A DNA stretch of 64,000 nt from Antrihabitans stalactiti (GTDB lineage Bacteria; Actinomycetota; Actinomycetes; Mycobacteriales; Mycobacteriaceae). The stretch lies in assembly GCF_012932915.1 (NCBI RefSeq), contig NZ_VCQU01000006.1, positions 186,001 to 250,000 of the forward strand. Direction: 5' to 3'. The position numbers were made by a program, and so were the translations under genes. This document shows positions 1 through 64,000 of the stretch, in pieces; the stretch's first letter is position 1; every line of letters starts with the position of its first letter. The notes under the pieces are model-generated. The model saw only the letters and a program-made list of their open reading frames with translations. It had not been told where the DNA came from and did no database searches.

Positions 1-290
1 TGCACCACGATCGCGACAAGGCGCACGCGCGAGGGTCCAAGGACATCTTCGTCAACATCCTCACCGACACCGGACTGGTGCAGCGGTTCATCACCGACTG
101 GGCAGGTCCGCGGGCGGTCGTTCACTCGATCAAGTTGCGTTTGGGCGTCCCGTGGTACGCCTATGACACCGTGACGTTCAGCGGCGAGGTGATTGCCGTC
201 GACGGCGAGAGAGTGACCGTCGACGTGCTTGGCGCCGACAGCCTGGGCGACCACATCACCGCCAAAGTTGTTGTGGGGGTGCCACAGTGA
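1..290 (+). CDS. chsH1: MaoC-like hydratase subunit ChsH1 (5' end outside window)
   Basis: This is the C-terminal ~95 residues of a small hot-dog-fold protein; the frame is open from the window edge and ends with TGA at 288-290. In the ChsH1-ChsH2 pair of mycobacteria and rhodococci, this type of subunit hydrates the C22-C17 enoyl-CoA of the degraded cholesterol side chain. The assignment rests on the hot-dog-like sequence and on the next gene, ltp2, which starts inside its stop codon (GTGA overlap). Ltp2 is the retro-aldolase that works in complex with ChsH1-ChsH2. ChsH2 should lie just upstream, outside the window. Confidence 0.75.
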   Translation, partial: HHDRDKAHARGSKDIFVNILTDTGLVQRFITDWAGPRAVVHSIKLRLGVPWYAYDTVTFSGEVIAVDGERVTVDVLGADSLGDHITAKVVVGVPQ

Positions 291-1456
291 CCGGGTTGTC
301 GCGCAAGGCTGCAATCGTCGGAATCGGCGCCACAGAGTACTCGAAGGACTCCGGACGGAGTGAATTGCGTTTGGCGGCAGAGGCAGTCTCTGCAGCAATC
401 GCCGACGCAGGGCTGACACCGGAGGACGTCGACGGACTGACGTCGTTCACGATGGACTCGAATTCGGAATCGGCGGTCGCTCGGTCCGTCGGGATTCCGA
501 GCCTGAAGTTCTTCAGCCGCATCAACTTCGGTGGTGGCGCTGCCTGCGCGACCGTGCAGCAAGCCGCCATGGCGGTGGCGACCGGGGTCGCCGACGTCGT
601 CGTCGCATACCGCGCATTCAACGAGCGGTCTGCGACCCGATTCGGTCAGGTTTCGACCGCGTTGGCCGGTGCTCCGACGTCGTCCGGCGTCGACGCTAGC
701 TGGTCCTACCCGCACGGACTGGGAACGCCCGCCTCGCAGGTAGCGATGGTTGCCCGCCGCTACATGCACGTATATGGCGCTACGAGTGCCGATTTCGGCC
801 GCGTCGCCGTCGCGGATCGCAAACACGCTGCCGTCAACCCGGCCGCGTTCTTCTACGGCAAACCGATCACGCTCGAGGACCATCAGCAGTCGCGCTGGAT
901 CGCGGAGCCACTGCACCTGTTGGACTGTTGCCAGGAATCCGACGGCGGCATCGCGATCGTCGTCACCTCGGCCGAACGAGCGAAAGACCTGCCGAACAAG
1001 CCTGTGGTCATCGCCGCTGCGGCACAAGGTGCTGGGTCGGACCAATTCATCATGACCAGCTACTACCGCGACGCCATGACGGGACTGCCGGAAATGGGTC
1101 TGGTCGGAAAGCAGCTGTGGGAGCAGTCGGGCCTTGGGCCACAAGACATGCAGACAGCAGTGCTCTACGACCACTTCACCCCGTTCGTGTTGATGCAGCT
1201 CGAAGAGCTCGGGTTCTGCGGTCGCGGCGAGGCGAAGGATTTCATTTCCGACGGGGCGATCGAGATCGGTGGTCGGCTGCCGATCAATACGCACGGCGGC
1301 CAGCTCGGCGAGGCCTATATCCACGGGATGAACGGAATTGCCGAGGGTGTCAGGCAAATTCGAGGCACCTCGGTCAACCAAGTCAAGTCGGTCGAGAATG
1401 TCCTCGTCACTGCTGGAACGGGCGTCCCGACGTCAGGCTTGGTCCTCACCCACTAG
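287..1456 (+). CDS. ltp2: Ltp2, thiolase-fold steroid side-chain retro-aldolase
   Basis: A 389-residue protein of the thiolase/SCP-x superfamily without a fused sterol-carrier domain. It begins with GTG at 287, overlapping the chsH1 stop. The N-terminus has the family opening (KAAIVGIGATEYSK), followed by a Gly-rich segment and a C-terminal THGGQLGEAYIHG stretch. Known Ltp2 proteins cleave 17-hydroxy-3-oxo-4-pregnene-20-carboxyl-CoA to androstenedione and propionyl-CoA, the last step of cholesterol side-chain removal. The overlap with chsH1 fits translational coupling of the hydratase/aldolase complex. A perfect 42-nt palindrome follows its stop. Confidence 0.88.
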   Translation: MTGLSRKAAIVGIGATEYSKDSGRSELRLAAEAVSAAIADAGLTPEDVDGLTSFTMDSNSESAVARSVGIPSLKFFSRINFGGGAACATVQQAAMAVATGVADVVVAYRAFNERSATRFGQVSTALAGAPTSSGVDASWSYPHGLGTPASQVAMVARRYMHVYGATSADFGRVAVADRKHAAVNPAAFFYGKPITLEDHQQSRWIAEPLHLLDCCQESDGGIAIVVTSAERAKDLPNKPVVIAAAAQGAGSDQFIMTSYYRDAMTGLPEMGLVGKQLWEQSGLGPQDMQTAVLYDHFTPFVLMQLEELGFCGRGEAKDFISDGAIEIGGRLPINTHGGQLGEAYIHGMNGIAEGVRQIRGTSVNQVKSVENVLVTAGTGVPTSGLVLTH

Positions 1457-1458
1457 GT

Positions 1459-1500
1459 CGTGAGTCTTTTTGGAGTCTATAGACTCCAAAAAGACTCACG
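1459..1500. repeat. Palindromic intergenic repeat A, copy 1
   Basis: A perfect 42-nt palindrome: an arm beginning CGTGAGTCTTTTTGGAGTC, a TATA centre, then the exact reverse complement. It lies between ltp2 and the next gene on the same strand. Related copies are at 14831-14870 and 32855-32896. The arm's single variable base is T here (pairing with A). It may act as a bidirectional terminator or a protein-binding site; there is no T-run after the stem. Confidence 0.9.
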
Positions 1501-1514
1501 AGGGAGATGTGTGC

Positions 1515-1985
1515 ATGACGATTATCGGTCGTGTGAATCACTTGGCCTCGACCCATCTCGCTGGCCGCGCACGCGCGTTTTCGCGATTCCACCAACGTCG
1601 GAAGGCGCAGGGCAAAGGCAAACTGCTCGACCGCTTTTTCGGTGCGCCCACCTTCTTGCTCACTGTTCGAGGTCGAAAGAGTGGCGAACTGCGCAGCGTC
1701 CCATTGATGCTCACACGACGCGGCGACGACATCGTCGTGTGCGGCTCGAACGGCGGAAGCGCAAAGCCTCCGCCGTGGTACCTGAATCTCCGAGATGCGG
1801 GCAAGGCAGCTGTGAATGTCGACGGCGCACAGTGGGAGGTCACCGCGCGTAATGCCGAGGGCGCGGAGCGAGACGAGTGTTGGAAGCTCCTCAATCAGAC
1901 CTACCCACATTTTGCGACCTATCAGAAGCTCACCGAACGTGTTCTCCCCGTTGTGGTGCTAGAGCGTGTGCCTGTGCAGCACTAG
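1515..1985 (+). CDS. Deazaflavin (F420)-type nitroreductase family protein
   Basis: A 156-residue protein of the Ddn/DUF385 split-barrel family. ATG 1515 is chosen because AGGGAGA lies 7 bases upstream (1501-1507) and the longer reading would run through the palindrome. The motif LTVRGRKSGELRSVPLM, followed by NLRDAGKAAVNVDGAQW, is typical of family members that bind cofactor F420 and reduce or protect against quinones. The substrate cannot be read from sequence. It lies alone after a palindromic repeat and 17 bases before gntP, so it may be read with gntP-gntK. Confidence 0.75.
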   Translation: MTIIGRVNHLASTHLAGRARAFSRFHQRRKAQGKGKLLDRFFGAPTFLLTVRGRKSGELRSVPLMLTRRGDDIVVCGSNGGSAKPPPWYLNLRDAGKAAVNVDGAQWEVTARNAEGAERDECWKLLNQTYPHFATYQKLTERVLPVVVLERVPVQH

Positions 1986-2002
1986 GGCGTAGTGTCTGCC
2001 GA

Positions 2003-3361
2003 ATGAGCAACGCGCAGCTCATCACTGCAGCAATTGTTGGTGTTGGCGTCATTATCGCGCTCATCACCTGGTTGAAACTCCATCCCTTTCTGGCGCTTGC
2101 CATCGGTGCAATCGGAGTAGGAATTGGCGCCGGCCTCGGCCCCGCCAATTCGGTGAAGTCATTCACCACAGGCTTCGGATCCACCATGGGAAGCGTCGGC
2201 CTTCTGATCGGCTTCGGCGCCATGTTCGGCAAGTTGCTTGCCGATTCAGGTGGCGCGGACCGCGTCGTCGACACCCTCGTCAACCGATCCAGTGACGCGG
2301 CGTTGCCGTGGACGATGGGTCTGGTCGGCGCAGTGATCGGCCTACCGATGTTCTTCGAAATCGGTGTGGTGCTGCTGATTCCGGTCATCATTCTGGTCGC
2401 ACGCCGATCCGGCTTGCCCCTGATGAAGATAGCGATCCCGACGCTTGCCGGGCTGTCGGCGATGCACGGGCTCGTTCCGCCACACCCTGGCCCGTTGATT
2501 GCGATCGACGCGTTGAAAGCGAATCTCGGTCTGACGCTGGGGCTCGGCGTGCTGATAGCGATCCCGACTGTCGTCATCGCGGGACCGTTGTTCGGCAAGC
2601 TCGCCGCCAAGTGGGTTGACGTCCCCGTTCCGGATCTTTTTCAGACCGCCGAAGACGAGACGGACGCCGACGGCAAGGTCATCGTGCAGCAGCGTCCTTC
2701 GTTCGCGGTCACGATGGTCGCGATCGCGTTGCCTGTGGTGTTGATGCTCGGCAAGGCACTCGGGGATGTCGTTGCCGAAGACTCGAAGTGGTGGCTCAAG
2801 ACGGGTCTCGACTTCTTCGGTACACCGGTCATCGCGCTTGGTCTGGCGGTCCTGGTTGGACTGGTCCTGCTCGGTCGCGGCGGCGGCATGGACCGCGCTG
2901 CGTTGTCGAAGACCCTCGAGAGTTCGCTGCCACCCATCGCCGGAATTCTGCTGATCGTCGGCGCAGGCGGCGGCTTCAAACAGGTACTCATCGACACCGG
3001 GATAGCCAACGTCATCGCCGATGCGATCAAGGACAGCTCGCTCCCTGTGCTGCTCCTCGCCTGGATCGTTGCGGTTCTCATTCGGGTCGCCACAGGGTCG
3101 GCCACTGTCGCAACCGTGACCGCATCCGGCATCCTCGCGCCTGTTGCCGTCGACCTCTCGACGACGCACGTCTCGTTGATGGTGCTCGCGATCGGTTCGG
3201 GTTCGCTGTTCCTCAGCCACGTCAACGACGCCGGGTTCTGGCTGGTCAAGGAATATCTCGGTGTCACGGTCGTCCAGAACCTGAAGACCTGGACCGCCAT
3301 GGAATGCATAATCTCCGTCTGTGGATTGGCGGGCGTACTCGCTTTGAGCGTGGTCGTATGA
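2003..3361 (+). CDS. gntP: GntP-family gluconate:H+ symporter
   Basis: A 452-residue integral membrane protein with about a dozen hydrophobic segments. The GntP-family pattern is visible: MHGLVPPHPGP near the middle, and SGSLFLSHVNDAGFWLVKEYLGV near the end. It should import gluconate or a related sugar acid. ATG 2003 is preferred because an upstream in-frame GTG would place the start inside the preceding gene and add a non-hydrophobic tail. The next gene is gluconokinase, whose ATG overlaps this stop (ATGA), so uptake and phosphorylation are coupled. Confidence 0.87.
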   Translation: MSNAQLITAAIVGVGVIIALITWLKLHPFLALAIGAIGVGIGAGLGPANSVKSFTTGFGSTMGSVGLLIGFGAMFGKLLADSGGADRVVDTLVNRSSDAALPWTMGLVGAVIGLPMFFEIGVVLLIPVIILVARRSGLPLMKIAIPTLAGLSAMHGLVPPHPGPLIAIDALKANLGLTLGLGVLIAIPTVVIAGPLFGKLAAKWVDVPVPDLFQTAEDETDADGKVIVQQRPSFAVTMVAIALPVVLMLGKALGDVVAEDSKWWLKTGLDFFGTPVIALGLAVLVGLVLLGRGGGMDRAALSKTLESSLPPIAGILLIVGAGGGFKQVLIDTGIANVIADAIKDSSLPVLLLAWIVAVLIRVATGSATVATVTASGILAPVAVDLSTTHVSLMVLAIGSGSLFLSHVNDAGFWLVKEYLGVTVVQNLKTWTAMECIISVCGLAGVLALSVVV

Positions 3362-3852
3362 CGATTCTCGTGGTGATGGGCGTCGCTGGTTCCGGCAAAT
3401 CCACCGTCGCAGGGATTCTCGCGAAACGGCTCGGTTGGGATCTGCAAGAAGGCGACGAGCTGCACCCCAAGGCGAACGTCGAGAAGATGGCGTCGGGCCA
3501 TCCGCTGACCGACGAAGACCGTTGGCCCTGGCTCGAACTCATCGCGAAATGGATAGCGGGACAGATTGATTCGGGTAAGTCGGGCATAGTCACGTGCTCG
3601 GCGCTCAAGCACAGTTATCGCGACGTCCTTCGTTGCGACGGTGTGGTGTTCGTGCAGCTGTCGGGGTCGCGCGAGCAGATCAGCGAGCGCCTCGAGCATC
3701 GGCAAGGCCATTACATGCCGCCGTCGTTGCTGACATCTCAGCTCGACACGCTCGAGCCTCCCGGCCAGGACGAACATGCGATCGTCGTCGACATCGCCCA
3801 AACGCCTGAGCAGATCGCATCGGAGGTCATCGCAGCCCTTCCTCCTACCTGA
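3358..3852 (+). CDS. gntK: Gluconokinase
   Basis: A 164-residue P-loop kinase with Walker A motif GVAGSGKST at residues ~8-16, then EGDELHPKANVEKMASGHPLTDEDRWPWL, the gluconokinase signature. CSALKHSYRD and QGHYMPPSLLTSQLDTLE are also conserved. It phosphorylates gluconate to 6-phosphogluconate for the pentose phosphate pathway. Start ATG 3358 overlaps the gntP stop. It is the last gene of the small gluconate operon. No GntR-type regulator gene is present nearby. Confidence 0.92.
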   Translation: MTILVVMGVAGSGKSTVAGILAKRLGWDLQEGDELHPKANVEKMASGHPLTDEDRWPWLELIAKWIAGQIDSGKSGIVTCSALKHSYRDVLRCDGVVFVQLSGSREQISERLEHRQGHYMPPSLLTSQLDTLEPPGQDEHAIVVDIAQTPEQIASEVIAALPPT

Positions 3853-3876
3853 ACACTTAGTAGGATGGGAGAAATG

Positions 3877-3895
3877 CCCGGTCACGAGTGCCGGG
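3877..3895 (+). terminator. Possible rho-independent terminator after gntK
   Basis: CCCGG-T-CAC / GTG-CCGGG can form an 8-bp stem with one bulged T and a GA loop, followed by GGTTTGGGGTT. It sits between gntK and the next operon and covers the alternative GTG start at 3888, supporting the ATG at 3912 for the downstream gene. The tail is weak for a terminator. Confidence 0.35.
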
Positions 3896-3911
3896 GGTTT
3901 GGGGTTACCCG

Positions 3912-4853
3912 ATGCGTGTTGCGGAGAATGGTTTCCGCCGAGCCGCGGCGGTGCTGGCGCTTGTAATCGTCGCGGCGATTGCGCTGCGGGGCTACGTCCC
4001 GGGCGCCGACCCCATTCCGAAGCAGCGGTCGACGTCGAGTCCGGCAACAATCATCGCGATCGTGTCGATCATGAGTATCGCGATCGTCGTGACGTTCATC
4101 GGTTTGCTCCAATTGCTGCGCCGACGCAAGAGCGCTGCCGTTCTCATCGTTCGAGACAGCGGCGCTGACGGTCCCCGCGGTCTGCGTAAGCGGCTGCTGT
4201 ACCTGGCTGCTGCCGCAGTACTCGTCTTCGCCATCGCGACTGCGTTATCGACGATGAGCCTCGGCCGATCCCACGAAGACACAGCACCGCCGACACAGGC
4301 GAACGAGCAGCAAAGCGACGCCGAGACCCAAGACAAAACACCTCCGCCCGAGGAAGCACCCGCGCCGGAAGAGAATCCGCTTCTCATCCCGCTGCTCGGC
4401 GCCCAGGCTCTCCTTTTGGTCGGCTTGATGATCGTGGGCGGAATCATCGTGGTTCGACGATCGGCAGTTTCGGACAACGAACAGTTCCGGATCGCACCGT
4501 TCGACGAGTCGACAGAGTCGGTGTCGGACACGCTCGCGCGCGCGGCGGCGTTGGGATTGGCCGAGATTGCCGACCCAGACCGCGAACCTAGAGCAGCGAT
4601 CATCGCCTGTTACGCAGCAATGGAACGTGCGCTCGCCGAGGCGCCCGATGCTGCGCCTCACGAGTCCGACACCCCGACCGAGGTGCTTGCGCGTGCGGTC
4701 GACCATGGTGTGCTGCATTCTGACGCCGCTGCGACACTGGTCGCTTTGTTCACCGAAGCGCGGTTCAGTCCACATCGGATGACCGAGGAACAACGCACAA
4801 TCGCAATCGACATGCTGCAGTTGGTATCCGCGGACCTGCGCGGTGCGTCGTGA
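3912..4853 (+). CDS. Membrane protein with C-terminal DUF4129 domain
   Basis: About 313 residues. There are hydrophobic segments near residues 10-28, 48-66, 95-115 and 158-180, an acidic/proline-rich linker (~120-155), and a cytoplasmic C-terminal DUF4129-like helical region (ACYAAMERALAEA...PTEVLARAV...LFTEARFSPH). Such proteins accompany MoxR ATPases and DUF58 proteins and are often fused to transglutaminases; here the domain stands alone. Start ATG 3912 is favoured over GTG 3888, which lies in a hairpin. It opens a five-gene operon in which every gene overlaps the next by four bases. Confidence 0.72.
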   Translation: MRVAENGFRRAAAVLALVIVAAIALRGYVPGADPIPKQRSTSSPATIIAIVSIMSIAIVVTFIGLLQLLRRRKSAAVLIVRDSGADGPRGLRKRLLYLAAAAVLVFAIATALSTMSLGRSHEDTAPPTQANEQQSDAETQDKTPPPEEAPAPEENPLLIPLLGAQALLLVGLMIVGGIIVVRRSAVSDNEQFRIAPFDESTESVSDTLARAAALGLAEIADPDREPRAAIIACYAAMERALAEAPDAAPHESDTPTEVLARAVDHGVLHSDAAATLVALFTEARFSPHRMTEEQRTIAIDMLQLVSADLRGAS

Positions 4854-5329
4854 AGATCCTGCTCGGCGGGATCGCGCTCGTCCTTGTCGTCGAAGCGATG
4901 GTGCTCGGCGTCGGCGGGCGATCCATCGTGCTCGTCGTGACCGGAGTCGCGGTTGCCTTCGCACTCCTGTCTTTGCGTTGGTGGTTCATCGGGTCTTCCG
5001 ACGAGCCAGTCAGCGCCACCGACTCGCAAGCGGCCGAATCCCTGGAACGCTGGCGCGCCCGGACCGAGATCATGGTCGCGTGGGCCGACGGCAACCGCGG
5101 CGCGTGGGATCGCCACTTGCGCCCGATACTTGCCCGCGAGTTTTCGATGTCGACCGGGCACCGGCCGGCAAAGAATCCAGCCGCGCACGACGCGGCTGGG
5201 CGAATGCTCTTCGGTTCCGAATTGTGGGAGTGGGTAGACCCAAGTGCGGCGTCGCATGCCCGCCGCGATGAGCCAGCCCCTGGTCGAGCAGCTCTCGACG
5301 AGATACTCGAGCGATTGGAGAGCATATGA
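4850..5329 (+). CDS. Small membrane protein of the MoxR/DUF58 operon
   Basis: 159 residues; GTG start at 4850 inside the preceding stop (GTGA). Two hydrophobic helices (~3-18 and ~25-45, ending LLSLRWWFIG) are followed by a soluble tail with WADGNRGAWDRHLRPILAREF. This tail pattern recurs in actinobacterial MoxR/DUF58 clusters, but I know no assigned function. The four-base overlaps on both sides indicate co-translation with the DUF4129 protein and MoxR. Confidence 0.65.
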   Translation: MKILLGGIALVLVVEAMVLGVGGRSIVLVVTGVAVAFALLSLRWWFIGSSDEPVSATDSQAAESLERWRARTEIMVAWADGNRGAWDRHLRPILAREFSMSTGHRPAKNPAAHDAAGRMLFGSELWEWVDPSAASHARRDEPAPGRAALDEILERLESI

Positions 5330-6285
5330 CGACGACTGCGCAGGTCACGACCGAGCGTGCCGAGGCTGTGCTGAACGAGCTGGAACGAGTGATCGTCGGC
5401 AAGCGCAGTGCGCTGACACTGATTCTCATCACGGTCCTCTCCGGTGGACACGTGCTCATCGAGGACCTGCCCGGGCTTGGCAAGACGTTGATCGCCCGCT
5501 CGTTCGCCGCCGCACTCGGACTGGACTTCGCGCGCGTCCAGTTCACCCCGGACCTTCTACCCGCCGACCTGCTCGGCTCGACCATCTACGACATGCAGTC
5601 CGGGCGGTTCGACTTCCGAGCCGGTCCCGTATTCACCAATCTGTTGATGGCCGACGAGATCAACCGCACGCCACCCAAAACTCAGGCAGCGCTGCTCGAA
5701 GCGATGGGGGAGGGCCAGGTCAGCATCGACGGTGAAACCCGCAAACTGCCCTCGCCGTTCGTAGTCCTCGCCACCGACAACCCGATCGAGTACGAAGGCA
5801 CCTACCCGCTGCCCGAGGCTCAGCTGGACCGTTTCGCCATCCGCCTTCGCATCGGTTACCTGTCCGAGTCCGACGAGAAGGACATGCTGCGCAGGCGGCT
5901 CGATCGCGGATCGGCACCACATGTCGTCAACCGAATCGTCGACGCGTCCGATCTCACGGCCATGCGGGAATCGGTCGAAAGCGTGACAGTGCACCCAGAC
6001 GTTCTGCACTACGTCGTCGCGATCGCCTCCGCGACCCGCAACCATCCGCAGGTCGAGGTGGGTGCGAGCCCCCGCGCCGAACTCGACCTCGTGCAGCTCT
6101 CCCGCGCTCGTGCCTTGTTGCTGGGACGCGATTACGTCATCCCCGAAGACGTGAAAGCGCTTGCGGTACCAGCGATTGCGCACCGTATCAGCCTTCGTCC
6201 GGAAATGTGGGTCCGGCGCATTCACGGCGAAGACGTGGTCGAGGAGCTGCTGCGCCGGCTGCCCGCACCCCGGGCCTCGGCATGA
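5326..6285 (+). CDS. MoxR-family AAA+ ATPase
   Basis: 319 residues. Walker A DLPGLGKTLIARSFA lies near residues 46-60, and Walker B LLMADEINRTPPKTQAALLEAMGEGQV near 106-132. Sensor-region ATDNPIEYEGTYPLPEAQLDRF and a C-terminal lid domain follow. MoxR ATPases act as chaperone-like partners for DUF58/VWA proteins in assembling or remodelling cell-envelope or enzyme complexes. The neighbours (DUF4129 upstream, DUF58 downstream, all ATGA/GTGA overlapped) match this module. The substrate is unknown. Confidence 0.9.
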   Translation: MTTTAQVTTERAEAVLNELERVIVGKRSALTLILITVLSGGHVLIEDLPGLGKTLIARSFAAALGLDFARVQFTPDLLPADLLGSTIYDMQSGRFDFRAGPVFTNLLMADEINRTPPKTQAALLEAMGEGQVSIDGETRKLPSPFVVLATDNPIEYEGTYPLPEAQLDRFAIRLRIGYLSESDEKDMLRRRLDRGSAPHVVNRIVDASDLTAMRESVESVTVHPDVLHYVVAIASATRNHPQVEVGASPRAELDLVQLSRARALLLGRDYVIPEDVKALAVPAIAHRISLRPEMWVRRIHGEDVVEELLRRLPAPRASA

Positions 6286-7529
6286 ACCCAGTCGATGACG
6301 GAGTCGAACTCCGTTGGGGCCCTTCGCCGATGGCAGCAGCGATCGCGACCTGCGGCGCGGCCGCCCTGGCAGCAGCAGTAATCGCCGGAAGTTGGCAGCT
6401 GGTCGTCTTTGCCGCGCCGTTCCTCGGCGTGCTCGTGTCGATCGCGTGGCAGTTGCCCGCCGGAACGGTCAAAGGCGAAGCCAGCCAACCGTTGTCGCGC
6501 TGTTTCGAGACCGAAGACGTCGAAGTGACCGTGTCCGTTTCGGTCGACAGCGCCGCGACCGTGACCAAACTTCACGTGCCGCCGATCGCTGGGCTGCAAT
6601 GCGATGTCACAGCGGACGTGGACCAGGTCGAGCTGCGCTGCTCGGCGAAACGCTGGGGCAGGTACCCGATTCCGGTGCACGTGCATGTGGTGTCGAGCAG
6701 CGGGCTATTCAGCGGCACAGCGGTTCTCGACGCGGCCGAGGTGCACGTCTATCCGTTGTCGGCTCCGCAGAACGCCGGCATCCCGCGCACCGAACTCCCG
6801 GACCGGCTCGGTACGCATCTGACGCGGCACCACGGTCCTGGAGTCGAATACGCCGACATTCGCGCCTACGTTCCTGGCGATCAACTGCGAACCGTCAACT
6901 GGGCGGTCAGCGCCCGGCGCGGCAGGCTGCATGTCACCGAACGACTCACCGACCGCGCGGCTGATGTCGTCGTCCTGATCGACACCTATCCGCAGGCGCC
7001 GGGGCCGGCGACCGAGGCGACCGAGCGGTCCGTGCGTGGCGCGACGCAGGTCGTGCAGAGCGCATTGCGGCGAGGCGATCGAGCAGGAATTGCCGGGCTC
7101 GGAATGCATCCGCGGTGGCTCGGCGCCGACATCGGCAGGCGACAGTTCTACCGCGTGCTAGACACGGTCCTCGACGTCGGCAGTGACTCGATACCGAGTA
7201 CCGGAACCTTGGTGCCGCGGGCGGCAATCCCTAACGGAGCCATCGTGATCGCGTTTTCGACGATGCTCGATACCCAATTCGCGCTTGCCCTGATCGACCT
7301 CCGTAAGCGTGGTCATACGGTCGTGGCGATCGATGTGCTGGAGGGTGCACCGTTCGAAGGCGAGATCGCGCCGATGATCGCGCGGATGTGGCGGATCGAG
7401 CGGTCCGCGATGTATCGCGACATGACGACCGTCGGAGTCGACGTGGTCGCCTGGCCATCGGGAATCACCCTCGACCAGGCGATGCGCCTGGTTCCCGAGC
7501 GGCGCAGGCAAGTTCGGAAGCGCGCATGA
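6282..7529 (+). CDS. DUF58 domain protein
   Basis: 415 residues. Two hydrophobic helices near the N-terminus (~18-55) anchor it. The DUF58 signature HHGPGVEYADIRAYVPGDQLRTVNW lies at ~185-210, followed by a VWA-like fold with VVVLIDTYP in the metal-site region. ATG 6282 overlaps the moxR stop. It is the expected partner of the upstream MoxR ATPase. DUF58 proteins are thought to serve as membrane-linked receptors or adaptors; what this one acts on is not visible. Confidence 0.85.
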   Translation: MNPVDDGVELRWGPSPMAAAIATCGAAALAAAVIAGSWQLVVFAAPFLGVLVSIAWQLPAGTVKGEASQPLSRCFETEDVEVTVSVSVDSAATVTKLHVPPIAGLQCDVTADVDQVELRCSAKRWGRYPIPVHVHVVSSSGLFSGTAVLDAAEVHVYPLSAPQNAGIPRTELPDRLGTHLTRHHGPGVEYADIRAYVPGDQLRTVNWAVSARRGRLHVTERLTDRAADVVVLIDTYPQAPGPATEATERSVRGATQVVQSALRRGDRAGIAGLGMHPRWLGADIGRRQFYRVLDTVLDVGSDSIPSTGTLVPRAAIPNGAIVIAFSTMLDTQFALALIDLRKRGHTVVAIDVLEGAPFEGEIAPMIARMWRIERSAMYRDMTTVGVDVVAWPSGITLDQAMRLVPERRRQVRKRA

Positions 7530-8029
7530 ACGTCTTGGTCGGGCTCATGATGGTCGCCGCGACGGTGCCCGATGCGCCGATGATCGCGTGGATTGTCTCG
7601 GGTATTTCCGCCGTCTTGGTCCTCGCGAGTGCCTTCAGCCGAACTGCAGCGACGGGCGCGATCGTTGTCGCGATCGTCGCTCTGGCGCTGAGTAATCCGC
7701 CCTTGTTGCTCGCTGCGATCGCCGGCCTGTCGGCAGTCCTGTTCCTGCTGTTGTCGTTTGGGCGAGCCGGGCTGGTATCGCTCACGGGTGCACTGTTGTT
7801 CACCGGTGTGGCGATGCTTGTTTCGCTCGCGCCCGTCGAGCTTCCGTGGGTGCCGGTGGTGGCGCCGGTCGTTGTGGTCGCGTTGTTCGCCGTGGCGGTC
7901 TGGCCCTATGCGAGCGTCACGACGACGTCGGCGAGGGCAGGTGCGTCGTCACGTTCTGGGACGGTCACGGCGACCAGCAACTGGCTGCCGTCACGCCAGA
8001 TTCGGCAGCGCAACGACTCACCGGGATAG
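7526..8029 (+). CDS. Small hydrophobic membrane protein, tail antisense to the next gene
   Basis: 167 residues; ATG 7526 overlaps the DUF58 stop. About five hydrophobic stretches fill residues 1-130, ending FAVAVWPYASV. The last ~36 residues are polar, Ser/Thr/Arg-rich, and encoded opposite the 3' end of the minus-strand hydratase gene (124-nt tail-to-tail overlap). The tail looks like read-through of antisense codons rather than a conserved domain. No family is recognised; it closes the DUF4129/MoxR/DUF58 operon. Confidence 0.6.
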   Translation: MNVLVGLMMVAATVPDAPMIAWIVSGISAVLVLASAFSRTAATGAIVVAIVALALSNPPLLLAAIAGLSAVLFLLLSFGRAGLVSLTGALLFTGVAMLVSLAPVELPWVPVVAPVVVVALFAVAVWPYASVTTTSARAGASSRSGTVTATSNWLPSRQIRQRNDSPG

Positions 8030-8751
8030 ACGACGCCGGCGAATTTGGCCCGGAAACCTTTGACGCGTGCGGCATCTGCGTCGAGCGCAGCACCCACGAC
8101 CGTCTTGCACACGATCCCGTAGGTGCACAGTCCGTGCAGGATCGGTGCAGGAAAGCCTGCGGCCTTCGCGAATGCGGGGTCGGAGTGCAGTGGATTGCGG
8201 TCGCCACACATTCGGTAGAGCAGCGCCTGTTGCGGCAAAGTCTTTGTGGTGACGTCGAAGTCAGGTTCTCGGTCGGGGAGTGCGACCGACTCCGACGGAC
8301 CGCGTTCGCCACCGAACCCACCCTCGCCGCGAGCGAATATCGATGATCGAGCACTCCACAACGGGTTCCCGTCGGTGTCGACCGTCGTCGATTCCTGGAC
8401 GATCACCGCGGCCTTGCCCTTGTCCCACACCTCGGCGATTCGGGTCGACGTCGTTGCCTTGCCGGATGGCGGAATCGGCTGGTGAACAACGATTTCCTGG
8501 CTGCCATGGACGATCCGTGCAAGATCGATCTCGACGCCCGGGAACGACACCCGGGGTGCCTCGGTCGCATGGAAGGTCGCCGCGACGGTGGCGAAAGTTG
8601 GCAGTACTTGTGGCGCAACGTCGTCGAGGTAGCTCAGGTCGTCCAGTCCTGCACCCAACGCGAGGTGGTACAGCTGCACATCGGAGGTCTCCCAGGCGAA
8701 TTCGTTCGATCCAAGGTCGGCGCCGATGGCGATTGCGGGATCAATTGGCAT
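7906..8751 (-). CDS. MaoC-like enoyl-CoA hydratase, steroid side chain (Hsd4B/ChsH3 type)
   Basis: 281 residues with two hot-dog repeats, as in type-2 enoyl-CoA hydratases. The hydratase-2 motif appears as YRMCGDRNPLHSDPAFAKAAGFPAPILHGL in the second half, with the catalytic Asp/His pair in DRNPLHSDP. In M. tuberculosis a homologue (Rv3538) lies beside kstD as it does here; it hydrates a steroid-CoA during side-chain beta-oxidation. Its ATG (8751) lies inside the end of kstD (11-nt overlap), so both are read from the KstR-controlled kstD promoter. The exact substrate is inferred. Confidence 0.82.
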   Translation of the reverse strand: MPIDPAIAIGADLGSNEFAWETSDVQLYHLALGAGLDDLSYLDDVAPQVLPTFATVAATFHATEAPRVSFPGVEIDLARIVHGSQEIVVHQPIPPSGKATTSTRIAEVWDKGKAAVIVQESTTVDTDGNPLWSARSSIFARGEGGFGGERGPSESVALPDREPDFDVTTKTLPQQALLYRMCGDRNPLHSDPAFAKAAGFPAPILHGLCTYGIVCKTVVGAALDADAARVKGFRAKFAGVVYPGESLRCRIWRDGSQLLVAVTVPERDDAPALADVVVTLA

Positions 8752-10417
8752 TCTTGCGCTCCGCCATATCGAGCACAGCGAGGTAGCCGAAGGTCATGGC
8801 TGGTCCGATCGTCGCGCCGGGGCCCGCATACGTGTGCCCCATGACGGGCGCACTCGAGTTTCCGACTGCGTAGAGGCCATCGATCACGGTCCCGTCCTCG
8901 CGCAGTACCCTTGCCGCGGTGTCGGTCCGGAGGCCGCCTTTCGTGCCGAGGTCGCCTGGGACCATCTTGATCGCGTAGTACGGCGCCTTCTCCAAAGCCC
9001 CGAGGCTCGGGTTCGGCTTGTTGCGCGGATCGCCGTAGTAATGGTCGTAACCGCTCACGCCTCGGCCGAAATCCTCGTCATGACCTTTGTGGGCGAATTC
9101 GTTGAACCGCTGGACCGTTCGGGTCAGCTCATCGGCAGGCAAACCGACCTTCTCGGCAAGTTCGGCGATCGATGCGGCCTGGGTGACCACCCCTGCGTCG
9201 ATCCATCGCTTCGGGAAACGCTGCTTCGGCTGCAACCCGGCGAACATGTAGCGGTCGCGATAGCGCTGGTCGAGGATCATCCATGTGGGGATGTTCTCGC
9301 CCGGTCCTTCGCCGATGCCGTACTCGCCGCCGTACATCCGATGCACAGCTTCGACGTATGGTGCGGCTTCGTTGAGGAATCGCTTGCCCCTGCTGTTGAC
9401 CATGATGCTGCCGGGCAGGTTGCGCTCCGCCAGGCAGAACCACGGTCCGCCGGTCAGTGGAATCGAGGGTCCCCACCATGCATCGTCCATCAAATCGGTT
9501 GCGGCACCGAGCTTCAGGCCCGCGAGAATGCCGTCGCCAGTGTTCGCCTTCGCGCCGACCGTCCATTCTGTGCCGATCGGTTCGCGCTGGTATTTGCGTC
9601 GCATTTCTTCGTTGTGGTCGAAGCCGCCCGCTGCGATGATCACGCCGCGCCGTGCTCGAATCAGTTCCGGAGACCCGTTTCGCAGGACGTGCACGCCGAC
9701 AACGCGACCGCCGTCGGTCTCGAGGTCGGTGAGTGGCGTTTCGAGCCAGATCGGCACATTCGCGTCGAGCAAGCCCTTCCGCAACGCGGCCGAGAACGCC
9801 TGTCCGCGCCCGAGTAGGTGCTTGCCGGTGAGCTTGGCACCGATCAGCCGAGCGCCGACCCGCATGACCCGCAGCGGTCCGCGTGGGTGGCGTTTCCGGA
9901 GGTTGAGCCACTTGTAATCGGCTTGTGTGACAACGACATTGAGCGGTGCCTTGCCGTAATCCGGCTCCAGGTTTTTGAGCTCGGCGCCAAGTTTCTTGCC
10001 GTCGAAGGGCTTCGGCTCCATCGTCCGGCCGCCGACCCGGCCGCCCGGTGCCTCGGGGTAGTAGTCCGAGTAGCCCGGCACCCACGCGAACCGCAACGGC
10101 GAGTTGCGCAGCACGAAGGAGATCATCTCCGGACCGCGATCGATGTAGGTATCGATGCGGTCGGCGGGCACGACGTCGCCGATGATGTTGTGGAGGTATT
10201 TGCGCGCCTCTTCGATGTCGTCGTCCACACCGTCGGCGACCAGCGCCTCGTTGGTCGGTATCCAGACGCCACCTCCCGACCGTGCGGTCGAGCCGCCGTA
10301 ATGCGGCGCCTTCTCGACGATGACGACGCTCAGGCCCTTGCGCGCGGCAGTGAGCGCGGCGGTCATCCCGCCGGCCCCACTGCCGACCACGACGATGTCG
10401 TACTCATGCTTGCTCAT
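8741..10417 (-). CDS. kstD: 3-ketosteroid delta1-dehydrogenase
   Basis: 558 residues. The FAD-binding GSGAGGMTAALTAARKG is at ~10-26, followed by a second flavin-contact segment GGSTARSGGGVWIP. The C-terminal YAVGNSSAPVMGHTYAGPGATIGPAMTFG is characteristic of KstD (FAD_binding_2 superfamily). It introduces the C1-C2 double bond into ring A of 3-ketosteroids; with KshA this leads to spontaneous opening of ring B. ATG 10417 is chosen over the in-frame GTG at 10426 because the latter lies inside the KstR operator and adds only three residues. The operator ends one base from the ATG and no Shine-Dalgarno sequence fits between, so a leaderless mRNA is likely. Confidence 0.93.
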   Translation of the reverse strand: MSKHEYDIVVVGSGAGGMTAALTAARKGLSVVIVEKAPHYGGSTARSGGGVWIPTNEALVADGVDDDIEEARKYLHNIIGDVVPADRIDTYIDRGPEMISFVLRNSPLRFAWVPGYSDYYPEAPGGRVGGRTMEPKPFDGKKLGAELKNLEPDYGKAPLNVVVTQADYKWLNLRKRHPRGPLRVMRVGARLIGAKLTGKHLLGRGQAFSAALRKGLLDANVPIWLETPLTDLETDGGRVVGVHVLRNGSPELIRARRGVIIAAGGFDHNEEMRRKYQREPIGTEWTVGAKANTGDGILAGLKLGAATDLMDDAWWGPSIPLTGGPWFCLAERNLPGSIMVNSRGKRFLNEAAPYVEAVHRMYGGEYGIGEGPGENIPTWMILDQRYRDRYMFAGLQPKQRFPKRWIDAGVVTQAASIAELAEKVGLPADELTRTVQRFNEFAHKGHDEDFGRGVSGYDHYYGDPRNKPNPSLGALEKAPYYAIKMVPGDLGTKGGLRTDTAARVLREDGTVIDGLYAVGNSSAPVMGHTYAGPGATIGPAMTFGYLAVLDMAERKNAN

Positions 10418-10418
10418 G

Positions 10419-10432
10419 TAGAACACGTTATA
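10419..10432. promoter_or_regulatory. KstR-type operator (kstD / flavoprotein)
   Basis: TAGAACACGTTATA fits the mycobacterial KstR consensus TnnAACnnGTTnnA fully. It lies between divergent kstD (one base from its ATG) and the flavoprotein gene. The surrounding bases are identical to those at the kshA operator. Confidence 0.85.
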
Positions 10433-10500
10433 GAATGATGGGGCAGCGGGTCCAGAGCGGACATCGAAACGTGTTGCAGTCCCATGGGAGGTTTGTACCG

Positions 10501-12102
10501 ATGACGTGGGATCTTTCCGCTGATGTCGTTGTCGTCGGCTACGGCGCGGCTGGCACGTCGACCGCGCTCGAAGCTGTAGCAGTCGGCGCCGATGTTCTCG
10601 CGATCGACCGTTTCAACGGCGGCGGCGCGACCGAATTGTCCGGCGGAATCGTCTACGCGGGTGGCGGAACCTCGGTGCAGCGCGCGGCCGGCGTCGAGGA
10701 CTCGCCGGAAGAGATGCTCGCGTACCTGAGCCGCGAAGTCGGCGACGCTGTGAGCGCCGAAAGTCTGCGACGGTTCGTGGACGGCAGCCCAGCAATGATC
10801 GATTGGTTGATCGGTCACGGTGTGCCGTTCGACTCGACCCTCTGCCCGTACAAGACGTCGTTTCCGAACAACAAGTACTACCTCTACTACTCGGGAAGCG
10901 AGTTGGCCGGCGCTTTTCGCTCTGTCGCCAAGCCTGCTCCGCGCGGGCATCGGGCCCATGGGAAAGGCACGTCGGGCAACAAGATCTATGCCGCGCTGTC
11001 GAAGTCAGCGCAGGCCGCGGGTGTTCGATTCCAGCCCCACACCCGAGCGGTCAGGCTCTTGACCGACGATGGTCGCGTCGTGGGCGTCGAGGCCACGACC
11101 TTGGTCAAAGCGCCGGTCAAGGTCCGAAACCTGTTCGCGCGCTTGGCTCGTACGTCCGCGAAACCGGGGATCTACTATCCACCGTTGCGAACCTTGCTCG
11201 ACAAGCAGATGCGCAAGATCGAGCGGCGCTACGGCAAAACGGTCCGCATCAGGGCCAATTCCGGAGTGGTCGTGTGCGCTGGTGGCTTCATTGCCAACCG
11301 AGAAATGGTCCTCGAGCACGCACCAGCCTTCAGCGGTGGGTTGGCGCTGGGCACGTCCGGCGACGATGGCAGCGGAATCGAAATGGCACGGGCTGTCGGC
11401 GCCGCCACGGACCGCCTGGGCAACGTCTCGGTGTGGCGGTTCCTCGTTCCGCCCAGTGCGTTCATGGGAGCAATCCTCGTGGACCAATTCGGGAGCCGCG
11501 TCATCGACGAGTCCCGCTACGGCGCGGCGGTCGGCCACGCCCTCGTCGCTGACCACGGCGGCAAAGGCTGGTTGCTCATCGATGCCGATGTAGCTCGGGA
11601 GGCGCGGTCGCAGTTGCCGGGCCAATCGCAATGGTTTCAGCGGATGCAGACCGAAGGGCTGTTCCGTTTCGAGGCTAGCAAAGGTGCGACAGTCGAGGAC
11701 GCAGCCGTGAAGGCCGGTATCGATCCTGTCGGGCTGCGCGCCACCGTCGACGCTCACAACCGCGCGATCGAACTCGGCGCTCCAGACCCGGTGGGCAAGC
11801 CCGACGACTTCAGGCGTCCGCTCACAGCAGGGCCGTTCTCGCTGTTGGACGTCTCGATCAAACAGAGCGTGTCGAATCCGTGCCCGATGCTCACGCTCGG
11901 TGGAGTCGTTGTGAACGAAGTCACCGGTGCCGTGAAGACGGCGAGCGGCGACGAAATACCTGGTCTGTATGCCGCAGGTCGCACGGCAGTCGGGATCTGC
12001 TCGGACTCTTATGTCAGCGGGTTGTCGCTCGCTGACTGCGTTTTCTCGGGCCGACGCGCCGGCCGTGCCGTAGCGAAGGGACTGATTCATGCTGTCGAGT
12101 GA
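10501..12102 (+). CDS. FAD-dependent oxidoreductase, KstD/fumarate-reductase superfamily
   Basis: 533 residues. The FAD motif VVVGYGAAGTSTALEA is at ~10-25, GGGATELSGGIVYAGGG follows, and the C-terminus has GLYAAGRTAVGICSDSYVSGLSLADCVFSGRRAG. ATG 10501 has a clear GGGAGG nine bases upstream. It belongs to the same superfamily as KstD but lacks the KstD C-terminal YAGPGAT signature, so its substrate is probably another ketosteroid or acyl-CoA intermediate. It is divergent from kstD across a KstR operator and overlaps hsaE by 14 bases, placing it in the steroid regulon. No exact reaction can be assigned. Confidence 0.75.
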   Translation: MTWDLSADVVVVGYGAAGTSTALEAVAVGADVLAIDRFNGGGATELSGGIVYAGGGTSVQRAAGVEDSPEEMLAYLSREVGDAVSAESLRRFVDGSPAMIDWLIGHGVPFDSTLCPYKTSFPNNKYYLYYSGSELAGAFRSVAKPAPRGHRAHGKGTSGNKIYAALSKSAQAAGVRFQPHTRAVRLLTDDGRVVGVEATTLVKAPVKVRNLFARLARTSAKPGIYYPPLRTLLDKQMRKIERRYGKTVRIRANSGVVVCAGGFIANREMVLEHAPAFSGGLALGTSGDDGSGIEMARAVGAATDRLGNVSVWRFLVPPSAFMGAILVDQFGSRVIDESRYGAAVGHALVADHGGKGWLLIDADVAREARSQLPGQSQWFQRMQTEGLFRFEASKGATVEDAAVKAGIDPVGLRATVDAHNRAIELGAPDPVGKPDDFRRPLTAGPFSLLDVSIKQSVSNPCPMLTLGGVVVNEVTGAVKTASGDEIPGLYAAGRTAVGICSDSYVSGLSLADCVFSGRRAGRAVAKGLIHAVE

Positions 12103-12874
12103 GTTACGCATCGAGCTCGCGGATCGGCTGCTCGCAGCCGAGCGCGACCGTGTTCCGATCGACCCATTGACCAACCACTACGCCGACATCGACGTCGTCG
12201 ACGCGTACGAAATTCAGCTCATCAACATCCGTCGTCGGCTCGATGCGGGCGCTCGGGTCGTCGGTCACAAGGTGGGCCTGTCGTCGAAAGCCATGCAGAA
12301 CATGATGGGTGTCGACGAGCCCGACTACGGCCATCTCCTCGCGGATATGGCTGTGACAGAAGAAGAGCCGGTGCCTGCAGCGCGCTATTGCTTCCCGCGG
12401 GTCGAGGTCGAAGTCGGCTTCGTTCTCGGCGCCGACCTGCCCGGCGAGGATTGCACCGAGGAAGACGTTCTTGCGGCTACGACGGCATTCGCGCCCTCGA
12501 TCGAACTGATCGACAGCCGCATCTCCGACTGGAAAATCAAGCTCGCAGACACCATCTCGGACAACGCGTCGTCGGCGGGATTCGTTCTCGGCAAGGAGCG
12601 AGTGAAGCCGGGCGAAATCGACATCAAAGGCATCGATGCCGTCCTCACTCGCAATGGCGAGCAAATCGCGGAGGGACGCAGTGACGCGGTCCTCGGCGAC
12701 CCTGTCATCGCGGTCGCGTGGTTGGCCCGCAAAGTCGCGGGGTTCGGCGTAAGGCTGAAGGCAGGCGACATCGTGCTGCCCGGCTCGTGCACACGAGCTA
12801 TCGATGCCCGACCGGGTGATTCTTTCCATGCAGAGTTCAGCGGGCTGGGTTCTGTTTCGCTGCAGTTCGTTTAG
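12089..12874 (+). CDS. hsaE: 2-hydroxypenta-2,4-dienoate hydratase HsaE
   Basis: 261 residues of the MhpD/fumarylacetoacetase-like hydratase family. Recognisable blocks are GHKVGLSSKAMQNMMGVDEPDYGHLL, VEVEVGFVLG and SIELIDSRISDWKIKLADTISDNASSAGFVLG. It hydrates 2-hydroxyhexa-2,4-dienoate, released from ring A by HsaD, to 4-hydroxy-2-oxohexanoate. Its ATG is inside the upstream gene, and hsaG and hsaF follow, giving the complete lower pathway in order. Confidence 0.92.
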   Translation: MLSSELRIELADRLLAAERDRVPIDPLTNHYADIDVVDAYEIQLINIRRRLDAGARVVGHKVGLSSKAMQNMMGVDEPDYGHLLADMAVTEEEPVPAARYCFPRVEVEVGFVLGADLPGEDCTEEDVLAATTAFAPSIELIDSRISDWKIKLADTISDNASSAGFVLGKERVKPGEIDIKGIDAVLTRNGEQIAEGRSDAVLGDPVIAVAWLARKVAGFGVRLKAGDIVLPGSCTRAIDARPGDSFHAEFSGLGSVSLQFV

Positions 12875-12883
12875 GAGAAGCGC

Positions 12884-13786
12884 ATGACCAAGGCAAGTGT
12901 CGCGATCGTCGGATCGGGCAACATCAGCACGGACCTCCTGTACAAACTGCAGCGGTCCGGGGTGCTCGAGCCGCGCTGGATGATCGGCATCGATCCGGAG
13001 AGCGAGGGCCTGAAACGTGCCCGTTCGATGGGGCTGGAGACATCGGCAGAAGGTGTCGACTGGCTGCTCGCGCAGGCAGACAAGCCCGACCTGGTCTTCG
13101 AAGCCACCTCGGCGTACGTCCACCGCGACGCGGCGCCGAAGTACGCGGAAGCAGGTATTCGCGCGATCGACCTGACCCCCGCTGCGGTTGGCCCCGCCGT
13201 TGTGCCGCCGGTCAATCTCGGTGAGCACCTCGACGCACCCAACGTCAACATGATCACCTGTGGCGGCCAGGCCACGATCCCGATGGTCGCCGCGGTGTCG
13301 CGTGTGGTCGAGGTGTCTTATGCCGAGATCGTCGCCTCCGTCGCATCGGTCTCCGCGGGTCCGGGCACACGGGCCAACATCGACGAGTTCACGAAGACGA
13401 CGAGCCGTGGTGTCGAGACGATCGGCGGTGCCGGACGTGGCAAGGCGATCATCGTGCTCAACCCCGCCGACCCGCCGATGATCATGCGCGACACCATCTT
13501 CTGTGCGATTCCCGAGGATGCAGATACTGCGGCGATCGCCGAGTCGGTCCATCGGATGGTCGCGAGCATTCAGGAGTACGTGCCGGGCTATCGGCTCTTG
13601 AACGAGCCCCAATTCGACAAGCCGTCGGTGATCTCCGGCGGGCTGGCGCGGGTGTCGATCTTCGTCGAAGTCGAAGGCGCGGGCGACTACTTGCCGCCGT
13701 ATGCCGGCAATCTCGACATCATGACCGCCGCGGCCGCAAAGGTCGGCGAAGAGGTCGCCAAACAAATTCTGAACGTGCGCGTCTGA
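12884..13786 (+). CDS. hsaG: Acylating aldehyde dehydrogenase HsaG
   Basis: 300 residues. The NAD-binding motif is [17 protein letters not shown] (~6-22), and the catalytic cysteine is Cys126 in [12 protein letters not shown]. It oxidises propanal (or acetaldehyde) to the acyl-CoA, taking its substrate by channelling from the aldolase HsaF. TAGGAGAAG ahead of ATG 12884 is a good ribosome site. It sits between hsaE and hsaF in the usual order. Confidence 0.94.
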
Positions 13787-13795
13787 GGAGTGACA

Positions 13796-14821
13796 ATGCC
13801 ATTCTCCGATCAACTCGACATCCGCATCACCGATACGTCCTTGCGCGACGGCAGCCACCACAAACGCCATCAGTTCACCGCCGAAGACGTCGAGAACATC
13901 GTCGCCGCGCTGGACGGCGCAGGCGTTCCGGTGATCGAGGTGACGCACGGCGACGGTCTCGGCGGGTCGTCGTTCAACTACGGCTTCTCGAAGACTCCCG
14001 AACAGGAATTGATCTCGATCGCGGCCAAGACCGCGAAAAATGCGAAGATCGCATTCCTCATGCTGCCGGGGGTCGGGGTGAAGGAAGACATCATCATCGC
14101 TCAAGACAACGGCGCGTCGATCTGTCGCATAGCTACGCACTGCACCGAGGCGGATGTCTCGATCCAGCACTTCGGCCTCGCACGCGAGCGCGGACTGGAG
14201 ACCGTCGGCTTCCTGATGATGTCCCACACTCAGTCGCCCGAGAACCTCGCCAAGCAGGCCCGCATCATGGCCGATGCAGGGTGCCAGTGCGTCTACGTTG
14301 TCGATTCAGCCGGTGCGCTGGTGCTGGAGCAGGTCGCCGATCGCGTCGCGGCCATCGTCGACGAGTTGCACGGCGATGCGCAGGTCGGGTTCCACGGTCA
14401 CGAGAATCTCGACCTCGCCGTGGCCAACTCCGTCTATGCGGTCCGGGCGGGTGCGCTGCAGATCGACGGCAGTACGCGGCGCTTCGGTGCCGGCGCCGGC
14501 AACACGCCTGTCGAGGCGTTCGTGGGTGTCTGCGACAAGCTCGGCATCAAGACCGGCATCGACTTCTTCAAGATTGCCGACGCCGCCGAGGACGTCGTAC
14601 GTCCGGTCATGCCGCACGAATGCCTCCTCGATCGACAAGCCCTGATGATGGGCTACGCAGGCGTCTACTCGAGCTTCCTCAAGCACGCCGAACTGCAAGC
14701 AGAGCGCTACGGCGTCTCCGCTGCGGAAATGCTGGTCCGTGCAGGTGCGCGCAAATTGGTCGGCGGGCAAGAAGATCAGCTCATCGATATCGCCTTGGAA
14801 TTGCAGCGCGAAAACGCCTGA
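13796..14821 (+). CDS. hsaF: 4-hydroxy-2-oxohexanoate aldolase HsaF
   Basis: 341 residues, DRE-TIM metallolyase family. The catalytic/metal motif is [17 protein letters not shown] at the N-terminus, with [15 protein letters not shown] supplying the metal-binding His-x-His. It splits 4-hydroxy-2-oxohexanoate to pyruvate and propanal, which passes to HsaG. ATG 13796 is preferred to GTG 13790 because GAGGAG (13785-13790) lies five bases upstream of the ATG but overlaps the GTG. A palindromic repeat follows the gene. Confidence 0.94.
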
Positions 14822-14830
14822 TCACCCCTC

Positions 14831-14870
14831 GTGAGTCTTTTAGGAGTCCATAGACTCCTAAAAGACTCAC
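14831..14870. repeat. Palindromic intergenic repeat A, copy 2
   Basis: 40-nt hairpin: 18-base arm GTGAGTCTTTTAGGAGTC, loop CATA, and the exact complement. The arm is identical to copies 1 and 3 except for one base, here A, with T at the partner position. It lies nine bases after the hsaF stop, between hsaF and rpf. Confidence 0.9.
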
Positions 14871-15692
<822 letters not shown>

Positions 15693-15705
15693 CTGATTCC
15701 TCGAC

Positions 15706-15740
15706 AAGCCCCGCCCACTCGAATGAGTGCGGCGGGGTTT
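15706..15740 (+). terminator. Rho-independent terminator of rpf
   Basis: The stem CCCCGCC-CACTC pairs with GAGTG-C-GGCGGGG (one bulge) across a short loop, followed by TTTGTCGTTT. It lies 14 bases after the rpf stop, and may also end transcription of the convergent VOC gene. Confidence 0.75.
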
Positions 15741-15746
15741 GTCGTT

Positions 15747-16142
15747 TCAGGCCTTGGTCCACCCCGGCGCAGGCGTGACGTCGCCTTGCCAGAAGTACCA
15801 CTTGTAGCCCCACGGATCGGTGACGTCGAACGACCGCGGACCGTATGGCTGCTGCTCGATGTCACTCACTGCGACGTCGGCGTTGGCGACGGTGCGTTCC
15901 CGACGAGCGTCGAGGTCGTCGACCGTGACGATCAGCAACGCGCCCGGACCGTCGGACGGGCCAGGGGCCCGCGCCGTCATCGATACTTTCGTGCCGCCGA
16001 CCATGATGTCGGCTTCCTGTAGCACACCGTCGGGGTCGAGCCAGCGGGTCGACGGACCGAAGCCGAAGACCTTCTCCAGCCAGTCGAGGGCGGCGTCGGC
16101 ATCGGCGTAGTAGAGGTATGGGGTCAATCCGGTGATGCTCAT
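15747..16142 (-). CDS. VOC (glyoxalase-fold) family protein
   Basis: 131 residues from ATG 16142; a GTG at 16157 would add five residues. Features typical of the vicinal-oxygen-chelate fold are TPYLYYADADAALDWLEKVFGF at the start and RSFDVTDPWGYKWYFWQ near the end. Members bind metal or small molecules and include dioxygenases, isomerases and resistance proteins; this one resembles the PhnB-like group without a clear substrate. It faces rpf tail to tail. A role in steroid metabolism is not evident. Confidence 0.7.
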   Translation of the reverse strand: MSITGLTPYLYYADADAALDWLEKVFGFGPSTRWLDPDGVLQEADIMVGGTKVSMTARAPGPSDGPGALLIVTVDDLDARRERTVANADVAVSDIEQQPYGPRSFDVTDPWGYKWYFWQGDVTPAPGWTKA

Positions 16143-16197
16143 GGACCCAAGTTTCACGCCACCGGGGTGTTCGTGGCTTGGATAGATGGGAACTCTG

Positions 16198-16536
16198 TCA
16201 GACGCCTTCGCGATCGACGACCTCGAGCAGTCCCTCGGCGACCGCGTGGTCGATGCTGTCGCGCAGCCGCGGGCACGAATCGTGTTGTGCCGTCGAGCCG
16301 CCCGCGCTGATGGCCTCCTTGAATACGGGGCAGGTGTCAGCCGGGTCGCTCGTCCATTGAATGCTGGTCTGCTTGAAGCTGTTCTTGCGCGCGAGGACTC
16401 GGGTTCCGCACGTTCGGCATTCGACGGACTGCATGCCGAGATCGAGGTACGTCTGTTTGTCCACGACGGTCTGCGCCCGGACCGCCTCGATACGTTCGGG
16501 TTGATCGCGGAAGTCGGGAGCCTTAGCCCAAGCCAT
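16198..16536 (-). CDS. Small cysteine-containing protein downstream of kshA
   Basis: 112 residues. It contains a CxxC pair (ECRTCGTRVLARKNSFKQTS) and two further Cys (DTCPVFKE, HDSCPRLRDSIDHAVAEGLLE), suggestive of a metal or redox site. It starts two bases after the kshA stop, so it should be co-transcribed with the oxygenase under KstR. The position matches the hypothetical gene beside kshA in M. tuberculosis (Rv3527), though I cannot confirm homology. No function is known to me; an electron-transfer or oxygenase-maturation role is speculation from position and cysteines. Confidence 0.6.
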   Translation of the reverse strand: MAWAKAPDFRDQPERIEAVRAQTVVDKQTYLDLGMQSVECRTCGTRVLARKNSFKQTSIQWTSDPADTCPVFKEAISAGGSTAQHDSCPRLRDSIDHAVAEGLLEVVDREGV

Positions 16537-16538
16537 GG

Positions 16539-17669
16539 CTACACCCCCGCCTCGGCTTCTTTCTTACGGCGCAGATTCTCGGCCACCTCGGCCTCCCACG
16601 CGATGTTCGCCTTCGTTGTGTCGACCTCGAATTCAAATCGCCTGGTCATGGCATCGGTGACATCGGCGACGTCGACGTAGAACTGCTCGTACCAGCGGCG
16701 GAGTTGATAGACCGGACCGTCTTCGTCGCACAGCAGCGGATTTTCGATCTTGCTCTTGTTCTTCCAGATCTCGACGTCCTGGAGGAAGCCGAGACTGATG
16801 CCTTCGGTGAACTTCGCGGCGATCTTGTCGGCCATCTCGTCGCTGACGCCTTGCGGCTTGTGCACCGACACACCCCATTGCAGGACGAACGAATCCTGCG
16901 TGACCGGGTAGTGGCAGTTGATCAGCACGCTTTCCATCTCGTAGCCGCCGTACACGTTGGTGAGCGGGTTGATCATGTAGCTCGGACCGAAATATGACGC
17001 CTCGGAGCGCAGCAGCGTATCGCCGCCGTACTGCGAGCCCATTCCGATATCCGGCCGACCCTTGGTGTTCAGATACTGGGTGGCGACCTGGCCTTCGATG
17101 ACGTTCTTGAAGTACGTCGGGAAGGCGAAATGGATGTAGAAGAAGTGCGCCATGTCGACGACGTTGTCGATGATCTCGCGGCAGTTCGCGCCTTCGATCA
17201 ACATCGAGTTCCAGGTCCAGTCGGTCCATTCGTCGCTGTAGGCGCCCTCGATCCGAGGGATGGTGACGTCGTCCGGCGGCGGATTGCCCTCATGGTCGTG
17301 CCAGACGAACAGTTGGCCGTTGCGCTCCAGCGTTGTCCAGGAGCGAGTGCGGGCCAAAGGCGGCACGCGGCGTGCGTAGGGAATACCGGTGCATTTACCG
17401 TTTCCGCCCCAACGCCAATCGTGGAACGGGCAGGCGACGTCGTCGCCCTTGACCTCGCCTTGGGTGAGGTCGCCGCCCATATGCCTGCAGTAGCCGTCGA
17501 GTACCCGCAACTCACCCTTGCTGTCTGCCCAAACGACGAGCTTGGTGCCGAACGCGGTGACGGCATGCGGCTTCCCGTCGGTGTACGTCTTGGTCAAACC
17601 GAGGCAGTGCCAACCACGGGCATACCTCGTCGGTGTCGTGCCGACATCGATTTCGCGTACCTTCGCCAT
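16539..17669 (-). CDS. kshA: 3-ketosteroid-9-alpha-hydroxylase oxygenase KshA
   Basis: 376 residues. The Rieske [2Fe-2S] ligands are Cys61, His63, Cys80 and His83 (CRHMGGD...CPFHDW). The mononuclear iron site is Asp172-x2-His175-x4-His180 (DNVVDMAHFFYIH). KshA hydroxylates C9 of 3-ketosteroids; with KstD this opens ring B. Its reductase partner KshB is not in this window. ATG 17669 lies one base from the KstR operator, the same arrangement as kstD, so a leaderless mRNA is likely. Confidence 0.95.
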   Translation of the reverse strand: MAKVREIDVGTTPTRYARGWHCLGLTKTYTDGKPHAVTAFGTKLVVWADSKGELRVLDGYCRHMGGDLTQGEVKGDDVACPFHDWRWGGNGKCTGIPYARRVPPLARTRSWTTLERNGQLFVWHDHEGNPPPDDVTIPRIEGAYSDEWTDWTWNSMLIEGANCREIIDNVVDMAHFFYIHFAFPTYFKNVIEGQVATQYLNTKGRPDIGMGSQYGGDTLLRSEASYFGPSYMINPLTNVYGGYEMESVLINCHYPVTQDSFVLQWGVSVHKPQGVSDEMADKIAAKFTEGISLGFLQDVEIWKNKSKIENPLLCDEDGPVYQLRRWYEQFYVDVADVTDAMTRRFEFEVDTTKANIAWEAEVAENLRRKKEAEAGV

Positions 17670-17670
17670 G

Positions 17671-17684
17671 TAGAACACGTTATA
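17671..17684. promoter_or_regulatory. KstR-type operator (kshA)
   Basis: TAGAACACGTTATA, a full match to TnnAACnnGTTnnA, one base from the kshA ATG. The ~20 bases around it are the same as at kstD. Confidence 0.85.
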
Positions 17685-17693
17685 GAACTTGGG

Positions 17694-17712
17694 CGAAATC
17701 CGCTAGATTTCG
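17694..17712. repeat. Short inverted repeat in the kshA-hsaA intergenic region
   Basis: CGAAATC-CGCTA-GATTTCG is a perfect 7-bp inverted repeat with a five-base centre. It lies between the two KstR operators and matches neither the KstR nor KstR2 consensus. Binding of another regulator is possible. Confidence 0.4.
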
Positions 17713-17775
17713 GTGCGTCTATCACGGTGTGGCGCACCATCTGACCTGCTAGCCGGGCCGAACCTCGACATCAAT

Positions 17776-17789
17776 GGGAACGTGTTCTA
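17776..17789. promoter_or_regulatory. KstR-type operator (hsaA operon)
   Basis: GGGAACGTGTTCTA matches TnnAACnnGTTnnA except for the first base. It lies 46 bases before the hsaA GTG, giving hsaADCB its own operator apart from that of divergent kshA. Confidence 0.72.
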
Positions 17790-17835
17790 GTCTCAGGTGC
17801 AGTGAACCAATCAGCCCAGTTAGAGGAGCGACGCA

Positions 17836-21360
<3,525 letters not shown>

Positions 21361-21362
21361 CC

Positions 21363-21409
21363 CCGTGCGCGCGTCTCACCCTCCCAGGGGTGAAAATCAC
21401 TCACAGTTG
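21363..21409. repeat. Intergenic repeat B, copy 1
   Basis: Starts CCGTGCGCGCGTCTCACCC and can fold as TCACCC / GGGTGA around TCCCAG. It separates convergent hsaB and the decarboxylase-like gene, whose stop codon it includes. Two more copies lie at 30890-30993. Confidence 0.8.
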
Positions 21410-22054
21410 TTGGGGCTCGTGGAACGTCATCGGGAGCTGCGGAATCACCGAAGTCATCAGCGCGCGCTTCGGCAGGCCGAGGGCTGCTAGTTCCTGTGCC
21501 CACGGGTGGCCGCCGAGCTGCAATGTCGCGCCACCCAGCCGGGTCCGGACGCCGGCAGGCTTCATTCGCCAGGACGTCCGCCGGGTGACGCCGTCCAGGT
21601 GCGAGAACGCGTCGAGCGCGGCGTTCGGGCTCGGCAGCTTGATGCCGGGCTTGACCTGGAGGTCGACGATCAGTTGACCGTCCTGCCGAATGACACCATG
21701 TGTTCCGTCGATGTCGAAGTCGGCGAGTTCCTTGGGGAATCCCCAAATTCCGCGGCCGGCGGCCATCGTGAATTCGCCATCCACCGGCAGCCGATGAATG
21801 AGTACGCCACGTCCGCGCACAAGGAACGAAACCCCGAACTCGTTGTACGGACCGAGATCGCCGTCGACATAGGTCACGAAGACGAGCGTGCACATTGCCC
21901 GACCTGGTCCGATGCGTTGGACCCGCAGGCCTGAGTAGTCGATCAGCTGCTGCGCCGCCCGAGCGGGGACCGCATACGACGCCGTGAACGCGCTCGCCGA
22001 TCGAATCTCGATCGGCATCGCGACCTCACGCCCGAGCACATTGTGGCTGGTCAT
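21401..22054 (-). CDS. Acetoacetate-decarboxylase-like protein
   Basis: 217 residues. The acetoacetate decarboxylase fold is suggested by YNEFGVSFLVRG, GRGIWGFPKELADFDI and LPMTFHEP. ATG 22054 has GAGGGGT upstream; the longer open frame would cross the KstR operator and run antisense to cyp142. Family members decarboxylate beta-keto acids or have other lyase roles. Divergence from cyp142 across a KstR-type operator places it in the steroid regulon, but no step of the known pathway needs it. A conserved Schiff-base lysine could not be confirmed by eye. Confidence 0.68.
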   Translation of the reverse strand: MTSHNVLGREVAMPIEIRSASAFTASYAVPARAAQQLIDYSGLRVQRIGPGRAMCTLVFVTYVDGDLGPYNEFGVSFLVRGRGVLIHRLPVDGEFTMAAGRGIWGFPKELADFDIDGTHGVIRQDGQLIVDLQVKPGIKLPSPNAALDAFSHLDGVTRRTSWRMKPAGVRTRLGGATLQLGGHPWAQELAALGLPKRALMTSVIPQLPMTFHEPQQL

Positions 22055-22068
22055 ACCCCTCAAGATAT

Positions 22069-22082
22069 AGGAACAAGTTCTA
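22069..22082. promoter_or_regulatory. KstR-type operator (cyp142 / decarboxylase-like gene)
   Basis: AGGAACAAGTTCTA matches TnnAACnnGTTnnA except for the first base. It lies two bases before the cyp142 ATG and 14 bases from the divergent gene's ATG. Confidence 0.72.
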
Positions 22083-22084
22083 GT

Positions 22085-23302
22085 ATGAGCACCATGTCCG
22101 ATCTCGATACGCGGCCTCGATTCGACCTGCTCGACGGCCGGTTCTACGCGGGAGAATTCGGTGACCCGCGTGCGGCCTATGCGTGGATGCGCGCACACGA
22201 GCCGGTCAGTCGCGACATGCATGGTTACGCCGCTGCCGCGTCCTACGACGCACTCATGGCGGCCGAGCGAGACCCTGGGCTCTTCTCCAACTCCGGTGGC
22301 ATTCGACCGGAATCAGGTCCACTGCCCCAGATGATCGACATGGACGAGCCGGAGCATGTTGCGCATCGCAAGCTCGTCAACAAGGGCTTCACGCGCAAAC
22401 GCGTGGAGGGCCAGATCGAGCACATTGCCGGAATCTGCGATCAGTTGATCGACGCGGTCTGTGAGCGTGGGGAATGCGATTTCGTCGCCGACCTCGCCGC
22501 GCCCCTGCCGATGGCAGTGATCGGCGACATGCTCGGTGTGCGACCGCGCGACCGCGACATGTTTCTCAAATGGTCCGACGACCTCGTCAAATCATTGGGC
22601 ACCAATGTCACCGACGACATGGTCATGGCCAGTTTCCAGGCGTACCAAGCATTCGGCGAGTTCACCATGCGCACGATCGCAGCGCGACGGCGCGAGCCGA
22701 CCGACGACTTGACCAGCATCTTGGTCCACGCCGAGATCGACGGCAAGCGGCTGACCGACGACGAAATCCTCGGCGAGACCTTGCTGATTCTGGTCGGCGG
22801 TGACGAAACGACTCGGCATGTGCTGAGCGGCGGGATGGAGCAGTTGATGCGCCATCCCGACCAGCGCGACCGACTGGTAGCCAAACCGGCGGGAATTCGC
22901 ACAGCGGTCGAGGAGATGCTGCGGTGGGTCACGCCGATCAAGAACATGTGCCGGCTCGTCATGCGCGACACGACCTTCTTCGGCACCGACCTTGTCGCAG
23001 GCGAGAAGATGCTCCTGCTTTTCGAGTCCGCCAATTTCGACGAGGCGCATTTCGAGGATGCTGCACGATTCGACTCGACGCGAGACCCCAACCCACACTT
23101 GGCCTTCGGCTTCGGCAATCACTTCTGCCTCGGAAATCAGCTGGCGCGCATCGAAGGTCGGCTGATGTTCGAGCGGCTGCTCGCGCGGTTGCCCGATATG
23201 GAACTCGCCACGGACGGAACGTTGGAGCGCCGGCCCGCCAACTTCATCTCCGGACTCGAGTCGATGCCGGTTCGGTTCACACCGAGTGCGCGAATCGCCT
23301 GA
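22085..23302 (+). CDS. cyp142: Cytochrome P450 CYP142 family
   Basis: 405 residues. The I-helix oxygen-binding segment is GGDETTRH (238-245), the K-helix ExxR lies at ~277-280 (EMLR), and the haem Cys is Cys348 in FGFGNHFCLGNQLAR. ESANFDE and NFISGLESMPV closely match CYP142A1, which oxidises the C26 terminus of cholesterol/cholestenone to start side-chain degradation. ATG 22085 is two bases after the operator; an ATG at 22094 is the alternative. Its 3' end overlaps convergent fadE33 by 26 bases. Confidence 0.88.
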   Translation: MSTMSDLDTRPRFDLLDGRFYAGEFGDPRAAYAWMRAHEPVSRDMHGYAAAASYDALMAAERDPGLFSNSGGIRPESGPLPQMIDMDEPEHVAHRKLVNKGFTRKRVEGQIEHIAGICDQLIDAVCERGECDFVADLAAPLPMAVIGDMLGVRPRDRDMFLKWSDDLVKSLGTNVTDDMVMASFQAYQAFGEFTMRTIAARRREPTDDLTSILVHAEIDGKRLTDDEILGETLLILVGGDETTRHVLSGGMEQLMRHPDQRDRLVAKPAGIRTAVEEMLRWVTPIKNMCRLVMRDTTFFGTDLVAGEKMLLLFESANFDEAHFEDAARFDSTRDPNPHLAFGFGNHFCLGNQLARIEGRLMFERLLARLPDMELATDGTLERRPANFISGLESMPVRFTPSARIA

Positions 23303-24326
23303 CGTACTCTTCCGGTCGACCGAACAATTCGGCGCTCCCGTGTGCGCGTTTGAAGTACAAGTGCGCGTCGTGCTCCCAGGTGATCGCGATCCCGCCGTGT
23401 AGCTGAATGGCTTCCGCCGCAACCTGACTGAAGGCGTCCGAACACCAGACTTTCGCGGTCGCGCAGTCTGCCGGGTCGAGCGTCGCGGTCGCGAGGTCGG
23501 ACGCGGCGCGCGCCGATTCGACGAGCACGTGCAGGTCGGCCATCCGGTGCTTGAGTGCCTGGAAGCTTCCGATCGCGCGTCCGAATTGTTTTCTATCCTT
23601 GGCGTACTCGACGGTCATCGCCAGCGCGCGGTCCGCACCGCCGACCTGTTCGGCAGCAAGCGCGGCACACGCGATATTTCGGATTCGATCGAGCGCGGTG
23701 GCGGGGTCTGAGGTGTGGAGCAAGCGCCCTTCGACGTTGGTGAACTCGATCTCACTGAGGCGCCTGGTTGGGTCCATTGCTCGGCGTTGCCGTCGGACCA
23801 CACCGTCTTGGCTTGGGTCCACCTCGAAGAAGGCGATGCCTTCGTCTGTCGACGCGATGACGATCAGCACGTCCGCGATGTGGCCGCCGAGGACGTACGA
23901 TGCTGTGCCGGAGAGTAATCCGTCTCGGTCGGCTGTGACGGCGGGAACGGTCCAGCCTGATTTACCGGCCCAGCACACGGCGGCGGTAGTGGTGCCTTCA
24001 GCGATTCCTGGCAGGAGACGTTCACACGCATCGTGGTCGCCCACTGCGAGGATCGTCTGGCCTCCGAGTACCACCGAGTCGAGCATCGGCGTCGGCACCA
24101 GTGTGCGGCCGAGTTCTTCGACGACGATGTGAGATTCGACTAGCCCTGCCCCGATTCCGCCGAACTCTTCCGGAATCGCGAGGCCGGCGACGCCGACTTG
24201 GTCGCAGAGCATTCGCCACAAGTTGTCGTCGTAGCCGGTGTCGGATTCGATGGCCTTTCGCAGTGACGCGTGCTTGGCGACCAACGCGCGGACCGTCGAG
24301 GCAAGCTCCCGCTGCTCGTCGTTCAT
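23277..24326 (-). CDS. fadE33: Acyl-CoA dehydrogenase FadE33-like
   Basis: 349 residues, acyl-CoA dehydrogenase fold: VAGLAIPEEFGGIGAG, MTVEYAKDRKQFGRAIGSFQALKHRMAD, AIQLHGGIAITWEHDAHLYFKR. ATG 24326 overlaps the fadE32 stop (ATGA). Gene order fadD3-(echA)-fadE31-fadE32-fadE33 matches M. tuberculosis Rv3561-Rv3564. There, these short subunits pair with FadE31 as alpha2beta2 enzymes acting on steroid ring C/D CoA thioesters. The exact intermediate is not settled by the sequence. Confidence 0.85.
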   Translation of the reverse strand: MNDEQRELASTVRALVAKHASLRKAIESDTGYDDNLWRMLCDQVGVAGLAIPEEFGGIGAGLVESHIVVEELGRTLVPTPMLDSVVLGGQTILAVGDHDACERLLPGIAEGTTTAAVCWAGKSGWTVPAVTADRDGLLSGTASYVLGGHIADVLIVIASTDEGIAFFEVDPSQDGVVRRQRRAMDPTRRLSEIEFTNVEGRLLHTSDPATALDRIRNIACAALAAEQVGGADRALAMTVEYAKDRKQFGRAIGSFQALKHRMADLHVLVESARAASDLATATLDPADCATAKVWCSDAFSQVAAEAIQLHGGIAITWEHDAHLYFKRAHGSAELFGRPEEYVRRFAHSV

Positions 24327-25318
24327 GATCCGCTCCGCAGGGCGTCGGCGACACGGCCACGATGTTCGGCAGGGGTACCCCACGCCGTGACCAGCGCACG
24401 GATCTTCGTCAGCCACAGCGAAAGGTCGTATTCGGCCGTGTAGCCGATTGCACCGTGTACTTGCAACGCTTTTCGTGCTGCTCGGTAGGCGGCGTCGCCG
24501 CAGGCAACCTTCGCCGCCGAGACGTCGCGAGACGCGCTGGAATCGCCGGCGCCGACCGCAATCGCCGCACCATAGAGCAGCGGCGTCGCCATCTCGAGGC
24601 CGACGAGGGCGTCGGCAAGATGGTGTTTGATCGCCTGGAACTGACCGATCGGTCGACCGAATTGGACGCGACTCTTCGCGTACTCGGTCGCCATGCTGAG
24701 TGCCGCGTGTCCGGCTCCGAGTAGCTGCGCCGAACAAGCAAGGACGCCGAGGTCGTAAGCCTTTGCTGCGGCGACACTTACATCGGACGCCAGGACGCTC
24801 GTCGGTTCGACGTCGAAAAGCCTTCGCGCCGCATCCACCGACCGGAGTTGCGTTGTGGGCGTGACTTGTTGGAGGTCAGCGTCGTCGACTTGCAGCACAA
24901 GGTCAGCGAGGTCGGCGTCCAATGCTCTTGGTACCGATGGCGGTAGCGCGATCGAGGCCAACGTCGTCCCGTCGGCGATACCTGGGAGCCACCGTTGCGC
25001 GAGGGCGTCGTCTGCAAGGGACTCCAGCAACGCGGGAAGGACTGCAGCGGACTCGAGGATCGGGCCGGGAACCCCTGCGCGCCCGATCTCGATGAAGGCG
25101 ATGGCAAGGTCGACGGGGTGGGCGCCGAGGCCGCCGAACTCTTCTGCGATGCCCAGGCCGGTAACACCGGCGTCGGCGAGTTGCCGATACAGCGCGAGGC
25201 CCGGACCGGAATCGCCGTCGGCCCATGCTCGAATGAGTTGCGGGGTTTTCGCGCTCGCCATGAGGTCGCGCAAGCTTGCCGCGAAGTCGGTCTGCTCGGT
25301 GGACAGTGCGAATCTCAT
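24323..25318 (-). CDS. fadE32: Acyl-CoA dehydrogenase FadE32-like
   Basis: 331 residues: VTGLGIAEEFGGLGAHPVD, MATEYAKSRVQFGRPIGQFQAIKHHLAD, ALQVHGAIGYTAEYDLSLWLTK. It is slightly shorter than classical acyl-CoA dehydrogenases, as is normal for FadE32. ATG 25318 overlaps the fadE31 stop and its own stop overlaps fadE33, so the three subunits are probably co-translated. Homologues form heterotetramers with FadE31 in HIP breakdown. Confidence 0.85.
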   Translation of the reverse strand: MRFALSTEQTDFAASLRDLMASAKTPQLIRAWADGDSGPGLALYRQLADAGVTGLGIAEEFGGLGAHPVDLAIAFIEIGRAGVPGPILESAAVLPALLESLADDALAQRWLPGIADGTTLASIALPPSVPRALDADLADLVLQVDDADLQQVTPTTQLRSVDAARRLFDVEPTSVLASDVSVAAAKAYDLGVLACSAQLLGAGHAALSMATEYAKSRVQFGRPIGQFQAIKHHLADALVGLEMATPLLYGAAIAVGAGDSSASRDVSAAKVACGDAAYRAARKALQVHGAIGYTAEYDLSLWLTKIRALVTAWGTPAEHRGRVADALRSGS

Positions 25319-26454
25319 CGGTCCGCCTTCGGTAGACCCAACAGTCGCTCGGCGACGATGTTGCGTTGAATCTCGTTAGTACCGGCGTAGATCGGGCCGG
25401 ACAGCGAGAACAGGTAACCGTCTTGCCAACCGCCGGCAAGCTCGGCATCCGGGCCGAGGAGATCCAGCGCCGTCTCGTGCAAAGCCACATCCAGCTCCGA
25501 CCAGAAAATCTTGTTTATCGACGATTCCGCACCCAGCGAACCGCCGTCGCTCAGCCGGGTCACAGTGCCGAAGGTGTGCAAACGGTAGGCCTCCGCTCCG
25601 ATCCATGCGTCGACGACGCGGTCGCGCAACGCGGTGTCTGCGGGGTCGGCGTTCGTTCGCCATAGCTCGACCAGTCGCTGAGCTGCGGAGTTGAACCGTC
25701 CCGGGCTTCGGAGCGACAGCCCACGTTCGTTGCTCGACGTACTCATCGCGACGCGCCAGCCATTGTGGACCGCACCGATCACGTCTTCGTCGGGGACAAA
25801 GACATTCTCGAAGAACAGTTCCGCGAACCCCGGCTCGCCATCCAACTGAGGGATCGGCCGGACCGTGACACCATCGGCAGTCAACGGAAACATGAAGTAG
25901 GTCAAGCCTTTATGGCGTTCGGCCGTCGGGTCGCTGCGGAACAACCCGAAGCCCCAATCGGCGAAACTCGCCCGCGAGCACCACGTCTTCTGCCCGCTCA
26001 GCAGCCAGCCGCCGTCGGTCCGGCGAGCGATCGACCGGATCCCGGCGAGGTCGCTGCCGGCTTCGGGCTCGGACCACGCCTGTGCCCAGATGTCGTCTGC
26101 CCGCGCCATGCGTGGGAGTAGCCGTTGCAGCTGCTCGGGCGAACCGTGCTCGAAAAGTGTGGGCGCCAATAGGAATATGCCGTTCTGGCTGACGCGCCCC
26201 GGCGTCGGCGCAGCGTAGTACTCCTGCTCGAAGAGCACCCATTCCAGCAGTGACGCGTCACGACCGCCGAGATCTTCGGGCCACGAGACGACGGACAGCC
26301 GTGCCTCGGCAAGCGTGTGCTCCCACTCCCGATGCGCCTCGAATCCGGCCTTGGTGTCCATCGACGGCAGCGGCGTCGACGGGGCATTGGCTGCTAGGAA
26401 GTCGCGTACCTCCTCCTGGAAGGCGACAGTCTTGTCGTCGAGATCCAGATCCAT
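25315..26454 (-). CDS. fadE31: Acyl-CoA dehydrogenase FadE31-like
   Basis: 379 residues, full-length acyl-CoA dehydrogenase: WAQAWSEPEAGSDLAGIRSIA in the flavin region, HKGLTYFMFPL, and the C-terminal YAGTNEIQRNIVAERLLGLP. It is the likely large subunit partner for FadE32/FadE33 in ring C/D degradation. ATG 26454 shares one base with the stop of the upstream hydratase gene (TAATG), tight coupling. Confidence 0.86.
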   Translation of the reverse strand: MDLDLDDKTVAFQEEVRDFLAANAPSTPLPSMDTKAGFEAHREWEHTLAEARLSVVSWPEDLGGRDASLLEWVLFEQEYYAAPTPGRVSQNGIFLLAPTLFEHGSPEQLQRLLPRMARADDIWAQAWSEPEAGSDLAGIRSIARRTDGGWLLSGQKTWCSRASFADWGFGLFRSDPTAERHKGLTYFMFPLTADGVTVRPIPQLDGEPGFAELFFENVFVPDEDVIGAVHNGWRVAMSTSSNERGLSLRSPGRFNSAAQRLVELWRTNADPADTALRDRVVDAWIGAEAYRLHTFGTVTRLSDGGSLGAESSINKIFWSELDVALHETALDLLGPDAELAGGWQDGYLFSLSGPIYAGTNEIQRNIVAERLLGLPKADR

Positions 26455-27305
26455 TACTTGGCCTTATCTTTCATGGACTTTGCGTTCATCCCGCCGAGCG
26501 AATCAGCCCCGACCTCGGCATTGTGAGCATGTGCAAAATGGTGCAGTCCAAATACCGAGTCCATGCCATTGCGCATGCCCATCTGGTCTTCGCACTGGTT
26601 CACCGCCTTCTTGGTGAGGGCCAACCCGAATTGCGGCATCGCGGCGATCCGTTCGGCGATCGCGAACGTTTCGGCCTCCAGATCATCGCGTGGGACAACG
26701 CGATTCACCATGCCCCACTCGTACGCGCGTTGGGCGCTGAAGCGATCACCGGTGAACAGGATCTCCTTGGCCGCCCGCGGTCCGAGGACCCATGGATGCG
26801 CGAAATACTCGACACCGGGGATACCCATGCGGACAACAGGATCGGAGAAGAATGCGTCGTCGGACGCGACAATCATGTCGCACACCCACGCGAGCATCAG
26901 ACCGCCCGCGATACACGCGCCTTGCACCATCGCGATGGTCGGCTTCGGCAGTTCGCGCCAGCGCCGGCACATCCCGAGGTAGACCTCCATCTCGCGGGCA
27001 TAGCGCTGGTCGCCGCCTGGCCGGTCGACGTGGTCCCACCACATGACCGCTTTGTTCTCGTAGTGCACATGGTGGTCCCGGCCCGGGGTGCCGATGTCGT
27101 GGCCGGCGCTGAAATGCTTTCCGTTGCCTGCCAATACGATGACCGACACGTCCGCATCCTGGACCGCTCGATCGAACGCGGCATCCAGTGCGTAGGTCAT
27201 CACAGAGTTCTGAGCATTGCGATAGTCAGGCCTGTTCAACGTAATCAGCGCGACCTTGCCGCGCGTTTCATACGTGACGACCTCACCTTCGTCCGGCACG
27301 GTCAT
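26454..27305 (-). CDS. Enoyl-CoA hydratase/isomerase (crotonase family)
   Basis: 283 residues. Crotonase oxyanion segments are VIVLAGNGKHFSAGHDIGTPG and MVQGACIAGGLMLAWVCDMIVASDDAFFSDP. It probably hydrates or hydrolyses an unsaturated CoA intermediate of ring C/D breakdown. It lies between fadD3 and fadE31 with ATGA and TAATG overlaps, a position that I recall being empty in M. tuberculosis, so this may be an extra or alternative enzyme. It is distinct from the echA20 at 35598-36386. Confidence 0.82.
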   Translation of the reverse strand: MTVPDEGEVVTYETRGKVALITLNRPDYRNAQNSVMTYALDAAFDRAVQDADVSVIVLAGNGKHFSAGHDIGTPGRDHHVHYENKAVMWWDHVDRPGGDQRYAREMEVYLGMCRRWRELPKPTIAMVQGACIAGGLMLAWVCDMIVASDDAFFSDPVVRMGIPGVEYFAHPWVLGPRAAKEILFTGDRFSAQRAYEWGMVNRVVPRDDLEAETFAIAERIAAMPQFGLALTKKAVNQCEDQMGMRNGMDSVFGLHHFAHAHNAEVGADSLGGMNAKSMKDKAK

Positions 27306-28849
27306 GAAATTTCCTCCCGCAATTGACGTTTGAGCACCTTGCCACCGGCGTTGCGCGGCAGCACATCCAAAAACTGCACGGACCGTGGCACTTTGAAGTT
27401 CGCAAGCTTCTGTTTGGCGAAATCGATGACCTGATCAGCGGTGACGGATTTACCCGGCGCCGCCACCACGAACGCCATACCCACCTCACCCATTCGCTCG
27501 TCCGGCACACCGATAACCGCGGATTCGGCGACGCCGTCGAGCCGAGCCAGAGCCTGCTCGACTTCGGCTGGGTAGACGTTGAAACCGCCGGTGATGTACA
27601 TGTCCTTGAGTCGGTCCGTGATCTTCAGATTGCCGCGTTCGTCGAGGGTTCCGATGTCTCCGGTATGCAACCAGCCGTCGGAATCGATCGTCTTGGCCGT
27701 ATTTTCGGGATCGTCCAGGTACTCGAGCATGACGTTCGGTCCGCGCAGTAGCACCTCACCTGTGGTGTCGATGCGAAGTTCGAAGTCCGCAATCGGCCGC
27801 CCGCAGGTCGTCGCAACGGTGACGGCGTCGTCGTCCGTCGTGCACATCGTGCCGAAGCCGGATGCTTCGGAGAGCCCATATGCGGTGAGCACGATGTCGA
27901 TATCCAGTTCGTTCTGCATTCGCTCGATGAGCACGACGGGAATCACCGCTGCGCCCGTCACTGCGAAGCGGAGTGAACTGAGATCGAACTCGGCGCGCCG
28001 TGGGTGGTCGAGGATCGTTTGATAGATCGTCGGCGGTCCGGGCAGCACGGTGATCCGTTGTGCGTCGACCGTGCGCATCGCCTGCTCGACGTCGTAGACG
28101 AGTTGCGGATACATCGATGCCCCGGTCTGCAGGCACGCGAGAATGCCTGCCTTGTACCCGAAGTTGTGGAAGAAGGGGTTGATGACGAGGTACCGGTCCG
28201 TGCTGGTGATTCGGCCGCATTCGGCCCAGGCGCGGGAGGTGGCAAGGGATTGGCGATGGGCACAGACCGCGCCCTTGCTGCGACCGGTAGTGCCCGAGGT
28301 GAACATGATGTCCGCGACGTCGTCGGGCTGGACAGCGGCCGCGCGTTCGTCGGCGTCCGACGGTGACGCGGCACGGGCGAACTGTTCGAGGTCGTGCCAG
28401 CCGAGGTCGGTCGGGGCGTCGTCTGTGCGCTCGTCGTCGATCGGAATGCGTACGTAGGTGTCGATCTCCAGCTCGCCGGGGACCTCGCGGAGGTCGGCGA
28501 GACGGTCCTTGCCGAGGAACTGACCGGCAACGAAAAGTGCTCGCGCCCTGGACCGTAGGAGGATGTCGTGTGCTTCCGCGCCGGTGTAGCGGGTGTTGAT
28601 CGGAACGAGGACTGCGCCGACGTACTGCGAGGCCAGCGCCGCGACGATCCAATGATGCGTATTCGGCGCCCAGATTCCGACGTGGTCGCCATGCTGAATG
28701 CCACGGGCGATCAGCGCGCGAGCGACCGTGCGGACTTCCTCCAACAACTGGCCGTAACTGAGGGTGACCGGTCCGTCGACGATCGCCGTTGCGTCGCCGA
28801 AAGTCGCGGCAGCGTGCTGCAAGGCAGCGGGCGTCGTGCGTGCGGTCAC
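27302..28849 (-). CDS. fadD3: HIP-CoA ligase FadD3
   Basis: 515 residues, ANL-superfamily acyl-CoA ligase. ATP motif DIMFTSGTTGRSKGAVCAHRQS, then INPFFHNFGYKAGILACLQTGA, AYGLSEASG, DGWLHTGDIG and the C-terminal PRNAGGKVLK with the catalytic lysine. It activates 3aalpha-H-4alpha(3'-propanoate)-7abeta-methylhexahydro-1,5-indanedione (HIP) with CoA, the entry to ring C/D breakdown. GTG 28849 is chosen because GAAGGA lies six bases upstream and the N-terminus then lines up with known FadD3; a TTG at 28876 directly beside the operator is the alternative. Confidence 0.93.
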   Translation of the reverse strand: MTARTTPAALQHAAATFGDATAIVDGPVTLSYGQLLEEVRTVARALIARGIQHGDHVGIWAPNTHHWIVAALASQYVGAVLVPINTRYTGAEAHDILLRSRARALFVAGQFLGKDRLADLREVPGELEIDTYVRIPIDDERTDDAPTDLGWHDLEQFARAASPSDADERAAAVQPDDVADIMFTSGTTGRSKGAVCAHRQSLATSRAWAECGRITSTDRYLVINPFFHNFGYKAGILACLQTGASMYPQLVYDVEQAMRTVDAQRITVLPGPPTIYQTILDHPRRAEFDLSSLRFAVTGAAVIPVVLIERMQNELDIDIVLTAYGLSEASGFGTMCTTDDDAVTVATTCGRPIADFELRIDTTGEVLLRGPNVMLEYLDDPENTAKTIDSDGWLHTGDIGTLDERGNLKITDRLKDMYITGGFNVYPAEVEQALARLDGVAESAVIGVPDERMGEVGMAFVVAAPGKSVTADQVIDFAKQKLANFKVPRSVQFLDVLPRNAGGKVLKRQLREEIS

Positions 28850-28876
28850 GTGGCGTCCTTCGAAGGGAGTCGACAA

Positions 28877-28890
28877 AGCAAGTGCTTGGT
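28877..28890. promoter_or_regulatory. KstR2-type operator (fadD3 / fadE30)
   Basis: AGCAAGTGCTTGGT fits the KstR2 consensus AnCAAGnnCTTGnT fully. It lies between divergent fadD3 and fadE30 and should repress both until HIP-CoA accumulates. Confidence 0.85.
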
Positions 28891-28906
28891 AGGTTATCCT
28901 ACGCCT

Positions 28907-30088
28907 GTGGGTGAGAGCCAGGACAGGTCCAGCGCGGAGGACGAGCAGTTTGCCGTCGCCATTCGAGAATGGCTAGCGGAGAACCTCGTAGGTGAGTTTG
29001 CGCAACTGCGCGGGCTGGGCGGTCCGGGGCGTGAGCACGAGGCCCACGACGAGCGCCTTGCGTGGACCAGGCATCTCGCCGCGGCGGGCTGGACGTGCAT
29101 CGGCTGGCCGAAGGAATACGGCGGTCGCGACGCATCGTTGCGCCAGCAGGTGATATTCCACGAGGAGTACGCACGCGCCAACGCTCCGCACACCGTGTCG
29201 CATTTCGGCGACAACCTACTCGGTCCTACGCTGCTGGCGTTCGGCACCGATGCGCAGAAACAACGCTTCCTACCCGGAATCAAGAACGTGACCGAACTCT
29301 GGTGTCAGGGCTACTCGGAACCCGGCGCAGGCAGCGACCTGGCTGCAGTGTCGACCTCGGCGCGGCTGGATGGCGACGGATGGGTCGTGAACGGTCAGAA
29401 GGTGTGGACGTCGCAGGCCCATGAAGCCGACTGGTGTTTCGTCGTCGCCCGGACCGAACCGGGATCTGCTCGCCACAAAGGTCTTTCGTACTTGCTCGTC
29501 CCGATGAACCAACCTGGCGTTACCATCCGGCCCATCGTTCAACTGACCGGGACCGCGGAGTTCAACGAGGTCTTCTTCGACGACGCGCGGACCGACGCGG
29601 ACCTCGTGGTCGGCGAGGTCGGTGACGGCTGGCGGATTGCAATGGGCACGCTGACCTTCGAGCGTGGCGTGTCGACGCTGGGTCAACAGGTCGGCTTTGC
29701 GCGCGAGTTGGAGCACATCGCGGATCTCGCTCGACGTAACGGCGCCGCCGACGATCCGCTGATTGCCGACAAGCTGACGAGAGCGGCGATCGGCCTGCGA
29801 GTGATGCGGGCATACGCGATGCGCACTATGGAAAAGGTCGAAACCGGTGGGAATGGCGGGGAACCGTCGGTGTCGAAACTGTTGTGGGCCAACTGGCATC
29901 GCGGTCTAGGTGAGCTCGCCATGGAAGTGGTCGGTGCCTCCGGATTGCTCGCTGATCCGGACCTCACCGACGAGCAACGCCTCTACCTGTTCACTAGAGC
30001 TGACACGATTTACGGTGGGTCGAACGAGGTCCAGCGCAACATCATTGCCGAGCGCGTGCTCGGGCTGCCGAGAGAGGTTCGTCCGTGA
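28907..30088 (+). CDS. fadE30: Acyl-CoA dehydrogenase FadE30
   Basis: 393 residues. Landmarks: LRGLGGPGREHEAHDERLAW, FGDNLLGPTLLAFGT, TELWCQGYSEPGAGSDLAAVST and the C-terminal YGGSNEVQRNIIAERVLGLP. These closely follow M. tuberculosis FadE30, which dehydrogenates the propionyl side chain of 5-OH-HIP-CoA. GTG 28907 is used; no ribosome site is visible between it and the KstR2 operator 16 bases upstream, so translation may be leaderless. It overlaps ipdF by four bases. Confidence 0.9.
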   Translation: MGESQDRSSAEDEQFAVAIREWLAENLVGEFAQLRGLGGPGREHEAHDERLAWTRHLAAAGWTCIGWPKEYGGRDASLRQQVIFHEEYARANAPHTVSHFGDNLLGPTLLAFGTDAQKQRFLPGIKNVTELWCQGYSEPGAGSDLAAVSTSARLDGDGWVVNGQKVWTSQAHEADWCFVVARTEPGSARHKGLSYLLVPMNQPGVTIRPIVQLTGTAEFNEVFFDDARTDADLVVGEVGDGWRIAMGTLTFERGVSTLGQQVGFARELEHIADLARRNGAADDPLIADKLTRAAIGLRVMRAYAMRTMEKVETGGNGGEPSVSKLLWANWHRGLGELAMEVVGASGLLADPDLTDEQRLYLFTRADTIYGGSNEVQRNIIAERVLGLPREVRP

Positions 30089-30885
30089 GTAGTAGCCCAT
30101 TGTCGGTTGCACCACAAGAGATTCCGGGGCACGGTCTGTTGACGGGTCGCGGGGCCGTCGTCACGGCTGCTGCGGGCACCGGTATCGGGTCCGCGACGGC
30201 ACGCAGGATGCTCGCCGAGGGTGCCGACGTCGTCGTATCTGATTGGCACGAAAAGCGTTTGGCGGCAACGCAGGCCGAGTTGGCTGCTGCATTTCCGGAT
30301 CGACGGGTCGCCGCGGTCCCTTGTGACGTCAGCAATTCCGAGCAAGTCGCCGCTCTGTTCGTCGGCGCAGCAGAGGCTTTGGGGAAAGTCGACATCGTCG
30401 TCAACAACGCTGGTTTGGGTGGTGAGACGCCGGTCGTCGACATGACCGACGACCAGTGGGACCGCGTCATCGACATCACCCTCAACGGCACCTTCCGCTG
30501 TACTCGGGAGGCGCTCAAATACTTTCGTGGCGCCGGCCATGGTGGGGTGATCGTCAACAACGCCAGCGTGCTCGGGTGGCGGGCGCAACACGGTCAAGCG
30601 CATTACGCCGCCGCCAAGGCTGGGGTGATGGCGTTGACCCGTTGCAGTGCAATCGAAGCCGCCGAATTCGGGGTTCGGATCAACGCGGTCGCGCCGAGTA
30701 TCGCCAAGCACGCGTTCCTGGCCAAGGTGACGTCCGAGGAGTTGCTGGACCGACTCTCCGCGGGCGAGGCATTCGGCCGCGCCGCCGAACCGTGGGAAGT
30801 CGCTGCGACGATCGCCATGCTCGCCAGCGATTATTCGACCTACCTCACCGGCGAGGTCGTGTCGGTCAGTAGCCAACGCGCCTAA
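30085..30885 (+). CDS. ipdF: 5-hydroxy-HIP-CoA dehydrogenase/reductase IpdF (SDR)
   Basis: 266 residues, short-chain dehydrogenase/reductase. Cofactor loop AAGTGIGSATARRM, NNAG in VVNNAGLGGETP, and the active site Ser...Tyr-x3-Lys in ASVLGWRAQHGQAHYAAAKAG. It matches the gene after fadE30 in M. tuberculosis (Rv3559c, IpdF), which interconverts the C5 ketone and hydroxyl of HIP-CoA. GTG 30085 overlaps the fadE30 stop. Two type B repeats in opposite orientation follow it. Confidence 0.87.
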   Translation: MSSSPLSVAPQEIPGHGLLTGRGAVVTAAAGTGIGSATARRMLAEGADVVVSDWHEKRLAATQAELAAAFPDRRVAAVPCDVSNSEQVAALFVGAAEALGKVDIVVNNAGLGGETPVVDMTDDQWDRVIDITLNGTFRCTREALKYFRGAGHGGVIVNNASVLGWRAQHGQAHYAAAKAGVMALTRCSAIEAAEFGVRINAVAPSIAKHAFLAKVTSEELLDRLSAGEAFGRAAEPWEVAATIAMLASDYSTYLTGEVVSVSSQRA

Positions 30886-30889
30886 CCAA

Positions 30890-30938
30890 CCGTGCGCGCG
30901 TCTCACCCCCAGAGGGGTAAAAATCACGCACAGTTGTG
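30890..30938. repeat. Intergenic repeat B, copy 2
   Basis: Starts CCGTGCGCGCGTCTCACCC like copy 1 and ends with the same CACAGTTGT. The centre reads CCAGAG instead of TCCCAG. It begins five bases past the ipdF stop codon. Confidence 0.8.
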
Positions 30939-30948
30939 CTCCGCCCAA

Positions 30949-30993
30949 CCGTGCGCGAATTTCACCCCTGGGAGGGTGAGACGCGCGCACGGG
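30949..30993. repeat. Intergenic repeat B, copy 3 (inverted)
   Basis: The reverse complement starts exactly like copy 1 for over 30 bases. It forms a nested hairpin: outer CCGTGCGCG / CGCGCACGG, an internal loop, then inner TCACCC / GGGTGA. It ends seven bases before the KstR2 operator. Confidence 0.8.
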
Positions 30994-30999
30994 TGACCT

Positions 31000-31013
31000 A
31001 GCAAGCGCTTGGT
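31000..31013. promoter_or_regulatory. KstR2-type operator (kstR2-fadA6)
   Basis: AGCAAGCGCTTGGT matches AnCAAGnnCTTGnT. It lies 15 bases before the kstR2 GTG, indicating autoregulation. Confidence 0.85.
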
Positions 31014-31028
31014 TGCTATGATGGCAGC

Positions 31029-31637
31029 GTGACTCAGCCTTCCGGACGACGCGACGAACTGTTGGCCCTTGCGGCGCGGCTTTTCGCCGAGCGAGGTCTG
31101 CGTGCCACGACGGTGCGGGATATCGCCGATGCAGCGGGAATTCTGTCCGGCAGTTTGTACCACCATTTCGATTCGAAGGAATCGATGGTGGACGAAATTC
31201 TGCGCGGCTTTCTCGACGAACTGTTCGGGCGTTATCAGGAGATCCGCGAGACCGGGCTGTCGTCGCGCGACACTCTCGAAGCGCTGGTCATCGCGTCGTT
31301 CGAGGCGATCGACGCCAGCCATTCCGCAGTCGCTATCTATCAGGCCGAAGCGAAACATCTGCGCGGCAGCGAACGGTTCGCCTACATCGACGCCAGAAAT
31401 ACCGAATTCCGCGAACTCTGGATCGGTGTCCTCGAAGCGGGTGCCGCGGACGGGAGTTTCACGCCCGATATCGACGTGGAACTCGTCTACAGATTCATGC
31501 GGGATACTGTGTGGGTAGCAGTCCGGTGGTACCGGCCCGGCGGTTCGATGACAGCGGCGACCGTCGCGAAGCAATATCTCGCGATCGTTTTGGACGGACT
31601 GTCCAATCCCGCACTGCGTCACGCTAACTCGAAGTAG
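31029..31637 (+). CDS. kstR2: TetR-family repressor KstR2
   Basis: 202 residues. The N-terminal TetR helix-turn-helix is LAARLFAERGLRATTVRDIADAAGILSGSLYHHFDSKESMVDEIL; the ligand domain follows, with QAEAKHL and VRWYRPGGSMTA. KstR2 represses the ring C/D genes and is released by HIP-CoA. The call is supported by KstR2 operators at this gene and at fadD3/fadE30, and by fadA6 eight bases downstream. GTG 31029 is the only sensible start. Confidence 0.93.
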   Translation: MTQPSGRRDELLALAARLFAERGLRATTVRDIADAAGILSGSLYHHFDSKESMVDEILRGFLDELFGRYQEIRETGLSSRDTLEALVIASFEAIDASHSAVAIYQAEAKHLRGSERFAYIDARNTEFRELWIGVLEAGAADGSFTPDIDVELVYRFMRDTVWVAVRWYRPGGSMTAATVAKQYLAIVLDGLSNPALRHANSK

Positions 31638-31645
31638 GAGAAAAC

Positions 31646-32848
31646 ATGCCAGAGGCATTCATTGTCGATGCCGTACGGACCGCGGTCGGCAAACGTGGGG
31701 GAGCGCTGTCGGAGACACATCCCGCAGACCTCGGAGCGTCGGTGATTCGGCAGGTCCTCGAGCGCAACGGCGTCGATCCGAACAAAGTCGACGACGTCGT
31801 CTTCGGGTGCGTCGACAACGTGGGTCCGCAGGCGGGCAACATCGCCCGGACCGCTTGGCTCGCGGCGGGACTGCCGGAGGCGGTTCCAGGCGTCACCGTC
31901 GACCGGCAATGCGGCTCCAGCCAGCAGGCAATTCACTTTGCCGCACAGGCGATCATGAGCGGAACTGCCGAACTCATGGTCGCAGGCGGCGTGCAGAACA
32001 TGAGCAAGATCCCGATCTCCGCCGCAATGCTCGCAGGTCAGCAGTACGGATTCGAGACCCCGACAAGCGGCTCCAAGGGCTGGTTCGAACGCTACGGCGA
32101 CCAAGAAGTTTCGCAGTTCCGCGGCGCCGAGCTGATCGCTGACAAGTGGGATATCAGCCGCGAAGACATGGAGCGCTGGGCTCTACGCAGCCACGAGCGT
32201 GCGCGCGCAGCCATCGATGCAGGCAAGTTTGCGAAAGAGATCGTCCCGATCGACGGCTTCACCGTCGACGAGGGTCCGCGCGATACCAGCCTCGAGAAGA
32301 TGGCGTCGCTGAAGACGCTCGTCGAGGGAGGGCGGTTGACGGCCGCCGTCGCGAGCCAGATCTCCGACGGCGCGAGCGCGACTCTGCTCGCGTCTGGCCA
32401 AGCGGTCAAGGACTACGGACTCACCCCGCGTGCCCGCATCCATCACCTGAGCGCGCGCGGCGCCGACCCGATCTTCATGTTGAGCGCACCCATTCCGGCG
32501 ACGCAGTACGCGTTGGCGAAGTCGGGGTTGTCGATCGACGACATGGACGTCATCGAGATCAACGAGGCATTCGCGCCCGTCGTGCTCGCGTGGATCAAGG
32601 AGACCGGCGCGGACCCTGATCGCGTGAATGTCAACGGCGGCGCAATCGCACTGGGTCATCCGCTCGGCGCAACCGGCGCCAAGCTGTTCGCCAGCCTGCT
32701 GAACGAGCTCGAGCGGGTCGGCGGCCGATACGGCCTGCTGACGATCTGCGAAGGCGGTGGCACGGCGAACGCGACGATCATCGAACGCGTCGGCGGTGCG
32801 AAGGCTCCCGTCGTCTACGGACCTAGCTTCTCCGCAGCAGGCATGTAA
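31646..32848 (+). CDS. fadA6: Thiolase FadA6
   Basis: 400 residues. The nucleophile is Cys89 in TVDRQCGSSQQA; the catalytic His is in GGAIALGHPLGATGA and the second Cys in TICEGGG. It is assigned to thiolytic cleavage in ring C/D degradation, as with M. tuberculosis FadA6 next to kstR2. TAGGAG ahead of ATG 31646 overlaps the kstR2 stop region. A repeat A copy follows its stop and separates it from convergent ipdC. Confidence 0.9.
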   Translation: MPEAFIVDAVRTAVGKRGGALSETHPADLGASVIRQVLERNGVDPNKVDDVVFGCVDNVGPQAGNIARTAWLAAGLPEAVPGVTVDRQCGSSQQAIHFAAQAIMSGTAELMVAGGVQNMSKIPISAAMLAGQQYGFETPTSGSKGWFERYGDQEVSQFRGAELIADKWDISREDMERWALRSHERARAAIDAGKFAKEIVPIDGFTVDEGPRDTSLEKMASLKTLVEGGRLTAAVASQISDGASATLLASGQAVKDYGLTPRARIHHLSARGADPIFMLSAPIPATQYALAKSGLSIDDMDVIEINEAFAPVVLAWIKETGADPDRVNVNGGAIALGHPLGATGAKLFASLLNELERVGGRYGLLTICEGGGTANATIIERVGGAKAPVVYGPSFSAAGM

Positions 32849-32854
32849 CCAGCT

Positions 32855-32896
32855 CGTGAGTCTTTTCGGAGTCTATGGACTCCGAAAAGACTCACG
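32855..32896. repeat. Palindromic intergenic repeat A, copy 3
   Basis: 42-nt hairpin, arm CGTGAGTCTTTTCGGAGTC, loop TATG, exact complement. The variable arm base is C, with G at the partner. It lies between convergent fadA6 and ipdC. Confidence 0.9.
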
Positions 32897-32916
32897 AGGT
32901 GCTTGTGTTTGCGAGG

Positions 32917-33978
32917 TCAGCCCCGCAGCTTCCCCATCGCTTCGATCCGTTCGACGGCGTCGGCGATGATGCCGTCGATCAGTTCTTTGCAACTCGGCAG
33001 ATCGTCGAGCATGCCGACGACCTGGCCCGAGGCCAAAACCCCTGCATGGGTGTTGCCTTCGACCAACCCGGCGCGCAACAACATCGGCGTGTTCGCTGCC
33101 ATGATTACCTGAGACCAGGTGAGCTCCTTACCTTTTCGCATCGTGAGGCCGTCGCGAACCAACGTCGACCACTTCATGCCTGTCATCTTCTTGAATTTCG
33201 CGGCATTGCCGACGGCAGCGGCAAGACCGCGTGCGTTACCCGAATGTTCGAGTCGTTCGACGAGTTCGGTGTTGAGCACACGGTGCGGCATGCCGTCGAC
33301 CTTGAACGACACGGTCGTGTCGTTGAGTCCGCGGCTCAGGTACTCCTGCTTGACCGAGTCTGGGACCGTCGACTCCTTGGTGAGCAGAAAACGGGTGCCC
33401 ATTGCGACGCCGGCAGCGCCGTACGCCAACGCCGCCGCCAAACCACGCCCGTCGAAGAAGCCACCCGCCGCGACCACCGGGATTTCGACTGCATCGAGTA
33501 CCGACGGCAGCAGCAGCGTGGTCGCGACCGGACCGGTATGGCCGCCGCCTTCACCGCCTTGCACGATGACCGCGTCGGCGCCCCACGCTGCGACCTTCTT
33601 TGCGTGCTTTGCCGCGCCGATGGATGGAATTACCACCACGCCAGCGGCTTTGAGCTTCTCGATCAAATCTTGCTTCGGCGCGAGCGCAAACGACGCCACC
33701 CGGACCTGCTCGCGAATCAGAAGGTCGATGCGCTGCGGTGCGTCCGTTGCGTCGGCCCTGATGTTGACGCCGAATGGGTTGGCGGTCAACGTTTTCGTCT
33801 TTGCAATAGCGGTTTCGAGTTCGGCGTAGGTCATCGTGGCCGAAGCCAAGATTCCGAGGCCGCCCGCTTCGGCGGTCGCGGCGACGAGGCGAGGCCCGGC
33901 GACCCAGCCCATTCCGGTCTGTACGACGGGATGTCGCACGCCGACCAACTCGGTCAGCGGGGTGACAAGCGCACTCAT
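32917..33978 (-). CDS. ipdC: Flavin-dependent ring C/D enzyme IpdC
   Basis: 353 residues, nitronate-monooxygenase-like TIM barrel: VRHPVVQTGMGWVAGPRLVAATAEAGGLGILAS, QGGEGGGHTGP, and PVVAAGGFFDGRGLAAALAYGAAGVAMGTRFLLT for FMN binding. In M. tuberculosis IpdC (Rv3553) follows ipdAB and acts on the 5-OH-HIC-CoA intermediate ahead of ring D opening. ATG 33978 overlaps the ipdB stop. It is the last gene of echA20-ipdA-ipdB-ipdC. Confidence 0.88.
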   Translation of the reverse strand: MSALVTPLTELVGVRHPVVQTGMGWVAGPRLVAATAEAGGLGILASATMTYAELETAIAKTKTLTANPFGVNIRADATDAPQRIDLLIREQVRVASFALAPKQDLIEKLKAAGVVVIPSIGAAKHAKKVAAWGADAVIVQGGEGGGHTGPVATTLLLPSVLDAVEIPVVAAGGFFDGRGLAAALAYGAAGVAMGTRFLLTKESTVPDSVKQEYLSRGLNDTTVSFKVDGMPHRVLNTELVERLEHSGNARGLAAAVGNAAKFKKMTGMKWSTLVRDGLTMRKGKELTWSQVIMAANTPMLLRAGLVEGNTHAGVLASGQVVGMLDDLPSCKELIDGIIADAVERIEAMGKLRG

Positions 33979-34727
33979 GCCGCCACCTCGCGGTTGCGAA
34001 GTCCACGCGGATCGATGACCTCGCGGATCAGACGCAGTTCTTCCGACGACGGGAGTCGCGTCTCGCCTGCGTCCGCCAATCCGGCGATCTCGAAGGAGGT
34101 TTCGCGAGCGACATCGTCCGCGCCGACGCCTGGATGCAGGGTCAGCGCGCGCATCGTATGGTCCGGTCCACCGAAGTCGAAGACTCCGAGGTTACTGACG
34201 ACACGATGCAGATGCAGGAACTTGAAAGCGGGATTGGCGGGATCGACTTTGTCGTAACCGACACCCGAGACCACATCGACCTTCGTGCAGAAGACGCGGG
34301 CGGAGTGTTTCGGAATCCAGTAACTCGTCGCGTGATTGATCGTATTGCCGGGTGCACCCCGCGAACCGAACATCTGCCGCGTCGGGTGTTGCAGCGGGCC
34401 GAACGACGCGAGATTCTGATTGCCGAATCGGTCGATCTGGTTGGCGCCCATCACGACATGCCTGCGACCCGACGCGACCACGTCGAAGACCTTGCGGAAT
34501 GGGATCCAGCCTTCGATCGACGACTTTGCCCCGAGGGCAGGGGTTTCCGCCATCAGTAGCGCTTCACCATCGGACAAGAGCAGGTCTGGCTCGGTGGTCA
34601 GACGCGCGAGACGCGCGCCGATGCTCGGCAGCGTCGCCATCGGACTCACCATGGTTTCGCCTGCACCGGTGAAGATGTCGGCGCAAGCGACCGCGCAGAT
34701 CTCGGCTCGTGTGACGTCGTCGGTCAT
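33975..34727 (-). CDS. ipdB: COCHEA-CoA ring C hydrolase, beta subunit IpdB
   Basis: 250 residues, class I CoA-transferase beta-type fold: YTGAGETMVSPMATLPSIG-like opening (FTGAGETMVSP), LLLSDGEALLM, FRKVFDVVASGRRHVVMGANQIDRFGNQN. With IpdA it hydrolyses ring C of the ring-D-opened steroid CoA rather than transferring CoA. ATG 34727 has GAGGAG upstream; the longer frame is unsupported. It overlaps ipdA and ipdC by four bases on each side. Confidence 0.9.
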   Translation of the reverse strand: MTDDVTRAEICAVACADIFTGAGETMVSPMATLPSIGARLARLTTEPDLLLSDGEALLMAETPALGAKSSIEGWIPFRKVFDVVASGRRHVVMGANQIDRFGNQNLASFGPLQHPTRQMFGSRGAPGNTINHATSYWIPKHSARVFCTKVDVVSGVGYDKVDPANPAFKFLHLHRVVSNLGVFDFGGPDHTMRALTLHPGVGADDVARETSFEIAGLADAGETRLPSSEELRLIREVIDPRGLRNREVAA

Positions 34728-35605
34728 TGCTGCTCCTCGCCGAATCGCCGGACAGCGGCTTGGTAATCGTCCTCGGAGCCTGACAGATAGGTGTCGGTGA
34801 ATTGTTGCCATGCCGCAGCGTCTTTCGCCGATTCGGCATAGTGGCGTTGGAACTTCTCGTCACGTCCGTAGCTATCGCCCGCCAGCGTGAAATGCGCACC
34901 GTTGGGAGCTTCGACGACCCCGTCGACCATCATTCTGTTCAGCAGAAGCGCCTGTAGTGGAACGGCTTTCACCAATTCCTCGGTCTCGGTAATGCGCTCG
35001 ACCGAAACGAAACGCCGCTGCGCCGCCATGCAGTACAAGTCGTCGAAATACGGGTCGACGCCGGTATATGCGGCATTGCCGTGTTTGTCACCGATATTCA
35101 AATGCACCAGCGCCGCATCGAGTTTCAGTGCCGGCATTGCGATCAGCGTTTCGGCAGAACCTGATTCATCGACGTATGGCGAGGTGACTGTCTTCAACTC
35201 GTCGCCCCAGAAATTCGGAACATCGGACCCCAAGCCTGCGCGAATCGGCAGGAAAGGAAGCCGAGCCGCCGCTGCTTCGAGCCCGCATTTCAACATGCCC
35301 TCGTCCATTTCGCGCACCTCTATCGACCCCGACGTCCGGGCCTTCGCAAACCACGGGTCGTAGAACGGCGCCGAATCGAGTGAGACGAAGCCGTAATACG
35401 CCTTTCGGACTTTGCCCGCCGAGCAGAGTAGGCCGAGATCTGGTCCGCCATAGGTGACGATCGTCAAATCGGTGATGTCCGAACGCAATATGGCGCGGAC
35501 CATGGCCATCGGCTTGCGGCGAGAACCCCAGCCGCCGATGCCGATGGTCATGCCGCTGCGCAATTGCGCGACCACGTCGTCGAGCGACATTCGCTTGTCA
35601 CGCAT
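34724..35605 (-). CDS. ipdA: COCHEA-CoA ring C hydrolase, alpha subunit IpdA
   Basis: 293 residues, CoA-transferase alpha-type fold: LRSGMTIGIGGWGSRRKPMAMVRAIL, VTYGGPDLGLLCSAGKVRKAYYGFVSLD, NIGDKHGNAAYTGVDPYFDDL. Glu102 in REMDEGM is the likely counterpart of the catalytic glutamate in M. tuberculosis IpdA (inferred by position). ATG 35605 follows AGGAGG with a nine-base spacer; the longer frame upstream lies in echA20. It overlaps echA20 by eight bases. Confidence 0.9.
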   Translation of the reverse strand: MRDKRMSLDDVVAQLRSGMTIGIGGWGSRRKPMAMVRAILRSDITDLTIVTYGGPDLGLLCSAGKVRKAYYGFVSLDSAPFYDPWFAKARTSGSIEVREMDEGMLKCGLEAAAARLPFLPIRAGLGSDVPNFWGDELKTVTSPYVDESGSAETLIAMPALKLDAALVHLNIGDKHGNAAYTGVDPYFDDLYCMAAQRRFVSVERITETEELVKAVPLQALLLNRMMVDGVVEAPNGAHFTLAGDSYGRDEKFQRHYAESAKDAAAWQQFTDTYLSGSEDDYQAAVRRFGEEQQ

Positions 35606-36386
35606 TGGAGCCGGCCTCCTGACTGGCAGCAGCACGCTTACGAGCAAGGTCGTCCTCGAACCGGTCACGGATCTCGTCGGCTACGCCGGCAAGATTGAGT
35701 TCAAAGGTGAATCCCTGCTCATAGCGGTAGCTGCGGTGGACGTTCTGCACGTCGATGCCATTGAGCGCCTCCTTGGCGGCGCGGATGACCCGGCCGTCCT
35801 TTGCGGCGATCTCCTCGGCAACTTTCAGTGCGGCGGCATCGAGTTCGGACCGTGGGACCACCTGAAAGACCGACCCGTAGTGGTGCAACTCGCTCGCGGT
35901 GATCGTCCTGGCGGTGAAGAACAGGGCTCGCATGAGGTGCTGCGGAACCAGCCGGGACAAGTGCGTTGCCGCACCGAGCGCGCCGCGATCGACTTCGGGA
36001 AGCCCGAAAGTCGCGTCGTCCGAAGCTATGACGATGTCGGAGTTGCCGACAATCCCGATGCCGCCGCCGAGGCAGAAGCCCTGCACCGCGGTCACTACAG
36101 GGACCTGGCAGTCGTAGACCGCCGAAAAGACATCGGCACAGCCACGGTTGGCGTCGATGAGACTCTGGTGGCCGGGATTCGCCTGGATCTCTTTGATATC
36201 GACGCCGGCGCAGAATCCGCGATTTTCGGCGCGGATGACGACAGCGCGATTGCTCTGCAACCGTCCGGCTGTCCGCACTGCATCGGCAAGTTCGAACCAG
36301 CCTGCGGTGGGAAATGCATTCACAGGTGGGTAGTCGATCGTGAGGATCGCTACGCCTGATCCGTTCGATGTGGAGGTAATTCCCAT
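35598..36386 (-). CDS. echA20: Ring D hydrolase EchA20 (crotonase family)
   Basis: 262 residues, crotonase fold with oxyanion segments VIRAENRGFCAGVDIKEIQ and VTAVQGFCLGGGIGIVGNSDIVIASDDATFGLPEVDRG. EchA20 homologues hydrolyse ring D of the HIEC-CoA intermediate just before IpdAB. ATG 36386 is chosen because upstream codons run opposite the divergent SDR gene and through the operator. It heads the echA20-ipdA-ipdB-ipdC operon. Confidence 0.88.
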   Translation of the reverse strand: MGITSTSNGSGVAILTIDYPPVNAFPTAGWFELADAVRTAGRLQSNRAVVIRAENRGFCAGVDIKEIQANPGHQSLIDANRGCADVFSAVYDCQVPVVTAVQGFCLGGGIGIVGNSDIVIASDDATFGLPEVDRGALGAATHLSRLVPQHLMRALFFTARTITASELHHYGSVFQVVPRSELDAAALKVAEEIAAKDGRVIRAAKEALNGIDVQNVHRSYRYEQGFTFELNLAGVADEIRDRFEDDLARKRAAASQEAGSNA

Positions 36387-36421
36387 GTGTTTCCTCGGGG
36401 GTTTGTGGAGCCGGTCGCCAA

Positions 36422-36439
36422 ACCAAGCGATTGCTTGGT
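36422..36439. promoter_or_regulatory. Variant KstR2-type operator (echA20 / SDR)
   Basis: ACCAAGC-GATT-GCTTGGT is a perfect 7-4-7 inverted repeat. Its right half and flank (GCTTGGTAGGTTA) are the same as at fadD3. The half-site spacing is four bases longer than AnCAAGnnCTTGnT, or alternatively the left half-site is degenerate. Confidence 0.65.
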
Positions 36440-36450
36440 AGGTTAGCACG

Positions 36451-37251
36451 GTGAGCATTGCCCTCGCCCTCGAAGATTCGGTCGTCCTGGTTACCGGGGG
36501 AGTCCGCGGAGTCGGCGCGGGGATTTCCCGGGCCTTTCTCGAGGCGGGTGCGACGGTCGTCGCGTGCGCGCGTCGGCCCCCTGAGCAAGAGATTGCCGCC
36601 GGTGGTCGCACACTCGAGTTCGCGAGCTGCGATGTGCGGGATCCCGACGCGGTCGCTCAGCTCATCGGATCGATCGTCGAGCGGCACGGACGGCTGGACA
36701 CGGTGGTGAACAACGCCGGTGGCGCGCCTTTCGCCTTGGCCGCCACGGCGAGTCCGAAGTTCCACGCCAAGGTCGTCGAGCTCAATCTGCTTGCGCCCCT
36801 GCTGGTATCCCAGGCAGCAAATGCCGTGATGCAGGAGCAGCAGGATGGCGGCTCGATCATCATGATCTCGAGCGTCAGCGGTTCGCGTCCATCACCCGGT
36901 ACCGCGGCGTACGGCGCGGCAAAGGCGGGAGTCGACAGTCTGTCGTCGAGCCTCGCGGTCGAGTGGGCGCCGAAGGTTCGGGTCAATTCGATAGTCGTCG
37001 GTCTGGTGGAGACCGAGCAGAGTCATCTGCACTACGGGGGATCGGACGGTCTCGCCGCTGTCGCAGACACCGTGCCGATCGGTCGCATGGCTGGCCCGAT
37101 CGACGTCGGCAACTGTGCGGTGTTTCTGGCGTCACCACTCGCGTCCTACATCAGCGGCACAGCAATCACGGTGCACGGCGGCGGCGAACGGCCGGCATTT
37201 CTCGCCGCAGCAGCATCCCCACACAACGCAGCACAACAGAGCAAGGAGTAA
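36451..37251 (+). CDS. Short-chain dehydrogenase (Rv3549c-like)
   Basis: 266 residues. Cofactor loop TGGVRGVGAGISRAF, VVNNAGGAP, and catalytic Ser...Tyr-x3-Lys in SSVSGSRPSPGTAAYGAAKAG. It lies divergent from echA20 across a KstR2-like site and pairs with a second SDR, as Rv3549c-Rv3548c do in M. tuberculosis. Its substrate in ring C/D breakdown is not established. GTG 36451 has no ribosome site, consistent with leaderless initiation. Confidence 0.83.
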   Translation: MSIALALEDSVVLVTGGVRGVGAGISRAFLEAGATVVACARRPPEQEIAAGGRTLEFASCDVRDPDAVAQLIGSIVERHGRLDTVVNNAGGAPFALAATASPKFHAKVVELNLLAPLLVSQAANAVMQEQQDGGSIIMISSVSGSRPSPGTAAYGAAKAGVDSLSSSLAVEWAPKVRVNSIVVGLVETEQSHLHYGGSDGLAAVADTVPIGRMAGPIDVGNCAVFLASPLASYISGTAITVHGGGERPAFLAAAASPHNAAQQSKE

Positions 37252-37256
37252 TTCAT

Positions 37257-38165
37257 TTGAGCGGGTTATGCGAAAACCGGGTAGTCATCGTGACCGGCGC
37301 AGGTCGCGGAATCGGGCGCGCGCACGCGCTTGCGTTCGCGGCGGAGGGTGCGAGGGTCGTCGTCAACGATCTCGGTGCCGGACTCGACGGATCGGCCTCG
37401 GCCGAGGATCCAGCGCAACAAGTCGTCGCAGAGATCCGCGACTCGGGCGGTACTGCCGTCGTCAACGGTGACGATGTCGCGGATTGGCAGGGCGCACAAC
37501 GACTGATCGGCACTGCGCTCGATACCTTCGGCGGGCTCGATGTGCTCGTCAACAACGCTGGATTTCTGCGCGACCGGATGCTGGCGAATCTCGGCGAGGA
37601 TGAGTGGGATGCCGTTATTCGCGTCCACCTCAAGGGTCATTTCGCGCCCATGCGCCATGCGATCGAATTCTGGCGCTCGGAATCGAAGGCGGGTCGTCCT
37701 GTCGATGCGCGAATTATCAACACCAGTTCTGGCGCAGGATTACAGGGCAGCGTCGGCCAGGGAAATTACGCCGCGGCGAAAGCCGGGATCGCGGCGCTAA
37801 CCTTGAATGCGGCGGCCGAATTCGGTCGCTATGGCGTCACAGTCAATGCGATTGCGCCTGCGGCGCGAACCCGAATGACCGAGGCAGCGTTCGCGGCCAC
37901 GATGGCCAAACCTGATTCGGGCTTCGACGTCATGGCCCCCGAAAATGTCTCACCACTCGTCGTGTGGCTCGGTAGTCCAGAATCTCGCGACGTGACGGGC
38001 AGGGTGTTCGAAGTCGAGGGTGGAAAGGTCGCGCTTGCCGACGGATGGCGGCACGGCGATCCGATCGACAAAGGCGATCGTTGGGATCCGGCGGAATTGG
38101 GTGTCGTAGTGCAGAAACTCATCGCCGCAGCGGATCCGCCGGTTCCGGTTTACGGCGCGAAGTAA
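37257..38165 (+). CDS. Short-chain dehydrogenase (Rv3548c-like)
   Basis: 302 residues. Cofactor loop TGAGRGIGRAHALAF, VLVNNAGFLRDRMLANLGE, catalytic SSGAGLQGSVGQGNYAAAKAG. This pattern is close to the 17beta-HSD4-type hydroxyacyl-CoA dehydrogenases. TTG 37257 is the start: AAGGAG lies eight bases upstream, and the frame upstream is antisense or overlapping. It likely oxidises a hydroxyacyl-CoA of the steroid pathway, and is the last recognisable steroid gene on this side. Confidence 0.84.
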   Translation: MSGLCENRVVIVTGAGRGIGRAHALAFAAEGARVVVNDLGAGLDGSASAEDPAQQVVAEIRDSGGTAVVNGDDVADWQGAQRLIGTALDTFGGLDVLVNNAGFLRDRMLANLGEDEWDAVIRVHLKGHFAPMRHAIEFWRSESKAGRPVDARIINTSSGAGLQGSVGQGNYAAAKAGIAALTLNAAAEFGRYGVTVNAIAPAARTRMTEAAFAATMAKPDSGFDVMAPENVSPLVVWLGSPESRDVTGRVFEVEGGKVALADGWRHGDPIDKGDRWDPAELGVVVQKLIAAADPPVPVYGAK

Positions 38166-38298
38166 CGAGATCGGCGCAAACCCTGAAATACGGTGGGATA
38201 TGTACCGGTTCTGTGTGACGGTTAATATCGCCTTAATATGTGTTGGCGCCTGTTTCTCGACGGCGTAGCGCTTTCGTCCGCTGATAGGGGTTGTCGTG

Positions 38299-39129
38299 AT
38301 GGTCGGTGATCGTGCCGCGCGGGTGGCGGCAACGATCGGTGTTGCCATCGGTCTCGCGTTGTTCGCACCCGTCACAGCCGCCGCAACTCCGGGTGGCCAC
38401 GGCGGTCCGTCGCCGCACGGACCCGGAAACAACAACAACAACCATGGCAACAACAACAACCATGGGAACAACAACAATCACGGCAACAACAACCCCGGCA
38501 GCAATAACCACGGAAACAACAACGGACCGGGCAACAATCACGGCAACAACAATCACGGCAACGACGACTGTGACGACGACGATCCGCCACCCACGGTTTC
38601 CCCGCCGCCGCCGCCCGCGCCGGCATCGTCGAATAGGGTCGGCGGGGCGTCGGATTCAGCGCAGAGCGGGTCGACTCCGCCACCGAGTCCTGCGGTCGTC
38701 GGCAAAACGATCACCGTGGCGCCACCGCCGCCGCCGGCCGTTGTCTCGGTTCCTGAACCCGTCTTCGTCGTACCGCGTGCAGCGGATGTCGTCCCCCCCG
38801 TCGTCGTCCTTCCCTCCATCGTCCTTCCGGTCATCGAGGCCCTGCCTGCGCCGATAGAGGCAGAGCCACCTCCGCCACCGCCGCCCCCGCCGCCGGCGGC
38901 ACCCGTGAACACGCCCGTGGCAGTGGACACCACGCAACCCGACGTGACCAACACCAACGCACTCGGCCCGCTGCCGCCTCCGCACAACCCGCTCGGTGTG
39001 CTCGGCGGACTCATCGCACTCTTGTTCGCCGGCGGAGCAGCCGCAGTGATCAGCTACAACGGTGCACGCTTGTCGCAAGCGAGGGTGGAGTCGGCGCACG
39101 CCGAGTTCTTCGGCCCTGGTGCGGGGTGA
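38299..39129 (+). CDS. Secreted Asn/His/Gly-repeat and Pro-rich cell-surface protein
   Basis: 276 residues. A signal peptide ends around ALFAPVTAAA (residue ~30). Residues ~40-88 are a low-complexity run of Asn with regular HG/PG steps, followed by an acidic DDCDDDD patch. A long proline-rich region (~95-215) comes next. A single hydrophobic helix near the C-terminus (GVLGGLIALLFAGGAAAVISY) could anchor it in the membrane. ATG 38299 lies eight bases after ATAGGGG; GTG 38296 is the alternative. No family is recognised. The shape suits a wall-spanning or possibly His-metal-binding surface protein. Confidence 0.75.
   Translation: MVGDRAARVAATIGVAIGLALFAPVTAAATPGGHGGPSPHGPGNNNNNHGNNNNHGNNNNHGNNNPGSNNHGNNNGPGNNHGNNNHGNDDCDDDDPPPTVSPPPPPAPASSNRVGGASDSAQSGSTPPPSPAVVGKTITVAPPPPPAVVSVPEPVFVVPRAADVVPPVVVLPSIVLPVIEALPAPIEAEPPPPPPPPPPAAPVNTPVAVDTTQPDVTNTNALGPLPPPHNPLGVLGGLIALLFAGGAAAVISYNGARLSQARVESAHAEFFGPGAG
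38428..38561 (+). repeat. In-gene tandem repeat encoding Asn-rich run
   Basis: Imperfect ~18-base units of (AAC)n-CAT/CAC-GGN repeated within the secreted-protein gene. They encode runs of Asn closed by His-Gly or Pro-Gly. Unit length varies, typical of slippage-prone DNA. Confidence 0.85.
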
Positions 39130-39135
39130 CGTGCC

Positions 39136-39651
39136 ATGACAACTGACTCTGATAAGAGCAAGGCCCGGTCGCATCGACGAGTTGCGGGCGCCGTCGACGC
39201 CGTTTGTGCGCTCGCTGCCGACTCGGACTCGGTGACGCTGGATCAGGTCGTTGCGGCCGTAGCGCACGAGCGAGGCCGCGAGATAGAGATTGCGACCGCT
39301 GACCTCGGTCCCGGGGTGTGCGGTCAACGACGCGCCTACCCCGACCGCGATGTCATCGTGCTTGCGTCGGCGCTGCCGAGCAGAGAACGCACTCTCGCAC
39401 ACGAATTGGGACACATCGTATTTCGCCACCCAGGCGCGCCCGCGAGCGATGTCACCCTGGAGGCGAGCGCCGAGCTGATCGCCTACATGCTCAGCCAGCG
39501 CGCGTACCAGCAAGTTGTGGAAGACGGTGACGACGAGCTCGCCGAATGGGAGGCCGAGACCTTCGCCGGCATGCTGCTCACCCGATTGCGCGTCTTCACC
39601 AACCGTGGCACGGGTGTTTCTGTGCTGAGATTCGACGAGGCTCTGGGGTGA
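39136..39651 (+). CDS. ImmA/IrrE-type metallopeptidase-like protein
   Basis: 171 residues. The zinc-peptidase motif HELGH is at 89-93 (RTLAHELGHIVFRHPG), with a later acidic residue in EWEAETFAGMLL as the likely third ligand. This is the pattern of ImmA/IrrE proteins, which cleave cognate XRE-family repressors. It overlaps the next membrane-protein gene by four bases, and an XRE-type (EspR-like) gene lies convergent 1 kb away. It could act on that regulator, but this is inference. Confidence 0.78.
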   Translation: MTTDSDKSKARSHRRVAGAVDAVCALAADSDSVTLDQVVAAVAHERGREIEIATADLGPGVCGQRRAYPDRDVIVLASALPSRERTLAHELGHIVFRHPGAPASDVTLEASAELIAYMLSQRAYQQVVEDGDDELAEWEAETFAGMLLTRLRVFTNRGTGVSVLRFDEALG

Positions 39652-40643
39652 GCTTCTGGTTGGTCGCGCTGGCAGTGTGGATTGCAGCCGGCGGCAGGGT
39701 CGGTCGCGTTCTGGTGCGTCCAGCCACGACAGTCCGAGTGGCGATCGTCGCGGCAGTCGCCAGCGTCGCCGCGGCGGTCACGATCGGGATCCCCGAAGTG
39801 GCAGACAGCGTGGATCGGTTGCTGCCCAACGGAGTCCGTGCAGGTGAACGGCTCGTTCCGCTGCTCATCATCGCGCTGTGGGTTGCTTTCACTGCGGCAA
39901 CTGCGGTGGTCGCTGCCGCGGCCTGGCCGATAACATCCCGCGAGAACTTGCGTCGGGTCGCGGCAGCAATCTATGCAATCGGTGCCGTGTTCGTCGCGAT
40001 CACGATCTTCTGGTCGGCGAAGATCGGCTGGGCTGCCATCGTCGTCGGCTGTCTGGTCATCGTTGTGACTGCGGTACGGAACTTCGACTGGACTCCGCTC
40101 GGCAGAGGCGTCGGAATATTCGCGATCGGCACCGCCATGGTGGGGGTCCTGGCCGGCGTGCACTTCCGTGAACTGATGACCAAATCGGTGCCAGCCACGC
40201 GTCCAACTCCGACGTGGGCGTGGTTGACGGCGAGCCTGTTGATCTCGATCGGCGCTGTCTGGATCCTCGTCGAGATGTGGGTCCGCGCACGGCTGTTGAT
40301 GCGGCAGGTGAAGGTGCTCCACAACGCACTGATCACGCGTTTTCCCGAAGTGACGCAGGACGACTCCAGCAACACGACGACCGTGCTGCGCGCATCAGAT
40401 CAGGTCGCGCATGTCATGGATGCGCTGTACCTGCTCGCAGGCGGCGGTGGAGCGGCGTCCAAATCGTCGGAGACACCGCCCGCGGGGCGCGCCGAACGAG
40501 CGCACGCCGTCGCGGTATGGGTGCGGGATCCACTGAACTCGACGCCCCTGGATACGCGGTGGATTGCGCCACCAGACGGCACGTCGACGCGCCGATGGGT
40601 GAGCACGATCGCGCAGGCTTACACCAACGGCGCGGCGAGCTGA
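39648..40643 (+). CDS. Multi-pass membrane protein (MAB_1171c-like, uncertain)
   Basis: 331 residues. About seven hydrophobic segments lie in residues 1-220, followed by a soluble C-terminal ~110-residue region (RARLLMRQVKVLHNALITRFPEV...VAVWVRDPL). GTG 39648 overlaps the metallopeptidase stop. Membrane proteins of this shape often sit beside ImmA/IrrE proteases and XRE regulators in actinobacteria, but the function is unknown to me. It ends seven bases from the convergent EspR-like gene. Confidence 0.65.
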   Translation: MSFWLVALAVWIAAGGRVGRVLVRPATTVRVAIVAAVASVAAAVTIGIPEVADSVDRLLPNGVRAGERLVPLLIIALWVAFTAATAVVAAAAWPITSRENLRRVAAAIYAIGAVFVAITIFWSAKIGWAAIVVGCLVIVVTAVRNFDWTPLGRGVGIFAIGTAMVGVLAGVHFRELMTKSVPATRPTPTWAWLTASLLISIGAVWILVEMWVRARLLMRQVKVLHNALITRFPEVTQDDSSNTTTVLRASDQVAHVMDALYLLAGGGGAASKSSETPPAGRAERAHAVAVWVRDPLNSTPLDTRWIAPPDGTSTRRWVSTIAQAYTNGAAS

Positions 40644-40650
40644 CCGAGTT

Positions 40651-41067
40651 CTATTCGGTGCCGTCCGGCGGAATCTCGGGCAGGCCCTCGCTCGCCCGGA
40701 GCTTCTCCGCCATCGATGTCAACAGATTCTGCGATTCTTCCGACAGGTCGAATGCACGGCTGGAAAGCCGACGGAGCCCGTAGCCCTGTAGTTGCGACAG
40801 GAGTTCGAGGTCGTGATCGATCTTGGCAGCGTAAATGTCGTTGAAGAAGTAGTCCGGCTTCACCTTGAAGAACTTGGCGAGGGCGGCGACAGTCTCGTCG
40901 GACGGGTTGGTGCGCTGGCCGGACCTTAGCTGTGACAGGTAGGGCTTCGAAATCGGATGGCCGCTCTCGGTCAGAGCGGCCGCAACTTCGGCATTGGTGT
41001 GAGGCTTACGCCCTGGTGGGTGCACGGTCTCGAACAGCTTGTTCAGCCGCGCAGCGAAATCAGCCAT
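40651..41067 (-). CDS. EspR-like XRE-family DNA-binding regulator
   Basis: 138 residues. The N-terminal half, FAARLNKLFETVHPPGRKP, then PHTNAEVAAAL, ISKPYLSQLRSGQRTNPS and VAALAKFFKVKPDYFF, closely follows mycobacterial EspR. The shorter C-terminus (LRRLSSRAFDLSEESQNLL) corresponds to its dimerisation part. EspR is a nucleoid-associated protein that regulates ESX-1 and cell-wall/lipid genes by bridging distant sites. Here it lies next to an IrrE-type peptidase and upstream of a giant NRPS, divergent from it across ~680 bases. Confidence 0.8.
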   Translation of the reverse strand: MADFAARLNKLFETVHPPGRKPHTNAEVAAALTESGHPISKPYLSQLRSGQRTNPSDETVAALAKFFKVKPDYFFNDIYAAKIDHDLELLSQLQGYGLRRLSSRAFDLSEESQNLLTSMAEKLRASEGLPEIPPDGTE

Positions 41068-41749
41068 AGTCAGCCGTCCATATCCCTTCGCCGGAGCAGA
41101 TTCAATTCGCTCATATTCATTCGCCTCGATATTAGCGGCTCAGTAACTGAAATCCTACGGTTGGGGTCGTATTCGTGCTACAAGTCGCAATAGCCGTGTC
41201 GCGTCGTCGCAGATAACGGCAGTGTTTGCCGGACACCGCGACGGTCGACTGGTCGTGTGTCCACTCCCTCAAACGGGCCAGTCGAGGCGCTCCGACCTCG
41301 AATTTTGAGGGTTGCTTAGAAGTAGCTCGGCGTGTCGTGGGCGAATAACCAGGCGGCACCAAGTCGAGTAAGACGTGTCGGTGGCGCCGTTGCGTACCTG
41401 GTTGTCGTTCGTGCGCGCGCCAAGAGTCGTGTGATCCGCCCGCAAACCTCACGCTCGCTCGCTGTGCGGGGCTAATCAAATCCACCGGTTTTTTTAGTTT
41501 CGCAATCTCCAAAACGCGCTTCGATTTTGTGTCCGGGGGTATGCGAACTTGGCGAAAGATTGTGCTCGACCACTGCAAGCGAGCCGGTGACGCCCAGCCT
41601 TGGGCCTGTGACCTTATGCCCTGGCTGGCATCACGGTGAGGCGGTCTGCTTGCGGTGGGGTCCGGTGACGACCGTCACGAGATCCTGCGATACTGCCGTA
41701 TCGCCCGACCGAATTGGGAGTTCGCGAATTGCAGGGACAGTAAGGAATA
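41068..41749. other. Long intergenic region upstream of the NRPS gene
   Basis: About 680 bases with no convincing gene. The part near the EspR-like gene and around 41480-41530 is AT-richer than the surroundings, with a T-run at about 41490. The region probably holds promoters for both the regulator and the NRPS. No KstR-type site was seen. Confidence 0.5.
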
Positions 41750-41950
41750 TTGGTAGTACTCAACGAAAATTCGAAGAGCTTTCGCAGGCCGCCATCCGCG
41801 CGCGCAGAGTGGACCGACGCACTCGCCGCGGGGCGAGCGCTGCCGGACTTGCAGATCGGGGCGGTCGGTATTCGTGCATCAGGAGTCTTCGCTCATCGTG
41901 ACGAAACCCGTTGCGGCAACCCTTTCGAGCGCTTCGGCTCACGCCAATGA
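41750..41950 (+). CDS. Possible small leader ORF coupled to the NRPS
   Basis: 66 codons from TTG 41750, with AAGGA only a few bases upstream. It ends in a TGA that overlaps the NRPS ATG (ATGA). Codon third positions look G/C-biased over much of its length, so it may be translated. The protein resembles nothing I know. Alternatively it is the true N-terminus of the NRPS separated by a frameshift, or just chance. Confidence 0.3.
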   Translation: MVVLNENSKSFRRPPSARAEWTDALAAGRALPDLQIGAVGIRASGVFAHRDETRCGNPFERFGSRQ

Positions 41951-44900
41951 TCGCTGACATTCCGGGTTTGGTCGCGGCTGTCGCCGAGCGTGAGCCGGAG
42001 CGGGCGGTGGTGGTTTTCGACGGTGTGACGGTGACGTATCGCGCTTTGGCCGAGCAGCTGCAGGCGATGGATGCGGCGATGGGTGGGGCGTTGCCGGCCG
42101 AGGCGTTGGTGCCGGTGGTGTTGGGTGATGTGGTTCCGGGGTTTGTGGAGTCGGTGTCGGGTGGGCTCGACGGGGTGGTCGAGGCGATCGTGTCGGATGC
42201 GGTGTCGGTCACCGATATCGGCGGCGGTGCGTCGGCGGCCGTCGATGTGGTGGAGACGTTGGTCGCGGCGTTCGACCGGCAGGTGATCGCGTCGCCGGAT
42301 GCGGTGGCGTTGGTGTTCGGTGACACGTCGTTGTCGTATGCGGAGTTCGATGCGCGGGCGAACCGGTTGGCGCGGCATTTGATCGGTCTGGGGGTGGGTC
42401 CGGAGACGCGGGTGGGGTTGGCGGTCCGGCGGTCGGTGGAGTTGTTGGTCGGGATGTACGCGATCCTCAAAGCCGGCGGTGCGTATGTGCCGATCGATCC
42501 GGATCATCCGGCGGAGCGGATCGAGTATGTGCTCGACACCAGCCACCCGGTGGTGGTGCTGAGCACCGCCCGTGACGAATTCGCATCGTCCTCGACGGTG
42601 CCGGTGGTACGGCTCGACCAGGTTGACGTGTCTGCATTGTCGGCGGATCCGGTGACCGATGCGGACCGTGTTGCTCCGTTGCGGCCGGAGTCTGCGGCGT
42701 ATGTGATTTTCACGTCCGGGTCGACGGGTCGCCCGAAGGGTGTGGTGGTCTCGCACCGGTCGGTGCTGAACTATCTGACCTGGCGTCAAACCGAGTATGG
42801 GTTGACGTCGGCGGATGTGGTGTTGCAGAAGACGCCGTTCACCTTCGATGTGTCGGTGTGGGAGTTGTTCTGGCCGTTGCAGGTCGGCGCCACGTTGGTG
42901 ATTGCGGAGCCGGACGGTCATCGGGATCCGGCGTATTTGGCGGCGACGATGATCGAACACGGTGTGACGGCGGTGCATTTCGTGCCGTCGATGTTGTCGG
43001 TGTATGTCGGAGAACCCCTTGCGGCGCGGGTGTCGTCGTTGCGGTACGTGTTCGCGTCGGGGGAGGCGTTGCCGGCGCAGGTGGCGGCCCGGTTGCGCGA
43101 GATCAGTGCCGCGGAGTTGCACAACTTGTACGGGCCGACCGAGGCGGCGGTGGAGGTCAGCTACTACCAGGTCACCGACAAGGATGTGGCGTCGATCCCG
43201 ATCGGGTTGCCGGTGGCGAACACGGAGTTGCTGGTTCTCGATGACGGGTTGCGCCCGTCGCCGACCGGGGTGGCGGGGGAGTTGTATCTGGCCGGAGTCC
43301 AGTTGGCGCGGGGTTATATCGCGCGCCCGGATTTGACGGCGGATCGGTTCGTGGCGAACCCGTTCACCGCGGGGCAGCGGATGTATCGGACCGGGGATCT
43401 GGTCCGTCGCCGCGGCGACGGGATCATCGAGTATTTGGGGCGGACCGATTTTCAGGTCAAGATCCGCGGTTTGCGCATCGAACTCGGCGAGATCGAGGGG
43501 GTGTTGCGCGGCGCAGACGGGGTCGTCGACGTCGTCGCCGCCGTGCACGTGGATCCGGTCGCGGGGGATCAGCTCATCGCGTACGTGGTGCCCGACGCGG
43601 GTATCGAACTCGACAACGACGCGCTCGCTTCCGCTGCCCGGCAACAGCTTCCGGACTATATGATTCCGGCGTTGTTCGTTTCGTTGGATGCGCTGCCGTT
43701 GAATGCGAGCGGCAAACTTGATCGAAAGGCGCTTCCCGCAGCGGACTTCGCGGTTCTGGCAAAGCAGTATCGCGCACCAGAAACTCCGAGCGAAGAGATC
43801 CTCGTCAAGCTGTTCGCGGATCTGCTTGGCCTCGAGCGGATCGGCGTAGACGACGACTTCTTCGCCCTGGGCGGCAACTCGTTGATCGCGACCCGGGCGA
43901 TCGCGCGGATCAACACCGACTTCGGTGTCCGCATCGACGTCCGTGATTTCTTCGACGCTCCCACAGTCGGGGAACTGGGTGCGTTGATCGAACAGACGCT
44001 GGCAACCGCCGGTGCGGGCCAGCCGTCGCTCGTCGCCTTGGAACGGCCGGAGCGGCTGCCGCTATCGCTTGCGCAGCAACGGATGTGGTTCCTCAACCGG
44101 TTCGACACCACCTCGGCGGTGAACAACATTCCGGTTGCCGTTCGTTTGTCGGGCGAGTTGGATGTGGCTGCGCTGCAAGAGGCCGTGACCGATGTCGTCG
44201 GTCGGCATGAGGTTCTCCGGACCGTCTATCCGGCGATCGAGGGCATCGGCTATCAGCTTGTACTCACGGCCGATGATGCCGCTATCGACCTTGCGCCGAT
44301 ATCGGTATCGGACGACGACTTGGTCGGACGGATCATTGCGGATGCATCCGCGGGTTTCGATGTGACAGTGGAGGTTCCGGTCCGGGCCCGGCTCTACCAA
44401 ATCTCCAGTGCCGTGGACGAGTACGTCCTTGTCTTCGTGGTGCATCACATCAGTGCCGACGGTTTCTCGATGGGCCCGCTGACCCGGGATGTGATGGTGG
44501 CTTACGCCGCGCGGGTGCAGGGGGATGCGCCGGGGTGGGCGCCGTTGGAGGTGCAGTACGCCGATTACGCGTTGTGGCAACGCCAAGTCCTCGGTAGTGA
44601 GGACGATCCGACTTCGATCATTGCTCGCCAGGAGGCGTACTGGTCGACGGTGTTGGCTGATCTGCCCGATCAGTTGGACTTGCCGCGGGATCGGCCGCGG
44701 CCGGCGGTGGCGTCCAATCGTGGTGCCGACTACGAGTTCGACCTCGACCCCGCTTTGCGGGCCGGTCTCAATAGCTTGGCGCAGGCGCATGGTGCGACGT
44801 TGTTCATGGTCGTGCACTCAGCGTTGTCGGTGCTTCTGTCGAGGTTGTCGGGGTCCGACGACATCGCGATCGGCACTCCGGTCGCCGGGCGTGGCGACGC

Positions 44901-47900
44901 GGCGCTCGACGACTTGATCGGGATGTTCGTCAACACGTTGGTGTTGCGGACGCGCGTTGATGGCGCGGCGACTTTCGCGGAAACGCTTGCCGGAGTGCGG
45001 GAGCGGGACCTGGGGGCATTCGGCCACGCGGATGTGCCGTTCGAGCGACTGGTGGAGGTGCTCGACCCGGCCCGCTCGCAAGCGCGGCATCCGCTGTTTC
45101 AGGTGATGCTGACGTTGCAGAACCTGGGTGAGACCTCGTTCGAGTTGCCGGGGCTGACGGTGTCCGCGGTCGATGTCGCGGTGGATACGGCGAAGTTCGA
45201 TCTGGCGTTGACGTTGGTCGAGGTCGGTGACGGGCTGCACGCGCATCTGGCGTATGCGACGGACCTGTTCGACCGGTCGACCGTAGCCGGGTTGGCAGAT
45301 CGTTTCATCGGCCTGCTGCGGACGGTGGTCGCCGACCCCGCCGTCGTCGTCGGTGACGTCGATCTGCTCGACAGCGTGGAACGCAGTCTCGTTGTCGACG
45401 AATGGAATTCGACCGACCATCCGGTGGACGCGGCAACTCTGCCCGAGTTGTTCGAGGCGGCGGTCGCACGCACTCCTGATGCGACTGCGGTCGTGTTCGA
45501 AGATGAGCATCTCTCCTACGCCGAGTTCTCGGCGCGCGTGCATCGGCTTGCCCGGTACCTGATCTCGGTCGGGGTCGGTCCGGAGTCGTTGGTGGGGGTG
45601 TCGATTCGCCGGTCCACCGATCTCCTCATCGCAATGTATGCGGTCCTGGAAGCGGGCGGTGCCTATGTGCCGCTCGACCCCGATCACCCGGCGGAGCGGA
45701 CCGCGCACGTGCTCGCGACTGCGGCGCCGGTCTGTGTGTTGACCATGGTGAGTGACGATTTCGCTGCTGCCGATGTTGCGGTGCATCGGATCGATGAGCT
45801 CGACCTCTCCGGTGTGGATGCGGTACCGATCACGCCGGACGAGCGACGGGCGCCGTTGCGGCCGGAGAACACGGCGTACGTGATTTTCACCTCGGGGTCG
45901 ACGGGACGGCCGAAGGGGGTGGCGGTCAGCCACCGCGCGATCGTGAACCAGCTGCTGTGGATGCAGGCGGAGTATCGGCTCGATTCCACCGACACGGTGT
46001 TGTTCAAGACCCCGGCGACGTTCGACGCGTCGGTGTGGGAAGTGTTGTGGCCGTTGCAGGTTGGTGCCCGGCTGGTCGTGGCACGTCACGACGGTCATCG
46101 GGATCCGGGATACCTGCTCGACGTCATTGCTGCCGAGCAGGTCACCACCGTCCAGTTCGTCCCCTCGCTGCTCGCGGTGTTGCAGGACAGCATCGGCGAC
46201 ACCGGCATCCCCGGACTACGTCGCGTCTTCGCTGGTGGTGAAGTGTTGCCGGCAGGGTTGGCGACCCGGTTCGCCGAGTCGACCGGCACCGCCGTCCACA
46301 ACCTCTACGGGCCGACCGAGACCACGGTGCAGGTCACCCGCCGACAAAGCCGGGCCGATGATGTGGTGGCGGTGCCGATCGGCGCTCCGGTCTTCAACAC
46401 CCACGTGTTCGTGCTCGACGCCCGGCTGCGCCCGGTGCCCGTCGGTGTGGCAGGCGAGCTGTATGTCGCCGGAACCCAATTGGCGCGCGGGTATGTCGGC
46501 AGCGGCAGTTTGACCGCCGACCGGTTCGTCGCCAACCCCTTCACCGAGGGTGCCCGGTTGTATCGCACCGGTGACCTGGTCCGCTGGACCAGTGCCGGGG
46601 AACTGGTTTATGTGGGGCGCACCGATTTCCAGGTGAAACTGCGTGGGTTGCGGATCGAGCTGGGTGAGGTCGAGACCGCGCTGCTCGCGCACGAGTCGGT
46701 CGCCCAAGCGGTCGCGGTGGTCCGGACCGACGAACGCCTCGGGGACCGTCTCGTCGGCTACGTCGTCCCACCCGTCGGCGTCGACGTCGACGTGCCCGCC
46801 CTGCTGGAGTTCGTGGGCCGGGCGGTGCCGTCCTACATGGTGCCCGACGCCATCGTCGTCCTCCCCGAACTCCCCTTGAACGCCAACGGCAAACTGGATC
46901 GTAAAGCGTTGCCGGAACCGGTGTTCGAGGCGCGCGAGTTCCGGGCACCGGTGACTCCGACCGAGCAGGTGGTGGCGGCGGTCTACGCCGAGGTCCTCGG
47001 TATCGACCGGGTCGGGCTCGACGACGACTTCTTCGATCTGGGTGGCAACTCGTTGATCGCGACCCAGGTGGTGGTGCGGATCGGATCCGCGCTGGACGTG
47101 CAGCTCGGGGTCCGTGAGTTGTTCGAAGCGTCCACCGTGGCCGCCCTCGCCGCTCGTGCGGAGCACGCGGCCGGGGCACCGGCGCGTCCCCCGCTGGTCG
47201 CCAAGGAGCGTCCGGCGCGGGTGCCGTTGTCGTTGGCACAGCAACGGATGTGGTTCCTCAATCAGTTCGACACCACCTCGGCGGTGGACAACATCCCCCT
47301 CGCCGTGCGGTTGACCGGGGACCTCGACGTCGCCGCCATGGGTGCGGCAGTGACCGATTTGATCGCCCGGCACGAGGTGCTACGCACGGTCTACCCGAAC
47401 ACTCCGCAGGGTCCGCATCAGGTGATTCTGCCGGTGTCGCAGGCGGTTCCAGACCTCACGCCAATCGATATCAGTGAGAATTACCTTGTCGCAAGGGTTC
47501 TCGAGCTCGCCACGGCCGAGTTCGACGTGACCGTCGAGGTGCCGTTGCGGGCAACGCTGTTCGCGCTGGGTGACCACGATTTCGTGATCGTGTTCGTCGC
47601 GCACCATGTGGCGGCGGATGGGTCGTCGATGGCGCCGTTGGCCAGGGATCTGATGACGGCCTATGCGGCGCGTGCCCATGGGGAGGCGCCGGGGTGGGCG
47701 CCGTTGCCGGTGCAGTACGCCGATTACGCGATCTGGCAACGGGAACTACTCGGTAGCGAGGACGATCCGGATTCGGTTGCTGCCCAGCAGGTGTCGTACT
47801 GGAAGTCGAAGCTGGCGGGGTTGCCGGACCAGTTGGATCTGCCGAGTGATCGGCCACGGCCGGCGGTGCAGTCGTTTGTCGGGAAGTCGGTGCCGTTCAG

Positions 47901-50900
47901 CATCGACGCCGAGACCCATCGGGCGTTGTCGGCGTTGGCGCGCAGCCGGAATGCGTCGATGTTCATGCTCATGCACACCGCGTTGGCGGTGCTGCTCGCC
48001 AGGCTCAGTGGCACCGAGGACATTGCGGTCGGGTCGCCGATCGCGCGGCGTGCGGAGCGGGCCCTCGACGACCTGATCGGGATGTTCGTCAACACGTTGA
48101 TCCTGCGCACCGAGGTGGCCGGGGCCACCAGTTTCGACGAGTTGTTGTCGACGTCGCGGGAGTCGGATTTCGAGGCGTTCGCCCATGCGGATGTGCCGTT
48201 CGAGCGGCTTGTGGAGGTGCTGAATCCGGCGCGGTCGACGGCACGGAATCCGTTGTTCCAGGTCGGGTTGTCGTTCCAGAACGTGGCGCAGGCCTCCCTC
48301 GAACTGCCCGGGCTCCACATCAGTGGGGTGGAGTTCGACACCCAGTTGGCCAAGACCGACCTGCAGTTGACGTTGGTGGAGCAGTACGACGACACCGGCG
48401 CCGCCGCTGGCATTCACGCTGAGTTCAGTTACGCCACAGACCTGTTCGATCCCTCCACTGTCGAGGAGTTCGCCGACCGGTTCGCACGGGTCCTGGCCGC
48501 GGTGCTGGCCGATCCCTCGATCCCGGTCGGGGATATCGAACTGCTCGACGACACCGAACGCACCACCGTGCTGCAGGTGTGGAACAACACTGCGGCGGTG
48601 ATCGAGTCGTCCCCGACGTTGCTGGGTGCGTTCGACGCCCAAGTGTCGCGCACACCGGACGCGCTCGCGTTGGTGTTCGGTGAACAGCAGTTCACCTACG
48701 CAGAGTTCGATGCACGAGTCAATCGACTTGCCCGGCACCTGATATCGCTGGGAGTTGGCCCGGAATCGCTGGTGGGCATCGCGATTCGCCGTTCCGCAGA
48801 TCTGCTTGTCGCGTTGTACGCGGTGGTCAAGGCAGGCGGTGCATATGTGCCGCTGGATCCGGATCATCCGGTGGAACGCAACGTATTTGTGTTGCAGACG
48901 GCCGCACCTGTATGCGTATTGACCACTGTCGCTGACGGATTCGGCGAGGCAGGGACGATCCCAGTTCTGACGATCGATACCCTCGAGCTCTCCGGTCTGG
49001 ACGACGATTCACCTGTCTCGGATCAGGAACGCCGGACGCCCCTCCATTCGGAGAACACGGCGTACGTGATCTTCACGTCGGGGTCGACCGGACGCCCGAA
49101 AGGTGTTGCGGTCACTCATGAGGCGATCGTCAACCAACTCGAGTGGATGCAGGCCGAGTACGGTCTCACCGCCGACGATGTGTATCTGCAGAAGACGGCG
49201 ACGACGTTCGACGTCTCGCTGTGGGGTTACTTCCTGCCCCTACGCGTCGGGGCAACGCTGGTTCTGGCGACCCCGGACGGGCACCGCGACCCGGGCTATC
49301 TTGCAGAGACGATCGCCGAACACGCGGTGACGGTGACCGACTTCGTGCCGTCGATGCTGGCGGTGTTCGCCGCGTACGTCGACGCCGACCGCGTCGGGTC
49401 GTTGCGGCAGGTGTTCGTCATCGGTGAAGCGCTGCCGCCGGAGACTGTGGCCGCGTTCCAGCGACTGAGCCCGGCGACCGTGCACAACCTGTACGGACCG
49501 ACCGAGGCGGCGGTGTCGATCACCTATTGGCCCGCGACCGGTAGTGGTACGACCGTTCCGATCGGTCGTCCGGAGTGGAACAGTCAGGTCTACGTCCTCG
49601 ACACCCGACTGCGCCCGGTCCCGGCCGGGGTGGCGGGTGAGCTGTATCTGGCCGGAACCCAGTTGGCGCGTGGGTATGTGGCCCGCCCGGACTTGTCGGC
49701 GGACCGGTTCGTCGCCAACCCGTTCAGCGCCACCGGTGAGCGGATGTATCGCACCGGTGACCTGGTGTCCTGGCGCGGTGACGGGGTGTTGCACTACATC
49801 GGGCGCACCGACTTCCAGGTGAAGTTCCGTGGCCAGCGCATCGAACTCGGCGAGATCGAATCGGCGTTACTCAGTGCCGAGACCGTTGCGCAGGTCGTTG
49901 TCGTTGTGCGAACCGATGAGCGCTTGGGTGATCGCCTAGTCGGGTATGTCGTGCCCGCCGCCGGCGTCGAGGTAGCTGTCGATGCGTTGAAGGCTGTTGT
50001 GGCGCAGTCATTGCCCGCGTATATGGTGCCGGACGTAGTGCTGGTGCTCGACGAGTTCCCGCTCAACACCAGCGGCAAGTTGGACCGTAAAGCGTTGCCC
50101 GAGCCGGTGTTCGAGGTGCGGGAGTTCCGGGCACCGACCACGCCGATCGAGGAGATCGTGGCCGGGGTGTTCGCCGATGTGCTCGGCGTCGCCCGCGTCG
50201 GTGTCGACGACGACTTCTTCGCCTTGGGTGGCAACTCGCTGATCGCGACGCAAGTCGCCTCGCGACTCGGCGCGGCGCTCGACACCCGAGTCCCCGTGCG
50301 GGTGATTTTCGAGGCCCCGACCATGGGTGCGTTGGCCGTGCGGGTCGAGGAACACGCCGGTGCGGGTGGACGCCCCGCCCTGGTGGCGAAGCCACGTCCG
50401 GATCGGGTGCCGTTGTCGCTGGCGCAGCAGCGGATGTGGTTCTTGAACCGGTTCGATCCGGAGTCTTCGGCCTACAACCTTCCGGTCGCGATCCGGTTGG
50501 TCGGCAACCTCGATGTCGACGCATTGCAGTCCGCCGTGACCGACCTGATCGCACGCCATGAAGTCCTACGAACGAAGTACTCCGAGTTCGATGGTGTTCC
50601 GTCGCAGGTGATCCTGCCGCCAGGCGAGGTGGCGGTCGACCTGACTCCTATCCCCGTGGGCGAAAACGAGCTTGGGGCAGCGGTTTACGCGTTCGCAGCG
50701 GCTGGGTTCGATGTCAGTAGTCACGTTCCCGTGCGGGCCAAGCTGTTTGCCGTCGGTGGTGATGAGTTCGTTTTAGCGATCGTGGTGCACCACATCAGTG
50801 CGGATGGTTCGTCGGTGGCTCCGATGGCCAGAGATGTGATGGTCGCGTATTCGGCGCGGGTGCAGGGCGAGGCGCCGACTTGGGCACCGCTGGCAGTGCA

Positions 50901-53900
50901 GTACGCGGACTACGCACTGTGGCAACGGGAGCTGTTGGGCTCCGACGACGATCCGACATCGTTGGCGTCCCGTCAGGTGGCGTACTGGCGGTCGACGCTC
51001 GACGGCTTGCCGGACCAGCTGGATCTGCCGAGTGATCGCCCGCGATCGATCGCGCAGTCATTGGCTGGCCGGTCAGTGCGATTCTCGGTCGACGCGGACA
51101 CGCACGCAGCCTTGTCCGTGTTGGCGCGGAACCATGGTGCGTCGTTGTTCATGGTGCTGCACACAGCATTCGCCGTGTTGTTGGCGCGTTTGTCCGGAAC
51201 TGAAGATATCGCGATCGGTTCACCGATCGCAGGCCGTGGCGAGCGGGCACTCGACGACCTCATCGGAATGTTCGTCAATACGTTGGTCTTCCGCACACAG
51301 GTCGATGGTTCGATGCCCTTCGTCGAGCTGCTGCGCGCGACGCGGGAAGCGGACCTGGAGGCGTTTGCGAACGCGGATGTGCCGTTCGAACGTCTCGTGG
51401 AGGTTCTGAATCCGGCGCGGTCGACGGCGCGGCATCCGTTGTTCCAGGTGGGTTTGTCGTTCCAGAACTTGGCGCAGACCATCTTGGAATTGCCGGGGCT
51501 GCAGGTCAGCAGTGTCGATATTGATCAGGCCATCTCCCAGTTCGATCTGCATTTGATCGTGAACGATCTACGGGATGCGGCCGGTGGACCGGCGGGGATA
51601 TCTGGAATCATCACGTACGCAACGGATTTGTTCGACGAGTCGACGGTGGTCAAGTTTGCCGATCGATTGAATCGGGTGTTGGCCGCGGTTGTGGCAGATC
51701 CCGTTGTGACGGTTGGCGATATCGAATTGCTCGATGTTGCGGAGCGAAGTGCGGTCCTCGAGAAGTGGAACGACACCGTTCATGAGTTGGCATCGGGTGC
51801 GACGTTGGTGTCGTTGTTCGATGCGCAGGTTGCTCGTGATCCGGATGCGTTGGCGGTGGTGTTCGAGGGTGAGTCGCTGACGTATGGGCAGTTCGATGCT
51901 CGGGTGAACCGGCTGGCGCGGCATCTGATTTCGGTGGGGGTGGGTCCGGAGTCGTTGGTGGGGTTGGCGATTCGCCGGTCCACCGACTTGCTGGTCGGGA
52001 TGTATGCGATCGTCAAGGCTGGTGGGGCTTATGTGCCGATCGATCTCGATCATCCGGCCGACCGGGTCGCCCACATCCTCGACACTGCGGCACCGGTCTG
52101 TGTGGTGAGCACTGCGCGTGACGGATTCGACGTCGACGGGGACCGGGCTGTCGTCCGGATCGACACCCTCGATCTCGGTGCTGTCGATGCGTCTGTGGTG
52201 ACGGATGCGGAGCGGCGTGGTCCGGTGCGGCCGGACACGACGGCGTATGTGATTTTCACGTCCGGGTCGACCGGTGTGCCCAAGGGTGTCGCAGTCAGCC
52301 ACGGTGCGGTGGCGAATCAGTTGCAGTGGAAGCAGTCGGCCTATGGGTTGGGTGCTGGGGATGCGGTGTTGCTGAAAACCGCGGCGACGTTCGACTTGTC
52401 GGTGTGGGAGTTCTGGTCCGCGCTGGTCTCCGGTGCGACCGTGGTGGTGGCGCGGGCGGACGGGCATCAGGACCCGCAGTATTTGAACGAGCTGATCCGC
52501 GCGCATGCGGTGTCGGTGTTGCAAGTGGTGCCGTCGATGTTGCAGGCGTTGCTGATCGAGTCGGGCGGGGTGCTGGGGTCCTCGCTTCGGGCTGTGTTGG
52601 CGATCGGGGAGGCGTTGCCCCCGGCGACCGCGCAGCGGTTCCGCAACCACAACCAGGGGCGGTTGGACAACTTGTACGGCCCGACGGAGGCGGCGGTGTC
52701 GGTCACCGCCCACGTCGTCACCGAGGCGGATGTGGTGTCGGTGCCGATCGGGTCACCGGAGTGGAACACCCAGGTCTATGTGTTGGATGGTCGGTTGGGG
52801 CCGGTGCCGGTCGGGGTGGCCGGTGAGTTGTATCTGGCCGGGGCGCAGTTGGCGCGCGGGTATCACGGAAGACCCGACCTGACCGCGGACCGGTTCGTGG
52901 CGAACCCGTTCGGAGCACCGGGTGCCCGGTTGTATCGCACCGGTGACCTGGTCTCCTGGGACGCCTCGGGAAGTTTGCAGTATGTGGGGCGCACCGATTT
53001 CCAGGTGAAGGTCCGGGGTTTCCGGATCGAGTTGGGTGAGATCGAGTCGGTCCTGGCGGCTCAGCCGGGGGTGGCGCAGGTCGCTGTGGTGTCGCGCCGG
53101 GATTCCCGGACCGGGGATCAGCTGGTCGCCTATCTGGTCGGCGACACCGCGAACAGTGTGGACGTCGATGTGGTGCGGGCGGCGGCGGTGCGGGAGTTGC
53201 CGTCCTACATGGTCCCGGCGGCAGTGGTGGTGTTGGAGGCGTTGCCGCTGACGGTGAACGGCAAACTGGATCGTAAGGCGTTGCCGGCGCCGGTGTTCGA
53301 GGCCGGCGAGTTCCGGGCCCCGGTGACCCCGGTGGAGCAGATCGTGGCGCAGACGTTTGCCGAGGTGTTGGGGGTGGATCGGGTCGGGCTCGACGACGAT
53401 TTCTTCGCGTTGGGTGGGAATTCGTTGATCGCGACGCAGGTGGCGGCGCGGTTGGGTGCGGCGTTGGAGACCCGGATTGCGGTGCGGGTGTTGTTCGAGG
53501 CGCCGACGGTGGGGGCGTTGGCAGTGCGGGTGGAACAACACGCCGGTGTGGATGGTCGGGCACCGTTGGTGGCCGGGCCACGTCCATCGGTGGTGCCGTT
53601 GTCGATTGCGCAGAAGCGGATGTGGTTCCTCAACCGGTTCGATCCGGAGTCGGCGGCCTACAACATCCCGATCGCAATCCGACTGACCGGATCCCTCGAC
53701 GTACACGCGATGCGTGCAGCGGTTACGGACGTCATTGCCCGGCACGAAGTTCTGCGCACCGTCTACACCGAAACCGACGGACTTCCGTCGCAAGTGATGC
53801 TGCCTGCAGCGGACGTGGACTTGCCTGTCGAGTCTGTCAGGGAAGACGACGTGATCGCCCGCGTGTCGGAGCTGACGTCTCACGGCTTCGACGTGACTAC

Positions 53901-56900
53901 CGAAGTGCCGGTCCGGCTGAACCTTCTCCAAATCGCCGATAACGAGCATGTCTTGGTGGTTGTGGTGCACCATGTTTCGGCCGACGGCTGGTCGATGGGC
54001 CCGCTCGCGCGGGACTTGATGATCGCCTACGCCGCACGCGCACAAGGCGAAGCCCCCGGTTGGACACCCCTCGAGGTGCAGTACGCGGATTATGCGTTGT
54101 GGCAGCATGACGTACTCGGCGACGAATACGATCCGAATTCGCTTATCTCGCAGCAGGAAACGTACTGGAAGACGGCGTTGGCAGGGCTGCCCGACCAGCT
54201 GAACTTGCCTAGCGATCGCCCGCGTCCGGCAACTGCATCGAACCGCGGCGCCTCGTTCGACTTCGCAATCGACGCCGAAACGCATCAGGCATTGTCCGCC
54301 ATCGCCCGCGCGAACAATGCGACGCTCTTCATCGCCGTCCATGCCGCACTCGCGGTGCTGCTGGCCCGACTCTCCGGAACCGACGACATCGTCATCGGTA
54401 CACCGATAGCGGGCCGCGGCGAGCAGGCACTCGACGACCTTGTCGGCATGTTCGTCAACACCCTCGTCCTTCGAGCAGACGTGCGCCCGGACGAGTCCTT
54501 CGACGAACTGGTATCGCAACTGCAGCGCACCGACTTGCAGGCATTCGGACACGCGGATGTGCCGTTCGAGCGCTTGGTGGAAGTTCTTGCCCCGCAACGT
54601 TCGACCGCACGACATCCGCTGTTCCAGGTCATGCTGACGTTCCATAATCTCGCGGCGACAGAATTCTCCCTACCCGAGTTGACTGTCGCCGCAGTCGATT
54701 TCGACGCCGCCGTCGCAAAGTTCGACTTGCAATTGACAATGGCCGCGAACGTCGACGGTGCTGGCATATCGGCGTCGTTTACCTACGCCACCGACTTGTT
54801 CGACGAATCGACGATTTCGTCGTTCGCGCAGCGCTTCGTGCGCCTGCTGGAGGCGTTCGCCGCCGATCCTGCGACTGCGGTCGGCGATGTCGAGTTGCTC
54901 GCCGCCGGCGAGCGGGAGTTGTTGGTGTCGTCGTGGGCGCTGACTCCCGGCGCGGTGGTGGACCCGAGCGTGACGTTGGTGTCGTTGTTCGACGCGCAGG
55001 TCGCGGCCGCCCCGGATGCGGTGGCGGTGACGGTCGAGGATGTGTCGCTGACGTATGCCGCGCTCGACGGTCGTGCGAATGCGCTTGCGCGGTATTTGAT
55101 TTCGGTGGGGGTGGGTCCGGAGTCGTTGGTCGGTGTGGTGTTGGGACGATCGCTGGATGTGGTGGTCGCGATCCTGGCGGTGCTCAAGGCTGGCGGTGGG
55201 TATGTGCCGGTGGATCCGTCCTACCCGGCCGAACGCGTCGCCTACACGCTGACCGATAGCGCACCGGTCTGTGTGCTCACCGATTCCGAATCGGCGTCGG
55301 CGGTGCCGGAGTCGGTGACGGCCCTGCGAGTGTTGATCGATGAGGTGTCGGAATTCTCCGCCGCACCGGTCACGGACGCAGATCGACTGTCCCCGTTGCG
55401 ATCACAAGACGTGGCGTACGTGATCTACACCTCCGGGTCGACAGGTCGGCCGAAGGGTGTCGCCGTCGCGCACTGCAATGTGGTCGAGTTGATGGCGAAC
55501 GCTGGGCCGAAGTTCGGGTTCGATTCCAGCGATGTGTGGACGATGTTCCATTCGCCGGCGTTCGACTTCTCGGTCTGGGAGTTGTGGGGTCCGTTGCTGT
55601 TCGGTGGGCGGTTGGTGGTGGTGGATTACTTCACCTCCCGCTCGCCACAGGACTTTGTGGAACTGGTGCGCCGTGAAGGCGTGACGGTGCTCAACCAGAC
55701 CCCGTCGGCGTTCTATCAATTCGCCGAGGCCGAACGGGTTGCGGGTGCGGGTCGGTTGTCGTTGCGCCACGTGATCTTCGGTGGTGAAGCGCTCGATCTG
55801 ACCCGGTTGTCGGGTTGGTATGCCCGCCATGGTGATTCCGAACCGCGTTTGGTGAACATGTACGGGATTACCGAGACCACCGTGCATGTGTCGTTTGCGG
55901 AACTGACGAGCGAGTCGGCGCGCTCGGGTGCAGCGAGTGTGATCGGGCGTGGCTTGCCGGGGTTGAGTGTGTATGTGCTGGATGCGCGGTTGCGTCCGGT
56001 GCCGGTGGGTGTGCCTGGTGAGTTGTATGTGGCGGGTCGGCAGTTGGCGCGCAGTTATTTCCGGCGGCCCGGGTTGAGTGCGGGTCGGTTCGTTGCCGAT
56101 CCGTTCGGGAACCCGGGTTCTCGGTTGTACCGGACCGGAGACGTGGCTGCATGGAATGCCAAGGGCCAGTTGGAATATGCCGGTCGCTCGGACGCCCAGG
56201 TGCAGTTGCGTGGGTTCCGGATCGAGTTGGGCGAGATCGAGTCGGTGTTGGCGTCGTTTGCCGGCGTGGCCTCGGCAGTGGCGGTCGTACGGACCGATGA
56301 GGTCACCGGGGAGCGGTTGATCGGTTATGTCGTACCGCAGGCCGATGTTTCGGTGAATCCGGTGGATGTGACGGAGTTCGTCTCCGCGTTCTTGCCGACG
56401 TTCATGGTGCCGGATGTGGTGATGGTGCTCGACGACCTGCCGCTGACCGTCAATGGAAAGTTGGACCGCAACGCGTTGCCCGCGCCGGAGTTCCTCTCCG
56501 ACAAGGTGTTCCGAGCAGCGGAATCTCCCGTTGAGCAGATGATCAGCGAAGTGTTCGCTGAGGTGCTCGGCCTCGAGCGGGTGGGAGTCGATGATTCCTT
56601 CTTCGCGCTGGGTGGGGATTCGATTGTGTCGATTCAATTGGTTTCCCGCGCAAGGCAACGCGGCGTCGTGTTTTCGCCACGGGACGTGTTCGAACGCAAG
56701 TCGGTCGCAGGCTTGGCTGAAATCGCCCGGCTTGCCCACGACTCCGATTCGGTTGTGCTCGAAGAGCTTCCCGGTGCCGGCGTGGGCTGGCGGCCGTTGA
56801 CCGCGATCGAGCGGTCGGTGATCGAGGGTCCGGGCGGGTTCACTCGTAATTCGCAGACGATGATGTTGGAGTTGCCGGTCGGGATCGACCGTGCGGGTGT

Positions 56901-59900
56901 GGTCTCGACGATCGCGGCGGTGCTCGATCGCCACGACATGTGGCGCTCACAGTTGGTGCACGACCCCGAAACCGGTTGGGGTATAACAACTTTGCCGGTA
57001 GGGTCGGTGGATGCCGACACCCTGGTCACGGTCGTGGACATCGATCCTGCGGCCGACGAATCGACGACCGAGGCGGTGGGGTCGGCGGCGTTGGACGCGG
57101 CGATGGGGTGGTTGGACCCGGTCACGGGCCGGATGGTGCGGTTCGTCTGGTTCGACCGCGGCCCCACGCTGACGGGTCGGTTGCTGATCGTGGCCCACCA
57201 CCTGATCGTCGACGGGGTGTCGTGGCGAATCCTGGTGCCCGACTTCGTGACCGCCTGGGCCCAACTCTCCGCCGGACAAACACCCGCCCTCACGCAGGTG
57301 GGGACATCGATGCGGCGCTGGGCCCACGCCCTCGTCGACGAAGCCTCCACCCCGGCACGCGTCGCGGAACTGGGCTGGTGGCAATCGATCCTGCACGGTC
57401 CGGACCCGGTACTCGGGTCACGGCCGTTCGACCCGACCCGCGACGTCGTCGCCACCGTGCAACGACTGCAGGTCCGGGTCCCGACCGACGTCACCGCCGC
57501 GGTGCTGAAAACCATCCCCGGGTTGTTGCGCGGCGGCGTCAACGACGGACTACTGACTGCGTTGGCAATGGCGGTCGCGGCGTGGCGCGCCGAGCACGGG
57601 GTGACCCAATCGTCGACGTTGTTGCAGTTGGAAGGCCACGGCCGCGAGGAAGAGGTGATCGCCGGGGCGGACCTGTCCCGCACGGTCGGCTGGTTCACCA
57701 CCGCCTTCCCGGTCCGACTCGACCTCACCGGTCTCGACATCGCCGACGCCCTGTCGGGTGGCCCAGCAGCGGGGGCCGCGCTCAAACGAGTGAAGGAAGC
57801 ATTGCTGGCGATCCCGGACAAGGGACTCGGGTACGGGTTGCTGCGGCATCTCAACCCCGACACCGCACCGGTACTGACCGCACTGCCGGACGGGCAACTC
57901 AGTTTCAACTACCTCGGCCAGGTCTCGCTCGACGGTGTGCCCGACGAGGTCGCCGGGCTTGGCTGGACCCCCGCCGGTGGGTTGGGTGAGCTCACCGCTG
58001 CGGGTGATGCGGATATGCCAGCGAACAAGGTGATCGACATCAACGCCATCGTCACCGACGAGGACGGTGAGGGGCAGTCGTTGGGTGCCTCGTTCGCCTA
58101 CGCCTCGCAGGTGATCTCGGGTGACGCGGTGGCACGGTTGGCGCAGTTGTGGGTGGAGGCGTTGACCGCGCTCGCGGCCTATGCGTCCTCACCGGGGGCG
58201 GGTGGGTTGACGCCGTCGGATCTGAGTTTGGTGTCGCTGGGACAGAACGAGATCGAGGAGTTCGAGTCCCGCTTCGACGGTGTGGTCGATGTCTGGCCGT
58301 TGGCGCCGTTGCAGTCGGGGTTGATGTTCCACGCCATGCTCGCCGGTGCCTCGGTGGACATGTACTCGATCCAGGTGGTGCTCGATCTGTCCGGTGCACT
58401 CGACGCCGGCCGGTTGCACGCGGCGGCGCAGGCGGTGCTGGATCGGTACCCGAACTTGCGGACCGCGTTCCTCACCGACGCCGACGGGACTCCGATCCAG
58501 GTGGTCCTCGACCACCTCGACGTGCCGTGGCGTGAGGTGGATCTGACCACCCTGTCGGAAGGGGAGCGGGAAGCGGCGCTGGCAGCGTTGTTGGCCACCG
58601 ATCAGGCCACCAACTTCGACCTCGCCAGCCCGCCGTTGCTGCGGTTCTTGTTGGTCACGGTCGGTGAGGGTGTGTTCAAGCTGGTGATGGCCAATCATCA
58701 CATCCTGCTGGATGGGTGGTCGATGCCGTTGCTGATGAAGGACCTGCTGGTCCTGTATGCCACGCACGCCGATCCGGCGCTGTTGGGCCGCGCGCGCCCG
58801 TATCGGTCCTACCTGGCGTGGCTGGGTGAGCAAGACCCCGCCAAGTCACTGCAGGTCTGGGCCAACGCGCTCGACGGAGTCGACGAGCCGACGCTGCTTG
58901 CGCGCTCCGGAGCGGGCCTGGCGACCACGCAACGAACAGGCGAAGTCGTTGCCATCGTCGACGAGCAGATCGCAGGGGGGCTGACGGCACTCGGCGCCCG
59001 TCTGGGCATCACGGTCAACACCATCGTGCAGACCGCGTGGGGTCTTCTCCTCGGAAGGCTCACCGGCCGCACCGATGTCGTGTTCGGCGCGACGGTGTCG
59101 GGTCGACCACCGCAACTCGCGGGTGTCGAGTCGATGATCGGTCTGTTCATCAACACCGTGCCGGTCCGGATCCAAATCAAGCCGTCGGAATCCCTCGAGG
59201 ACCTACTCGTCCGCGTGCAGCGTGAGCAGGCCGACCTACTCGAGCACCATTACATCCAGCTTGCTGATATTCAGCGAGTCACCGGCACAGGATCGTTGTT
59301 CGACACCCTGACCGTGTTCGAGTCCTACCCGGTCGACACTGCCGGGCTGGCCGAGCAAGCCGGCGCCATCGAGGGCCTGAGCGTCGACGGCGTCCGCTCC
59401 AACGATGCCCCGCACTATCCGTTGTCGATGGTCATCACGGCAGCCGCCGAGATCCGCGTGACGTTCGAATACTTGCAGGCACTGCTCGACGAGCAGACCG
59501 TCAGCACGATCGCGAACAGGCTGATGCGCGTCGTGACGGCGTTCGTCACTGATCCGTCGAGCGCGGTGGGTGATGTCGACGTGCTCCTCGCGGGGGAGCG
59601 AGAGTTGGTGTCGTCGAGGGCGCTGACCCCCGGCGCGGTGGTGGACCCGAACGTAACGTTGGTGTCGTTATTCGACGCGCAGGTCACGGCGGCCCCGGAT
59701 GCGGTGGCGGTGACGTTCGAGGATGCGTCGTTGACCTATGCCGAGCTCGACGCGCGGGCGAATGCGCTTGCGCGGTATCTGATTTCGGTGGGTGTGGGTC
59801 CGGAGTCGTTGGTCGGTGTGGTGCTGGGACGATCACTGGATGTGGTGGTCGCGATCCTGGCGGTGCTCAAGGCCGGTGGTGGGTATGTGCCGGTGGATCC

Positions 59901-62900
59901 GTCCTACCCGGCCGAACGCATCGCTTACACGCTGACCGATAGCGCACCGGTCTGTGTGCTCACCGATTCCGAATCGGTGTCGGCAGTACCGGAGTCGGTG
60001 TCGGCCCTGCGGGTGTTGATCGACGAGGTCGAGGTGTCGGAGTTCTCCGCTGCACCGGTGACGGATGCAGATCGACTGTGCCCGTTGCGATCTGCGGATG
60101 TGGCGTATGTGATCTACACGTCGGGGTCGACGGGTCGGCCGAAGGGTGTGGCGGTCACCCATCGCAATGTGGTCGAGTTGATGGCCAATGCTGCGCCGAA
60201 GTTCGGGTTCGATTCCACCGATGTGTGGACGATGTTCCATTCGCCGGCGTTCGACTTCTCGGTGTGGGAGCTGTGGGGCCCGTTGCTGTTCGGCGGACGT
60301 TTGGTGGTGGTGGATTACTTCACCTCCCGCTCGCCACAAGATTTTGTGGAACTGGTGCGCCGTGAAGGCGTGACGGTGCTCAACCAGACCCCGTCGGCGT
60401 TCTATCAATTCGCGGAAGCGGAGCGGGTGGCGGCCGACACGGACGCAGACCGGTTGTCGTTGCGCCACATCGTGTTCGGTGGTGAGGCGTTGGATCTGGG
60501 TCGGTTGTCGGGGTGGGTGGCCCGCCATGATGCCGGTCCGCGGTTGGTGAACATGTACGGCATCACCGAGACGACGGTGCACGTGTCGTTCGTGGCGGTG
60601 ACAGCCGAGATGGTGGCTGCGGGCGGTGGCTCGGTGATCGGTCGTGGCCTGCCCGGGTTGGGTGTGTTCGTGCTGGACGCGCGGTTGGCGCCGGTGCCGG
60701 TGGGTGCTGCGGGTGAGGTGTACGTCTCGGGGGAGCAGCTCTCGCGCGGGTATGTCGGTCGGGCAGCGTTGAGCGCGGGCCGGTTCGTGGCGAATCCGTT
60801 CGGGGAGGACGGTTCTCGGCTGTACCGCACTGGCGACGTGGCTGCATGGAACGCCCAGGGGCAGTTGGAATACGCCGGTCGCTCAGACGCCCAGGTGCAG
60901 TTGCGTGGGTTCCGGATCGAATTGGGCGAGATCGAGTCGGCGTTGATCCGGTGCGCGGGTGTCGCGGATGCGGTGGCCATCGTGCGGACCGACGAGCGCA
61001 CCGGTGATCGCCTGGTGGGGTATGTCGTTCCCGAGGCGGGCGCCACGCTGGAACCAGCACAGATTTCGGAGACCGTGGCGGGGTTCTTGACCTCCTACAT
61101 GGTGCCGGATGCGGTGATGGTGCTCGAGGCGTTGCCGTTGACGGGCAACGGGAAGTTGGATCGTAAGGCGTTGCCGGCGCCGGAGTTTGTGTCCGACAAG
61201 GTGTTCCGGGCGGCTGAGACCGAGGTCGAGCAGATCATCGGTGAGGTGTTCGCGCAGGTGCTCGGGGTGGACCGGGTCGGTGTGGATGATTCGTTCTTCG
61301 CGTTGGGTGGCGACAGCATCGTCTCGATTCAGTTGGTGTCGCGGGCGAAGGCGCGGGGTGTGGTGTTCTCCCCGCGAGATGTGTTCGAACGCAAGACCGT
61401 TGCCGGTTTGGCCGAGGTCGCGCAGCTCGCGCACGACTCGGATTCGGCTGTGCTCGAAGAACTCTCCGGTGCCGGCGTCGGTTGGCGGCCACTGACGCCT
61501 GTCGAGACTGCTCTCGTCGAGGGTCCGGGCCATTTCGACCGCAACAGCCAGACGATGGTGGTGGAGTTGCCGACCGGGATCGAGCGGTCCGGTCTGATGG
61601 AAACGCTTGCAGCGGTTGTCGATAGACACGACATGTTGCGGTCGCGATTGGTGCGAGACGGCACCGGCCGGTGGGGTCTCGAGACGACCGATCCTGGAAC
61701 TGTGGCAGTCGACGCGCTGCTGCGTCACGTGCCGATCGTCATCGACGACGTTTCTGGATTGGCCTCCGCTGAATTGGACGCCGCGCTGGGCCGCTTGAAT
61801 CCGGCTGCGGGCGTGATGGTGCAGTTAGTGTGGTTCGACCGCGGCGAGACGGAGTCGGGCCAGCTGCTGATCGTCGCGCATCACCTGGTCGTCGACGGAG
61901 TGTCGTGGCGAATTCTGCTGCCGGACTTGGCAGCTGCGTGGATGCAGGTGGCGGACGGTCGGGTCCCGGCATTGGCACCGGTCGGGACGTCGATGCGACG
62001 GTGGGCGCACGCGTTGATCGACGCCGCGTCGTCGGAGTCCAGGGTTGCCGAACTTCCACTGTGGCGATCCATCCTGGCGGGCCCGGATCCCCTGCTCGGT
62101 GCCCGTGCTTTCGATCCCACTCGCGACACAGTCGCCACCGTCGAGCGTTTCGATGTACGGCTCCCGGCCGATGTGACAACAGCCCTCGTGAAAACCATTC
62201 CGGGGTTGTTCCGGGGCGGGGTCAACGATGGGTTGTTGGCGGGTCTCGCACTGGCACTTGTGAAGTGGCGAGCCCTTCGCGGGGTGGTCGAACCCACCGC
62301 GTTGATTCAACTCGAGGGCCACGGCCGTGAGGAACAGGCGGTTCCGGGTGCGGACCTGTCGCGGACGGTGGGGTGGTTCACCAGTGTGTTCCCGGTTCGG
62401 CTAAACACGTCTGGTCTCGATGTCGACGACGCCTTGGCCGGTGGTACTGCGGCGGGCAACTCGATCAAGACGGTCAAGGAAGCATTGCTCCGGATTCCGG
62501 ACAAAGGTTTGGGCTATGGACTGCTGCGGCACCTGAATGCCGATACCGCCGAAGCCCTTTCAGGCATTTCGGACGGACAAATCAGTTTCAACTACCTCGG
62601 TCAGGTGTCGTTGGCGGGTCCGGACGGTGCCGGCGAGGCGCAGATTCCATGGGCGCCTTCGGCCCGGCTGGGGCAATTGTCCGCGTCGGGCGATCTCGAC
62701 ATGCCCGCGAACAAGATCATCGATATCAACGCTGTCGTCGTCGACGGACCTGACGGTCCGAGCTTGCGTGCCTCCTTCGCGTTCGCCACAGAAGTTCTGT
62801 CCGAGAACGATGTTCGGCAGTTTGCGGACCTGTGGGTCGATGCGCTGACCGGGTTGGCCGCTCATGTCCGCACGCCTGGTGCAGGTGGTTTGACACCGTC

Positions 62901-64000
62901 GGATGTGCCCTTGGTGTCGGTGGCACAAAGCGACCTCGAGCTGTTCGAAACACGATATCCAGCAGCGATCGACGTGTGGCCGTTGGCGCCGTTGCAGTCG
63001 GGCTTGTTGTTCCACGCGCTGTTGGCACAATCGTCGGTGGATGCGTACTCGGTGCAGGTGACGTTGACCCTGTCCGGGGCGGTCGATTCGGCGCGGCTGC
63101 ACGCGGCGGCACAAGGAGTGCTCGACCGGTATACGAACCTACGCACCGCATTCGTAACCGACCAGCAGGGCAATGCGGTGCAGGTGGTCCTCGACTCGGT
63201 AGCCGTGCCGTGGCGTGCGGTGGATCTGTCGCGAATGTCCGCGGCTGAACGTGATTCGGCGGTACTGAACTTGTTGGCCGAGGATCGGCTGACCCACTTC
63301 GATGTGACACAGCCACCGTTGATCCGATTCGCGCTTCTGACGCTGGCGGACGACGAGTTCATGCTGGTGGTCACGAACCATCACATCCTGCTCGACGGCT
63401 GGTCGATGCCCCTGGTGCTCAGGGACTTGCTGGTGTTGTACGCCGCTCGTGGTGACGATTCAGCGTTGGGGCGGGTGCGTCCGTATCGGTCATACCTCGC
63501 GTGGTTGGCCGAGCAGGACCGTCAGGCTTCGGCACAGTTGTGGGCCGAGGCACTGGCGGGGGTCGAGCGGCCGACGTTGCTGGCGCCCGCGGATCCGGGC
63601 CGTGAGCTGAGTTCGATGTCCGAGCAAGTCACGATGGATCTTGACGCGCACATGTCGGCGATGCTATCGACACGCGCTGCGGATCTCGGCGTGACGCTCA
63701 ATACGATCGTCCAGGTTGTTTGGGGAATTCTCTTGGGGCGCTTGCTCGGTCGTGACGATGTGGTCTTCGGTGCCACAGTGTCCGGTCGCCCGGCGCAACT
63801 GCCTGGGGTGGAGTCGATGGTCGGGTTGTTCATCAACACCCTCCCAGTGCGGGTGCGGATCGACCCCGACGAGTCGCTCGACAAGTTGCTGCAACGGGTG
63901 CAGTCCGAACAGGCGGCGCTGCTCGATCACCACTACCTTGGTTTGGGCGATATCGCGCAGGACCTCGGCGAGGCGGTGGTGTTCGACACGTTGACGGTGT
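41947..64000 (+). CDS. Giant non-ribosomal peptide synthetase (3' end outside window)
   Basis: A single frame open from ATG 41947 to the window end: 22,054 bases, over 7,350 residues, with no stop seen on reading through. Order: ~100-residue stub, A1-T1, C2-A2-T2, C3-A3-T3, C4-A4-T4, C5-A5-T5-E5, C6-A6-T6-E6, C7... Each A domain has the SGSTG ATP loop and a GKLDR(K/N)ALP end; each T domain has GG(N/D)S with the pantetheine serine. It makes a peptide starting with Ser and containing two D-(allo)Thr. There is no N-terminal condensation domain. No clear ribosome site precedes the ATG, which overlaps a small ORF's stop. TTA codons occur at 49867, 50773, 59668 and 61825. No MbtH-like, thioesterase or transport gene is in the window. 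Confidence 0.95.
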   Translation, partial: MIADIPGLVAAVAEREPERAVVVFDGVTVTYRALAEQLQAMDAAMGGALPAEALVPVVLGDVVPGFVESVSGGLDGVVEAIVSDAVSVTDIGGGASAAVDVVETLVAAFDRQVIASPDAVALVFGDTSLSYAEFDARANRLARHLIGLGVGPETRVGLAVRRSVELLVGMYAILKAGGAYVPIDPDHPAERIEYVLDTSHPVVVLSTARDEFASSSTVPVVRLDQVDVSALSADPVTDADRVAPLRPESAAYVIFTSGSTGRPKGVVVSHRSVLNYLTWRQTEYGLTSADVVLQKTPFTFDVSVWELFWPLQVGATLVIAEPDGHRDPAYLAATMIEHGVTAVHFVPSMLSVYVGEPLAARVSSLRYVFASGEALPAQVAARLREISAAELHNLYGPTEAAVEVSYYQVTDKDVASIPIGLPVANTELLVLDDGLRPSPTGVAGELYLAGVQLARGYIARPDLTADRFVANPFTAGQRMYRTGDLVRRRGDGIIEYLGRTDFQVKIRGLRIELGEIEGVLRGADGVVDVVAAVHVDPVAGDQLIAYVVPDAGIELDNDALASAARQQLPDYMIPALFVSLDALPLNASGKLDRKALPAADFAVLAKQYRAPETPSEEILVKLFADLLGLERIGVDDDFFALGGNSLIATRAIARINTDFGVRIDVRDFFDAPTVGELGALIEQTLATAGAGQPSLVALERPERLPLSLAQQRMWFLNRFDTTSAVNNIPVAVRLSGELDVAALQEAVTDVVGRHEVLRTVYPAIEGIGYQLVLTADDAAIDLAPISVSDDDLVGRIIADASAGFDVTVEVPVRARLYQISSAVDEYVLVFVVHHISADGFSMGPLTRDVMVAYAARVQGDAPGWAPLEVQYADYALWQRQVLGSEDDPTSIIARQEAYWSTVLADLPDQLDLPRDRPRPAVASNRGADYEFDLDPALRAGLNSLAQAHGATLFMVVHSALSVLLSRLSGSDDIAIGTPVAGRGDAALDDLIGMFVNTLVLRTRVDGAATFAETLAGVRERDLGAFGHADVPFERLVEVLDPARSQARHPLFQVMLTLQNLGETSFELPGLTVSAVDVAVDTAKFDLALTLVEVGDGLHAHLAYATDLFDRSTVAGLADRFIGLLRTVVADPAVVVGDVDLLDSVERSLVVDEWNSTDHPVDAATLPELFEAAVARTPDATAVVFEDEHLSYAEFSARVHRLARYLISVGVGPESLVGVSIRRSTDLLIAMYAVLEAGGAYVPLDPDHPAERTAHVLATAAPVCVLTMVSDDFAAADVAVHRIDELDLSGVDAVPITPDERRAPLRPENTAYVIFTSGSTGRPKGVAVSHRAIVNQLLWMQAEYRLDSTDTVLFKTPATFDASVWEVLWPLQVGARLVVARHDGHRDPGYLLDVIAAEQVTTVQFVPSLLAVLQDSIGDTGIPGLRRVFAGGEVLPAGLATRFAESTGTAVHNLYGPTETTVQVTRRQSRADDVVAVPIGAPVFNTHVFVLDARLRPVPVGVAGELYVAGTQLARGYVGSGSLTADRFVANPFTEGARLYRTGDLVRWTSAGELVYVGRTDFQVKLRGLRIELGEVETALLAHESVAQAVAVVRTDERLGDRLVGYVVPPVGVDVDVPALLEFVGRAVPSYMVPDAIVVLPELPLNANGKLDRKALPEPVFEAREFRAPVTPTEQVVAAVYAEVLGIDRVGLDDDFFDLGGNSLIATQVVVRIGSALDVQLGVRELFEASTVAALAARAEHAAGAPARPPLVAKERPARVPLSLAQQRMWFLNQFDTTSAVDNIPLAVRLTGDLDVAAMGAAVTDLIARHEVLRTVYPNTPQGPHQVILPVSQAVPDLTPIDISENYLVARVLELATAEFDVTVEVPLRATLFALGDHDFVIVFVAHHVAADGSSMAPLARDLMTAYAARAHGEAPGWAPLPVQYADYAIWQRELLGSEDDPDSVAAQQVSYWKSKLAGLPDQLDLPSDRPRPAVQSFVGKSVPFSIDAETHRALSALARSRNASMFMLMHTALAVLLARLSGTEDIAVGSPIARRAERALDDLIGMFVNTLILRTEVAGATSFDELLSTSRESDFEAFAHADVPFERLVEVLNPARSTARNPLFQVGLSFQNVAQASLELPGLHISGVEFDTQLAKTDLQLTLVEQYDDTGAAAGIHAEFSYATDLFDPSTVEEFADRFARVLAAVLADPSIPVGDIELLDDTERTTVLQVWNNTAAVIESSPTLLGAFDAQVSRTPDALALVFGEQQFTYAEFDARVNRLARHLISLGVGPESLVGIAIRRSADLLVALYAVVKAGGAYVPLDPDHPVERNVFVLQTAAPVCVLTTVADGFGEAGTIPVLTIDTLELSGLDDDSPVSDQERRTPLHSENTAYVIFTSGSTGRPKGVAVTHEAIVNQLEWMQAEYGLTADDVYLQKTATTFDVSLWGYFLPLRVGATLVLATPDGHRDPGYLAETIAEHAVTVTDFVPSMLAVFAAYVDADRVGSLRQVFVIGEALPPETVAAFQRLSPATVHNLYGPTEAAVSITYWPATGSGTTVPIGRPEWNSQVYVLDTRLRPVPAGVAGELYLAGTQLARGYVARPDLSADRFVANPFSATGERMYRTGDLVSWRGDGVLHYIGRTDFQVKFRGQRIELGEIESALLSAETVAQVVVVVRTDERLGDRLVGYVVPAAGVEVAVDALKAVVAQSLPAYMVPDVVLVLDEFPLNTSGKLDRKALPEPVFEVREFRAPTTPIEEIVAGVFADVLGVARVGVDDDFFALGGNSLIATQVASRLGAALDTRVPVRVIFEAPTMGALAVRVEEHAGAGGRPALVAKPRPDRVPLSLAQQRMWFLNRFDPESSAYNLPVAIRLVGNLDVDALQSAVTDLIARHEVLRTKYSEFDGVPSQVILPPGEVAVDLTPIPVGENELGAAVYAFAAAGFDVSSHVPVRAKLFAVGGDEFVLAIVVHHISADGSSVAPMARDVMVAYSARVQGEAPTWAPLAVQYADYALWQRELLGSDDDPTSLASRQVAYWRSTLDGLPDQLDLPSDRPRSIAQSLAGRSVRFSVDADTHAALSVLARNHGASLFMVLHTAFAVLLARLSGTEDIAIGSPIAGRGERALDDLIGMFVNTLVFRTQVDGSMPFVELLRATREADLEAFANADVPFERLVEVLNPARSTARHPLFQVGLSFQNLAQTILELPGLQVSSVDIDQAISQFDLHLIVNDLRDAAGGPAGISGIITYATDLFDESTVVKFADRLNRVLAAVVADPVVTVGDIELLDVAERSAVLEKWNDTVHELASGATLVSLFDAQVARDPDALAVVFEGESLTYGQFDARVNRLARHLISVGVGPESLVGLAIRRSTDLLVGMYAIVKAGGAYVPIDLDHPADRVAHILDTAAPVCVVSTARDGFDVDGDRAVVRIDTLDLGAVDASVVTDAERRGPVRPDTTAYVIFTSGSTGVPKGVAVSHGAVANQLQWKQSAYGLGAGDAVLLKTAATFDLSVWEFWSALVSGATVVVARADGHQDPQYLNELIRAHAVSVLQVVPSMLQALLIESGGVLGSSLRAVLAIGEALPPATAQRFRNHNQGRLDNLYGPTEAAVSVTAHVVTEADVVSVPIGSPEWNTQVYVLDGRLGPVPVGVAGELYLAGAQLARGYHGRPDLTADRFVANPFGAPGARLYRTGDLVSWDASGSLQYVGRTDFQVKVRGFRIELGEIESVLAAQPGVAQVAVVSRRDSRTGDQLVAYLVGDTANSVDVDVVRAAAVRELPSYMVPAAVVVLEALPLTVNGKLDRKALPAPVFEAGEFRAPVTPVEQIVAQTFAEVLGVDRVGLDDDFFALGGNSLIATQVAARLGAALETRIAVRVLFEAPTVGALAVRVEQHAGVDGRAPLVAGPRPSVVPLSIAQKRMWFLNRFDPESAAYNIPIAIRLTGSLDVHAMRAAVTDVIARHEVLRTVYTETDGLPSQVMLPAADVDLPVESVREDDVIARVSELTSHGFDVTTEVPVRLNLLQIADNEHVLVVVVHHVSADGWSMGPLARDLMIAYAARAQGEAPGWTPLEVQYADYALWQHDVLGDEYDPNSLISQQETYWKTALAGLPDQLNLPSDRPRPATASNRGASFDFAIDAETHQALSAIARANNATLFIAVHAALAVLLARLSGTDDIVIGTPIAGRGEQALDDLVGMFVNTLVLRADVRPDESFDELVSQLQRTDLQAFGHADVPFERLVEVLAPQRSTARHPLFQVMLTFHNLAATEFSLPELTVAAVDFDAAVAKFDLQLTMAANVDGAGISASFTYATDLFDESTISSFAQRFVRLLEAFAADPATAVGDVELLAAGERELLVSSWALTPGAVVDPSVTLVSLFDAQVAAAPDAVAVTVEDVSLTYAALDGRANALARYLISVGVGPESLVGVVLGRSLDVVVAILAVLKAGGGYVPVDPSYPAERVAYTLTDSAPVCVLTDSESASAVPESVTALRVLIDEVSEFSAAPVTDADRLSPLRSQDVAYVIYTSGSTGRPKGVAVAHCNVVELMANAGPKFGFDSSDVWTMFHSPAFDFSVWELWGPLLFGGRLVVVDYFTSRSPQDFVELVRREGVTVLNQTPSAFYQFAEAERVAGAGRLSLRHVIFGGEALDLTRLSGWYARHGDSEPRLVNMYGITETTVHVSFAELTSESARSGAASVIGRGLPGLSVYVLDARLRPVPVGVPGELYVAGRQLARSYFRRPGLSAGRFVADPFGNPGSRLYRTGDVAAWNAKGQLEYAGRSDAQVQLRGFRIELGEIESVLASFAGVASAVAVVRTDEVTGERLIGYVVPQADVSVNPVDVTEFVSAFLPTFMVPDVVMVLDDLPLTVNGKLDRNALPAPEFLSDKVFRAAESPVEQMISEVFAEVLGLERVGVDDSFFALGGDSIVSIQLVSRARQRGVVFSPRDVFERKSVAGLAEIARLAHDSDSVVLEELPGAGVGWRPLTAIERSVIEGPGGFTRNSQTMMLELPVGIDRAGVVSTIAAVLDRHDMWRSQLVHDPETGWGITTLPVGSVDADTLVTVVDIDPAADESTTEAVGSAALDAAMGWLDPVTGRMVRFVWFDRGPTLTGRLLIVAHHLIVDGVSWRILVPDFVTAWAQLSAGQTPALTQVGTSMRRWAHALVDEASTPARVAELGWWQSILHGPDPVLGSRPFDPTRDVVATVQRLQVRVPTDVTAAVLKTIPGLLRGGVNDGLLTALAMAVAAWRAEHGVTQSSTLLQLEGHGREEEVIAGADLSRTVGWFTTAFPVRLDLTGLDIADALSGGPAAGAALKRVKEALLAIPDKGLGYGLLRHLNPDTAPVLTALPDGQLSFNYLGQVSLDGVPDEVAGLGWTPAGGLGELTAAGDADMPANKVIDINAIVTDEDGEGQSLGASFAYASQVISGDAVARLAQLWVEALTALAAYASSPGAGGLTPSDLSLVSLGQNEIEEFESRFDGVVDVWPLAPLQSGLMFHAMLAGASVDMYSIQVVLDLSGALDAGRLHAAAQAVLDRYPNLRTAFLTDADGTPIQVVLDHLDVPWREVDLTTLSEGEREAALAALLATDQATNFDLASPPLLRFLLVTVGEGVFKLVMANHHILLDGWSMPLLMKDLLVLYATHADPALLGRARPYRSYLAWLGEQDPAKSLQVWANALDGVDEPTLLARSGAGLATTQRTGEVVAIVDEQIAGGLTALGARLGITVNTIVQTAWGLLLGRLTGRTDVVFGATVSGRPPQLAGVESMIGLFINTVPVRIQIKPSESLEDLLVRVQREQADLLEHHYIQLADIQRVTGTGSLFDTLTVFESYPVDTAGLAEQAGAIEGLSVDGVRSNDAPHYPLSMVITAAAEIRVTFEYLQALLDEQTVSTIANRLMRVVTAFVTDPSSAVGDVDVLLAGERELVSSRALTPGAVVDPNVTLVSLFDAQVTAAPDAVAVTFEDASLTYAELDARANALARYLISVGVGPESLVGVVLGRSLDVVVAILAVLKAGGGYVPVDPSYPAERIAYTLTDSAPVCVLTDSESVSAVPESVSALRVLIDEVEVSEFSAAPVTDADRLCPLRSADVAYVIYTSGSTGRPKGVAVTHRNVVELMANAAPKFGFDSTDVWTMFHSPAFDFSVWELWGPLLFGGRLVVVDYFTSRSPQDFVELVRREGVTVLNQTPSAFYQFAEAERVAADTDADRLSLRHIVFGGEALDLGRLSGWVARHDAGPRLVNMYGITETTVHVSFVAVTAEMVAAGGGSVIGRGLPGLGVFVLDARLAPVPVGAAGEVYVSGEQLSRGYVGRAALSAGRFVANPFGEDGSRLYRTGDVAAWNAQGQLEYAGRSDAQVQLRGFRIELGEIESALIRCAGVADAVAIVRTDERTGDRLVGYVVPEAGATLEPAQISETVAGFLTSYMVPDAVMVLEALPLTGNGKLDRKALPAPEFVSDKVFRAAETEVEQIIGEVFAQVLGVDRVGVDDSFFALGGDSIVSIQLVSRAKARGVVFSPRDVFERKTVAGLAEVAQLAHDSDSAVLEELSGAGVGWRPLTPVETALVEGPGHFDRNSQTMVVELPTGIERSGLMETLAAVVDRHDMLRSRLVRDGTGRWGLETTDPGTVAVDALLRHVPIVIDDVSGLASAELDAALGRLNPAAGVMVQLVWFDRGETESGQLLIVAHHLVVDGVSWRILLPDLAAAWMQVADGRVPALAPVGTSMRRWAHALIDAASSESRVAELPLWRSILAGPDPLLGARAFDPTRDTVATVERFDVRLPADVTTALVKTIPGLFRGGVNDGLLAGLALALVKWRALRGVVEPTALIQLEGHGREEQAVPGADLSRTVGWFTSVFPVRLNTSGLDVDDALAGGTAAGNSIKTVKEALLRIPDKGLGYGLLRHLNADTAEALSGISDGQISFNYLGQVSLAGPDGAGEAQIPWAPSARLGQLSASGDLDMPANKIIDINAVVVDGPDGPSLRASFAFATEVLSENDVRQFADLWVDALTGLAAHVRTPGAGGLTPSDVPLVSVAQSDLELFETRYPAAIDVWPLAPLQSGLLFHALLAQSSVDAYSVQVTLTLSGAVDSARLHAAAQGVLDRYTNLRTAFVTDQQGNAVQVVLDSVAVPWRAVDLSRMSAAERDSAVLNLLAEDRLTHFDVTQPPLIRFALLTLADDEFMLVVTNHHILLDGWSMPLVLRDLLVLYAARGDDSALGRVRPYRSYLAWLAEQDRQASAQLWAEALAGVERPTLLAPADPGRELSSMSEQVTMDLDAHMSAMLSTRAADLGVTLNTIVQVVWGILLGRLLGRDDVVFGATVSGRPAQLPGVESMVGLFINTLPVRVRIDPDESLDKLLQRVQSEQAALLDHHYLGLGDIAQDLGEAVVFDTLTV
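42247..43990 (+). other. NRPS module 1: A(Ser)-T
   Basis: A1 (~42247-43740) has YVIFTSGSTGRPKG, FDVSVWE and NLYGPTEAAVE. The specificity residues read DVWHFSLVEK, one change from the EntF serine code. T1 carries its serine at 43879 (LGGNS). No condensation domain precedes it, so it should load the first residue. Confidence 0.85.
44020..47175 (+). other. NRPS module 2: C-A(Gln-like)-T
   Basis: C2 has LSLAQQRMWFLNR and HHISADG (from 44443), an LCL-type domain as no epimerase precedes it. A2 (~45436-46920) reads DAWQFGLVQK, closest to the DAWQFGLIDK code for glutamine with the last two variable positions changed. T2 serine is at 47050. Confidence 0.8.
47200..50360 (+). other. NRPS module 3: C-A(unassigned)-T
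   Basis: C3 active site HHVAADG begins at 47602. A3 (~48616-50100) reads DVWDFILVSK, which matches no code I can name with confidence. T3 serine is at 50236 (LGGNS). Confidence 0.75.
50390..53540 (+). other. NRPS module 4: C-A(unassigned)-T
   Basis: C4 active site HHISADG begins at 50788. A4 (~51796-53285) reads DLWQLILVSK, again no assigned code; it shares the 301/322/330/331 residues (I, L, V, S) with A3. T4 serine is at 53422. Confidence 0.75.
53575..58170 (+). other. NRPS module 5: C-A(Thr)-T-E
   Basis: C5 active site HHVSADG begins at 53968. A5 (~54973-56480) reads DFWNIGMVHK, the exact threonine code. T5 has LGGDS, serine at 56620, the form typical before an epimerase. E5 (~56791-58170) has HHLIVDGVSWRI (57196), GYGLLRHL and NYLGQ, converting Thr to its D (allo) form. 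Confidence 0.88.
58285..62870 (+). other. NRPS module 6: C(DCL)-A(Thr)-T-E
   Basis: C6 (VWPLAPLQSGLMFHA; HHILLDGWS at 58696) is the type that accepts a D-residue. A6 (~59653-61170) reads DFWNVGMVHK, a threonine code. T6 serine is at 61315 (LGGDS). E6 (~61483-62870) has HHLVVDGVSWRI at 61879 and NYLGQ. A5 and A6 are nearly identical over long DNA stretches. Confidence 0.88.
62968..64000 (+). other. NRPS module 7: C(DCL), cut by the window end
   Basis: VWPLAPLQSGLLFHALLA opens the domain and HHILLDGWS (63379) is its active site; it is the DCL type, as expected after E6. The remaining part of this domain and all later modules lie outside the window. Confidence 0.85.

Follow-up and report, generated by a model that had tools for sequence, protein, structure and literature searches.

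Docking domains order NRPS assembly lines through complementary pieces at the subunit ends, and a review, in the sections covered here, describes COM, PAX and beta-hairpin classes, some docking domains forming C-terminal/N-terminal pairs, with COM domains at E/C junctions and the PaxB-C pair at a PCP/C junction (PMC9113145). In the combinatorial PKS-NRPS assembly of depsipeptide HDAC inhibitors in Pseudomonas, docking joins a conserved half with variable second halves (PMC13324335). Rhodococci carry many NRPS clusters, including 71 families whose product is unknown and a family, NRPS-2, conserved across most of these bacteria (Ceniceros et al., 2017, PMC5550956).

The genome of Antrihabitans stalactiti (6.76 Mb in 26 contigs) has 85 matches to the condensation-domain family, E domains included; the covered sections of the rhodococcal study mention neither docking nor an NRPS at a steroid locus (Ceniceros et al., 2017, PMC5550956). 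The window analysed here, a 64,000-nucleotide stretch at positions 186001-250000 of contig 23 (C23), holds the beginning of a giant NRPS gene. We propose, with a probability of roughly 0.48, that its product is an alternative downstream arm fed in trans by an 8,496-aa NRPS encoded on contig 21, the two belonging to a branched line. The proposed joint consists of a giving half at the end of the upstream subunit (the C-dock) and a receiving half at the start of the downstream subunit (the N-dock). Like the COM, PAX and beta-hairpin classes (PMC9113145), these pieces stand at subunit ends, and like some of them in C-terminal/N-terminal pairs, but both halves appear to derive from the N-terminus of the A domain and the module is split between C and A. 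Compared with the depsipeptide system, as far as its account is covered here, the docks would be of another origin than the beta-hairpin modality of Pseudomonas, and both proposed arms lie within one genome (PMC13324335). We found no description of an A-domain-derived docking pair at C|A junctions in the literature searched, which took in subscription papers in part and included the covered sections of the docking-domain review (PMC9113145). The giant gene itself belongs to a well-known kind of enzyme; the new part would be the paired A-domain-derived pieces at C|A splits, together with the giant as an unpaired receiving half and a single giving half.

The reading frame of the giant is open from 41902, behind a TGA at 41899, past the window end, and joining the next stretches of the contig places its stop, a TAG, at 81064-81066. 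The sequence-only reading had claimed a stop-free NRPS frame leaving the window, and the frame was indeed found open throughout 41947-64000. Counted from the ATG at 41947, the protein has 13,039 aa (13,054 codons from stop to stop), giving a gene of ~39 kb; a TTG at 41911 is the other candidate start, and homology with the contig-21 paralogue begins at 41951. The joined sequence contains no N and, judged by the letters alone, no assembly break, and the chance of so long a stop-free run at 64.9% GC is ~1e-146. Size was considered as a mark of novelty and rejected, a genome of the same family (G027) having a 14,513-aa open frame. NRPSs larger than the giant exist.

Our own profiles give the domain order dock, A-T, (C-A-T)x3, (C-A-T-E)x3, (C-A-T)x4, TE, amounting to 11 modules with 11 A, 11 T, 10 C, 3 E and 1 TE domains, the E domains standing after modules 5, 6 and 7. 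The HHxxxD motif is kept in all 13 C and E domains and the T-domain serine motif in all 11 T domains (ten by pattern, the eleventh by eye); with its repeated C, A and T domains and intact core motifs, the giant is a modular (type I) NRPS. The part of the gene inside the window (41947-64000, plus strand, as are the in-window features that follow) opens with the N-dock, the putatively A-domain-derived docking-like piece, at 41950-42216. Module 1 (A1-T1, 42247-43971, code DVWHFSLVE, Ser) has no C domain before it and is followed by the C-A-T modules 2 (44053-47142, DAWQFGLVQ, Gln-like), 3 (47218-50328, DVWDFILVS) and 4 (50404-53514, DLWQLILVS) and by the C-A-T-E modules 5 (53590-58191, DFWNIGMVH) and 6 (58288-62874, DFWNVGMVH), both read as Thr in D configuration. 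Module 7 (DALFVGGIM, hydrophobic) begins with a C domain at 62971-64284, of which 62971-64000 falls in the window, and its A-T-E continues to 67524; modules 8-11 and the TE (67621-81063) lie beyond the window, with the codes DVWDFALVV, DIWHFAWVV and DVWDFILVA for modules 8, 9 and 10 and DFWNIGGVF, Thr-like, for module 11. Five of the 11 codes (3, 4, 8, 9 and 10) are unassigned, so that the unusual product suggested earlier is no more than possible; the code positions and their residue meanings are ones that we assume from general knowledge. Within 41947-64000 the same six complete modules and seventh C domain (from 62971) had been counted earlier, with the same codes (Ser, Gln-like, X, X, Thr, Thr) and with modules 5 and 6 each followed by an E domain. 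C domains standing behind an E domain, three in all, cluster in a tree clade with other post-E C domains, a placement as expected for D-accepting ones. A scan run without a positive control found no MbtH motif in the window or in nine other NRPS blocks of the genome.

Since the giant opens dock-A-T and has no starter C at its N-terminus, it does not by itself have the make-up of a C-starter lipopeptide synthetase. The lipopeptide suggested earlier would be possible only if an upstream partner supplied the acyl start.

The first ~90 residues of the giant match two places in the genome, the N-terminus of the 8,836-aa NRPS of contig 21 (95%) and the C-terminus of the 8,496-aa NRPS (34%). The 8,496-aa NRPS directly precedes the 8,836-aa one, so that the homologous pieces face each other across the junction, which divides a module: C ends the upstream protein and A-T begins the downstream one. 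Dock profiles recover one C-dock (135.7 bits) and two N-docks in A. stalactiti, the next matches, at <=35 bits, being other places such as A-domain starts, and the 8,496-aa NRPS is the only protein of this genome to end in a C-dock. In other genomes the pieces also face each other. Among the named genomes, whose 46 N-dock loci were gathered by a seed motif favouring typical N-docks, 42 have a C-dock <=900 bp upstream that ends the preceding frame. In an overlapping set of family loci, a C-type piece lies <=1.5 kb upstream in 28 of the 29 non-own loci fetched, counting as paired one locus whose N-dock scored C-type (L056) and leaving out two below the dock threshold (L032, L033); L054 alone departs from this, and it seems to be one and the same gene as L067. 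A dock-like piece is matched in 164 of 401 family genomes at E <= 0.001, a count that includes weak matches and for which only some candidates were scored per genome. The N-dock piece is found in Rhodococcus, Rhodococcoides and Prescottella, in keeping with a Rhodococcus-type host, and in a class-wide sample 4 of 345 genomes, A. stalactiti included, match at E <= 1e-8, all from one family.

C-docks (43) and N-docks (48) form separate clades (support 0.88 and 0.73), and in a midpoint-rooted tree the docks together with one in-line copy join in a clade of 92 members (0.82) that is distinct from the N-termini of ordinary A domains. Facing pieces are thus conserved across genomes, as in an NRPS docking pair, with the giant itself carrying the N-half only; its N-dock keeps the conserved dock residues. 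We read the paired pieces as probable docking domains at a C|A split of NRPS subunits. One genome (G008) has two dock matches within a single 11,431-aa frame, and the in-line copy (L162, G008:C3:271466-271750) sits there between C and A; it is possibly an unsplit ancestor or a re-fusion, and its position fits an origin of the docks by partial duplication of an A domain and later fission. In a second kind of C|A junction, seen in the 8,836-aa protein of contig 21 and in the D1/D2 subunits of relatives, the upstream protein closes with C and a shortened A-like stretch that lacks the A3 motif; on contig 21 the protein after the 8,836-aa one begins with an ordinary A domain.

Several comparisons point to the N-terminus of the A domain as the likely source of both dock pieces. 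The C-dock profile weakly matches ordinary A-domain starts, for example 37 bp after a contig-25 C domain (35 bits), and its best NCBIfam match is MxcG (1.2e-5). Against the PDB the N-dock profile finds NRPS A domains, best LgrA (E 2.5e-4) and then CytC1 (0.0024), with no stretch of the LgrA alignment significant on its own; for both docks the Pfam match is AMP-binding, at E 0.07-0.09. In NCBIfam the best N-dock match is a phage family (0.056), which we take to be chance, followed by an acyl-CoA ligase (0.12). A model of the giant's N-dock built from 33 rows (pLDDT 85, pTM 0.73) has the order H-E-E-H-H-H-H, and the best 50 of its 230 Foldseek matches are all adenylate-forming enzymes, at weak values (E >= 0.099); the 21 sequence matches are nearly all adenylate-forming enzymes too, and no COM, PAX or beta-hairpin docking domain stands among those best 50 of 230 or those 21. 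The H-E-E-H-H part of the model does resemble the abbaa order of beta-hairpin docking domains (PMC9113145). A natural C-dock/N-dock chain modelled through its stop reached pLDDT 80 and pTM 0.45, with the halves not placed and mixed weak matches.

The giant appears to have a mixed ancestry. Its aa 12-8314 run collinearly with the 8,836-aa protein at 77% identity; up to and including C5, its domains share 76-99% identity with that protein, and its A6 and T6 are 93% and 100% identical to A5 and T5 there, while the later domains, except T domains and A11, reach 51-73% with their best paralogue in the genome. Identity at fourfold sites between the giant and the contig-21 arm swings from 34 to 95% through C5, a patchiness that we read as probable repeated gene conversion; the dock and the greater part of A1 belong to the stretches where the two arms differ least. 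Furthermore, aa 4551-9601 share 61% identity with an NRPS of congener G001, and the TE matches those of G001 and G003 at 58-60%; from these alignments we take the giant to be a probable chimaera, part contig-21 arm and part line of the genus. A recent whole-gene copy of the contig-21 arm was considered and rejected, both for the patchy fourfold-site identity and for modules 7-11, which lack close paralogues in the genome except for some T domains and A11.

The biosynthetic cluster that had been expected around the frame was not seen; the giant is a lone gene among genes that we read as a rhodococcal steroid-catabolism locus, with KshA, a BphC-type dioxygenase, acyl-CoA dehydrogenases, a CoA-transferase, a thiolase and SDR genes on its left and a thiolase, a P450, a SnoaL-like protein and an acyl-CoA ligase on its right. 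No NRPS partner was found among the flanking genes scanned. In three other species of the genus the same flanks lie ~650-800 bp apart, against 39.9 kb here, and congener homology breaks off at 41168-41184 and restarts at 81074-81076. What sits here in one of the four species compared is one gene with its leader of 762 bp (41185-41946), a leader that matches neither the genome's other NRPS blocks nor the congener site; no 10-base repeat shared between the two edges was found. At the site equivalent to 41184-81074, the three congeners (L148, L149, L150) have a frame of ~100 codons with a PGWVC[LV]-type motif that by eye is not seen in 41170-41960 of the window.

In the branched line that we favour, the giant would lie downstream in a split NRPS line, with its N-terminal ~90 residues as the receiving half of a dock pair made from duplicated A-domain N-termini. 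Docking would bring the terminal C domain of the 8,496-aa NRPS to the seryl-A1-T1 of the giant, with the module split between C and A; the giant would add 11 residues, and its TE would release the product. The 8,496-aa NRPS would also serve its neighbours of 8,836 and 4,609 aa (7 + 4 modules), so that one starter and two arms would make two 18-residue peptides with identical first seven residues, presumably acylated by the first C domain of the 8,496-aa protein. Binding of the docks, service in trans and the product are what we infer from these arrangements. The 8,496-aa NRPS has seven modules, a divergent first C domain and the C-dock directly after a lone terminal C; the first C groups in a tree with the first C of a contig-22 NRPS and is probably of the starter type. 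Module counts run parallel, 7+7+4 with a TE on contig 21 against 7+11 with the giant and its TE. The two arms agree closely where they would meet the upstream subunit (dock 95%, A1 93%, T1 89%), but this likeness is explained without selection for docking because the arms are collinear at 77%. Nine of the ten N-dock subunits available were scanned, and eight show a Ser code in the A domain next to the N-dock; the ninth (D1 of G403) was read as DVWHSGLVD, perhaps a parsing slip. Since Ser codes are also common elsewhere in these NRPS lines, the shared Ser is weak support.

Other fates for the giant can be pictured. It might start by itself, A1-T1 loading serine and beginning an 11-residue peptide while the N-dock is a leftover of copying. 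A-T-first synthetases are known in the gramicidin S and tyrocidine starters, and congener G003 has a 7,071-aa NRPS, resembling the later part and TE of the giant, that begins A-T-E without a dock and with no NRPS domain in the 14.4 kb before it, which counts against the giant needing a dock partner. We nevertheless hold self-starting to be unlikely: the giant's N-dock retains the conserved dock residues, that of its 8,836-aa paralogue faces a C-dock, and the giant lacks an E domain after module 1, unlike the gramicidin S and tyrocidine starters. An idle relocated copy, which finds no partner and makes nothing, would suit the lack of a partner nearby, the absence of the gene from the site in three congeners and a leader without match to other NRPS blocks; it is rather improbable given that the 39 kb contain no stop, that the catalytic motifs checked are intact, and that many domains of modules 7-11 reach only 51-73% with the nearest paralogue in the genome, so that it is not a brand-new copy. 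Elsewhere in the genome (C26:236575-252978, L028), a single in-frame stop within an A domain breaks an NRPS frame into two of 2,076 and 3,391 aa that share one phase.

Four relatives (G401-G404) bear on who might serve an unpaired N-dock, each having two N-docks and one C-dock. These counts, in A. stalactiti and all four relatives, suggested that unpaired N-docks always use the single C-dock, an idea weakened by the subunits ending in a bare C that stand 1.25-1.31 kb before the unpaired N-dock in three of them (G402, G403, G404); in G401 the subunit in front, 1.34 kb off, ends C-T. Because of these bare-C subunits, an N-dock may not need a C-dock to function, or may be a remnant. In all four relatives the space ahead of the unpaired N-dock holds an esterase-family gene (PF00756; L130, L135, L139, L140), antigen-85-like in our reading by eye, which ruled out a pseudo-A domain hidden there; the giant gene has no such neighbour. 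By analogy with the three relatives, the giant could be served by another NRPS of its genome that ends in a bare C, on contig 22 (C22:172549-191262, 6,238 aa) or contig 12 (C12:196730-201151, 1,474 aa), and no A-starting partner was found for either in the stretches taken around them. This is improbable, however: neither has a C-dock, their terminal C domains share 35-41% identity with the others in the comparison, whereas the three bare-C domains of the relatives are 64-66% alike among themselves, and in a tree without contig 12 the contig-22 terminal C is a long branch apart from both groups. Glycosyltransferase family 2 genes adjoin the contig-22 NRPS.

Service in trans from contig 21 belongs to a wider picture that we put forward tentatively: a new docking class, a pair derived from the A N-terminus at C|A splits and confined in our samples to the Rhodococcus family, with a branched line making two 18-residue peptides whose second arm would have arisen by fusion, gene conversion and the relocation of a downstream subunit to the steroid-catabolism locus. 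If this is true, genome mining that equates one locus with one product misreads such a line, in which a peptide would be encoded at two places. A C|A docking pair recognisable in sequence would offer a new means of linking NRPS halves, with both arms in one genome serving as a natural experiment for the dock pair. It would also show an NRPS line gaining a second product by the move of one downstream subunit.
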